Source: Salinisphaera sp. (GTDB lineage: Bacteria; Pseudomonadota; Gammaproteobacteria; Nevskiales; Salinisphaeraceae). From it: a stretch of 43,653 nt of DNA. Position numbers and translations under genes: made by a program. The first letter of the stretch is position 1. Every line of letters starts with the position of its first letter. The notes beneath the pieces were generated by a model. That model was not told the DNA's origin. It saw only the letters and a list, made by a program, of their open reading frames with translations, and did not search any database. The DNA is taken from contig JAQIBT010000027.1 in assembly GCA_027858915.1 (NCBI GenBank), positions 1 through 43,653 of the forward strand, in the 5' to 3' direction. This document shows, in pieces, positions 1 through 43,653 of the stretch.

Positions 1-312
1 AAAACCGTTGAGGGCGGCAATGGATACGCCCTGATACGCCGACAGGCGTTCGAACGCTCGGCCAAAAGCACGGGCCCAATCCGAGGCCACTGCCTTGTCG
101 CCCTGGGCGAACGCCGAAAGATCAGCCCCGGCCGAGAAAAATTTCTCGCCGGCGCCCGTGATCACCAGTGCGTAGTTGCCCGGATCGGCGTCAAGCGCCT
201 CGACGGCCTCGTACAACTCGTCCAAGGCGTCCCGGCTCCAGGTATTGGCCGGCGGATTGTTGATTGTCAGCACGGCCACAACGCCCTGCTTTTCCATCTG
301 AATATGACTCAT
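1..312 (-). CDS. Enoyl-CoA hydratase, N-terminal part (runs off the left edge)
   Basis: The first 104 codons of a crotonase-fold enoyl-CoA hydratase/isomerase, expected to hydrate methacrylyl-CoA in valine breakdown. The start ATG at 312-310 has a strong ribosome site (AAAGGAG) five bases upstream. The N-terminus shows the family strand VAVLTINNPPANTWS and the first oxyanion-hole segment FFSAGADLSAF near residues 58-68. The second oxyanion loop and catalytic Glu lie beyond the window. It follows the acyl-CoA dehydrogenase gene by 36 bases on the same strand, the order seen in mms-type valine operons (aldehyde dehydrogenase, acyl-CoA dehydrogenase, hydratase). The substrate is inferred from context. 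A decayed gene of the same type lies at 21564-21923. Confidence 0.88.
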   Translation of the reverse strand, partial: MSHIQMEKQGVVAVLTINNPPANTWSRDALDELYEAVEALDADPGNYALVITGAGEKFFSAGADLSAFAQGDKAVASDWARAFGRAFERLSAYQGVSIAALNGF

Positions 313-348
313 GCCATCTCCTTTGATCGCCTTGTCGAGCGATCGTGT

Positions 349-1509
349 CTACTGCATCTGTTCCAAGACGCCGTCCGCCAGAACACGACGGGCGATGACC
401 AGCCGCATGATCTCATTGGTGCCTTCCAGGATCTGATGCACCCGGAGATCCCGCACCATGCGCTCCAGCGGATATTCGCGGATATAGCCATAGCCGCCGT
501 GGAGTTGCAGCGCGTCGTTGCAGACGTTGAAGCCAGCGTCGGTGGCAAAACGCTTGGCCATGGCGCAATAGCTGCTGGCCTCGGGATCCTGTCGATCGAG
601 CTTGCTCGCGGCCAGCCGCACCATCTGACGCGCCGCCACCAGCTCGGTGGCCATGTCCGCAAACTTGAATTGCAGGGCCTGAAAACCATCCAGGCGAGTG
701 CCAAACTGGCGACGCTGTTTCATGTAGTCGCGGGTTATTTCCATCGCTGCCTGGGCGGTACCGATCGAACACGTCGCAATATTGATCCGTCCACCGTCCA
801 GGCCTTTCATGGCGAACTTGAAGCCCTCGCCTTCGGCACTGATCCGATGTCGCGCCGAAATACGCACATCGTCGAAGTTGATCGAGCGCGTGGGCTGGGC
901 GTTCCAGCCCATCTTTGGCTCTTTTCGACCATAGGACACGCCGGCTGCGTCGCCCGGCACCAGAAAGCAACTGATGCCTTTGGTCTTGTCTTCGCTGGTG
1001 CGGGCCATGACCACGAGCGCTTCGGTTTCGCCGGCGCCGGAGGTAAACACCTTGCCGCCGTTGAGCAGATAATCGTCGCCGTCGCGGCGAGCGGTGGTCT
1101 TCAGGCTGGCCGCATCCGAGCCAGCACCCGACTCGGTCAGGCAATACGAGGCCAGTTTCTGCCCCGAGGTCAGGGGTTCGCCCCATTCGGCCACCAGCTC
1201 ATCGCTGCCGAAGCTGGTGACCATCCAGGTCGCCATGTTGTGAATGGTCATGAACGCAGTGGTGGTCGTGCAGCCCTTGCACAGCGCTTCAAACACGATC
1301 GAGGCATCCAGCCGCGGCAGGCCCAGCCCGCCTGCGCTGGTGGGCGCATACAGGCCACAGAATCCCAGCTCTCCGGCCCGTGCAATCACGTCCTTGGGAA
1401 AATGCGCGTTGATATCCCATTCGGCCGCGTGCGGCGCCATCTCGTTCATGGCGAAGTCGCTGGCCGCTTCGCGATAAGCGCGTTGTTCTTCGTTCAGCTC
1501 GAAATCCAT
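349..1509 (-). CDS. Acyl-CoA dehydrogenase, probable isobutyryl-CoA dehydrogenase
   Basis: A 386-residue flavoprotein that would oxidise isobutyryl-CoA to methacrylyl-CoA and pass electrons to ETF. Acyl-CoA dehydrogenase signatures are all present: YCLTESGAGSDAAS near the middle for FAD and substrate contact, the RRQFGTRLDGFQ segment, LHGGYGYIREYPLER, and ILEGTNEI near the C-terminus, where E362 sits at the usual catalytic-base position of short/medium-chain enzymes and of isobutyryl-CoA dehydrogenase. The length is normal. It starts one base after the stop of the mmsA remnant and precedes the hydratase gene. Isobutyryl-CoA specificity rests on neighbours and overall resemblance to the ACAD8 group; 2-methylbutyryl-CoA is an alternative. 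A shredded relative lies at 21920-22126. Confidence 0.92.
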   Translation of the reverse strand: MDFELNEEQRAYREAASDFAMNEMAPHAAEWDINAHFPKDVIARAGELGFCGLYAPTSAGGLGLPRLDASIVFEALCKGCTTTTAFMTIHNMATWMVTSFGSDELVAEWGEPLTSGQKLASYCLTESGAGSDAASLKTTARRDGDDYLLNGGKVFTSGAGETEALVVMARTSEDKTKGISCFLVPGDAAGVSYGRKEPKMGWNAQPTRSINFDDVRISARHRISAEGEGFKFAMKGLDGGRINIATCSIGTAQAAMEITRDYMKQRRQFGTRLDGFQALQFKFADMATELVAARQMVRLAASKLDRQDPEASSYCAMAKRFATDAGFNVCNDALQLHGGYGYIREYPLERMVRDLRVHQILEGTNEIMRLVIARRVLADGVLEQMQ

Positions 1510-1510
1510 T

Positions 1511-1753
1511 TCAGGTCATCCCGATTGTCAGATTGGACCCGCCGGCTGGGATACTCGAATCGGGCCAGCGTGAGATCACGGTCTGTGTTTCGGTAAAGAA
1601 GCGAAAGCCCTGTTTTCCAGAGGCATGCAAACCACTGTAGACCCTGGCCGTACCGCCGGTGAACGAAAAGAACGGCACGGGCACGGAAATCGGCAGATTC
1701 ACGCCCACCTGGCCGGCCTCGATCCCGCGGGTATACGCAAGGCGGTCAGACGA
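1511..1753 (-). pseudogene. mmsA: 3' remnant of methylmalonate-semialdehyde dehydrogenase (mmsA)
   Basis: About 80 codons matching only the C-terminus of MmsA. The segments EAGQVGVNLPISVPVPFFSF, HASGKQGF and FFTETQTVISRWPD align with the last 80 residues of the intact copy at 22163-23689 ([42 protein letters not shown]). Upstream, the frame meets a TAA at 1756-1754 and the sequence no longer resembles the family, so the NAD-binding domain, catalytic Cys and start are gone (about 430 residues lost). A Met inside the remnant at 1708 could start a 65-residue peptide, but this would not be an enzyme. The stop is one base from the ATG of the intact acyl-CoA dehydrogenase, so operon spacing survives the loss. 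Confidence 0.88.
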
Positions 1754-1777
1754 TTACGCCCCAGCCTGCTGGCGTAA
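1754..1777. promoter_or_regulatory. Inverted repeat TTACGCC-N10-GGCGTAA
   Basis: A perfect 7-base inverted repeat with a 10-base spacer at the upstream edge of the mmsA remnant, about 155 bases before the divergent thiolase gene. There is no T-run, so it does not look like an intrinsic terminator. It could be an operator for a dimeric regulator or chance. An A/T-rich imperfect repeat (CACAA-TATTT-TTGTG, 1799-1813) lies nearby, in the probable thiolase promoter region. Confidence 0.3.
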
Positions 1778-1930
1778 TTCACTGAGAATACGTCACGCCA
1801 CAATATTTTTGTGTCGAACTTGAGTCGCATAACCGGGTCGATTTCGGATAACTTGAAAGCCATCTTTTCGAATCGGCCCATCCGCTGACGCAACGAACCC
1901 GATTCATTTTCCCAGCCGGGGACCTGCACC

Positions 1931-3142
1931 ATGAATGATCCCATCGTCATCACAGGCTATGCCCGCACGCCGCAGGGCGCACTGCAGGGCAGTCTGTCCA
2001 GCCTGAGCGCGCCGGCTCTTGGCTCGGTCGCGGTACGGGCCAGCGTCGAACGCTCAGGTTTGGCCGCCGGCACTGTCGACCAGATCATCATGGGCTGCGT
2101 GCTGCCCGCAGGACTGGGCCAGGCGCCGGCGCGCCAGGCTGCGTTGGGCGCCGGCCTCGCCCAGTCGACCCAGGCCACGACCGTGAACAAGATGTGCGGT
2201 TCGGGCATGCAGGCCGCGATCATCGCGCACGATATACTCGTGGCCGGCAGCGCGGAGATCATCGTCGCCGGCGGCATGGAGTCCATGTCCAACGCGCCTT
2301 ATCTGCTGAGCCGTCATCGCGCGGGCAAGCGAATGGGCCACGACACGCTCATCGACTCCATGTTCTTCGACGGGCTGGAGGATGCCTACGAGCCAGGCAA
2401 GCTGATGGGCGCCTGTGCCGAGGATACGGCCCGCGAATACGGCCTGTCGCGCGCGGACCAGGACGCCTACGGGCTGCGCTCGCTGGAGCGCGCGAATGCT
2501 GCGATTGCCGGGGGCGCGTTCGAACGCGAGATGGCAGCGGTCGAGGTGCCGACGCGCGACGGGCCAATCATCGTGTCGGCGGACGAACAGCCCGGCAAGA
2601 CCAATCCGGACCGGATTCCCCAGCTTAAACCGGCCTTTGCCCGCGACGGCACGGTGACCGCTGCCAACTCGGCTTCGATATCCGACGGCGCGGCTGCGCT
2701 TGTGCTGATGCGCGCCTCGACGGCCCAGAGCCGCGGCCTGCCGGTCGTGGCTCGTATCGTGGCACATGCGGCCCACGCACAGGAGCCGCAGCGCTTCACG
2801 ACCGCCCCGGTCGCCGCGATTCAGAAGGTGCTGGATCGCGCCGGCTGGTCGGTCGGCGACGTCGATCTGTTCGAAGTCAATGAAGCGTTCGCCGTCGTCG
2901 CCATGATCGCCGCACAGGAACTCGGTATTGCCGACCACAGGCTCAACGTCAACGGCGGCGCCTGTGCGCTGGGACATCCGATTGGCGCCAGCGGAGCGCG
3001 GATCGTGGCTACCCTGCTCGGCGCTCTGGAAAACCGCGGCCTGCAACGCGGCGTGGCGAGCCTCTGCCTGGGCGGCGGCGAGGCCGTCGCGCTCGCCATA
3101 GAAATTGTTCAAGGCGAACTTGTTCAAGGAGACAGGCCATGA
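1931..3142 (+). CDS. Acetyl-CoA C-acyltransferase (thiolase)
   Basis: A 403-residue thiolase that cleaves a 3-ketoacyl-CoA with CoA, or runs in reverse. All catalytic elements are visible: nucleophile C89 in NKMCGSGM, H349 in GGACALGHPIGASG and C379 in CLGGGEAVAL; the NEAFA motif is also present. The length is typical of biosynthetic/short-chain thiolases. The stop overlaps the start of the next gene (ATGA at 3139-3142), so the two are translationally coupled. With the partner HSD10-like dehydrogenase, a role in the last isoleucine step (2-methylacetoacetyl-CoA to acetyl-CoA plus propionyl-CoA) or acetoacetyl-CoA cleavage after leucine breakdown is likely; the exact substrate cannot be read from sequence. 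The ribosome site (GGGGACC) before the ATG is modest. Confidence 0.93.
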   Translation: MNDPIVITGYARTPQGALQGSLSSLSAPALGSVAVRASVERSGLAAGTVDQIIMGCVLPAGLGQAPARQAALGAGLAQSTQATTVNKMCGSGMQAAIIAHDILVAGSAEIIVAGGMESMSNAPYLLSRHRAGKRMGHDTLIDSMFFDGLEDAYEPGKLMGACAEDTAREYGLSRADQDAYGLRSLERANAAIAGGAFEREMAAVEVPTRDGPIIVSADEQPGKTNPDRIPQLKPAFARDGTVTAANSASISDGAAALVLMRASTAQSRGLPVVARIVAHAAHAQEPQRFTTAPVAAIQKVLDRAGWSVGDVDLFEVNEAFAVVAMIAAQELGIADHRLNVNGGACALGHPIGASGARIVATLLGALENRGLQRGVASLCLGGGEAVALAIEIVQGELVQGDRP

Positions 3143-3900
3143 ATATTCAGGATACGCCAGCAATCGTCACCGGCGGCGCGTCGGGGCTCGGTGCGGCCAC
3201 GGCAAGAATGCTCACGGAGCACGGAGCGCGCGTTACCTTGTTCGATCAGAACGCAGATCTCGGGGCTCAGACTGCGGCCGATATCGGCGCCCGGTTCGCC
3301 GAAGTCGACGTGCGCGACGCCGAGCGCATCGACCACGCGCTGGCCGAAGCCGAACAGGCCAACGGGGTCGCACAGATACTGATCAACTGCGCCGGAATCG
3401 CACCAGCCATGCGCCTGGTCGGCAAGGACGGCAGCCCGCATTCTGCCGAGGTCTTTCGCAACGCGATCGAGATCAACCTGATCGGCACGTTCAACGTGAT
3501 GTCGCGCTTTGCCGCCCGTCTTGCGGCCGTCGAACCGGCCGGCGAGGAACACGGCATGATCGTCAATACCGCGTCCATCGCGGCGTTCGAGGGCCAGATC
3601 GGACAGGCCGCCTATGCCTCGTCCAAGGGCGGCGTGGCCAGCCTGACCCTGCCCGCCGCGCGCGAACTGGCGCGCCATCGCATCCGGGTCGTGGCGATCG
3701 CGCCCGGTCTGTTCGAAACGCCGATGATGGCCGGACTGCCGCAGGCAGCCCGGGATTCGCTCGGCGAACAGGTGCCGCATCCGAGTCGGCTCGGCAAACC
3801 GGCCGAATTCGCAACGCTTGTCAAATCGATCCTGGACAACCCCATGCTCAACGGCGAAGTGATCCGACTCGACGGCGCGATCCGGATGGCGCCGCGTTAG
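3139..3900 (+). CDS. SDR-family 3-hydroxyacyl-CoA dehydrogenase (HSD10-like)
   Basis: A 253-residue classical short-chain dehydrogenase resembling type II 3-hydroxyacyl-CoA dehydrogenase (human HSD17B10), which oxidises 2-methyl-3-hydroxybutyryl-CoA in isoleucine breakdown. Visible are the nucleotide-binding TGGASGLG at residues 11-18, a following acidic D36 favouring NAD, the NCAG loop at 83-86 and the catalytic set S146, Y159 and K163 (NTASIAAF, YASSK). The C-terminal part (APGLFETPMM, HPSRLGKPAEFA, NGEVIRLDGA) matches the HSD10 group. The start overlaps the thiolase stop and has AAGGAGA eight bases before it. No gene follows on this strand, so it ends a two-gene operon. Confidence 0.92.
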   Translation: MNIQDTPAIVTGGASGLGAATARMLTEHGARVTLFDQNADLGAQTAADIGARFAEVDVRDAERIDHALAEAEQANGVAQILINCAGIAPAMRLVGKDGSPHSAEVFRNAIEINLIGTFNVMSRFAARLAAVEPAGEEHGMIVNTASIAAFEGQIGQAAYASSKGGVASLTLPAARELARHRIRVVAIAPGLFETPMMAGLPQAARDSLGEQVPHPSRLGKPAEFATLVKSILDNPMLNGEVIRLDGAIRMAPR

Positions 3901-4018
3901 GCGTTGATTCCGTATTGGTGCAGTCCTCGCCGATCATCAGCTGACGATAGCGGCCTGGATTGGCTCCATTCAACGGTAAAAAGCACGAGGGACAGAAACG
4001 CAAGAAGAGTAGATAATC

Positions 4019-4063
4019 AGTGCGTTTTTAATCTGCGTTCATCTGCGGATAAAATGTTTTTTT
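4019..4063. repeat. Short ATCTGCG tandem motif and T-run in a convergent gap
   Basis: The 253-base gap between convergent genes (3901-4153) is more A/T-rich than its surroundings and holds no gene I can support. It carries ATCTGCG twice at a 10-base period (4031-4037 and 4041-4047), preceded by a related AGTGCG, and then seven Ts (4057-4063). I recall similar ATCTGCG strings in intergenic DNA of unrelated bacteria, but cannot verify this here. No stable hairpin precedes the T-run, so a terminator is not supported. Confidence 0.3.
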
Positions 4064-4153
4064 GCCTCTGGAAGATTACTGCATTGGCGTTCATTTACGG
4101 ACGAGATTTCAGCCCTGCATCGGTAGTTCAATCACTGATCATGCATCCTGAAA

Positions 4154-5041
4154 TCACGCTTTCTGGCCAGCCCGCGCCAGGATGCGCTGTGCGATATCGA
4201 CATGGGGTTTGTCTAGCATGTGCCCGTCGAGCGAAAAAACGCTCTGTTCCGGATGATCGCGTACCAACGCCTGCACACGCTCTGCCCACTCGATGGTGCT
4301 GGCAGCCGGCGCCGAGGCTTGGTGAATGGTGTCGATCTGGCCGGGGTGAATTGCCATCTTGGCTGTATAGCCAAGCCCAACTGCCGTCTGACAAGCCTCG
4401 GTCAATGCATCAATGTCGTGAATCGCAGTGCTGATGCCGTCGATGGCGTCTACGCCGGCCGCCGACGCCGTGTACAGACAATGCAACTGCACCGATTCGG
4501 CGATTCGACGGTCAGCCGACGCAGCACTGCCCAGCGGCACACGACCCAGATCGGCCGACAGGTCCTCAACGCCCCAGGCATAGCCTCGCAGGCGCGGATG
4601 GCCGCGCGCCAGCGTCGCCGCCTGCTCCCCTGCCAGCGCGGCCGCGCTTTCCGTGATGATGCCTACGATCCTGACGGGTTGGGCGGCGAGACCGTCACGT
4701 TGTTCCAGTGCGTCCAGCCAGTGGCCCATCTGAACAAGCTGCGAATGCGACGCCAGTTTCGGATAGAAAACGCCGGTCATGCGCGCCAGCGGCAATGCCG
4801 ACAATTCGGCCAGCGCCATATTCGAATCGATCGTGTTCACTCGAACCCAGACTTCGGGCGCGTCTGGTGCGGGTTGCCAGGCGGCCAGGAAATCACGGGT
4901 GGTCCTGAGCGCTTCGTCCTTGCGCGAAGGCGCCACCGAGTCTTCGAGATCGAGAATGATCGCGTCGGCGCTGCTGCTCGCTGCCTTGTCGATTTTGCGT
5001 ACGGAATCGCCCGGAACAAACAGATAGCTGCGGGGCGTCAT
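4154..5041 (-). CDS. HpcH/HpaI-family CoA-ester lyase (CitE/citramalyl-CoA lyase-like)
   Basis: A 295-residue TIM-barrel lyase of the CitE/malyl-CoA/citramalyl-CoA lyase family, which cleaves 3-hydroxyacyl-CoA esters with a divalent metal. The N-terminus RSYLFVPGDSVRKI, the metal-region motif AIILDLEDSVAPSRKDEA and the later YAWGVEDLSADLG and AKMAIHPGQI are characteristic. The gene overlaps the MaoC gene upstream by four bases (ATGA), implying coupled expression and probably sequential reactions. In itaconate breakdown of Pseudomonas a MaoC hydratase and a CitE-type (S)-citramalyl-CoA lyase act in sequence, but the CoA-transferase partner is not here. Location at the end of the leucine operon allows another branched substrate. 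Family is certain, substrate not. Confidence 0.88.
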   Translation of the reverse strand: MTPRSYLFVPGDSVRKIDKAASSSADAIILDLEDSVAPSRKDEALRTTRDFLAAWQPAPDAPEVWVRVNTIDSNMALAELSALPLARMTGVFYPKLASHSQLVQMGHWLDALEQRDGLAAQPVRIVGIITESAAALAGEQAATLARGHPRLRGYAWGVEDLSADLGRVPLGSAASADRRIAESVQLHCLYTASAAGVDAIDGISTAIHDIDALTEACQTAVGLGYTAKMAIHPGQIDTIHQASAPAASTIEWAERVQALVRDHPEQSVFSLDGHMLDKPHVDIAQRILARAGQKA

Positions 5042-5502
5042 TGTGCGTCCTCGCTCGGTCGGCGACGCATCAGGGCCTGCCGGCGACAGAATGCGACTTC
5101 CACGCCGTCCTGGTTATAGCCGCGATGGATGAATTCCACGATGCCGCGGTCGGGCTTTGACTTGCTCGGGCGCGCGCTGGCAACTTCGGTCGTCACCGAC
5201 AGCGTATCGCCGTGAAATACCGGCGCCGGGAAACGGGTTTCGGTCATGCCCAGGTTGGCAATCGTGGTGCCAAGCGTCGTCTCGTGCACAGAGATGCCGA
5301 TCATCAGGCCGAGGGTGAAAAGACTGTTGACCAGCGGGCGTCCGAACTCGGTCTGTGAGGCGAAATGTCGATCGATATGCAGCGGCTGCGGGTTCATGGT
5401 CATGCCACAGAACAGCATGTTGTCAGACTCGGTGATCGTGCGCGTCAGCGCATGCTCGACGCACCATCCTGCGATCAGATCCTCAAAATAAAGTCCTGCC
5501 AT
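5038..5502 (-). CDS. MaoC-family acyl-CoA hydratase
   Basis: A 154-residue single hot-dog-fold hydratase related to mesaconyl-CoA/itaconyl-CoA hydratases. The hydratase-2 motif is present: TESDNMLFCGMTMNPQPLHID, with D28 and H42 as the expected catalytic pair. A conserved GRPLVNS segment follows, then FPAPVFHGDTL. It would add water to an enoyl-CoA made by the synthetase upstream or by the leucine pathway. It overlaps the CitE-like lyase by four bases and begins 39 bases after the acyl-CoA synthetase. Such MaoC plus CitE pairs are also seen next to branched-chain acyl-CoA genes in other bacteria. The substrate is unknown. Confidence 0.88.
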   Translation of the reverse strand: MAGLYFEDLIAGWCVEHALTRTITESDNMLFCGMTMNPQPLHIDRHFASQTEFGRPLVNSLFTLGLMIGISVHETTLGTTIANLGMTETRFPAPVFHGDTLSVTTEVASARPSKSKPDRGIVEFIHRGYNQDGVEVAFCRRQALMRRRPSEDAQ

Positions 5503-5541
5503 GGCTTTGGCTCCGTATTTTCCAGTGATATCACCGATCCA

Positions 5542-7230
5542 TTAGCTTAGATCGGTCAATCCCAGCTCCCCGGCCTCGATTCCACGCATGCGGAATTTCT
5601 GGATCTTGCCGGTGACGGTCATCGGAAACTCTTCCACGAACCGAATATGGCGGGGTATCTTGAAGTGCGCGATGCGCTCACAGCAGAACACACGCAGCGC
5701 TTCTTCATCGACCTGGGCGTTGGCGACAAGCTTGACCCATGCCACCACTTCTTCGCCGTAGGTCGCGTCCTCTATGCCGAATACCTGGGCGTCGGAGATA
5801 GCCGGATGGGTGACCAGGAATTCCTCGATCTCGCGCGGATAGATGTTTTCGCCGCCGCGTACGATCATGTCCTTGATACGTCCGGTCACTGCGATGTAGC
5901 CGTCGTCGTCCATGGTGGCCAGATCACCACTGTGCATCCAGCCGTCGCCGTCAATCGCGGCTGCCGTCGCCTCCTCGTTGTTCCAGTAGCCCCGCATGAC
6001 ACTGTAGCCGCGCGTACACAGCTCGCCGGGCTCGCTGCGGGGCACGGTCTGGCCGTCGACCGGATCGACGAGCTTGATCTCCAGATGCGGATGGACCCGG
6101 CCAGCGGTGGCGACGCGTTTGTCCAGCAGAGTCTGGAGCCCGGTCTGGACGCTGACCGGGCTGGTTTCGGTCATGCCGTAGCAGACCGTGACGCCGCCCA
6201 TATGCATGCGTTCGATCACCTGTTTCATGATCTCCATCGGACAATAGGTGCCGGCCATGATTCCGGTGCGCAGGCTCGACAGATCAAAGCTCGCAAACTC
6301 GGGATGTTCCAGCTCGGCAATGAACATCGTGGGTACGCCGTACAGCGCGTTCGCCTGCTCGGCCTGCACGCTTTCCAGCGTCAGCCGGGCGTCGAATCCG
6401 TCGTTGGGATACACCATCGCGGCGCCGTGGGTAATGCAGCCGAGATTGCCCATTACCATGCCGAAACAGTGATACAGCGGCACCGGAATCACCACGCGGT
6501 CGCCGGCTGTGATGCCCATCTCTTCGGCGACGAAGAAGCCGTTGTTCAGGATGTTGTGATGGGTAAGCGCGGCACCCTTGGGCCGACCCGTGGTGCCCGA
6601 GGTGTACTGGATATTGATCACGTCGTAGGGATCGAGCGCGGCCTGGCGCTCGGCCAGCACGTGCGCGCCAATGCCAGCGGCCTGTTCCCGCAGGGCCGCC
6701 CAGGTCCACATCCCGGTCGTGGCGCGTGTCTCGTCGAGACAGACGATGCGTTCGAGCTGCGGCAGACGCTCGCTCTTGAGCTCACTCGCAGGCCTGTCGC
6801 GCAGGGCTGGCGCCAGCTCGCAGAGCATGTCGACATAGTGCGATGTCCTGAACGCGCCGTCGGTGACCAGCGTTGCCACGCCGGACTGTGTAAGCGCGTA
6901 TTCCAGTTCGCTGACGCGATAAGCCGGATTGATATTGACCAGAATCGCGCCGATCTTGGCCGTCGCCAGCTGGGTGATACACCACTGCGCACAGTTCGGC
7001 GCCCAGATGCCTACCCGCTCACCGCGTTCGATGCCGAATGCCAGCAGCGCCCGGGCTACAAGATCCACCTCCTCGCGCAGCTCGGCGTAGCTATAGCGCA
7101 GTCGCTGATGCCGGCTGATCAGCGCAGCCGTGTCGGGATAGGCGGTTGCCGTGGCGTCCAGGCAATCGCCGATCGGCATATCGAGCAGCGGCGGTCGGTC
7201 CAGACCGCGCTCGTAGCTTTCCGTGGCCAT
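5542..7230 (-). CDS. AMP-forming acyl-CoA synthetase
   Basis: A 562-residue ANL-superfamily ligase that activates a carboxylic acid to its CoA thioester with ATP. Motifs: P-loop YTSGTTGRPKG, YGMTETSPVS, the hinge-region GRIKDMIVRGGENIYPREIE and the C-terminal lysine in TVTGKIQKFRMR. I use the ATG at 7230 (MATESYERGL) because AGGAG lies nine bases upstream; an ATG seven codons earlier has no such site. It resembles medium/long-chain fatty acyl-CoA ligases found in liu clusters. A 206-base gap separates it from the biotin carboxylase gene. This gap holds repeated AAATAAG strings on both strands and probably its own promoter. The substrate may be a branched short acid such as isovalerate, but this is inference. 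Confidence 0.9.
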   Translation of the reverse strand: MATESYERGLDRPPLLDMPIGDCLDATATAYPDTAALISRHQRLRYSYAELREEVDLVARALLAFGIERGERVGIWAPNCAQWCITQLATAKIGAILVNINPAYRVSELEYALTQSGVATLVTDGAFRTSHYVDMLCELAPALRDRPASELKSERLPQLERIVCLDETRATTGMWTWAALREQAAGIGAHVLAERQAALDPYDVINIQYTSGTTGRPKGAALTHHNILNNGFFVAEEMGITAGDRVVIPVPLYHCFGMVMGNLGCITHGAAMVYPNDGFDARLTLESVQAEQANALYGVPTMFIAELEHPEFASFDLSSLRTGIMAGTYCPMEIMKQVIERMHMGGVTVCYGMTETSPVSVQTGLQTLLDKRVATAGRVHPHLEIKLVDPVDGQTVPRSEPGELCTRGYSVMRGYWNNEEATAAAIDGDGWMHSGDLATMDDDGYIAVTGRIKDMIVRGGENIYPREIEEFLVTHPAISDAQVFGIEDATYGEEVVAWVKLVANAQVDEEALRVFCCERIAHFKIPRHIRFVEEFPMTVTGKIQKFRMRGIEAGELGLTDLS

Positions 7231-7436
7231 GATGTTGTTCTCCTGTCGCACGCAAGTATCTTATTTCACCTTATTTTTATCAGCAGAGCCTGCCCAAGGC
7301 GCCATTCGGGCGAGTCGATAATCGGCCACCTGTGGCGTTGCGTCTGATCGCTTCTCGTCTCGCCGATGACATCAAATAAGGTACTAGGACGATCTTTGCG
7401 TCCGTTGTTGTTATCCGGCTACGGGCTGGGTCGGCG

Positions 7437-9407
<1,971 letters not shown>

Positions 9408-9416
9408 GCCGGCCTC

Positions 9417-11024
9417 CTACATCCGGAACACGCCAAAGTGCGTGCCCTCGATGGGCGCGTTGGCTGCGGCAGCCAGACCCAGACCGAGCGCACGGCGCGT
9501 CTGGGCCGGCTCCACGATACCGTCGTCCCACAGTCTTGCCGTGGCGTAGTAGGGATGGCTCTGGGCTTCGAACTGTTCGCGCGTCGGGCGTTTGAACTCT
9601 TCTTCGTCTTCGGCCGACCAGTGTTCGCCGCGGGCCTCGATCGCGTCGCGGCGGACGGTGGCCAGCACGCTCGCTGCCTGCTCGCCGCCCATGACCGAGA
9701 TCCGTGCATTGGGCCAGCTCCATAAGAAACGAGGATCGTAGGCACGCCCGCACATGCCATAGTTGCCAGCGCCATAAGAGCCGCCGATCAACACAGTGAA
9801 CTTGGGCACGCTGGCCGTGGCCACTGCAGTCACGAGCTTTGCGCCGTGCCGGGCGATGCCTTCGTTTTCGTACTTGCGCCCAACCATGAAGCCGCTGATG
9901 TTCTGCAGGAAAACCAACGGCACATGCCGCTGAGCACACAGTTCGACAAAGTGCGCGCCCTTCTGGGCCGATTCAGAGAACAACACGCCGTTGCTGGCAA
10001 TGATGCCGACCGGATAACCGTGGATATGCGCGAATCCGGTGACCAGCGTGGTCCCGTAGCGGGCCTTGAATTCATCCAGCCGGGAGCCGTCGACGATACG
10101 GGCGATGATCTCGCGCACGTCGACCTGCTTGTAGAGGTCGGTCGGCATCACGCCGGCCAGTTCGGCTGGGTCGTAAGCCGGCGGCTCAGGCGTGGCCGGC
10201 GGCTGCGTCGAAGCACGCCGCGCGCCCAGGTTGGCGACGATACGTCGCGTGAGCGCCAGCGCATGACTATCGTTCTCGGCCAGATGATCGGCCACGCCGG
10301 ACAGCCGTGTGTGTACGTCGCCGCCGCCCAGGTCCTCGGCGCTGACTTGTTCGCCGGTGGCGGCCTTGACCAGCGGCGGGCCGGCAAGAAAGATCGTGCC
10401 CTGATTGCGCACGATCACTGCCTCGTCCGACATGGCCGGCACGTAGGCACCACCGGCCGTGCAAGAACCCATCACGCAGGCGATCTGCGGGATACCCCGG
10501 GCCGACAGATTGGCCTGATTATAGAAAATACGCCCGAAGTGCTCACCATCTGCAAAGACCTCGTCCTGCAGGGGCAGAAACGCACCACCGGAATCCACCA
10601 GATAGACACAGGGCAGACAGTTGGCCAGCGCCACTTGCTGGGCGCGCAGGTGCTTTTTCACCGTCATGGGATAGTAGGTGCCTCCCTTGACGGTAGCGTC
10701 GTTGGCAACGATCACGCATTCGCGCCCCTGGATACGCCCAATGCCTGTGATAAGGCCCGCCGCGGCGATGCGCCCGTCGTACATATCGTGAGCGGCCAGC
10801 GGCGAGAGTTCCAGGAAAGGAGAGCCCGGATCGATGAGCCGGTCGATACGCGCTCGTGCGTGCAGCTTGCCGCGGTCGGCGTGCTTCTGCCGAGCCGACT
10901 CGGAGCCGCCCCGCGCTGTGCGCGCGGTCACCTCACGCAGTTCGCTGATCAACGCCTGCATCGCTTCGCGGTTGGCGCGGAAATCGTCGCTGTGGGTACG
11001 GATTTTCGATTCGATCACACTCAT
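9417..11024 (-). CDS. liuB: Methylcrotonyl-CoA carboxylase, carboxyltransferase beta subunit
   Basis: A 535-residue carboxyltransferase that moves carboxylate from biotin to 3-methylcrotonyl-CoA, giving 3-methylglutaconyl-CoA. The N-terminus carries [20 protein letters not shown]; the middle has the oxyanion glycines in [17 protein letters not shown]; the C-terminal half has [15 protein letters not shown] and the second oxyanion loop [20 protein letters not shown]. These match MccB/LiuB, including the normal length. It sits nine bases after isovaleryl-CoA dehydrogenase and directly before the biotin subunit, so the three are one transcription unit. The N- and C-terminal halves would bind CoA and biotin in adjacent crotonase folds of the holoenzyme. 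Confidence 0.95.
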
Positions 11025-11033
11025 TGCAGAACA

Positions 11034-12197
11034 CTAAGCGCTTTCGTTGAACAGTTCACGGCCGATGAGCATGCGCCGGATCTCCGACGTGCCGGCGCCG
11101 ATTTCGTAGAGCTTGGCGTCGCGCCAGAGCCGACCGGTATCGTATTCGTTGATATAGCCGTTGCCGCCCAGTGCCTGAATCGACTGGCCGGCCATCCAGG
11201 TGGCCTTTTCCGCGCTGTAGAGGATTGCGCCTGCCGCGTCCTTGCGGCTCGTCTGGCCACGATCGCAGGCCTTGGCAACCGCATAGACGTAGGCACGGCA
11301 GGCGTTGAAGCCGACGTACATATCGGCCAGCTTGCCTTGCATCATCTGGAATTCGCCGATCGGCTGGCCGAACTGTTTGCGCTCGTGAACATAGGGCACC
11401 ACCACGTCCAGGCAGGCCGCCATGATGCCCAGCGGCCCGCCGGCCAGCACCGCCCGCTCATAGTCGAGTCCGGACATAAGCACCGCAGCGCCGCGATCTA
11501 ATTCGCCCAGCACGTTTTCCTTGGGCACGAGACAGTCCTGAAACACCAGTTCGCAGGTGTTGGAGCCGCGCATGCCAAGCTTGTCGAGTTTCTGGGCGGT
11601 GGAAAACCCATCGAAGCCTTTCTCGATGATGAAAGCCGTGATGCCTTTCGAGGCCGCACCCGGATCGGTCTTGGCGTAGACGATCAAGGTATCGGCGTCT
11701 GGCCCGTTGGTGATCCACATCTTGCTGCCGTTGAGCCGGTAATGATCGCCAGCGTCCTCGGCGCGCAGTTTCATGCCCACCACGTCCGAGCCAGCGCCTG
11801 TCTCCGACATGGCCAACGCGCCGATATGTTCACCCGAAACAAGCTTGGCCAGATACTTGTCCTTTTGCTCGGCGCTGGCGTTGCGGCGCAGCTGATTGAC
11901 ACATAAATTCGAGTGCGCGCCGTACGACAATCCCACCGAGGCAGAAGCCCGCGAGATCTCTTCCATGGCGACGACGTGGGCCAGATAACCCATGTTGGTG
12001 CCGCCGAAGGCCTCATCGACGGTCAGCCCCAGCAGCCCGATGTCGCCGAGCTGCGGCCACAGCTCATTCGGGAACTGATTATCGGCATCGATCTGTGCTG
12101 CCCGGGGCGCGATCTCGTTTGCCGCAAACTGTTGCGTGAGGTCGCGCAGCTGATCGATATCGCTGCCGAGTTCGAAGTCCAACGAAGTCCAACTCAT
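11034..12197 (-). CDS. liuA: Isovaleryl-CoA dehydrogenase
   Basis: A 387-residue acyl-CoA dehydrogenase oxidising isovaleryl-CoA to 3-methylcrotonyl-CoA in leucine breakdown. Two features identify the IVD subgroup: the catalytic Glu sits in helix G ([12 protein letters not shown]247), and the C-terminal position used by other family members is Gly ([12 protein letters not shown]). [21 protein letters not shown] and [18 protein letters not shown] are also typical. The ATG at 12197 is chosen because GGAGGAGGAG lies nine bases before it; a TTG three codons earlier overlaps that site. It heads the liu operon, facing a TetR-type gene across a 155-base control region. Confidence 0.96.
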
Positions 12198-12316
12198 GGC
12201 TTTCAACTCCTCCTCCGACGCCGCTCGCCCATGGGTCTATCGGCGGTGGGCCAAACCCGCGGTTGGGCTCTCAACGCGCCGGATTGGTATTCGATTTCTG
12301 CATTGAATATATTTAA

Positions 12317-12330
12317 TGAATCAATATTCA
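12317..12330. promoter_or_regulatory. Palindrome TGAAT-N4-ATTCA, candidate TetR operator
   Basis: A perfect 5+5 palindrome with a 4-base centre lies in the A/T-rich stretch (about 12290-12340) between the divergent liuA and tetR genes. A second TGAATAT half-site at 12304-12310 pairs with ATATTCA at 12324-12330, giving a nested 7-base repeat with a 13-base spacer. The position, 22 bases from the tetR ATG and about 120 from liuA, suits an operator controlling both genes. The evidence is symmetry and location only. Confidence 0.5.
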
Positions 12331-12352
12331 TAAATTCAAGCACACCCTGCCC

Positions 12353-12964
12353 ATGAAGTACAGGCGTTCGTCGGAAATGGAAGCACGACTGGCCGACAAC
12401 CGCGATCGCATCATGCGGGCCACGCGGGCGCTGATTGCGCAAGGCGGCTTTCACGAAGTGTCGATCAGCGCAGTTGCCGAGAGTGCCGGTTTGTCGAGCG
12501 GTTCGATTTATCGCTATTTTCCGTCCAAGTCCGAGCTGTATGTTCAGGCGCTGATGGACGCTGTAGATCACGAAGTCGAGATCCTGCAGACCATCGTCGA
12601 CACCAACCAACACGCGACAGATCGGCTGCACGCCGCGATTCACTCGTTCGTCACTCGGGCATTGGAAGGGCCGCATCTGGCCTATGCTTTCATTGCAGAA
12701 CCAATCGATCCCCAGGTTGATGCCGGGCGAATCATCTGTCGGCAGCGCTTCGGCGAAGTGTTCGTGAAACTTCTACGCGACGGCGTCGACCGCGGTGAAT
12801 TTCCGGATCAGGATGTTGAGGTCAGTGCTGCCTGTCTGGTTGGCGCTTTTACCGAAGCCCTGGTCAGGCCCGTAGCTGCCACTGAAAAACCGGCCGACAA
12901 GAAGCCGCTTGTCGAGGCAATCAGCCAGTTCTGTTTCCGAGCGGTGGTCGGTGTCAGTCACTGA
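12353..12964 (+). CDS. TetR/AcrR-family transcriptional regulator (LiuQ-like by position)
   Basis: A 203-residue regulator. The N-terminal DNA-binding domain is clear: RIMRATRALIAQGGFHEVSISAVAESAGLSSGSIYRYFPSKSELY, with the helix-turn-helix about residues 38-60. The C-terminal half would bind an effector and dimerise; it shows no catalytic motif. The gene is divergent from the leucine operon. TetR-type LiuQ regulators of leucine catabolism are known in some Proteobacteria, where others use MerR-type LiuR, so a liu regulator sensing a branched acyl-CoA is the best inference. The ribosome site before the ATG is poor (CACACCCTGCCC), so the mRNA may have a short leader. The 3' end overlaps the end of the convergent E3 pseudogene by seven bases. 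Confidence 0.85.
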   Translation: MKYRRSSEMEARLADNRDRIMRATRALIAQGGFHEVSISAVAESAGLSSGSIYRYFPSKSELYVQALMDAVDHEVEILQTIVDTNQHATDRLHAAIHSFVTRALEGPHLAYAFIAEPIDPQVDAGRIICRQRFGEVFVKLLRDGVDRGEFPDQDVEVSAACLVGAFTEALVRPVAATEKPADKKPLVEAISQFCFRAVVGVSH

Positions 12965-13872
12965 TGCGTTCGGAAAAAGCCGAAATCAATCATCAATTGC
13001 TCCTGCTCCCCGCCATGTTTACCAACGATGATTTCGCGCAGCGCCTCCAGCCCCAGATTCTCGCTTTGCGGGGTACGGCCAACCGCCACCAGAACGCGGT
13101 CAACAATCAGCGTCTCGCGCTGGCCGTTCGCCACGGTCTCCAGCGTGACCGCGAGCGCATCGCCTTTGGCCCGGTGGCCTACGGCGCGAATCTCGGTCTG
13201 GATTGTGATGCCCTGCCCGGCCAGAATCTTCGCGTATCGATCCCGCAGTTCGCCGTCGGCGCTGGCCAGAATATGGTCGAGATACTCGACCAGCGTGACC
13301 TCGCAGCCGAAGCGCCGCATGATGGTAGCGAATTCCAATCCCACCTCGCCGCCGCCGATGACCAGAACCCGGCCTGGCAGTCCGCGTTAGAGTTCGAGCG
13401 CGCCGGTCGAGTCGAGAATTCGCTGATCGTCGACGGCGAAACCGTCCAGCGCAGCCGGTCGGGCCCCGGTAGCGATCACGAACTGCCGTGCTTCCAGACG
13501 CTCACCGTCGACCTCGATGGCCCGCGGGTCGACGAAACGTGCACGCCCGCTATGACAAGCGATTTTCCGTGCGCGGAACAACGACGCGATACCGTTGCTG
13601 AGCTGTTTGACCACGCCGCGGCGCCAATCACCCAGTTCATCCAGGCGAATTTCTGGCGCGCCGAAATGCAGGCCGAACCGGGAGGCATGGCGCGCTTGTT
13701 CGAGTTCGGCCGCGGCGTGCAGCAACGCCTTGGTAGGAATACAGCCGACGTTGAGACACACCCCGCCGGCCGGTCCGGCGTCCACGACGGCGACATCCAG
13801 ACCCAACTGCGCAGCGCGGATCGCTGCGTGGTAGCCGCCGGGTCCGGTACCGATGACAATCAGATCTTTCAT
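12958..13872 (-). pseudogene. Dihydrolipoamide dehydrogenase (BCKDH E3), nonsense and truncated
   Basis: The E3 gene of the branched-chain 2-oxoacid dehydrogenase operon, broken. The N-terminal FAD domain is good: IVIGTGPGGYHAAIRAAQLG and the redox disulfide C39/C44 in GGVCLNVGCIPTKALLH. After STGALEL a TAA at 13389-13387 interrupts the frame; the same frame then continues with GLPGRVLVIGGGEVGLEFAT and the NAD domain to VLVAVGRTPQSENLGLEAL. There similarity ends and a short unrelated tail stops at 12958. The second FAD-contact motif and the whole dimerisation domain with the active-site His-Glu pair, about 160-170 residues, are missing. The start overlaps the E2 stop (ATGA). At best a 161-residue fragment is made, which cannot be an active E3. 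Confidence 0.9.
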
Positions 13873-15299
13873 ATCGCGTCGAGCAGCAGTTCTTCGGGCC
13901 GCTCCAGCAAACCGACGACTGCCATCAGGAAATGCGTGGCCTCAGCCCCATCCACCAGCCGATGATCGAACGAAAGGGACAGATACATCATCGGCCGGAT
14001 ATGGACCTCGCCGTCGATCGCCACCGGTCGCTCGCGGATGGCGTGTACGCCGAGAATGGCGGCATCCGGTGAGTTGATGATGGGAAAACTCATCAGCCCG
14101 CCGATGGAGCCGATATTGGTCACCGAGCAGGTGGCACCGCGCAGTTCGGCCGGGTCGAGCCGGCCTTTGCGCGCACCTTCCGACAGCCGATTGATCTCGG
14201 CGGCGACGTCGCTCAGCGACCGCGCGTCCACGTCGCGGACCACCGGCACCATCAGCCCCTTGTCGGTCGCCACCGCCAGCCCGATGTTGTAGTAGTCCTT
14301 GTAGACGATTTCGTTGTTGACCTCGTCCAGACTCGTATTCACTTCCGGATACGTCTTCAAAGCCGAAACCAGCGCCTTGAACACGAACGGCAAGAAGCTC
14401 AGGCGCACGCCGCGCGCTTCTGCCCGCGCACGCAGCGCACCGCGCAGTGTCTGCAAGCGCGTCATATCGACTTCCTCGACCACCAGCGTGCGGACCGCGT
14501 GCAGATGCGAGTTCGTCATCTGTTGCGCAATCGTCTTGCGCATCCCGCGCAGGGGTAGCCGTCGCTCGCGCTCGGCATAGCCGGCCGGCGTGTGGTAGGC
14601 CAGCGGCGCGAGCACCGCGCCGTCTGCCGCAGACGCATCGGTGCCGGCTACGCGCTCGACGTGGCGTTTTACGTCATCCACCCGAATACGTCCGACCGGC
14701 CCGGAGCCGGTCACGTCTTCGATATTCACCCCAAGACGCCGGGCTGCGATACGCGCCGCCGGCACGGCGCGCGGGCGCACGGGCGCCCCTCGCGCTTCGG
14801 GTTCGTCGTCGACGCTTGTACGCGCTGGGGAATCCAGAAAAGGATTGGACACGTCCGCCTCGGCCCCGGCGGACGGCTTGAACAGACTCAGACGGTCGCC
14901 GTCATCGTCCGAATCCTGTGCTGTGGCGCCGAATTGATCGTCGGCCGCGGTCTTCTCCGGCAAGCGCTCATCCGAGTCAGAGCCCGGGTCGGATCCGGTC
15001 GCGGAGGAATCATCCGCTGCGGCCGGCGCATCAGCCTGCGCCTGATCGGCGTCCTGCGGCTGCGAATCGTCGATACGCGCGACCGGGGCGCCGACCGCAA
15101 TCGTTTCACCGACTTTGACCAGACACGCGGTGACTCTGCCGGCATACGGACTCGGCAGTTCGACCGTGGCCTTGTCCGAAGACACCTCCAGCAACGGCTG
15201 GTCGCGTTCGACCAGATCGCCCTCGGCTACAAACCACTCGATAACTTCGGCCTCGACGATCGATTCCGCCAGTTCCGGCAGTTGGACTTGTTTATCCAT
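13869..15299 (-). CDS. bkdB: Branched-chain 2-oxoacid dehydrogenase E2 (dihydrolipoyl acyltransferase)
   Basis: A 476-residue E2 core protein transferring branched acyl groups from lipoyl-lysine to CoA. Domains in order: one lipoyl domain (residues 1-78, K43 in SSDKATVE), a long linker (about 80-175) unusually rich in Asp, Glu, Ala and Ser, the E1/E3-binding domain (about 178-215, [20 protein letters not shown]), and the catalytic domain ending with [16 protein letters not shown], where His and Asp are the acyltransferase residues. The length is typical for one lipoyl domain. It lies 12 bases after E1beta and overlaps the broken E3. The acidic linker may reflect a salt-adapted host. Confidence 0.94.
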
Positions 15300-15311
15300 A
15301 GCGTTTCCAGA

Positions 15312-16349
15312 TCAGTAGTCGATCGCGTATTTGGCGGCATTCAAGATGCGCGTCACCGACGGCAGATAAAGCTTGTCCTGGGCATAGGGATAAGGCGTAT
15401 CGAAACCCGTGACCCGCATCGGCGGTGCTCGCAAGCGGTCAAGACAGGATTCCGCGATGCTGGCCGCGATCTCGGAGGCCACACTCGCCTTGCCGGGCGC
15501 CTCGGCCACGATCACCGCGCGCCCGGTCTTGGTGATCGATTCGAACACCGTATCGCGGTCCCACGGCAACAGGCTACGCAGATCAATGACTTCTGCGGAT
15601 ACGCCGGCGCGCGCCATTTCGTCTGCGGCACGGGCTACTTCCAGCATGCAGGCGCCATAGGAGATCAAGGTGACGTCGGCCCCTATGCGGCGCACCATCG
15701 CCTTGCCGATTGGCACGGTGAAATCGAATTCTGCCGGCACCACCTCCTTGACCGAGCGATACAGTCGCTTCGGCTCGAGAAAAATCACCGGATCGGCGCC
15801 GCGCATGGCGCTCCGCAACAGGCCTACGGCATCCGTTGGCGTCGACGGCATGACCGTCTGCAGGCCGGCGGTATGTACGAACAGGGCTTCGGGGCTCTGC
15901 GAATGATGCTGGCCACCGCCCACGCCACCACCGGTCGGCATGCGCAACGTCACCGGTGCTGAAAACTGGCCGCCCGAGCGATAGCGCAGCTTGGCCATCT
16001 GGGTAGTGATCTGATCAAAACCCGGATAGACATAGTCGGCAAACTGGATTTCGGCCACCGGGCGCAGCCCCTGCGACGCCATACCTACGGCAGCGCCGAC
16101 AATCGCGCCCTCGGCCAGCGGCATATCGATGACCCGCTCCGGGCCGTAGCGTTCGAGCAAGCCCTGGGTGCCCAGAAAGACGCCGCCGCGCCGGCCGACG
16201 TCTTCACCGAGCACGATGACGTTGGGATTACGCGCCATTTCCTGATCGAGCGTATGCATGATCGCCTTGATCAGCGTGATCGGCTCGCTCGGCATCGATC
16301 GCGACTCCTGCTCTTGGCGTATGGCTTGAGGACGTTTTACGCTGGCCAT
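15312..16349 (-). CDS. bkdA2: Branched-chain 2-oxoacid dehydrogenase E1 beta subunit
   Basis: A 345-residue transketolase-type beta subunit that, with E1alpha, decarboxylates branched-chain 2-oxoacids using thiamin diphosphate. Visible are [33 protein letters not shown], the TPP-contact glutamate region [28 protein letters not shown] and [14 protein letters not shown]. The ATG at 16349 starts one base after the E1alpha stop with GGAGG about eight bases upstream. The open frame continues further upstream, but only through the E1alpha gene in another frame, so the longer start is rejected. A second Met 19 residues in ([10 protein letters not shown]) is possible. Confidence 0.94.
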
Positions 16350-16350
16350 A

Positions 16351-17463
16351 TCACGACCCTCCGACTTCGCCGAGAAGCAGTTCGCGCTGATCGACCAGAT
16401 GCCAGGGCAGCTCCGCCAGCACATCGTCGAAAAGCCATTCGACCGGGGCGGTGCCGGCAGCGCCGGCCCGCTCGCTGGCAGCCGCAAGTTCGCCCTTGAT
16501 ACGGTCGCGCAGCGCCTTGTCTGCGCCCTCGTCGATCAGTTCGCGGGCTGCAAGAAAACGATAGAAGCGGTCGATCGGATCGCGTTTCTTCCACGCGGCG
16601 ACTTCGTCGGCCTCGCGATAGACCGAGTCGTCGTCCGACGACGAATGCGGCCCATAGCGGTAGACCGCCATATCAACCAGCGCCGGTCCCTCGCCGCGAC
16701 GGGCGCGCTCGATGACCTGTTTCATTACGTAATGACAGGCCAGCACATCCATGCCGTCGACCCGGTAACCCGGCATGCCATAGGCACGGGCTTTCTCGGC
16801 GATGGTCGCGGTCGCGGTCTGCGCGGCCAACCTCACGCTGATGGCATAACCATTGTTTTCACAGGCGAAAACAATCGGCGCCTTGCGAACCGCCGCCAGG
16901 TTCATCGCGGTATGCCAATCGCCTTCGCTGGTCGCGCCGTCGCCGAAAGTCGTCACCACCACCTCGTCGCTGCGCTGGATCTGTTTGGCCATCGCCGCGC
17001 CGACCGCCGGTGGAATCTGGGCCGCAATGCTCGATGCGACGGTGAAGATATGTGCCTGATCCGATCCCGGATGGCCTGGCATCTGACGTGCCTTGTTGCG
17101 ATCGCTGCAGGAAGCCTGGAACTGTGCCAACACTTCATCCGCCGAGGACAGCAAGACCGCCAGTCCCTGATCCCGATAATAGGGAAACAGCCAGTCGTGA
17201 TGCCGGCGCATCGCCCGGCCGATGCCGGTCTGGGCGGCTTCGTGCCCGCTGCACGGCGCCAGGAAGCTGGTCTTGCCGGTTCGCAACAGCGTATTCAGCC
17301 GTTCATCGAGCAGCCGCATCCGCAACAGGTCTTCGTAAAAACCGATCAGCGTGCTGTCGTCGAGATCCAGATCGAAGGCGCCACACCACCGGTCGCTGGC
17401 GTCGATCAGCGAAATCGACTGCTCGGAAAACGCTTCGAACGAATCATCCTGCCAAGTGGCCAT
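16351..17463 (-). CDS. bkdA1: Branched-chain 2-oxoacid dehydrogenase E1 alpha subunit
   Basis: A 370-residue alpha subunit carrying the thiamin diphosphate site. The TPP motif runs from [15 protein letters not shown] to ACENN; upstream is [19 protein letters not shown] with the substrate-side His, and [16 protein letters not shown] is the phosphorylation-loop-like segment typical of BCKDH E1alpha. The ATG at 17463 (MATWQDDSF) has GGAGGAG immediately before it; a TTG six codons earlier overlaps that site. It is the first bkd gene, 237 bases after the acyl-CoA synthetase stop, so it may have its own promoter (a TTGACA lies at 17602-17597 but I see no convincing -10). Confidence 0.94.
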
Positions 17464-17700
17464 CGCTCTCCTCCGAATCAATCCAGCAGGCCGGAATCTG
17501 CTACGAATCCGGCTTGTATTACTTGTTAATAACGACTCTAGACCGCATTGCGCAGGTTTTGTAGCTTTTTATTGGCCTGATCGTAGTCGATGGTTTTTGT
17601 CAAAAGTCGAATAGAGGAGCTGACGATCATGCCGTGGCGCGGCGCCAGGTTGACTGGGAAATATTCTGGTCTTTGCCCCAAACGCGTTCGTAATCGCCGA

Positions 17701-19386
17701 TCAGTCGGAACTCTCAACGAAGTCGGATTCGCGATAGGTGAATTCACTGGTTTCCGCTCCGGCAGCATGCGCACGCAGCTCGACCCGTCGAATCTTCCCG
17801 GAAATAGTCTTGGGCAGTTCGGCGAACTCAAGGACGCGGATACGCTTGTACGGCGCCATGCGTTGGCGGCAGAACAGGAACAGCGAGCGGGCCGCCTCGG
17901 CGCCCGGCGTGACGCCGGGGCGCAGCACGATATAGGCCTTGGGGATACTCAGGCGCAGCGCATGTGGCTCCGGCACGACTGCGGCCTCGGCCACTGATTC
18001 ATGCTCGATCAGGATGGATTCGAGCTCAAATGGACTGATGCGATAGTCCGAACTCTTGAACACGTCGTCTGCGCGGCCGACGTACCAGTAGTAGCCATCC
18101 TCATCGCGTCGGGCGACGTCGCCGGTACGGTAGAAGCCGTCGTGCAGCGCATGCGCCATACGCTCCGGATCGTCGCGGTATTCGGTCATCAGCCCGGTCG
18201 GACGCGCGTTGCGTATATCGATGGCTATTTCGCCCTCTTCGGCCTCCTGATCATCGACGTCGAGCAGCGCAATGGCATAGCCCGGCAGCGGTCGGCCCAT
18301 CGAACCGGCGTGCATCGGCTGACCGGGCGGATTACCGATCAGCGCGGTGGTCTCGGTCTGGCCGTAGCCGTCACGGATCGTCAAACCCCAGGCTCGATCG
18401 ACCCGGGCGATGACTTCGGGATTGAGCGGCTCGCCGGCGCCGACCAGGCTTTTGAGCGAGACATCGTAGGCCGCCAGGTCCTCCTGAATCAGCAACCGCC
18501 ACACGGTGGGCGGTGCACATAGACTGGTCACGCGCTTGTCGGCAATGATCGCCAGCGTTTCAGGCGCAGAAAAACGCGCGCTTCGGTAGACGAATACCGC
18601 AGCCCCTGCGTCCCAGGGCGCGAACAGGCTGCTCCAGGCATGTTTGGCCCAGCCCGGCGAGCTGATGTTGAAGTGGACGTCGCCCGGAGCAAGCCCGATC
18701 CAGTACATCGTCGACAGCGAGCCCACCGGATAGCTGGCCTGGGTATGACAGACAAGCTTGGGCCGGGATGTCGTCCCGGAGGTGAAATACAGCAGCATCG
18801 GATCGGATGCATGCGTCACCCCGTCGGGCTCGAACGAGGTATTCGCCTCGTAGGCGCCGGCGTAATCCACCCAGGAAGCCGGCGCACCGCCGAGCGCAAT
18901 ACAGGTCAGGCCATCGGCGATGCCGGCGAACTGGCCGCTGTGTTCGGCGGCGGTCAGGACGTGAGTGACCCGGCCACGAGCCAGCCGGTCGGCCAGATCA
19001 TCTCTTGAGAGCAAGGTGGTCGCCGGGATGCTCACCGCGCCGAGCTTGATCGCTGCGAGCATGGTCTCCCAGAGCGGTGCCACATTGTCGAGCATGACCA
19101 GCAGCGCATCGCCACGACGCAGACCATTGGCGCGCAGGAAATTGGCGACCTGGTTGGAGCGGACCGCCATCTCGGCAAAGCTGTAGCGCTGCTCGCTGCC
19201 GTCGGCATCGACCAGCCACAGGGCGGTATCGTGATTATCCGCGGCGTAGTCGTCGAACCAGTCCAGCGCCCAGTTGAATTCGTCCAGTTCCGGCCATTTG
19301 AATGTTTCGTAAGCACGGTCGTGGTCGTTGCGCAGATCCAGCAGCTGTTGCCGCGCCGTCTTGAACGCTTCCGCAGAATGCGTCAT
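17701..19386 (-). CDS. AMP-binding acyl-CoA synthetase (medium/branched-chain type)
   Basis: A 561-residue ANL-family ligase. Motifs: YFTSGTTSRPKLV (the P-loop Gly after TT is Ser here, seen in some members), DGYGQTETT, FYRTGDVARRDEDGYYWYVGRADDVFKSSDYRISPFE and the C-terminal ISGKIRRVELR. It looks like the MACS/benzoate-CoA ligase side of the family rather than long-chain ligases. The ATG at 19386 (MTHSAEAF) has GAGGAAGG just upstream and replaces a longer frame starting 16 codons earlier. It sits between mmsB and the bkd genes on the same strand, so activation of isobutyrate, 2-methylbutyrate or isovalerate is plausible but unproven. Confidence 0.88.
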   Translation of the reverse strand: MTHSAEAFKTARQQLLDLRNDHDRAYETFKWPELDEFNWALDWFDDYAADNHDTALWLVDADGSEQRYSFAEMAVRSNQVANFLRANGLRRGDALLVMLDNVAPLWETMLAAIKLGAVSIPATTLLSRDDLADRLARGRVTHVLTAAEHSGQFAGIADGLTCIALGGAPASWVDYAGAYEANTSFEPDGVTHASDPMLLYFTSGTTSRPKLVCHTQASYPVGSLSTMYWIGLAPGDVHFNISSPGWAKHAWSSLFAPWDAGAAVFVYRSARFSAPETLAIIADKRVTSLCAPPTVWRLLIQEDLAAYDVSLKSLVGAGEPLNPEVIARVDRAWGLTIRDGYGQTETTALIGNPPGQPMHAGSMGRPLPGYAIALLDVDDQEAEEGEIAIDIRNARPTGLMTEYRDDPERMAHALHDGFYRTGDVARRDEDGYYWYVGRADDVFKSSDYRISPFELESILIEHESVAEAAVVPEPHALRLSIPKAYIVLRPGVTPGAEAARSLFLFCRQRMAPYKRIRVLEFAELPKTISGKIRRVELRAHAAGAETSEFTYRESDFVESSD

Positions 19387-19467
19387 ATCGCCTTCCTCGC
19401 ATTGAAGGCGGCCCGGGCTCGTCGGGCCCGCCATAATTGTAGTTATTTTTACTCGACACCGGCTTTT

Positions 19468-20367
19468 TCAATCGCTGGGACAACCCTTCAGCAGATTGAT
19501 GATGCTGGAGAAATCGTCGCCGCCGTGACCGGCCCGGCTATGCACCGCATACAGGCTGCGCGCCATCGAGCCCAGCGGCGTGGCAACGCCGTTCTTCAGA
19601 CTCGAATCCATCGCCAGGCCCAGATCCTTGAGCATCAGATCGACCCCAAAGCCGGGCTTGTAGCCATGGGATGCGGGTGCATTGTCCATGACCCCCGGAT
19701 AGGGGTTGTATACATTGAGCGCCCAGTTGCCACCGGAGGCGTTTTTCATGATGTCCGAAACAACCGCCGGATCGAGCCCGTTAGCGACTGCCAGATTGAT
19801 CGCCTCGGAGGTACCCGTCATCAGAATCCCGAGCAGCATGTTGTTGCACATCTTGGCAACCTGTCCGGCGCCGGCCGCCCCGGCATGGAAGGCCACCTTG
19901 CCCATCACGTCGAACAGCGGCCGGGCGCGCTCGACGTGCTCGGCAACGCCCCCGACCATGAACGTCAAGCCGCCCGCTTTAGCGCCGTTGACACCGCCCG
20001 AGACAGGAGCATCAAGCATCGCCACACCGCGCTTGCCCGCCGCGCTGGCCACCCGCCGCGACGTTTCCGCATCGATCGTACTGCTGTCGATCAGAAGCGT
20101 TGTCTGATCGACCGCCTCCAGTAGGCCACCGCTGCCGAGATACAGATCCTCGACGTGCCGACCCGCCGGTAGCATGGAAATCACCACATCCACATCGGCC
20201 GCCGCCGCAGCCGCGCTGTCGGCGCGCTGGGCGCCGGCTGCCACGGCGTCCTCCAGCGCCTCCTGGACCAGATCAAAGACCGTCAGCGCATAGCCGGCTT
20301 CAATCAGATTGTTGGCCATCGGGGCGCCCATATTGCCCAGTCCAATGAATGCGATCTTTTCCGCCAT
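19468..20367 (-). CDS. mmsB: 3-hydroxyisobutyrate dehydrogenase
   Basis: A 299-residue beta-hydroxyacid dehydrogenase oxidising 3-hydroxyisobutyrate to methylmalonate semialdehyde with NAD in valine breakdown. Family signatures are complete: N-terminal IAFIGLGNMGAPMANNL, the substrate motif DAPVSGGVNGAKAGGLTFMVGG (S123) and the catalytic lysine K172 in GAGQVAKMCNNMLLG. The ATG at 20367 has AGGAG six bases upstream; a GTG one codon earlier is less well placed. It follows the hydrolase gene by 63 bases and precedes an acyl-CoA synthetase. Its product is the substrate of MmsA, encoded in the same operon. Confidence 0.95.
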   Translation of the reverse strand: MAEKIAFIGLGNMGAPMANNLIEAGYALTVFDLVQEALEDAVAAGAQRADSAAAAAADVDVVISMLPAGRHVEDLYLGSGGLLEAVDQTTLLIDSSTIDAETSRRVASAAGKRGVAMLDAPVSGGVNGAKAGGLTFMVGGVAEHVERARPLFDVMGKVAFHAGAAGAGQVAKMCNNMLLGILMTGTSEAINLAVANGLDPAVVSDIMKNASGGNWALNVYNPYPGVMDNAPASHGYKPGFGVDLMLKDLGLAMDSSLKNGVATPLGSMARSLYAVHSRAGHGGDDFSSIINLLKGCPSD

Positions 20368-20430
20368 CACGTTCTCCTGTTCAAATTCAGCATCGAGACT
20401 CGGCCGACCTACGGACAGGTCTCGCGATTC

Positions 20431-21567
20431 CTATAAATCCGCCAGCGGGTGGCCGCTGTAGTCGTCCGGCAATCTGAAATGCGCGTCGATGCTCGCCGGA
20501 TCGACCTGATCCAGACGCGACGGCTGCCACTGCGGGTTTTTGTCCTTGTCGATCAGCAGCGCACGCACGCCTTCCACCAGATCAGGCTGACGCGTACGCT
20601 GCACTGCCATCGCCAGATCCTGTCGAAATACGTCCTCGATCGAGGCCTTGGCGTCGTGCGCGAGCTGACGATGCACCACCGCCAATGAACTGGGTGAGCC
20701 CGCAGCCATGGCTCTGGCGCCGTGGGCATACCAGTCGTCGGCCGCCGCCTCGCGCGTCAAGCACATCTGGTACTCCGCCACGCCCACGGTCTCGGCAAGA
20801 CGCGCAATCGTGGTTTGCCGGGCAAACAACGGAGAGTCGGCGCGCGCTGCATCTGCCGAGTCCTCGTCTTCGAATTCGCGCAGCACGCCCGCCAGCAGAA
20901 CGTCGTCGTAACGCCGCTCACCGTGCCAGTCGAGCGTCGTGAGCGCATCGAACAAGGCGCTACGCTGCTCATCTTCCAGCCGATAATCAGCCAGCCCCAG
21001 CCAGAGCGCATCGCCGGCAAACATCGGCGTGGTCGACAGCCCCAGAAACAGCCCGATCCGCGACGGCATGCGGCCCAGAAACCAGCTCGCGCCGACGTCC
21101 GGGAACAAGCCTATCGTGACCTCGGGCATTGCAATCCGACTGGATTGCGTCACTACGCGATGGCTGGCGCCGGCCATCAGCCCCAGGCCACCGCCCATGA
21201 CCACGCCATGACCCCAGCACAGAAACGGTTTCGGATAACGATGGATCAGGTGATCGAGGCGATATTCCACCGCGAAATAATGCTCGGCTTCGCCGCCGGA
21301 CCCGTCGTCTGCTTCGCGTATGGCCCGATACAGCCCGACGATATCACCGCCCGCGCAAAAGGATTTTGCGCCACTGCCGGATAACACCACACAGGCGATG
21401 TCGTCGCGGGCTGCCCACTCCTCGAGCTTTGGCAGGAGCGCATCAATCATGGGCAGCGAGAGCGCGTTCAGCGAACGCTCTGCGTTGAGCCGAGCATAGC
21501 CCACACAGTGACCGTTGCCCGTGTCGCGTTCTTCGAATATGACGGATATCTCAGTCTTCTCAGTCAT
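20431..21567 (-). CDS. 3-hydroxyisobutyryl-CoA hydrolase
   Basis: A 378-residue crotonase-fold hydrolase freeing 3-hydroxyisobutyrate from CoA, the step that distinguishes valine breakdown. It shows [13 protein letters not shown] (70-82), [17 protein letters not shown] (121-137), and E149 with D157 in [15 protein letters not shown]; these are spaced by eight like the Glu169/Asp177 pair of human HIBCH. The C-terminus [21 protein letters not shown] is the HIBCH hallmark, absent from ordinary hydratases. The ATG at 21567 overlaps the stop of the hydratase remnant (ATGA at 21567-21564), which decides against an upstream ATG at 21582 and shows that operon coupling survived the decay of the preceding gene. 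Confidence 0.94.
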
Positions 21568-21923
21568 CGCTGGACGTTCCAATTCGGCGAGCGCTGGTTT
21601 AGAAGCACCTGCACTCCTTCATGTGGATCTTCGGTGTCGAACAGACCCGCGAACACGTGATGCGCGCCGGCACGGCCGGCTTCCAGGGCGCCGTGCTGGG
21701 CCGTATCGATCAACCGCTTGCTTGCGGCGGCTGCGCGTGGCCCCTGCTGGCCTGCCTGTTCTGCCAGCCACGGCAGGCGCTGGGTTCCGCCGCCTGGGAG
21801 CAGGCCGATCTTCGTCTCCGGCAAGCCGAGTTTTTCCGGCGACTCCGCCATTCGAATATCGCAGGCCAGCGTCAGAATCGCTAACCGGCCGGCGTTGTGG
21901 ATTGTTGGTTGCTCGTTGCTCAT
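21564..21923 (-). pseudogene. Internally deleted enoyl-CoA hydratase
   Basis: About 119 codons remain of a gene that should have about 260. The open frame joins an N-terminal stretch ([19 protein letters not shown]) directly to the core segment [32 protein letters not shown], then to a C-terminal scrap ending [20 protein letters not shown], the usual end of a hydratase. The first oxyanion-hole region (about 80 residues) and much of the C-terminal domain are missing. The frame remains open and the ATG overlaps the preceding remnant's stop (ATGA, 21923-21920), while its own stop overlaps the hydrolase start. A folded hydratase is not possible. The intact counterpart is the gene at 1-312. Confidence 0.87.
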
Positions 21924-22126
21924 CGAAGTGCTTCTCCATTGATACATCCGCCGTCCCGGCCCGTCATAGCGGCCTCGAAGCCCTGTCCTTGTGCGCTCGG
22001 CCGGTTAGCACCCGGCTCGCTCAGGCAATACACGGCCAGGCTTTCGGCGCTTGCCAACACGCGCATGCGAACTCCAGCATCGCTTCACGCACAACTCTTT
22101 GTGCATCCGCTCGGTTCGACATCCAT
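21920..22126 (-). pseudogene. Shredded acyl-CoA dehydrogenase (three short pieces)
   Basis: Three scraps of a gene like the isobutyryl-CoA dehydrogenase at 349-1509 lie in order within 207 bases. They are: the start MDVE followed, one frame over, by ADAQRVVREAMLEFA (compare the intact N-terminus MDFELNEEQRAYREAASDFA); [18 protein letters not shown] (compare LTSGQKLASYCLTESGAG); and [17 protein letters not shown] (compare GEGFKFAMKGLDGGRIN). At least two frameshifts and two or three deletions removed over 300 residues, including the catalytic Glu region. It sits between intact mmsA and the hydratase remnant, exactly where an mms-type operon carries this gene. Confidence 0.85.
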
Positions 22127-22162
22127 GATGGTCCCCTGCTCGTAGCGGAGCGCGGCACGTGG

Positions 22163-23689
22163 CTAAGCCATATTGATGGTCATGTCGGGCCCGTCTGGCA
22201 CGTCATCCTCTGGCCAGCGCGACAGCACCGTCTTGGTCTCGGTGTAGAAACGCACGGCCTGCTTGCCGTACGCATGCAGATCGCCGAAGAACGAATTCTT
22301 GGAACCGGTGAATGAAAAGAACGGCGCCGGCACCGGAATCGGCAGATTGATACCGACCTGGCCCACTTCCGTGTCGTGCTGATACTTGCGCGCAGCCGCC
22401 CCTGATTTGGTAAAGATAGAGGTGCCGTTGCCGTAGGGGTTGGCGTTGATCAGATCGATCGCTTCCTCGAGCGTATCGACGTGCATCAGGCACAACGCCG
22501 GGCCGAAGATTTCCTCCTGGTAGACGCGCATGTTGGTGGTGACGTTGTCGAAAAGCGTGGGGCCCACCCAGTTGCCATCGGGATAGCCTTCGACTACACA
22601 GTCCGAGCCGTCGAGCAGAACGTCCGCGCCTTCACCCGCCGCACCGGCAATGATCTCGCGCACACGATCGCAGGATTTCCTATTGATCAGAGGGCCATAG
22701 GCGGCATTCTCGTCGCCCGGCGCGCCCGGCCGAATTCCAGCCAGGGCCGTCTTGATATCAGACACCCAGCCGCGGGTACTTTCACCGACCAGTACTGCGA
22801 CCGAAATGGCCATGCAGCGCTGCCCGGCAGCACCACAGGATGATCCCACCAGCGCCGACACCACCCGTTCCTTATCGGCATCGGGCATGACCACCATGTG
22901 GTTCTTGGCGCCGGCCATCGCCTGCACGCGCTTCAAGTTATCGGCGCCGCGACGATAGACGTACTGGGCGACCGGCACCGAGCCAACAAACGATATGGCC
23001 TTGATATCCGGATGATCGAGAATGGCATCGACCTGGCGTTTGTCGCCGTGAATCACCTGTAACAATCCCGACGGGAAACCCGCCTCGACGAACAGCTCGG
23101 CAAGCATGGTCGGCGTCAGCGGATCCTGCTCGGACGGTTTCAGCACGAAAGCGTTGCCGCAGGCCACCGCCAGCGGGTACATCCACAGCGGGATCATGGC
23201 CGGGAAATTGAACGGCGTGATGCCGGCACAAACGCCGATCGGGTGCACATAGCTGTGGGTATCAATATTGGATGCCACGTTCTCGGCCGTCTCACCCATC
23301 ATATGGGTGGTCATACCACAACCGTGTTCCACCACTTCGATGCCGCGCCAGACGTCGCCCATGGCATCTGCAAAGGTCTTGCCGGTTTCCTCTGCCAGCA
23401 CCGTGGCGATCTCCTGCTGGTGTTCCTTGAGCAGCGCCTGATAACGCAGTAGACAACGCACGCGTTGAACCGTGGGGACATCCCGCCACTGCTTGAATGC
23501 CACCTTGGCCGATCCGATGGCTCGATCCATTTCCTGGCCGGTGGCGACCGGCACCTGCGCGATGACTTCCTGGGTCGCCGGGTTGTTCAACTCAATCCAG
23601 TCGGCTGTATCGCTATCGACGAAAGCTCCGTCGATGAAAAGCGGCACCCGCCGGCTCTGACGAATTCGATCAATGATCTTGCTGGTCAT
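22163..23689 (-). CDS. mmsA: Methylmalonate-semialdehyde dehydrogenase (CoA-acylating)
   Basis: A 508-residue aldehyde dehydrogenase converting methylmalonate semialdehyde to propionyl-CoA, and malonate semialdehyde to acetyl-CoA, with CoA and NAD. It shows the NAD-fold strings [16 protein letters not shown] and [28 protein letters not shown], and the nucleophile C292 in [17 protein letters not shown]. The usual ALDH general-base Glu motif is replaced by [14 protein letters not shown], the mark of the CoA-acylating MMSDH group. The length is normal. It is the first gene of the second valine operon. It could also serve beta-alanine breakdown, because the bauA-like aminotransferase nearby makes malonate semialdehyde. 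Confidence 0.96.
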
Positions 23690-23915
23690 GGCCTACATCC
23701 AACTGCTTGTTAGTAAGGTTTGGAATACGCTTGGGAAGAGACAGCTGCAGTGACGCAATGGGGCGCCTGCCATGCTCGTCCGTATGTTCTGACATGCCGT
23801 GTTTCTGACTAAGCTCTATCGTCCCATATGTCAAGCCGGTTGCACGCCCTGGAGACCCAGCGCAGCGGAGCCGGCTCTTGGGTGCATCGCCGACGGCAGG
23901 CGCTGTCAGAGGAGT

Positions 23916-23945
23916 GGCCCGCCGGCTGTCACCGGCCGGCGGGCC
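23916..23945. terminator. GC-rich hairpin GGCCCGCCGGC-N8-GCCGGCGGGCC
   Basis: A perfect 11-base inverted repeat with an 8-base loop lies 27 bases downstream of the stop of the binding-protein gene, in the 282-base gap before mmsA. No T-run follows on either strand, so it is not a canonical intrinsic terminator. It may end transcription with Rho or stabilise a 3' end. The rest of the gap holds no gene I can support. Confidence 0.4.
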
Positions 23946-23971
23946 GTCGGGTTACATTCCCCGGCCCGGTA

Positions 23972-25201
23972 TCATTGCCTGGTCAACGCACAGCCGGACT
24001 GCGAAAGCGGCGGATAGGCCTTATCGCCAGGGATGGTACGAGCCACCGTGGCAACATCCCAACCGCCCGTTGACTCCGATGGCTTCTTGACCTTGAGCAG
24101 GTACATGTCGTGCACCAGCAAGCCATCGTTGCGAATCTCGCCACCCTTGGCGAAGAAGTCCTTGATGGGATGATTACCCATAGCCTTGCGTACCGCGTTG
24201 CTATCGTCGGTGCCTGTCGTCTTGACCGCATTCAGATAGGCCATCGTGGCCGAATACAACGCCGCATGCGGGAAGGTCGGCGTCGTGCCGCCGTGCGCCA
24301 GATAGCGTTTGGTCCAGGCCCTCGACGCTTCGTCGTGGTTCCAATACCAGCCGCTGGTGAACTCCAGACCCGCCGCCGTCTTCAAGCCCAGGCTCTGGAC
24401 GTCGCTGATCAGCACCAGCATGCCCGCCAGCCTCTGACCGCCCGCGACGATGCCGAACTCGTGGGCCTGCTTGACCGCGTTGACCGTATCCTGACCGGCG
24501 TTTGCCAGCGCCACCACTTGAGCACCCGACGCCTGTGCCTGCAGCAGATAGGACGAAAAATCGTGCGTGCTCAGCGGCGCACGAACTGACCCCAGGGTCT
24601 TGCCACCGAGCTGCTTCACCACAGCGCGCGTGTTCTTCTCCAGTGAGTGACCAAAGGCATAGTCAGCGGTGATGAAAAACCACGATTTGCCTCCGTTCTT
24701 GACGATTGCAGTGGCGGTACCAACCGGCAGCGCGTGCGTGTCATAACCGTAGTGGATACCGTATTTCGTACAGGCACTGTTGGTCAGCTGAGAGGTCGCT
24801 GAACCCGTGTTGATGGTAATGATGCCTTTCGCGGAAGCCAGCTGCTGCACCGCCAAACCCACCGCGCTGTTGGTCAGGTCCATGATCACATCGACCTTGT
24901 CGCGATCAATCCATTCGCGTGCCTTGGCCGATGCGATATCAGGCTTGTTCTGATGATCCGCTGACACGACCTCAATCGGCTTGCCGAGAACCTTTCCACC
25001 GAAGTCATCGACGGCCATCTTGACCGCCGCTACGGCGCCCGGCCCCGAGAAACCAGTCGAATACGTACCCGACATATCCCCGAGCACCCCGATCTTGACC
25101 ATGCCGTCTGCGTTGCCGGCTGCATTTGCCTGTCCGGCCACCAGCAATACACCCGCAAGTGCCGCAGTCACCGCCAGGCGACGACTAATAAGCGTAAACA
25201 T
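23972..25201 (-). CDS. ABC transporter periplasmic binding protein, branched-chain amino acid type
   Basis: A 409-residue exported type I periplasmic binding protein of the LivJ/LivK (Peripla_BP_6) group. Residues 1-28 are a signal peptide with Arg-Arg, a hydrophobic core and the ANA-A cleavage site. The mature part begins VKIGVLGDMSGTYSTGFSGPGAVAAVKMAVDDFGG, the hallmark N-lobe, followed by VVSADHQNKPDIASAKAREWIDRDKVD. Two cysteines (near SACTKY and the C-terminus) might pair. No permease or ATPase genes of the Liv type are near, so the partners must be elsewhere. Its place upstream of mmsA suggests uptake of a branched-chain amino acid or related acid, but the ligand cannot be read. Confidence 0.9.
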   Translation of the reverse strand: MFTLISRRLAVTAALAGVLLVAGQANAAGNADGMVKIGVLGDMSGTYSTGFSGPGAVAAVKMAVDDFGGKVLGKPIEVVSADHQNKPDIASAKAREWIDRDKVDVIMDLTNSAVGLAVQQLASAKGIITINTGSATSQLTNSACTKYGIHYGYDTHALPVGTATAIVKNGGKSWFFITADYAFGHSLEKNTRAVVKQLGGKTLGSVRAPLSTHDFSSYLLQAQASGAQVVALANAGQDTVNAVKQAHEFGIVAGGQRLAGMLVLISDVQSLGLKTAAGLEFTSGWYWNHDEASRAWTKRYLAHGGTTPTFPHAALYSATMAYLNAVKTTGTDDSNAVRKAMGNHPIKDFFAKGGEIRNDGLLVHDMYLLKVKKPSESTGGWDVATVARTIPGDKAYPPLSQSGCALTRQ

Positions 25202-25426
25202 CGTTTTCCCTGTTTATTTTAATTGGCCCTATGAACAATGCGACTTGCCCCACGAGCGGCCCATGCAACTTTGGTTGAACAGCTGATGCTGCCATGGCTC
25301 TGCGCCTTGCCTTGCGCCCCTCCCAAGAGCCTTCTTGATTCATCGAATGAGTCGATAATCAGCGCTTATCTCTACGAGGCCACGGCGCGCTAATACCCCG
25401 ATGGGCCAGCTGATTTAACAACCTAA

Positions 25427-26356
25427 TCAATAGGATGTTCGAGAGCCCGACTCAATGGCAGCCAGAAATGTCTCAAGAATCCGGTGAGGCCGCCGACCAT
25501 GACGGGTAATCGCGGCATAGTCGACCCGATATCCATAGTCAGCGCCGCACAATCGCAACAACTGACCGGCCTCAACCCAGCGCTGAGCGAAGTGCTCCGG
25601 CAGAAAGCCGATATAACAGCCGGTCAGCAAAAGAAACGCGATCCCCTCACGATCACTTGCCGTCGCAGTGCCGTTAAGCGCTGCATGGCTTGATTGGCCC
25701 TCTGCAGACAGCAAATACGCTGGCTGAACAGCATCAGCGGCTGCAATAGACGCAGCGTCCGCAGCCTCACCCCAGGCTGCAAGCGAATGGAACGCGCCGC
25801 AGTATAAATAGCTGGTCTCGGTATACAGGTGCTGGTAATCCAACGCATTTATGGCGTTCACCATCGGCACCACCCCCACATGGAAGCGGCCATCGATCAC
25901 GCCGCTTTCTACCTCACCCGAGGGACGCATGTAGATATTGATATGCACCTCCGGGCCCTGCGCCTTGAGTCTCGCCAGCGCGTGGGTGATTTTCATTTGC
26001 GGCAGACTGACGAGATTGTCGGTGATACCGATATTCAGCTCGCCGCGAAGCGCACTGTGCAGGCTGTTGACTTCGGTGCGAAAGGTTTCCGTGGCAGCCA
26101 ACAACTGCATCGCCGCCTCGTAAACCTCTCGTCCTTCCTCTGTCAGCGAAAAGCCGGAGCGCCCGCGCTGGCAAAGCTTCAGCCCGATTCGCGCCTCCAG
26201 GTCAGCCATATAGAGGCTGATCGCTGACCGGCTTATGCCGAGCGCGGGCACGGCGGCAGTAAAGCCGCCACTGTCGACAACTGCCTTGAACACGCGGATC
26301 AGGCGAATCTCGAGGTCACCGACCCGCCCCAACGGGTGGATTTTTTGCAGCGTCAT
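25427..26356 (-). CDS. LysR-family transcriptional regulator (BauR-like by position)
   Basis: A 309-residue LysR regulator. The winged helix-turn-helix occupies about residues 15-75 (LIRVFKAVVDSGGFTAAVPALGISRSAISLYMADLEARIGLKLC, then GFSLTEEGREVY). The effector domain begins at LRGELNIGITDNLVSLPQMK. It is divergent from a beta-alanine:pyruvate aminotransferase, the arrangement of bauR and bauA in Pseudomonas aeruginosa, where BauR activates beta-alanine use downstream of polyamine breakdown. That role is inferred from position and family; the effector is unknown. The 133-base divergent region holds an imperfect inverted repeat suited to LysR binding. A 225-base gap to the binding-protein gene has no recognisable gene. 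Confidence 0.88.
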   Translation of the reverse strand: MTLQKIHPLGRVGDLEIRLIRVFKAVVDSGGFTAAVPALGISRSAISLYMADLEARIGLKLCQRGRSGFSLTEEGREVYEAAMQLLAATETFRTEVNSLHSALRGELNIGITDNLVSLPQMKITHALARLKAQGPEVHINIYMRPSGEVESGVIDGRFHVGVVPMVNAINALDYQHLYTETSYLYCGAFHSLAAWGEAADAASIAAADAVQPAYLLSAEGQSSHAALNGTATASDREGIAFLLLTGCYIGFLPEHFAQRWVEAGQLLRLCGADYGYRVDYAAITRHGRRPHRILETFLAAIESGSRTSY

Positions 26357-26428
26357 GGCGGAGGGTCTAAGTCATCATTTCACCACGTTAGTTTTTCTTC
26401 ACGTAAACGTCGAGAAGTAAAAATTTAA

Positions 26429-26453
26429 CGACTTAAGCAAGCCGACTAAGTTG
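26429..26453. promoter_or_regulatory. Inverted repeat CGACTTA-N11-TAAGTTG, candidate LysR site
   Basis: An imperfect 7-base inverted repeat (one mismatch) with an 11-base spacer lies 37 bases upstream of the aminotransferase ATG, within the divergent LysR-aminotransferase region. A second weak repeat, ACGTT-N16-AACGT, lies about 26385-26410. LysR regulators often bind interrupted dyads of this size near the divergent promoter. Support is symmetry and position only. Confidence 0.4.
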
Positions 26454-26489
26454 TCAGCTTCAACCGCCGCCCGCTTCAGAGGGATCCTG

Positions 26490-27851
26490 ATGGCTACCAC
26501 ACAATTGCAACGCATGGATTTCTCGCAGCGCGCCAATGCGCTCACCGCCGCCGACTTCGATGCCTACTGGATGCCTTTCACTGGCAACCGCCAGTACAAA
26601 TCCGACCCCCGATTGATCGTGGGTGCGCAGGGCTGCTATTACACTGCAGCGGACGGCCGCCAGATTTTCGATAGCCTGTCGGGTTTATGGTGCGCGAGCT
26701 TCGGCCACGGCCGCAGCGAAATCGCCGACGCGATTGCCCATGCCGCCCGCGAACTGGATTACGCACCGCCGTTTCAGTTCGCCCACCCGCTGGCGTTCGA
26801 GCTGGCCAGCCGTATCAAGGCACTGACGCCGACCGGGATGGATCATGTGTTTTTCACCAACTCCGGCTCAGAATCTGCAGACACCGCGATCAAGATCGCC
26901 CGCGCCTACTGGCAAAAACGCGGAGCGACCCAGAAGACCCGCCTGATCGGGCGCGCCAAGGGCTATCACGGCGTCAACGTGGGCGGCACCAGTATCGGCG
27001 GAATCGAAGCCAACCAGAAACACTTTGGCGACCTGCTGGCTACCGAGCATCTGCCGCACACGCTGCTCGACGACAACCGTTTTTCCCGCGGCATCCCGGA
27101 ACACGGCGCGGAGCTCGCCGATGCGCTGGAAGACCAGATCGCGGCCCACGGCGCCGACAACGTCGCGGCGGTCATGGTCGAGCCCATGAGCGGCTCGGCC
27201 GGCGTGATCGTGCCGCCCAAAGGCTATTTACGACGGCTGCGCGCGATCTGCGACCGTCACGACGTGTTGCTGATCTTCGACGAGGTGCTGACCGGTTTTG
27301 GCCGCACTGGCGCCAGTTTCGGCGCCGAACTGTTCGGCGTGACGCCGGATGTCATGACGCTGGCCAAGAACCTGACCAACGGTGCAGTGCCCATGGGTGC
27401 GGTCGTGGTCAACGACGACATCTATCGCACGTTCATGAACGCCGATCTGCCGGAATACCAGGTCGAATTTGCCCACGGCTACACTTATTCGGCGCATCCG
27501 CTGGCCTGCGCAGCCGGTCTGGCCGCACTCGATATCTACGAGCGCGACAACATGGTCGAACGGGCCGCCGCACTCGCCCCCTACTTCGAAGAACAGGTAC
27601 ACGGCCTGCGCGGACTGGCCCATGTGGCTGACATCCGCAACCTCGGGCTGGCTGCGGCGATCGAGATCGAGACCGTCGACGGCGAGCCGGGCAAGCGTCC
27701 ATGGCAGATCTCGATGGCGGCCTGGCAGCGCGGCATCTATCTGCGCTTTGGCGGCAACACCATCCAGCTCGGCCCGCAATACGTCTGCGAGCGCGAACAG
27801 ATTGATTCGCTGTGCAACGTACTCGAAGAAATCGTACCCGGCGTCGACTGA
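26490..27851 (+). CDS. bauA: Beta-alanine (omega-amino acid):pyruvate aminotransferase
   Basis: A 453-residue class III PLP aminotransferase moving the amino group of beta-alanine, and probably other omega-amines, to pyruvate, giving malonate semialdehyde and alanine. It closely follows the Pseudomonas omega-APT pattern: YWMPFTGNRQYKSDPRLIV, DSLSGLWC, NSGSESADTAIKIARAYW, GRAKGYHGVNVGGTSIGG, D264 in IFDEVLTGFGRTG and the PLP lysine K293 in LAKNLTNGAVPMG. The ATG at 26490 (MATTQLQ) has GAGG eight bases upstream; an in-frame TTG 13 codons earlier lacks one. The MmsA in this window could take its product onward. SpuC-like putrescine:pyruvate activity is an alternative, but the omega-APT match is better. 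Confidence 0.92.
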   Translation: MATTQLQRMDFSQRANALTAADFDAYWMPFTGNRQYKSDPRLIVGAQGCYYTAADGRQIFDSLSGLWCASFGHGRSEIADAIAHAARELDYAPPFQFAHPLAFELASRIKALTPTGMDHVFFTNSGSESADTAIKIARAYWQKRGATQKTRLIGRAKGYHGVNVGGTSIGGIEANQKHFGDLLATEHLPHTLLDDNRFSRGIPEHGAELADALEDQIAAHGADNVAAVMVEPMSGSAGVIVPPKGYLRRLRAICDRHDVLLIFDEVLTGFGRTGASFGAELFGVTPDVMTLAKNLTNGAVPMGAVVVNDDIYRTFMNADLPEYQVEFAHGYTYSAHPLACAAGLAALDIYERDNMVERAAALAPYFEEQVHGLRGLAHVADIRNLGLAAAIEIETVDGEPGKRPWQISMAAWQRGIYLRFGGNTIQLGPQYVCEREQIDSLCNVLEEIVPGVD

Positions 27852-27882
27852 GACCACCACATCCGTGGCCTGACAGGCAGCC

Positions 27883-28857
27883 TCAGACAGCAGCCGATGG
27901 ATCAAGACGATGGCGGGACCGCTTGTCTGCAGCACGCAAGCACAAGAAATCATGACCCAGCGTGGCCGCAGCGATGGCCGTGATCTCCGCATGATCATAG
28001 GCCGGGGCGACTTCGACTATATCCATACCTACCAGGTTGCAATCATCCAGCCCACGCAGAATTGCCAACGCCTGTGCGGTCGACAGTCCACCAGCGACCG
28101 GCGTGCCGGTACCGGGGGCGAATGCGGGGTCCAGGCAATCGATATCGAAGGTCAGATAGGTCTTATCGCCACCGATCACGTCGCGAATATGCTCGAGCAC
28201 GGCCTCAGGTCCGTGGCGATGAACCCAAGGCGCATCCAGCACGGTGAAACCGCACGGCTCGCTATGGGTGCGGATACCGATTTGTAGCGAGCGCTCGGGG
28301 TCGATCAGGCCCTCGTTGATCGCCCGGGTCAGCATGCTCCCGTGGTCGAGGCGCCCAGGTTGATCCGGCCAGGTATCCGGGTGCGCATCGAACTGGAGCA
28401 GCGCCAGCGGGCCGTGGACCGCAGCATGGGCACGCAACAGCGGGTAGGTCACGACGTGATCGCCACCGAAAGTCAGCATGGAAGCGCCACTGGCTAAAAT
28501 CCTCTCAGCATGCGCCTCGACCGCGCCGACCATATGCTCCGGATGACCGAAATCGAGAAAACAGTCGCCATAGTCGCTGACCGCAAGATGCTCGAACGGA
28601 TCAAAGCCCCAGGGAAAGGCCGGCAGTTCGGCGAGTTGGGTAGAGGCCTGACGAATGGCGCGCGGGCCAAAGCGCGAGCCGGGCCGGTTGCTGGTGGCCG
28701 CATCGAACGGGATACCGCTCACAACGACTTCGGCCTCGCCCAGCTTGCGGGTATAACGACGGCGCATGAAGCTTAGCGCGCCACCGTAAGTCATTTCCTG
28801 CTGGCGGCCATACAGGCTATCCGCATGAAACGCCTGGTCACCGTTGTTATCGTCCAT
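27883..28857 (-). CDS. Ureohydrolase, probable agmatinase or guanidinobutyrase
   Basis: A 324-residue manganese ureohydrolase that would release urea from agmatine (giving putrescine) or 4-guanidinobutyrate. All metal ligands are present: H134 in FGGDHVVTYP, D157, H159 and D161 in FDAHPDTW, and D238 and D240 in LTFDIDCLDPAFAPGTGTP. The N-terminal SGIPFDAATSNRPGSRFGPRAIRQAS is the agmatinase-group substrate-gating segment. It follows the first PuuB-like gene on the same strand by 138 bases and is convergent with the aminotransferase. Lying downstream of the polyamine genes favours agmatinase, but family members acting on other guanidino acids look alike. Confidence 0.9.
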   Translation of the reverse strand: MDDNNGDQAFHADSLYGRQQEMTYGGALSFMRRRYTRKLGEAEVVVSGIPFDAATSNRPGSRFGPRAIRQASTQLAELPAFPWGFDPFEHLAVSDYGDCFLDFGHPEHMVGAVEAHAERILASGASMLTFGGDHVVTYPLLRAHAAVHGPLALLQFDAHPDTWPDQPGRLDHGSMLTRAINEGLIDPERSLQIGIRTHSEPCGFTVLDAPWVHRHGPEAVLEHIRDVIGGDKTYLTFDIDCLDPAFAPGTGTPVAGGLSTAQALAILRGLDDCNLVGMDIVEVAPAYDHAEITAIAAATLGHDFLCLRAADKRSRHRLDPSAAV

Positions 28858-28995
28858 GTCCAGATTCCCTCACCTGTATTGCCAGCCTGTCAACGGTCTG
28901 GGCATCAATATCCGGCCAGGACATTAACCGCCGGGCGTTTGGTATGTCGATCCTGGAACATCACGGAGCAGCCGCCGGCCCCGCGGACAGGCACG

Positions 28996-30345
28996 TCACA
29001 GCCCGAGTTTTTCCCGCGCCTGGTAGTACCAGGAGCCGAGTACTGACAGGGGCACGCGCAGCATACGCCCGCCGGGGAATGGATAATTGCGCAGGGCGGC
29101 AAAGGCCTCGAATCTCGCCCGCTCGCCATTAATGGCCTCACCGATCAGGCGCCCGGCCAGATGGGTTGTGGTCACACCGTGACCACTGTAGCCGTGGGTG
29201 AAATAGAAGCGCTCGCCGAGTTGGCCGAGATGGGGGATACGCGTAAGCGTGAGGGCAAAATTTCCGCTCCAGGCATAGTCGATGGGCACATCCGCGATCT
29301 CGGGAAACGTGCGCGCCATATGCGGACGCAGCTTGGCTGTAATGTTTGCCGGTGTGGTACCCCCATAGACCGAGCCGCCGCCAAACAGCAGTCGGTTATC
29401 GGCGCTCATGCGATAGTAGTCCAGCATGTAGTTGCAATCCTCGACACAACTTCCTGCCGGCATCAGCCGCCGGGCGGTGGCGGCGCCCAGCGGTTCAGTG
29501 GCAATCACCTGAGTCGACACCGGCATCACCCGGTGACGCAACGCTGGTACCGCATGCCCCAGATAAGCATTACCGCAGGCCACGACATAATCGGCGTGCA
29601 CTTGGCCATGCTCGGTGTACACCACCGGCCGCGCGCCGCCTTCCACCCGGATTACCCGCGAATGCTCATGGATGATGCCGCCCTGACCTTCCAGCGCGAC
29701 CGCCTCGCCAAGCGCCAGATTCAGCGGATGGACATGACCACCGCGCTTATCGAGCAAGCCGCCGATGTAAAGATCGGTGTTGCTGTGCTGCCGGATTGTC
29801 TGTTCGTCGAGCAGTTCGACGTCGCTATGGCCAAACCGCGCCCAGCTCGTCACGCGCTCTTTCAGCCCTGCCATTTGCCGCTTGTTGAGAGCCGCAAATA
29901 CCCCGCCTTCACGCAGATCACAGTCGATGTCGTAGCGTGCAATCCGCTCGCGGATAATATCGCCGCCCTCGAAGGCCATGTCACCGAGTGCCTTGGCTGC
30001 GGCTTCGCCGTAGCGTTTTTCCACCTCATCGAGATCGCGGCTGTAACCGTTGACGATCTGGCCTCCATTACGGCCACTCGCGCCCCAGCCCACCCGTGCC
30101 GCTTCCAGCACGATGACTCGATATCCGCGTTCGGCCAGTGTCAGCGCGGTGGATAGACCGGAAAAACCCGCGCCAATCACGCAGACATGGGCGCTCTCGC
30201 GGCCCGCCAGAGCGGGGCGTGCGGGTGAGGCGTGAGCACTCTCAGCGTAATAGGACTTTGCGTGGGGCATATCGCGCATTGTCAGCTCGTCCCGCTGGAC
30301 CGCTCCGGCGTCGGCAGACATTCGATGATTGGCTGGGCTGCTCAT
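28996..30345 (-). CDS. puuB: FAD-dependent gamma-glutamylputrescine oxidase-like protein, copy 1
   Basis: A 449-residue DAO-family flavoprotein expected to oxidise gamma-glutamyl-putrescine (or another polyamine conjugate) to the aldehyde. The FAD fingerprint VCVIGAGFSGLSTALTLAERG is preceded by a roughly 50-residue extension longer than in copies 2 and 3; internal Met residues make the exact start uncertain. GWGASGRNGGQIVNGY, HVHPLNLALG and the C-terminal YFTHGYSGHGVTTTHLAGRLIGEAI are typical of PuuB. It starts 11 bases after the stop of puuA copy 1, so ligase and oxidase are coupled. Membership is clear; substrate preference among the three copies is not. Confidence 0.88.
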   Translation of the reverse strand: MSSPANHRMSADAGAVQRDELTMRDMPHAKSYYAESAHASPARPALAGRESAHVCVIGAGFSGLSTALTLAERGYRVIVLEAARVGWGASGRNGGQIVNGYSRDLDEVEKRYGEAAAKALGDMAFEGGDIIRERIARYDIDCDLREGGVFAALNKRQMAGLKERVTSWARFGHSDVELLDEQTIRQHSNTDLYIGGLLDKRGGHVHPLNLALGEAVALEGQGGIIHEHSRVIRVEGGARPVVYTEHGQVHADYVVACGNAYLGHAVPALRHRVMPVSTQVIATEPLGAATARRLMPAGSCVEDCNYMLDYYRMSADNRLLFGGGSVYGGTTPANITAKLRPHMARTFPEIADVPIDYAWSGNFALTLTRIPHLGQLGERFYFTHGYSGHGVTTTHLAGRLIGEAINGERARFEAFAALRNYPFPGGRMLRVPLSVLGSWYYQAREKLGL

Positions 30346-30356
30346 GGACGACTCTC

Positions 30357-31736
30357 TCAGACCGTTTGCAGATAGAGGTCGTATTCGCTGGCAGGAACGA
30401 TCCGGCTCAGACGATCACGTTCCTGGCGCTTGCAGGCCGTGAACCAGGCCTGGTAGTCAGCGCCCAGGCAGTCAGCGATGAATGGCGAGCGCTCAAAGCG
30501 CTCAAGTGCTACGCCCCAGGCATCGGGCAGCGCAGGGGCCCGCTGACCGTGGGCGTTGCCACGAATTTCCGGCGGCGGCGAAAGTTCGTTGGCCAGGCCG
30601 TGCTCAATGCCGCCAAGGATCGCGGCAAGCACCAGATAGGGATTGGCATCGGCACCAGCGACTCGATGCTCGATCCGAGTTGCAGCCGGCGCCGACAACG
30701 GAATTCGTAACGCCGTGGTTCGATTATCACTGCCCCAGGTCGACGCCATCGGCGCATGACTGCCAGGCTGAAACCGTCGATAGGAATTAGCATGGGGCGC
30801 AAATAGCGCCGTGGCGTCGGCCATCGTGTCGAGCAGTCCCGCAACCGCCTGCAGCAACTGCGTCGACGGCTGGCCGTCCTGAGTGAAGACATTCTCCCCA
30901 GCAGAGTCCAGGAGACTGACATGAGCGTGCATCCCATTGCCGGAGGAATCGTCGCTCGGTTTGGCCATGAAGCTGGCTGCCAGCCCGTGGCGCCGCGCGC
31001 AGGCCTTGACCGTCCGCTTGAGTAACACCGCATAGTCAGCAGCCAACAGGGCATCAGGCACGTGCTCGAGATTGATCTCGTATTGCCCTTCGCTTTGCTC
31101 GGCGATTAGCGTGTCCATCGGCAGGTTCTGCGCCAGACAAGCGGCCTCGATGTCTGCGAACAGCGTATCGAGCCGATCCAATTCGTCTAGCCCGTAAAGC
31201 TGGGAGCGCCGTCCCGGCGCCGAACTCTGGCGCGCCGCACGCGGGCGTCCACGTTTATCCATATCTGCATCGAAAAGCCGGAATTCAAGCTCCGTCGCCA
31301 CGACCGGCGTCAACCCGCGAGCACGCAATTTATCGAGCGCACCGCCCAGAGCGGTGCGTGGATCGCCGACAAACGGCGTCCCGGAAGGCGTGCACATATG
31401 CAAAAGCAGTTGACCGCCGGGGCGCGTACTCCAGGGGATCAGCCGCAGACTGCCCGGCACCGGATAGCAGCTATGGTCAGCGTCACCAGTCTCCATTGCC
31501 AAGCCTGTGGCTTCCACCTCCTCGCCGCGGATATCCAGCAAGGCCGTCGACGCAGGCAAACAAATACCGTTGTCATAGAGTCGCGCCAGCGCGGATATCG
31601 GCAATCGCTTGCCGCGGGCGATACCATTGATATCAACGATAAACGCGTCGATAAACTGCGCATTCGGCGCGTCATGCCAGAATCTCTGCACTTCGGCCGG
31701 GAAATCTTGTCTAGAGTCGCCGCTGGTAGTGGCCAT
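30357..31736 (-). CDS. puuA: Glutamine synthetase-family gamma-glutamylpolyamine ligase, copy 1
   Basis: A 459-residue glutamine-synthetase-fold ligase of the PuuA/SpuI/PauA type, joining glutamate to putrescine or a related amine with ATP. Visible are VDINGIARGKRLPIS, VVATELEFRLFDAD, EQSEGQYEINLEH, FMAKPSDDSSGNGMHAHVSL, ANSYRRFQPGSHAPMASTWGSDNRTTALRIP and GADANPYLVLAAILGG. An adenylylation-type Tyr loop is not evident, as expected for this group. I start it at the ATG at 31736 rather than the GTG at 31772, because that GTG lies inside a perfect palindrome in the promoter region. It is divergent from the GntR gene and followed by puuB copy 1. Confidence 0.9.
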   Translation of the reverse strand: MATTSGDSRQDFPAEVQRFWHDAPNAQFIDAFIVDINGIARGKRLPISALARLYDNGICLPASTALLDIRGEEVEATGLAMETGDADHSCYPVPGSLRLIPWSTRPGGQLLLHMCTPSGTPFVGDPRTALGGALDKLRARGLTPVVATELEFRLFDADMDKRGRPRAARQSSAPGRRSQLYGLDELDRLDTLFADIEAACLAQNLPMDTLIAEQSEGQYEINLEHVPDALLAADYAVLLKRTVKACARRHGLAASFMAKPSDDSSGNGMHAHVSLLDSAGENVFTQDGQPSTQLLQAVAGLLDTMADATALFAPHANSYRRFQPGSHAPMASTWGSDNRTTALRIPLSAPAATRIEHRVAGADANPYLVLAAILGGIEHGLANELSPPPEIRGNAHGQRAPALPDAWGVALERFERSPFIADCLGADYQAWFTACKRQERDRLSRIVPASEYDLYLQTV

Positions 31737-31762
31737 ACTGCTTTGCCGCCTATGGCTTGGTT

Positions 31763-31815
31763 TTGTGATCACAATTTACCAACCGTTGATCAAACGCGCA
31801 AGCTTTGTGACCAAA
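31763..31815. promoter_or_regulatory. Three phased GntR-type operator candidates
   Basis: Between divergent puuA copy 1 and the GntR gene lie the perfect palindrome TTGTGATCACAA (31763-31774), the related TTGATCAA (31786-31793) and the imperfect TTTGTGACCAAA (31804-31815). Their centres are about 21 bases apart, two helical turns, so a dimeric regulator would bind all three on one face of the DNA. The palindrome lacks the 6-base spacer of a CRP site. Position suggests control of puuA-puuB and autoregulation of the GntR gene. Other copies occur at 32737, 41395 and 41658. Confidence 0.7.
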
Positions 31816-31863
31816 CCTGCTAGCATGCCAATATCAGTTTTTCTGACAGCGGAATCACAGGCC

Positions 31864-32580
31864 ATGCCGTCGTCTGCCTCGACCCGCGATCAAACGTTGC
31901 TGAGCCCGATCTCAATTCCGGAAACCACGATCACACGTCAGGAATGGGTTTATCGCCAGCTCAAAGAGGCAATCCTCAGCGGCCAGTTCGTGCCTGGGCG
32001 CAGCGTTACCCTGCGCGGAATTGCCGCGATGCTCGACGTCAGCCCGACGCCGGTCCGCGAGGCCCTGCGGCGGCTGGTCGCCGAGCGAGCGCTGGAAGCG
32101 CACGGCAACCGACGAATCAGCGTGCCCCAGATGACGCGCGAAAAACTGGCCGACATCTGCGCCGCGAGGGTTTCTTTGGAAACGCTAGCGGCAGAATGCG
32201 CCCTGCCCGCTATCGACAGCAAGCGCCTCGCGCACTTGTGGCGACTCAACGAGCAGGTGGACGAAGCCGTGGAAAATCGCGATCTTGGCGCATATCTGCG
32301 CCGACACCGCGAATTTCATTTTACGTTCTACGACGTCGGCCGCACATCAGTCCTGATGCCCCTGATTGAGAGCGTATGGTTACAATTCAGTCCATTCATG
32401 CGCCTGGCGATTGACCATATCGGCGTTGATTATCTGGTCGATCGTCATGCAGAGGCCTTGCATGCCGTAGAGCGTCATGACATCGGCGCACTGCGTTTTG
32501 CACTTGAGGCCGATGTGCGCGAAGGCCTCGGCTCGCTCACTGAAGCAGATTGGAAAAGCCTGGAGACAGAAACCGACTAG
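31864..32580 (+). CDS. GntR-family (FadR/FCD type) transcriptional regulator
   Basis: A 238-residue regulator. The N-terminal winged helix (QEWVYRQLKEAILSGQFVPG, then VTLRGIAAMLDVSPTPVREALRRLVAERALE) is textbook GntR, and the all-helical C-terminal domain (HREFHFTFYDVGRTSVLMPLIE, later DRHAEALHAVERHD) is of the FCD type that binds small carboxylates or amines, often with a metal. I use the ATG at 31864; an in-frame ATG at 31825 would add 13 residues but has no ribosome site. It is divergent from puuA copy 1 across three phased palindromes and lies inside the polyamine region, so a polyamine-catabolism repressor is the likely role. The effector is unknown. Confidence 0.9.
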   Translation: MPSSASTRDQTLLSPISIPETTITRQEWVYRQLKEAILSGQFVPGRSVTLRGIAAMLDVSPTPVREALRRLVAERALEAHGNRRISVPQMTREKLADICAARVSLETLAAECALPAIDSKRLAHLWRLNEQVDEAVENRDLGAYLRRHREFHFTFYDVGRTSVLMPLIESVWLQFSPFMRLAIDHIGVDYLVDRHAEALHAVERHDIGALRFALEADVREGLGSLTEADWKSLETETD

Positions 32581-32736
32581 GAGCCTGGGCCGTCCGCAGG
32601 AATCGTGTGAGCGAGAGCGCGCCGCAAGCGCAGATAGCACATGCGAGAACAGAAGTTGCCTCGAACTGCCATCCCGGATGCCGCGGCGAATCCAGCGCAA
32701 TACGCTGCTCTGGCAAATGGACCGCTTCGACCAGAA

Positions 32737-32746
32737 TGTGATCACA
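32737..32746. promoter_or_regulatory. Palindrome TGTGATCACA between convergent genes
   Basis: A perfect 10-base copy of the core seen at the puuA/GntR promoter lies in the 187-base gap between the 3' ends of the GntR gene and puuB copy 2. There is no promoter to serve here, so it may be a decoy or distant site, a leftover of a lost promoter, or chance. The rest of the gap shows no gene. Confidence 0.45.
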
Positions 32747-32767
32747 AAGTCACAGAACGAGGCAGAA

Positions 32768-34054
32768 TCAACGCAGTTTCTCCAGCATCTGGTAGTACCA
32801 CATACCCGTGGCAAGCATGGCATTGCCCAAACGGTCGCTGAGAGGAATCCGCATATGCTTCATCCCTGCAAACACATCAAATTCCTCGAGTGTTCCAGCC
32901 ACAGCCTTGGCCATGATTTCGCCCACGATATGCGAAGTGGCGATACCGTGTCCGGAATAGCCCTGCGCGTAGAGCACACGCTCGGACAGCCTGCCTAGCT
33001 GCGGGATTCGATTCAGGACAATACCCGCCGTGCCCTGCCATTGATAATCGATGGCGAAGCCCTTGAGCTGCGGAAACGTATGCTCGATATGCGGCCTGAG
33101 CTGGGCAGCCACATCCGCCGTCGGACGACCCGAATAATTGGCGCCGCCGCCGAACAACAGGCGCCGGTCCGCGGTCAAGCGATAATAATCGAGCACGAAA
33201 CGGGTGTCGTAGACGGCCAGATCGTCCGGGTTGATTGCCTGCGCGCGTTCTTGACTCAACGGCTCGGTCGCCACGATGCCCAGCACTGCCGGAAACAATC
33301 GGCCGCGTAGCCGTTTGCGTTCCAGCCGGTGATAGGCGTTGCCGGCGAGAATGACCGTATCGGCACGCACCCGGCCCTGCTCCGTCACCACAGCCGGCGC
33401 AGCGCCGTGCTTGATGTCGATCACAGGGGAATACTCGAAGATCAGCGCCCCGTTGCCAGCCGCCGCACGCGCTTCGCCAAGGCACAGGTTCAGCGGATGC
33501 AGATGCATGTTGTAGTCGTTGCGGATGGCCCCGTGATACAGATCACTGCCCAGGACATCTCGTACCGCGTGGGCATCCAGCCAGTGCACATGGCGCCCGA
33601 TTTCGTGGCGTTGGGCCAGCTCATAGTCGCGTTTGAGCGCGGCCAGATGACTTGGCTTGTAGGCGGCCTGCAGATGGCCTTGCTTGAGATCGCAGGCGAT
33701 CGCGTACTTCTCGACGCGTTTTTTTATGATGCGATGGCCCCGCCAACGCAGATCCCAGACGAAATCGGTGGCTTGTTCGCCCCGCGTGCGCTTGAGCTGC
33801 GTGGTCATGGCATTCTGACCGGAGAGACTGCCCGTTACCTGGCCACCGTTGCGCCCGCTCGCGCCCCAGCCGATCTTGTGCGCTTCAAGCAGCGCTACCC
33901 GGTAGCCGCGCTCTGTGAGCTCGACCGCTGTGGCCACACCAGTAAAGCCGCCCCCTACGATCGCGACATCCACTCGCTGCTCGCCTGTCAATTGCGGATA
34001 GTCAGATTCCTCGGCTATGGACGCGACATAGTAAGAGGCCACACGTTCCCGCAT
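32768..34054 (-). CDS. puuB: FAD-dependent gamma-glutamylputrescine oxidase-like protein, copy 2
   Basis: A 428-residue DAO-family flavoprotein. The FAD fingerprint VAIVGGGFTGVATAVELTERG starts near residue 30, followed by GWGASGRNGGQVTGSLSG, HLHPLNLCLGEARAA and the C-terminal LYAQGYSGHGIATSHIVGEIMAKAV. The ATG at 34054 (MRERVASYYVAS) has AAGGA about nine bases upstream; a much longer open frame upstream only overlaps puuA copy 2. It follows puuA copy 2 by 16 bases and is the last gene of the long polyamine operon that begins at 41320. It resembles copies 1 and 3 along the whole length but is far from identical, so the three probably differ in substrate. Confidence 0.9.
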   Translation of the reverse strand: MRERVASYYVASIAEESDYPQLTGEQRVDVAIVGGGFTGVATAVELTERGYRVALLEAHKIGWGASGRNGGQVTGSLSGQNAMTTQLKRTRGEQATDFVWDLRWRGHRIIKKRVEKYAIACDLKQGHLQAAYKPSHLAALKRDYELAQRHEIGRHVHWLDAHAVRDVLGSDLYHGAIRNDYNMHLHPLNLCLGEARAAAGNGALIFEYSPVIDIKHGAAPAVVTEQGRVRADTVILAGNAYHRLERKRLRGRLFPAVLGIVATEPLSQERAQAINPDDLAVYDTRFVLDYYRLTADRRLLFGGGANYSGRPTADVAAQLRPHIEHTFPQLKGFAIDYQWQGTAGIVLNRIPQLGRLSERVLYAQGYSGHGIATSHIVGEIMAKAVAGTLEEFDVFAGMKHMRIPLSDRLGNAMLATGMWYYQMLEKLR

Positions 34055-34070
34055 CGGTTTTATCCTTGCC

Positions 34071-35435
34071 TCATACCCGCAGCAGCAGGTACTCGCGCTC
34101 CCAGGAACTGATGACCTTGAAATGCGCGATTTCCTCGGTTCGCTTGACCGCAATGTAAGTCTCGATGAAGCGTTCTCCCAGCAGCTTCTTGAGCACGTCG
34201 CAGGTTTCCAGTGCTTCCAGCGCGCGGCCCAGATCCGAAGGCAGCCGATGGCCGTTTTTGTAGGCGTCGTGCTTGACTGGTGGCCGTGGCTCGAGCTCCT
34301 CCACCAACCCCAGATAACCACAGGCAAGTGATGCAGCAATCGCAAGGTAGGGGTTCACGTCGGCGCCGGCAATGCGGTTTTCCACCCGCATGCCCTTGCG
34401 ATTGGAATGCGGCACGCGCAGCCCGACCGTTCGATTATCGTACCCCCATTCGGTATTGATCGGCGCCGAGGAGTTACTCGAATTGGGCATCAGGCGACGA
34501 TAGCTGTTCACGTTCGGCGCCAGCAGAGCGAGGCTCTGTGGCAGATAGTGCTGCAGGCCGGCAATGAATTGATAAAACAAGGTCGTTGGCTTGCCGTCGT
34601 CGCTGGCAAACACATTCTCGCCGGTATCGGCATCTATCAGGCTCTGGTGTATGTGCATGGAACTGCCCGGTTCTTCGGCCATCGGCTTGGCCATGAAGGT
34701 TCCGTACATCCCGTGAGCCATAGCGACCTCACGTAGCGTGCGCTTGAAAAAAAACACCTGATCAGCGAGTTCCAGCGGATCTCCATGCTCGAAGTTGACC
34801 TCCATCTGGCCCGAGCCTTCTTCATGGATCAAGGTATCCAGGCTCAACTCTTGCGCTTCACAATAGTCGTACATGTCCTCGAACACCGGATCAAACTCGT
34901 TCACGGCATCAATGCTGTAAGCGCGCCGGCTATTCTCCTGGCGTCCGGAGCGTCCGACCGGCGGTTTCAGCGGATAATCGGCATCGGTGTTGCGCTGAAC
35001 GAGATAAAACTCCATCTCCGGTGCGATGATGGGCTTGAAGCCGCGGTCGGCGTACAGCTGCAGCACGCGCCGGAGTATGTAGCGGGGACTGACCAGCACC
35101 GGATCGTCGTTCAGATACAAACATTCGTGGATGATCTGAGCCGTCGGCTCACGCGCCCAGGGCACCAGGCAGCAGGTCGATAAATCGCCCAGCAGCTGCA
35201 TGTCCAGCTCGGCCGGATCGGCGATTTCGTCTTCGTTTTCCGGAAAATCTCCGGTCGTCGTCTGGATAAAGATCGAATCGGGTAATCGAGGACGCTCACC
35301 GTGCAGATACCGGGCGGCCGGCATGATCTTGCCTTTGGCCTCGCCGGTTATATCCGGCACCAGACATTCCACCTCGGTGATGCCGCGCTCCTTGAACCAC
35401 TCGCGCAGTTGCGTCACATTGTCGTCGGGACCCAT
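34071..35435 (-). CDS. puuA: Glutamine synthetase-family gamma-glutamylpolyamine ligase, copy 2
   Basis: A 454-residue PuuA/SpuB-type ligase. Motifs in order: VECLVPDITGEAKGKIMPA, IAPEMEFYLVQRN, EEGSGQMEVNFEHGDPLELAD, FMAKPMAEEPGSSMHIHQSL, NVNSYRRLMPNSSNSSAPINTEWGYDNRTVGLRVP, MRVENRIAGADVNPYLAIAASLACG. These supply the ATP, metal and glutamate sites of the glutamine synthetase fold. It differs clearly from copy 1 (longer N-terminal acidic segment, no basic insert), as in Pseudomonas where several paralogues share the polyamines among them. It is preceded by the potF genes and followed within 16 bases by puuB copy 2. Confidence 0.92.
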   Translation of the reverse strand: MGPDDNVTQLREWFKERGITEVECLVPDITGEAKGKIMPAARYLHGERPRLPDSIFIQTTTGDFPENEDEIADPAELDMQLLGDLSTCCLVPWAREPTAQIIHECLYLNDDPVLVSPRYILRRVLQLYADRGFKPIIAPEMEFYLVQRNTDADYPLKPPVGRSGRQENSRRAYSIDAVNEFDPVFEDMYDYCEAQELSLDTLIHEEGSGQMEVNFEHGDPLELADQVFFFKRTLREVAMAHGMYGTFMAKPMAEEPGSSMHIHQSLIDADTGENVFASDDGKPTTLFYQFIAGLQHYLPQSLALLAPNVNSYRRLMPNSSNSSAPINTEWGYDNRTVGLRVPHSNRKGMRVENRIAGADVNPYLAIAASLACGYLGLVEELEPRPPVKHDAYKNGHRLPSDLGRALEALETCDVLKKLLGERFIETYIAVKRTEEIAHFKVISSWEREYLLLRV

Positions 35436-35507
35436 AAATACCTTCTATTTTGCGTTATGGACAGCTCGTTGGGCGTTGTCACACCACACGGAATGTTGCG
35501 CCGTGGC

Positions 35508-35875
35508 CTACTGCGCCTGGACCGAGGTCCAGAGTTGCTGGACGAATTGGAGCTGGTCGCCCGCGATCGCGGGCGTGTAATGCAGTCGTTGTAGCTGCAC
35601 TTTGGTCGGCATGATCGGCGGCTGTTGAAGCTCCTTGTTGAGCAGGGGCTGTGATGCCGCGTTCGGGCTGGTATAGGAATTCCAGTTCGAAAGCTTCGCA
35701 CCAATCTTTGCGTTCAAATGGTATTTCTTTTCGAATGCCTTGAGGAGCGCCGGATTCATGTTCTGAGACCAGTTGAAAAGATAGAGTTTCTCAGCCGTTG
35801 CCGCGTTCGCCTGGCCAACACCGATCGCAAGCAAGGTGAAACATAAAACACGCGTGACAAGGGGGATATTTTCAT
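35508..35875 (-). pseudogene. potF: Deleted and frameshifted second potF
   Basis: A second putrescine-binding protein gene reduced to its ends. From the ATG at 35875 (AGAGG eight bases before it) the reading frame gives MKISPLSRVF; the rest of the signal peptide (CFTLLAIGVGQANAATAEK) is in the next frame, so one base was lost or gained near the TTTT at about 35845. Then LYLFNWSQNMNPALLKAFEKKYHLN, the first 25 or so mature residues, is fused in frame to the C-terminal AKIGAKLSNWNSYTSPN through GDQLQFVQQLWTSVQAQ. About 220 central residues forming both ligand lobes are missing compared with the intact potF next door. It cannot bind a polyamine. Confidence 0.88.
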
Positions 35876-35964
35876 GGTCCGAGCCTCTTGTTTTCGTGAC
35901 TGAAACTTAGATCACTGGGCGCCCTCTCCAAGATGCACTGTGCGACCTTGTTTGCTCGCAAGAT

Positions 35965-37038
35965 TCATTGCGCTTGAATTTCGGTCCATAGCTGCTGAAC
36001 GAACTGTAATTGGTCGCCCTTGATGCTCGGCGTGTAGTGCAGTCGCTTCATCTGGGCATCTGTCGGTACAACCGGCGGCTTGCGCAGTTCCGGGTTCAGC
36101 ATGGGTAGAGATTTCTTGTTCGGGCTGGCATACGAGTTGTAGTTTGATAGCTGCGCACCAATTTTGGCCTCGAGAATGAAATTGATGAATTCGTTGGCAA
36201 GCATCGGATGTGGCGCATGGGCTGGAATTGCCATGGAATCCACCCACAGCTCTGCGCCTTCCTTGGGCACGATGAACTTGATATGTGCAAATGCACTTGG
36301 ATTGTTTTTCTTGTCGAAGGCGTAGTCGCCGTTGTAAGCCAGACCAACGGCCATGTTGCCGCGCGCCAGGTTCTTGAGCAGCGGCGTGTCGTCCATGAAA
36401 CCGCTGAAATTCGAGCGTTGCTTGTTTTTCAGGATGAGCCTCGCCGCCTGCTTCCAGTTATCCTGGCCCGTACAGGCGTATTGCTTGCCCTGATAGGCAC
36501 AGGCCGCACCAAACATGACTTGGGCGTCAGTGCCCATCACGAAGGGATATTTCGAGTTCACCTTGGGATCGAACAGAATCGACCAACTGTCCGGTGCATT
36601 GGTGATGTCGTCGGTGTTGTAGGCAATACCGGTATCACCCCACTGATAGGCCGCGGTGTATTTGTTGTGCGGATCGAACGGCGCGTTTCTGAATCTCGAC
36701 ATCAGGTTATCGAGATTGGGAATCTCGCTGTGGTCAAGCGGCTGCAGAAGCCCGGTCTTGATCAAACGTTGAACGTAGTAATTGGACGGCACAACGATGT
36801 CGTACTGGCTGTCGCCACCTGCTCTCAACTTCGCGAACATCTCTGGCAGAGAGCCGTAATTATTCTGAACCACTTCTACGTGGTATTTTTTTTCAAAGGC
36901 CGTGATGATCGCCGGGTCCATATACTGCGACCAAATAAAGATATCCAGTTTTTTCGGCTGGGCCGCTGACGCTGGCCCAGCGACGAGCACTATTACGAGT
37001 GCGAGCAGCGTAAACAGCATGGTGCGAAAGGTCTTCAT
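35965..37038 (-). CDS. potF: Putrescine/spermidine ABC transporter periplasmic binding protein
   Basis: A 357-residue exported binding protein of the PotF/SpuD/SpuE group. Residues 1-25 form a signal peptide (MKTFRTMLFTLLALVIVLVA, cleavage after ASA). The mature start KLDIFIWSQYMDPAIITAFEKKY, then VVPSNYYVQRLIKTGLLQPLD and YQWGDTGIAYN, are family landmarks for the polyamine cleft, and GNMAVGLAYNGDYAF and the C-terminal LHYTPSIKGDQLQFVQQLW fit too. It delivers polyamines to the PotGHI complex encoded just upstream. The gene order (G-H-I-F) differs from E. coli potFGHI. An 89-base gap separates it from the deleted second copy. Confidence 0.94.
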   Translation of the reverse strand: MKTFRTMLFTLLALVIVLVAGPASAAQPKKLDIFIWSQYMDPAIITAFEKKYHVEVVQNNYGSLPEMFAKLRAGGDSQYDIVVPSNYYVQRLIKTGLLQPLDHSEIPNLDNLMSRFRNAPFDPHNKYTAAYQWGDTGIAYNTDDITNAPDSWSILFDPKVNSKYPFVMGTDAQVMFGAACAYQGKQYACTGQDNWKQAARLILKNKQRSNFSGFMDDTPLLKNLARGNMAVGLAYNGDYAFDKKNNPSAFAHIKFIVPKEGAELWVDSMAIPAHAPHPMLANEFINFILEAKIGAQLSNYNSYASPNKKSLPMLNPELRKPPVVPTDAQMKRLHYTPSIKGDQLQFVQQLWTEIQAQ

Positions 37039-37122
37039 GGCTTGCGTCTCTCTCGGTTATATGACTATCTGTTTTAGTAACGACCGGCGATCAAAGCCGG
37101 TTTGGATGACATCGACTGGCGC

Positions 37123-37938
37123 TCATGCCCTGCTTGTCGTGGACGCCGATCGAACATACTGAAAAGCCATTGTGATCATGGCCACGGCAAGTACCGCACC
37201 GATCAGTACGGTGGCAATGGCGTTGACCTCCGGCGTAATACCTTTCTTGATCGCGCTCCAGATATAGATCGGCAGCGTCGTGCTCTCCGGTCCCGACGTG
37301 AAGAAGCTGATTACGAAATCGTCAATCGAGAGCGTGAACGCGAGGAAAAAACCAGCGATAATTGCCGGCTGCAGGATCGGCAGGATGAAAAACCGTGCCC
37401 GCTGGATTCCATTGGCGTACAGGTCGTGGCAGGCATCGAAGAGCTTGGCGTCCAGCCCCACCAGTCGGGAGTAGACAAGCAGTGCGACGAACGGAATCTG
37501 GAAACTCACATGGGCGATGATCATCGTCCCCAGCCCGGGGCGCAGGATACCCAGCATATTGTAAATACTGGTAAAAAAACTCATTTCCGAGATGCCATAG
37601 ACGATATCGGGCATGACGATGGGCAAGTAAATCAGCCAGACCAGCCAACCCAGGCGCCGCCGCCGGTGGGTATACATGCCATAGCCCAGCATCGTGCCCA
37701 TGACGGTCGAGATCGCCGAGGACGTGATCGCCAGTATCAGACTGTTCTTGAACGCTCCGAGCACGGTGTCATCAGAGAACAGTTGGCCGTACCATTTCAA
37801 TGAAAAGTGTGTGAACCGGGCTGCCGTGTTGGCTTCATTAAAGGAAAACAGCACGACCACGAACAGCGGCAGGTAGAGAAATATCACGACCAGATACCAG
37901 AATATCCGGAGACTGAGATAGAAGCCCGTGTTTTTCAC
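37123..37938 (-). CDS. potI: Putrescine/spermidine ABC transporter permease
   Basis: A 271-residue inner-membrane permease with about six transmembrane helices: the first is IFWYLVVIFLYLPLFVVVLF near residues 12-31, and later ones include SLILAITSSAISTVMGTMLG and LGWLVWLIYLPIVMPDIVYG. The cytoplasmic coupling loop with the EAA-like segment (LFDACHDLYANGIQRARFFILPIL) contacts the ATPase. It overlaps potH by four bases, implying paired synthesis of the two permease subunits. The C-terminus is basic and Ser-rich. The short length and first-helix pattern match PotI rather than PotH. Confidence 0.93.
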   Translation of the reverse strand: MKNTGFYLSLRIFWYLVVIFLYLPLFVVVLFSFNEANTAARFTHFSLKWYGQLFSDDTVLGAFKNSLILAITSSAISTVMGTMLGYGMYTHRRRRLGWLVWLIYLPIVMPDIVYGISEMSFFTSIYNMLGILRPGLGTMIIAHVSFQIPFVALLVYSRLVGLDAKLFDACHDLYANGIQRARFFILPILQPAIIAGFFLAFTLSIDDFVISFFTSGPESTTLPIYIWSAIKKGITPEVNAIATVLIGAVLAVAMITMAFQYVRSASTTSRA

Positions 37939-38873
37939 AACACCACCTCAATATCACCGCCCAGGCGCCGGCTCATGCGCCGCAAAATCTGCAGGCCGAT
38001 CAGGGTGACCACAATCATGATCAAAGCCCCCGCTGCACCAAGCGGCCAGTTGGAGGCGCTTGAGAACTGGCGTGCGACCAGATTGCCCAGCATCAGCGAT
38101 TTGCCGCCGCCGAGCAGTTTGGGAATGACATACATACCGAACGCGGGAATTGAGACCAGCACCGTGCCTGCCATCAGCCCCGGCAGCGTCTGCGGAAGAA
38201 CAGCGTGGAAGAAGGCCCGTACCGGCCCGGCCCGGAGATCGCGGGCAGCCTCCACTTGAGAATAATCCAACCGCTCAAAAGTCGCATACAGCGGCAGCAC
38301 CATGAAGGGCAGAAAGTTATAGACCAGACCGATCACCACGGCGAATTTGGAGGGGAATAGCCCCATCTCTGGCGTAATCAGGCCAAGCTGTGCCGCGAGG
38401 TTGCTCACCGGCGTGCCCGGCGCCAGGATATTCATCCAGCCCACGGCGCGTATCACCTGATTGGTCCACGACGGCACCACCACAAGCAGCAGCAGAAGCG
38501 GGCGCAGATGTGCGGGTCGCGTGGTGATATAGAACGCCACCGGATAAGCGATCAGGATTACCAACGACGTCGACAGAACGGTCTGCCAGACCGATCGAAT
38601 CACGGTATAGAGATTGCCGGGGCTCCAGCCCAGAAAACCATAACCGGCCAATTGTTTGAATGCGTCCAGCGAGAGCGGCATCTGCGGTAGGCCATAAGTG
38701 CCGTTGGTCATGAACGCGATCCCCATCAGCAGGATGCTGGGTAGGACCAGGAACAACACGATCCACAGTACGCCCGGGGTAATAACGCCTAGCAGATGCC
38801 AGGTATCCCAGCTGATACGCCGCTGTCGCGGCCGCGAATCGATCGCTTGCCAAGCTGTGCCTGTGTCACTCAT
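37935..38873 (-). CDS. potH: Putrescine/spermidine ABC transporter permease
   Basis: A 312-residue inner-membrane permease, the larger partner of PotI. A cytosolic N-terminus of about 28 residues precedes a first helix (LLGVITPGVLWIVLFLVLPSILLMG); later helices include VLSTSLVILIAYPVAFYI and PLLLLLVVVPSWTNQVIRAVGW. The coupling loop is YSQVEAARDLRAGPVRAFFHAVLPQTLPG, with a clear EAA-type motif. It overlaps potG by eight bases upstream and potI by four downstream, so the transporter genes are tightly coupled. Confidence 0.93.
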   Translation of the reverse strand: MSDTGTAWQAIDSRPRQRRISWDTWHLLGVITPGVLWIVLFLVLPSILLMGIAFMTNGTYGLPQMPLSLDAFKQLAGYGFLGWSPGNLYTVIRSVWQTVLSTSLVILIAYPVAFYITTRPAHLRPLLLLLVVVPSWTNQVIRAVGWMNILAPGTPVSNLAAQLGLITPEMGLFPSKFAVVIGLVYNFLPFMVLPLYATFERLDYSQVEAARDLRAGPVRAFFHAVLPQTLPGLMAGTVLVSIPAFGMYVIPKLLGGGKSLMLGNLVARQFSSASNWPLGAAGALIMIVVTLIGLQILRRMSRRLGGDIEVVL

Positions 38874-39999
38874 TGAGTGTCACCAGACCGTCGGTTTCAA
38901 CCACAACCGTCACGGTGTCGCCCACCTCGAACATATCCTGACCGCAGTTATTGCACTTGGCGACCAGCTCAGTGGCGCCGCAGTTCAGGCGGTACTCGGC
39001 GACACTGCCCCGATAGATGCGCTCGACTACGCTGGCCGACAGATGATTGTCGCCTTCGCTCTGGCCTGGCGTCAGGGTGACAGTTTCCGGGCGAATGAGC
39101 ATATGCGTGCCAGACTCGAAGCGTCCGACAATACGGCCCAGTTCGGTGTATACGCCGTTCGCATCATGTTTCTGAATGGGGAACAGATTGCTATGCCCCA
39201 TGAAGTGGGCCACGAACAGATTATCGGGGCGTTCGTACAGCTGCTTTGGCCCTCCCACCTGCTGGATGTGGCCGTCGCTCAGGACCGCGATGCGATCACT
39301 CATCACCATCGCCTCCTGCTGATCATGGGTAACGAAGATAAAAGTCATGCCCAGGCGTCGCTGAATCCGCAGCAATTCAATCTGAAGTTCGCCACGCAGG
39401 CCTGCGTCCAGTGCCGACAATGGCTCGTCCAGCAGCAATACGTCGGGCTCGTTGATCAACGCTCGTGCCAGAGCGATGCGCTGTTTCTGACCGCCGGACA
39501 GCTGGTCGATCTTGCGATCCAGCAATTCGCTGATCTTTATAAATTTTGCGGTTTCGATCACGCGCTTCTGGATGTCGGGCTTTTTGACCCCGCACATGCG
39601 CAACCCGAAACCAATGTTGTCGCGTACGCTCAGGTGTGGGAACAGGGCGTACGACTGAAAAACCGTATTGACGTTGCGCTTGTGCGCCGGAATGTGCGTG
39701 ACCGCGCGGCCGCCAATCTCGATCTCGCCGCCAGTCGCATGCTCAAGGCCCGCGATCATGCGCAGCAGTGTGGTTTTGCCACAGCCTGACGGCCCCAGGA
39801 GAGTAAAGAATTCACCGCCTGGGATGTCCAGGTCAACGCCCTTCAGCGCGACAATATTGGGTGAGAACGTCTTGGTGAGCCCGATCAGCCTGACGGTCGA
39901 AGTCGCTCGACTGGCTTTCGTCTCCGCCGCCATCGCGGCTTCGGAAGCACAATCGAAAGTCGCCTGGCCTCGGGCTTCCACATTGGGCATTGCAGCCAT
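38866..39999 (-). CDS. potG: Putrescine/spermidine ABC transporter ATP-binding protein
   Basis: A 377-residue ATPase powering polyamine uptake. Nucleotide-binding motifs are complete: Walker A GPSGCGKTT (69-77), Q-loop TVFQSYALFPHL, signature LSGGQKQRIALARAL, Walker B VLLLDEPLSALD and H-loop FVTHDQQEA; the C-terminal third is the TOBE-type regulatory domain (FESGTHMLIRPETVTL and on). The N-terminal extension of about 35 residues before VRLIGLTKTF is a little long, so Met23 is an alternative start, but the ATG at 39999 follows directly on a GGAGGAGGAGGAG run. It begins 40 bases after puuB copy 3. Confidence 0.94.
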   Translation of the reverse strand: MAAMPNVEARGQATFDCASEAAMAAETKASRATSTVRLIGLTKTFSPNIVALKGVDLDIPGGEFFTLLGPSGCGKTTLLRMIAGLEHATGGEIEIGGRAVTHIPAHKRNVNTVFQSYALFPHLSVRDNIGFGLRMCGVKKPDIQKRVIETAKFIKISELLDRKIDQLSGGQKQRIALARALINEPDVLLLDEPLSALDAGLRGELQIELLRIQRRLGMTFIFVTHDQQEAMVMSDRIAVLSDGHIQQVGGPKQLYERPDNLFVAHFMGHSNLFPIQKHDANGVYTELGRIVGRFESGTHMLIRPETVTLTPGQSEGDNHLSASVVERIYRGSVAEYRLNCGATELVAKCNNCGQDMFEVGDTVTVVVETDGLVTLNE

Positions 40000-40039
40000 G
40001 CTCCTCCTCCTCCTTGGTATTCACTTGAGCCGTGCATGT

Positions 40040-41320
40040 TCAGAGCAGATCACGCATACGGTAAAAATTGGTCGCAAGCACCAGCAGCGGCGTCCGCAAC
40101 CGGTCTCCGCCGGGAAAATTTCGATGGCTCAAGCGGGTATACAGATCGAATCTCTCGGCTTGGCCTGCGATTGCTTCGGCCATTAATTTTCCACTTAATC
40201 CAGCAAGCGCCATGCCATGACCCGAATAGCCTTGCGAAAAATAGACGTTGTCGCCGAGCCGGCCAAAATGCGGCGCGCGGTTGAACGTTACGCCGACCAG
40301 CCCACCCCACTGATAATCGATGTCGATGCCAGCCAGTGCCGGAAACAGTTTCTCGAGCTTGCCGACCATGCGCTGACGCAGTCGCCGCGGAGCCTTGCGG
40401 CCATAACTGACGTGGCCGCCGTAGAGCATGCGGCGGTCGGCCGACAGGTGGAAGTAATCGAGCACGAAATTCGCGTCAGAGACCGCGTCGTCGCATGGCA
40501 ACGTCTGCGCGACCTGATCCTCCGAGAGCGGTTCCGTGGCGATGATGTAATTGCCCACCGGCATAAGCTTGCCGCGCAGCTGTGGCGCCACATCGCCGCC
40601 GAGATAGGCGTTTCCGGCAAGCACCACGAAATCAGCCTCTATAGCGCCACCACTGGTGGTTAAACGCGCCGGGCGTCCGCTGTCCAATTTCTGCACCGCA
40701 CTGTCTTCGTAGATCGTGGCACCCGCCATCTGCGCAGCACGGGCCAGGCCCAACGTATAATTCAATGGATGCAGATGACCGCTGTACGGATCGTAGATCC
40801 CACCGAGATAGGCACGACTACGAACACGCTCATAGAGCGCTTCGCGATCCAGCCATTGATAGCCTTCGTAGCTGTAGGACTCGCGCATTTCCTGGATGGT
40901 CGAGCGGAACGCACTCAAATGTCGCGGCTTGAGTGCGGCCTCAATGACGCCCCACTTGAGATCGCAGGAAATCTCGTGCCGCTGGACTAGATCGGCGGTC
41001 AGTCGCACCGCCTCCCGCGACATCTCCCAAGCCCGACCGGCGCCCTCGCAACCGAGCGATTTAGCGAGTACGCCCAACTCAGTGCCGAATCCGGTGAGAA
41101 TCTGGCCGCCACTACGGCCGGAAGCCCCCCAGCCAATGCGCTCGGCTTCCAGCAAGACGACGTCGTAACCACGTTCGGCCAGATGTAACGCGGCCGAACA
41201 ACCGGTGACCCCACCACCGACTATTGCCACATCAACCTTGCGCTGACCGGCCAGCGGCGCTGTGCCGTTCAGCGTAATGCGACGCGTGTCGCGATAATAG
41301 GATTCAACGTACGACGCCAT
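40040..41320 (-). CDS. puuB: FAD-dependent gamma-glutamylputrescine oxidase-like protein, copy 3
   Basis: A 426-residue DAO-family flavoprotein. The fingerprint VAIVGGGVTGCSAALHLAERG is followed by GWGASGRSGGQILTGFG (Ser where copies 1 and 2 have Asn), HLHPLNYTLGLARAAQ, LDYFHLSADRRMLYGGHVSYG and YFSQGYSGHGMALAGLSGKLMAEAI. It is the first gene of an eight-gene minus-strand series (puuB, potGHIF, deleted potF, puuA, puuB), placing an oxidase ahead of its transporter. A near-perfect copy of the GntR-type palindrome lies 75-86 bases upstream of its start. The ribosome site is weak. The substrate is probably a gamma-glutamylated polyamine, by analogy. Confidence 0.9.
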   Translation of the reverse strand: MASYVESYYRDTRRITLNGTAPLAGQRKVDVAIVGGGVTGCSAALHLAERGYDVVLLEAERIGWGASGRSGGQILTGFGTELGVLAKSLGCEGAGRAWEMSREAVRLTADLVQRHEISCDLKWGVIEAALKPRHLSAFRSTIQEMRESYSYEGYQWLDREALYERVRSRAYLGGIYDPYSGHLHPLNYTLGLARAAQMAGATIYEDSAVQKLDSGRPARLTTSGGAIEADFVVLAGNAYLGGDVAPQLRGKLMPVGNYIIATEPLSEDQVAQTLPCDDAVSDANFVLDYFHLSADRRMLYGGHVSYGRKAPRRLRQRMVGKLEKLFPALAGIDIDYQWGGLVGVTFNRAPHFGRLGDNVYFSQGYSGHGMALAGLSGKLMAEAIAGQAERFDLYTRLSHRNFPGGDRLRTPLLVLATNFYRMRDLL

Positions 41321-41394
41321 GGAATTTTCGTAACCTTCGAACTTGTGTGACTGATCGACCCCAGAACTGTCGACCTCCTATGAACCTACCCTAA

Positions 41395-41406
41395 TTGTGA
41401 TCACTT
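41395..41406. promoter_or_regulatory. Operator candidate TTGTGATCACTT before puuB copy 3
   Basis: Ten of twelve bases are symmetric; the core GTGATCAC is perfect and matches the palindrome at the puuA/GntR promoter. It lies 75 bases upstream of the first gene of the long polyamine operon, so the same regulator may control uptake and both catabolic modules. Confidence 0.6.
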
Positions 41407-41657
41407 TTAGTCCGCACTAATACTAATTTGTTATGCAACGCGGGATATGACGCCACCTCGACGCTTCTCTATCGACACTAAAGCGCCAAGATATATCTAT
41501 AAATACGTGAATTCGCTCATCTACGTTTGTAATAGCTCAGGCAATCGCCCATCGATCACTAAGACCACAGACCCGGCGAGCAGAAAGAGCTATCCTCGTC
41601 CACCCACAGCCGCACCGGAAACGTGTTTCGCCCGCAGACAGTGCGCTTGCTCCATAT

Positions 41658-41669
41658 TTGTGATCACAA
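41658..41669. promoter_or_regulatory. Operator candidate TTGTGATCACAA before the PaiB remnant and GNAT gene
   Basis: A perfect 12-base palindrome identical to the one at 31763-31774. It lies 96 bases upstream of the PaiB-like remnant and about 320 bases before the acetyltransferase start, on the far side of the control region from puuB copy 3. Confidence 0.6.
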
Positions 41670-41764
41670 TTGAAGCGTGTATTTGTCGGGCTTTATCGGG
41701 CCATTCCACCAGGGCGTACGGCATGCCAAGCTTGTCGCGTTTGACTGTCATCGCTTTATGGATC

Positions 41765-41983
41765 GTGACTTACCCGAAAGCCGAATTTCAGCTCGACGCG
41801 GCCACGGCCTGGGCGTTTCTGCGGCAAAAGCGGTTTGGCTCGCTGATTGTCTGCGACCCGTTCGATGACGGCTACGCTCGACGCCCATGCCACGGTTCGG
41901 GCGGACCTGTTCTTGCCGAACTCAGGCGGCTTGAGGCGAATCAACGTCCGAAACCAACATGCATCGATGGATTCGAGGAGTGA
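41765..41983 (+). pseudogene. Remnant of a PaiB-like FMN-binding regulator
   Basis: About 35 codons from a GTG at 41765 (TYPKAEFQLDAATAWAFLRQ, then KRFGSLIVCDPFDDG) resemble the N-terminus of PaiB/FMN_bind_2 proteins, which usually begin with a Tyr-Xaa-Pro-Lys segment and a strand like FGTLVT. After that, family-like sequence seems to continue one frame over (ADLFLPNSGGLRRINVRNQH) for some 30 codons and then stops; the family has about 200 residues. The original frame ends with GAG GAG TGA, which doubles as the ribosome site of the next gene. The match is weak and short, from memory of the family, so an unrelated open frame remains possible. Confidence 0.45.
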
Positions 41984-41988
41984 TTCGC

Positions 41989-42723
41989 ATGGCCACACAA
42001 ATCGACAACCGCGCCCAGCCGGTTGGCTTCGACCTGCTCGACTGGCAGACACCCGACGCGCCGCAAAAGCGGGTTTTAACCGGCGATTACTGTCGTCTCG
42101 AACCGCTCGACGCGGCTCGGCACGCCGCGCCGCTGATCGCGGCCTATCACGCCGGCGAAGACGCGCAGAGCTGGACGTATCTGGCCTATGGTCCGTTCGC
42201 GTCGGCCACGGCCTATTCGGACTGGATCGAGGACCACGCGCAGACCAATGATCCGCTGTTCTATGCAATCGTCGAGCAACGGTCAAACGCGCCGCTCGGC
42301 GTGACCAGCTATCTGCGTATTCAACCGGCCAACGGGTCGATCGAAATCGGTCATATTCATTATGCGGACGCACTTAAACAAACCCACGCCGCGACCGAAG
42401 CAATCGCCCTGATGATGCAGCACGCGTTCGACCTGGGCTATCGCCGCATCGAATGGAAATGCGACGCGCTGAACGCGGCGTCTCGCCGGGCGGCCCAGCG
42501 GCTGGGCTTTGTCTTCGAGGGCATCTTCCGCCAGGCCACGGTTTACAAGCGGCGCAATCGCGATACGGCTTGGTATTCCGTCATCGACGGCGAATGGCCA
42601 GAGCTGGAGGCGTGTTTTCAAGCCTGGCTCAATCCCGACAATTTCGACGCCAACGGGCAGCAAAGGCAAAAGCTAAGCGCGCTGACCCAATCACTCAAAA
42701 CCGAAACCCAAGGTTCCGGATGA
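41989..42723 (+). CDS. GNAT-family N-acetyltransferase (RimJ/RimL type)
   Basis: A 244-residue acetyltransferase using acetyl-CoA. The fold is recognisable: CRLEPLDAARHAAPLIAAYH, then LFYAIVEQRSNAPLGVTSYL, IEIGHIHYADALKQTHAATEA (beta4 and the acetyl-CoA loop), and YRRIEWKCDALNAASRRAAQRLGFVFEGIFRQATVYKRRNRDT, the classic RimJ/RimL C-terminal half. The ATG at 41989 has GAGGAG eight bases upstream. It may acetylate a small amine or an amino terminus. The nearby polyamine genes and PaiB-like remnant suggest a polyamine or metabolite target, but it is not the PaiA/SpeG subgroup by sequence. The 170 bases after it hold no gene I can support. Confidence 0.88.
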   Translation: MATQIDNRAQPVGFDLLDWQTPDAPQKRVLTGDYCRLEPLDAARHAAPLIAAYHAGEDAQSWTYLAYGPFASATAYSDWIEDHAQTNDPLFYAIVEQRSNAPLGVTSYLRIQPANGSIEIGHIHYADALKQTHAATEAIALMMQHAFDLGYRRIEWKCDALNAASRRAAQRLGFVFEGIFRQATVYKRRNRDTAWYSVIDGEWPELEACFQAWLNPDNFDANGQQRQKLSALTQSLKTETQGSG

Positions 42724-42891
42724 CATCGTTGACGACCGAGCCGATCACGGCCAACGATTAGCCTGACTGGAAGCCGCGATTTTACGATATTTCAACGGCC
42801 GAGACGTTGCGTTCTGCGATCGTTACACCGACGGTCCGCGTATCTAGGAGCCTGGACATAACGGTGCACACCGCCAGGTTGATTGTTTAAG

Positions 42892-43525
42892 TCAGCGTTT
42901 GAACGCGACGGCTGCTTCGGCCGCGTCTATATCAAACATAAGCCCATCGTCGCCGTCGATTATTGAGCGCAGAAGAACGCTCATTATTCTGCCTATCCTT
43001 TGATTTCCCGTTTTGCCGTTCATCAGAATGCGCCGCGGTATGTTTGATGTTGACACCACCGCTGGTCTTGCATGCGAGCGCGGGATGCCCTGGTGCATAC
43101 AGCGCATCAGCCCCGGCTGACTCGAACGCCTGCAAGCGACGGATCGTATCGTATCGTTGAGATCGTGTTTGCCCCACAACAGATTTTCGGCGCGCGCGGT
43201 CAATATAAAAGGAAAATCTAGCGATCTGGCCGCTTCGGCGGCCACACGAACACGCTCGACTGCCAGATCGAACGCATAGATCGGGCTGGACGCGTCGCCG
43301 CTGTAATCTTCTATTGATCCGCCCACGACACCTGAGTTTGCGGCAATGTTCGATCATCTCTGTCGAGGCCACATCACCGTCCAAACGACCGAGCGAATGC
43401 GCAAATCCCGAACTCGTCGTTGCCAACGCTTCGAAACCAAGACCCGCCAACAGTCGTGCTGATCCTGCATCCCAAGGGTTTGGCATAACAAAAGCGGCAG
43501 TGCGCTCATGCAGCGCTTTAAACCG
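42892..43525 (-). pseudogene. Decayed isocitrate lyase/PEP mutase-family gene
   Basis: Pieces of a PEP-mutase/isocitrate-lyase superfamily protein are spread over different frames. RFKALHERTAAFVMPNPWDAGS and LGFEALATTSSGFAHSLGR form the N-terminus. After IEHCRKL about 35 residues holding the metal-binding region are missing and the frame changes to VVGGSIEDYSGDASSPIYA, then FPFILTARAENLLWGKHDLNDTIR. A further frameshift at a GATAC repeat leads to RLQAFESAGADALYAPGHPAL. The C-terminal third is gone or unrecognisable. Relatives act on oxaloacetate, methylisocitrate or phosphonopyruvate. The ATG at 43486 could still start a short nonsense product. No intact copy lies in the window. Confidence 0.85.
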
Positions 43526-43587
43526 TTTTTCTTTGTAACTATTCAGCCCGGTGAATCCGAGCTTCGACAGTGAACAGCAGACTGCGG

Positions 43588-43605
43588 GCTCGACACACGT
43601 CGAGC
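43588..43605. repeat. Hairpin GCTCGAC-ACAC-GTCGAGC
   Basis: A perfect 7-base stem with a 4-base loop upstream of the decayed PEP-mutase-family gene, near the right edge. The following plus-strand sequence has scattered Ts but no continuous run, so it is not a clear terminator. The role is unknown; no gene is seen between 43526 and 43653. Confidence 0.35.
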
Positions 43606-43653
43606 GACGCTTTACTGTTTGCTTTCAGTTAATTGGATGACGTGCCGATCCTC

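What the first reader, a model, noticed from the sequence alone, without database searches (positions are those of the whole stretch)
1..23689. Two valine-degradation operons that decayed in a complementary way
Seen: the operon at 1-1753 keeps acyl-CoA dehydrogenase and hydratase but has only the last 80 codons of mmsA. The operon at 19468-23689 keeps mmsA, hydrolase and mmsB but has only scraps of acyl-CoA dehydrogenase (21920-22126) and hydratase (21564-21923), in the same order. Known: mms-type operons run mmsA, acyl-CoA dehydrogenase, hydratase, hydrolase, mmsB. Inference: a duplicated or horizontally doubled operon resolved by reciprocal loss, so a complete pathway is split across two loci 20 kb apart. 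This is a compact natural case of subfunctional gene loss. The left operon may have lost or kept hydrolase and mmsB beyond the edge.
Basis: partly seen in the sequence, partly recalled or inferred. Interest (0 to 1): 0.82.

Follow-up and report, generated by a model that had tools for sequence, protein, structure and literature searches.

The report
Two unlike valine operons, complementary losses
A bacterium carries its genus's own valine-breakdown operon, from which two genes have rotted away, together with part of a second operon of a different lineage that still has an intact copy of at least one of them; the rotted genes kept their reading frame, perhaps so that the genes behind them are still translated.

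Summary
The window is a whole contig. The right operon (mmsA, hydrolase, mmsB) is the genus's own: seven of 13 same-genus genomes hold it with acyl-CoA dehydrogenase (ACAD) and hydratase between mmsA and hydrolase. Here those two are remnants after seven indels (+1, -268, -273, -414, -291, -3, -129 bp). The left pieces are not a duplicate: the left ACAD groups with another genus of the family (100/99), outside the native clade (100/100), and the left mmsA tail is 56% identical to the right mmsA. So these are two operons of different descent with complementary retention. The genome has no other ACAD, hydrolase or mmsB of these types, but three further mmsA-like genes. Not shown: that the left hydratase is whole (the contig ends inside it; its second half is found nowhere), or that a left hydrolase and mmsB were lost rather than unassembled. 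New here: the right remnants return to frame, keep both ATGA overlaps, and the ACAD one has lost protein constraint, as expected if frameshifts were removed because they would silence the downstream hydrolase. That reading is suggestive (p 0.001-0.05, post hoc, one locus). The complementation is a known kind of event.

The parts
1..312 (-). first 104 codons of the left enoyl-CoA hydratase, cut by the contig end
   Evidence: 71% to G015, 38-45% to the seven genus-native hydratases; PF00378; C-terminal half not found in the genome
349..1509 (-). intact isobutyryl-CoA dehydrogenase-type ACAD of the left operon
   Evidence: 386 aa; best solved relative human ACAD8 1rx0, 462 bits, next 295; sister to G015, 100/99; other ACAD matches in the genome at most 32%
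1514..1753 (-). 3' remnant of a left mmsA (homologous part about 1517-1738)
   Evidence: 66% to G015 mmsA, 56% to the right mmsA; a motif conserved in the right mmsA and G015 is changed; no in-frame ATG seen before the homologous part
1931..3142 (+). thiolase, divergent from the left operon
   Evidence: TIGR01930 400 bits, cut-off 241; thiolase structures
3139..3900 (+). HSD10-like 3-hydroxyacyl-CoA dehydrogenase (SDR)
   Evidence: solved relatives are mostly 3-hydroxyacyl-CoA dehydrogenases, including type II; NCBIfam matches are FabG-like and below cut-off
17701..19434 (-). acyl-CoA synthetase at the end of the native operon
   Evidence: directly behind mmsB at 76-78% in the four relatives fetched widely
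19468..20370 (-). mmsB, 3-hydroxyisobutyrate dehydrogenase
   Evidence: TIGR01692 404 bits, cut-off 292; 76-84% to the native genes
20431..21567 (-). 3-hydroxyisobutyryl-CoA hydrolase (the longer ORF starts at 21582)
   Evidence: NF004127 333 bits, cut-off 274; next match in the genome 30%
21564..21923 (-). in-frame remnant of the native hydratase, 119 codons, ATGA overlaps at both ends
   Evidence: deletions of 291, 3 and 129 bp; 57% to G011, 40% to G015's foreign type; diagnostic columns 8 native, 0 foreign, 3 neither
21920..22126 (-). remnant of the native ACAD: +1 insertion, then deletions of 268, 273 and 414 bp; frame restored after the second indel
   Evidence: relaxed codon positions 1 and 2
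22163..23689 (-). mmsA, methylmalonate-semialdehyde dehydrogenase of the native operon
   Evidence: TIGR01722 761 bits, cut-off 449; 85-87% to six same-genus genomes and 86% to the longer piece in G006
23972..25201 (-). substrate-binding protein upstream of mmsA
   Evidence: ABC-transporter binding-protein models, best TIGR03407 70 bits, far below its cut-off; next to mmsA in G003 and G008, 1.6 kb away in G004, not seen in G002

Best explanation
The cell holds two mms operons of different descent. The right one is the genus's own; its ACAD and hydratase decayed in place. The left one belongs to the lineage seen in another genus of the family and survives as ACAD plus at least the start of a hydratase behind a stump of mmsA. 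Shown: the two lineages, the remnants, and one remaining ACAD of this type. Inferred: the left ACAD (and, if whole, the left hydratase) carries out the first steps of valine breakdown and hands over to hydrolase, mmsB and mmsA of the right operon, which made the native copies dispensable. Inferred, weaker: the decaying genes lie upstream of hydrolase and mmsB and were joined to them by start-stop overlaps, so mutations that broke translation were removed and in-frame deletions were tolerated; the remnants now act as a translated bridge from mmsA to the hydrolase.
For: Seven of 13 same-genus genomes carry mmsA-ACAD-hydratase-hydrolase-mmsB (mmsA is in two pieces in G006). Left ACAD with G015 at 100/99, native clade 100/100 without it. 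In the whole genome other ACAD matches are at most 32%, the next hydrolase-like match 30%, the next mmsB-like matches 38% (partial) and 33%. Left ACAD's best solved relative is human isobutyryl-CoA dehydrogenase. Remnants: each of the six deletions has the same length against all four relatives aligned; 5 of 7 indels are multiples of 3 and the other two cancel. A four-base overlap at ACAD/hydratase occurs in 6 of 7 natives, an ATGA at the hydratase stop in 5 of 7; both overlaps are kept in the window. ACAD remnant codon positions 1-2 differ at 24-30% from natives, against 1-13% among natives: protein constraint is gone while frame is kept.
Against: The left hydratase is not shown to be whole. 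The frame test rests on one locus and was made after looking: all junctions in frame after the second indel has chance (1/3)^6 = 0.0014, but '5 or more of 7' alone gives 0.045 (my arithmetic). The ACAD start frame does stop after 13 codons; translation must restart at ATG 22066, 18 nt on (read). The hydratase remnant shows little excess at codon positions 1-2 against native pairs. Freedom from stops is weak: at 0.2 changes per site about 0.25-0.33 for the hydratase remnant and 0.61-0.66 for the ACAD blocks. No ATGA overlap between hydratase and hydrolase exists in native G003. No promoter-like or terminator-like site at 21300-22300, but only 0.3 and 0.8 were expected, so this says little. Other hydratases (26-40%) might serve. 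GC does not mark the left genes as foreign. No expression or growth data.
Confidence: 0.7

Rival explanations
1. One operon was duplicated within this lineage and the copies lost genes reciprocally.
For: Same gene order and strand 20 kb apart on one contig.
Against: Left ACAD groups with G015 and outside the genus clade; left hydratase 71% to G015 against 38-45% to natives; mmsA tail against right mmsA 56% with 0.30, 0.33 and 0.52 differences at codon positions 1, 2, 3.
Confidence: 0.05
2. Both operon types were present in the family's ancestor and were sorted by loss, so no horizontal transfer was needed.
For: The foreign type is in the same family (G015) with long branches (0.29 and 0.34); the left genes match the contig in GC.
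Against: None of the 41 genomes searched shows a second ACAD of at least 60% identity (the list is ordered by score; 17 genomes have one such match, then it drops to 41%), and 6 of 13 same-genus genomes have none.
Confidence: 0.35
3. The left ACAD and hydratase are now an isoleucine module with the divergent thiolase and HSD10-like dehydrogenase, and only secondarily serve valine; loss of the left mmsA was then a by-product of a rearrangement.
For: The SDR's solved relatives include HSD10; thiolase and SDR lie next to the stump; 53 of 80 named loci have a thiolase match upstream of mmsA and 54 of 80 an SDR match downstream of the mms genes, the latter only 32-38% where printed.
Against: The ACAD is closest to the isobutyryl type (ACAD8 462 bits; short/branched-chain type 2jif 213 bits); no other member of the type is left for valine. 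G015 shows no match to these two genes at 35% or more in the 20 kb fetched on each of its two contigs.
Confidence: 0.3
4. The in-frame remnants are chance; the right-hand genes simply decayed.
For: Only seven indels; binomial chance 0.045; stops expected to be few anyway.
Against: All blocks after the second indel are back in frame (0.0014) and both ATGA overlaps remain.
Confidence: 0.45
5. Assembly or binning artefact: the left end belongs to another organism.
For: 169 contigs, 2.48% contamination, contig ends inside a gene.
Against: Both loci lie on one 43.7 kb contig with similar GC.
Confidence: 0.04

Closest known systems
mms-type valine-degradation operon (mmsA-ACAD-hydratase-hydrolase-mmsB)
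   Same: Right locus has the order, strand and families of seven same-genus operons and of many named proteobacterial loci
   Different: ACAD and hydratase are remnants here; a second-lineage ACAD sits 20 kb away
Xenologous gene displacement and mosaic operons (Omelchenko and colleagues 2003, recalled, not read)
   Same: A gene of other descent takes over from the native one
   Different: Here the takeover is in trans by a partial second operon, and the native genes remain as frame-kept remnants in place
Translational coupling and polarity in operons (textbook knowledge, recalled)
   Same: ATGA overlaps; upstream frameshifts expected to silence downstream genes
   Different: Here it would act as a filter on how pseudogenes decay

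Membership tests
mms valine operon (right locus) | mmsA, hydrolase and mmsB of the expected families in order | tested here: met
   TIGR01722 761 bits, NF004127 333 and TIGR01692 404, all above cut-offs
mms valine operon (right locus) | intact ACAD and hydratase between mmsA and hydrolase | tested here: not met
   1378 bp deleted in six deletions, one insertion
mms valine operon (left locus) | ACAD of isobutyryl type followed by hydratase behind mmsA | tested here: inconclusive
   ACAD intact and ACAD8-like; mmsA only a tail; hydratase cut by the contig end
mms valine operon (left locus) | hydrolase and mmsB downstream | not testable with these tools
   beyond the contig end; no second copy found elsewhere
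Recent duplicate pair (subfunctionalised paralogues) | copies closer to each other than to other species' copies | tested here: not met
   mmsA tail 56% to the right mmsA, 66% to G015
Xenologous displacement | replacing gene of different descent from the native gene | tested here: met
   ACAD tree, 97 rows; hydratase identities
Xenologous displacement | replacing gene arrived by horizontal transfer | tested here: inconclusive
   G015 is in the same family; ancestral presence not excluded
Translationally coupled remnant | remnant translation needed for downstream expression | not testable with these tools
   needs reporter or ribosome profiling

The most novel reading that the evidence does not exclude
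Pseudogenes inside an operon decay under a frame filter: the two native genes lost about 70% of their length, and the ACAD remnant its protein constraint, but only by indels that keep or restore the frame into the ATGA overlaps, so that the remnant is kept as a translated bridge to hydrolase and mmsB. If general, operon-internal remnants across bacteria should be enriched in in-frame indels and in kept start-stop overlaps compared with operon-terminal ones.
Probability: 0.4. Interest if true: 0.6.

Novelty: new variant of a known kind. Interest (0 to 1): 0.42.

Why it matters
It gives a compact case in which intact relatives, remnants and a replacing gene of other descent can be lined up base by base. 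It suggests a simple, testable rule: position in an operon decides how a gene may decay. If that holds, in-frame remnants could be mistaken for small genes, and frame-kept decay could be used to find translational coupling in genomes without experiments.

Tried and rejected
Duplication within the lineage: rejected by tree and identities. Intact third copies: none found for ACAD, hydrolase or mmsB of these types; three more MMSDH-family genes, one in an iol cluster, one beside an aminotransferase, one beside a BCCT transporter. Rest of the left operon on another contig: not found. Native-type hydratase elsewhere: none found; matches outside the window 26-37%. Base composition as a mark of transfer: uninformative. 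Dating by synonymous change: not done; third-position differences in the mmsA tails are 0.52, too high to date. Absence of stops as evidence: weak; the ACAD part used a wrong frame, so its ACAD and joint figures are discarded, and repeats the ACAD part in the right frame. Not counted among the seven indels: 18 bases at the hydratase's end present in G004 and G002 but not in G003 and G011, a 4-base gap against G003 before the ACAD start, 2 bases at the hydratase/hydrolase junction of G003 and 3-base gaps inside the hydrolase; the first three are variation among natives.

Literature: one search returned no paper; the listings (12 of 15 shown; 10 of 19 shown) hold no title or abstract start on frame-kept decay inside operons. 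Searches gave listings only. Of PMC6689899 I saw the listing and five passages. The organism's name was not established; Salinisphaera was a guess from recall when I searched and no call supports it.
Full report
What is there. The window is the complete contig C12 (43,653 bases) of a 169-contig genome. On the minus strand at its left end lie the first 104 codons of an enoyl-CoA hydratase (1-312, cut by the contig end), an intact acyl-CoA dehydrogenase (349-1509) and an open mmsA tail (1514-1753; homologous part 1517-1738). Twenty kilobases on, same strand, lie mmsA, ACAD scrap, hydratase scrap, hydrolase, mmsB and an acyl-CoA synthetase (23689 down to 17701).

The right operon is the genus's own. 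Of 13 same-genus genomes searched, seven (G002, G003, G004, G006, G008, G011, G012) hold an ACAD of this type and the order mmsA-ACAD-hydratase-hydrolase-mmsB (in G006 mmsA is in two pieces). Their mmsA is 85-87% identical to the window's (81% for the shorter piece in G006), mmsB 76-84%, hydrolase 61-66%. In the four of these fetched more widely (G002, G003, G004, G008) the acyl-CoA synthetase follows mmsB, as here; the substrate-binding protein is next to mmsA in G003 and G008, 1.6 kb away in G004 and not seen in G002. The other six same-genus genomes have no ACAD of the type.

The left pieces have a different descent. The left ACAD is 77% identical to that of G015 (same family, other genus) and 66-69% to the genus's own; the left hydratase is 71% against 38-45%. 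In a tree of 97 ACADs the left one and G015's are sisters (100/99) and the seven native ones form a clade without them (100/100). The left mmsA tail is 66% to G015 and 56% to the right mmsA. So this is not an in-lineage duplicate. Whether the second type came by transfer or was kept from a family ancestor stays open.

What the genome has besides. No other ACAD of this type (other matches at most 32%), no other hydrolase of this type (next 30%), no other mmsB of this type (38% over about half its length, with a stop; otherwise 33% or less). Three more genes match the MMSDH family at 45-47%: one beside iolD and iolC genes, one beside an aminotransferase, one beside a BCCT transporter. The second half of the left hydratase was not found in any contig and the contig end matches other contigs only at E about 0.1 or worse, so the left operon's far side is unknown.

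The scraps. Aligned with four of the seven native operons (G003, G011, G004, G002), the remnant carries a 1-base insertion near codon 7 of the ACAD, deletions of 268, 273 and 414 bp in the ACAD, and of 291, 3 and 129 bp in the hydratase; each deletion has the same length against all four. Five of the seven are multiples of three and the first two cancel (+1 -268 = -267). If lengths were random, all later junctions would be in frame with chance (1/3)^6 = 0.0014, and five or more of seven multiples with chance 0.045; both are my arithmetic, made after seeing the data. The hydratase remnant reads 119 codons without a stop and ends in the ATGA that starts the hydrolase; its own start overlaps the last ACAD stop in another ATGA. 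In natives a four-base overlap of ACAD and hydratase is found in 6 of 7 and an ATGA at the hydratase stop in 5 of 7 (in G008 the genes overlap differently, in G003 not at all). The ACAD's own start frame stops after 13 codons and would need a restart 18 nt on. The hydratase remnant is native in type: 57% to G011 and G012, 40% to G015; in 11 diagnostic columns 8 native, 0 foreign, 3 neither; 10 of 43 retained invariant positions have changed. In the ACAD remnant codon positions 1 and 2 differ from natives at 24-30%, against 1-13% among natives. In the hydratase remnant they differ at 22-37%, against 10-30% among natives, so the excess is small and not seen against every native pair; that gene evolves fast anyway.

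How it most likely works. Shown: two lineages, complementary retention, one ACAD left, and it is closest to isobutyryl-CoA dehydrogenase among solved structures (human ACAD8 462 bits, next 295). Inferred: left ACAD, with the left or another hydratase, feeds the right hydrolase, mmsB and mmsA. Inferred with less support: the native ACAD and hydratase could decay only by steps that kept ribosomes running into the hydrolase gene. No promoter-like or terminator-like site was found at 21300-22300, where 0.3 and 0.8 were expected by chance.

Surroundings. Between the two loci lie a thiolase and an HSD10-like dehydrogenase (1931-3900), a CitE-like lyase and a MaoC hydratase, an acyl-CoA ligase, a biotin carboxylase pair and an ACAD, a TetR-type regulator and an E1/E2 2-oxoacid dehydrogenase-like set whose NCBIfam matches are below cut-off: a broad neighbourhood that fits branched-chain catabolism. 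Of 80 named loci with a related ACAD, 53 have a thiolase match upstream of mmsA and 54 an SDR match downstream of the mms genes (the SDR matches are weak), so the left genes may also serve isoleucine.

Verdict. A real, well-observed case, better described as complementary retention between two operons of different descent than as a doubled operon. That class of event is known. The frame-kept remnants are the part worth following.

Noticed in passing
window 4154-5502: CitE-like lyase next to a MaoC-type hydratase beside biotin carboxylase genes and an ACAD; G008 has MaoC and CitE in the same order behind its carboxylase genes. It recalls the leucine route with an R-specific HMG-CoA lyase reported for Rv2498c (PMC6689899, listing and passages seen); the mycobacterial gene order is recalled only.
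   Followed up: partly
L052, between mmsA (ends 5139) and ACAD (starts 6420): G008 has an insert of about 1.2 kb between mmsA and ACAD of its otherwise intact operon, including what looks by eye like a small RelE/ParE-like ORF; no family search was run on it.
   Followed up: no
L050 7206-9053: In G006 the native mmsA is found in two pieces with a gap of about 385 bases: a possible second decaying copy or an assembly problem.
   Followed up: no
L066 (contig C86) 1-928: A hydratase of 227 aa lacks about 40 N-terminal residues of its relatives and follows what looks by eye like the end of an ATPase ORF.
   Followed up: no
window 12203-13965: ORFs of 157 and 333 aa without any Pfam match beside a TetR-type regulator; they overlap other ORFs and may not be genes.
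   Followed up: no
L067 and L068: In G015 mmsA is split between the ends of two contigs (C57 and C22), so its operon start could not be read in one piece.
   Followed up: partly
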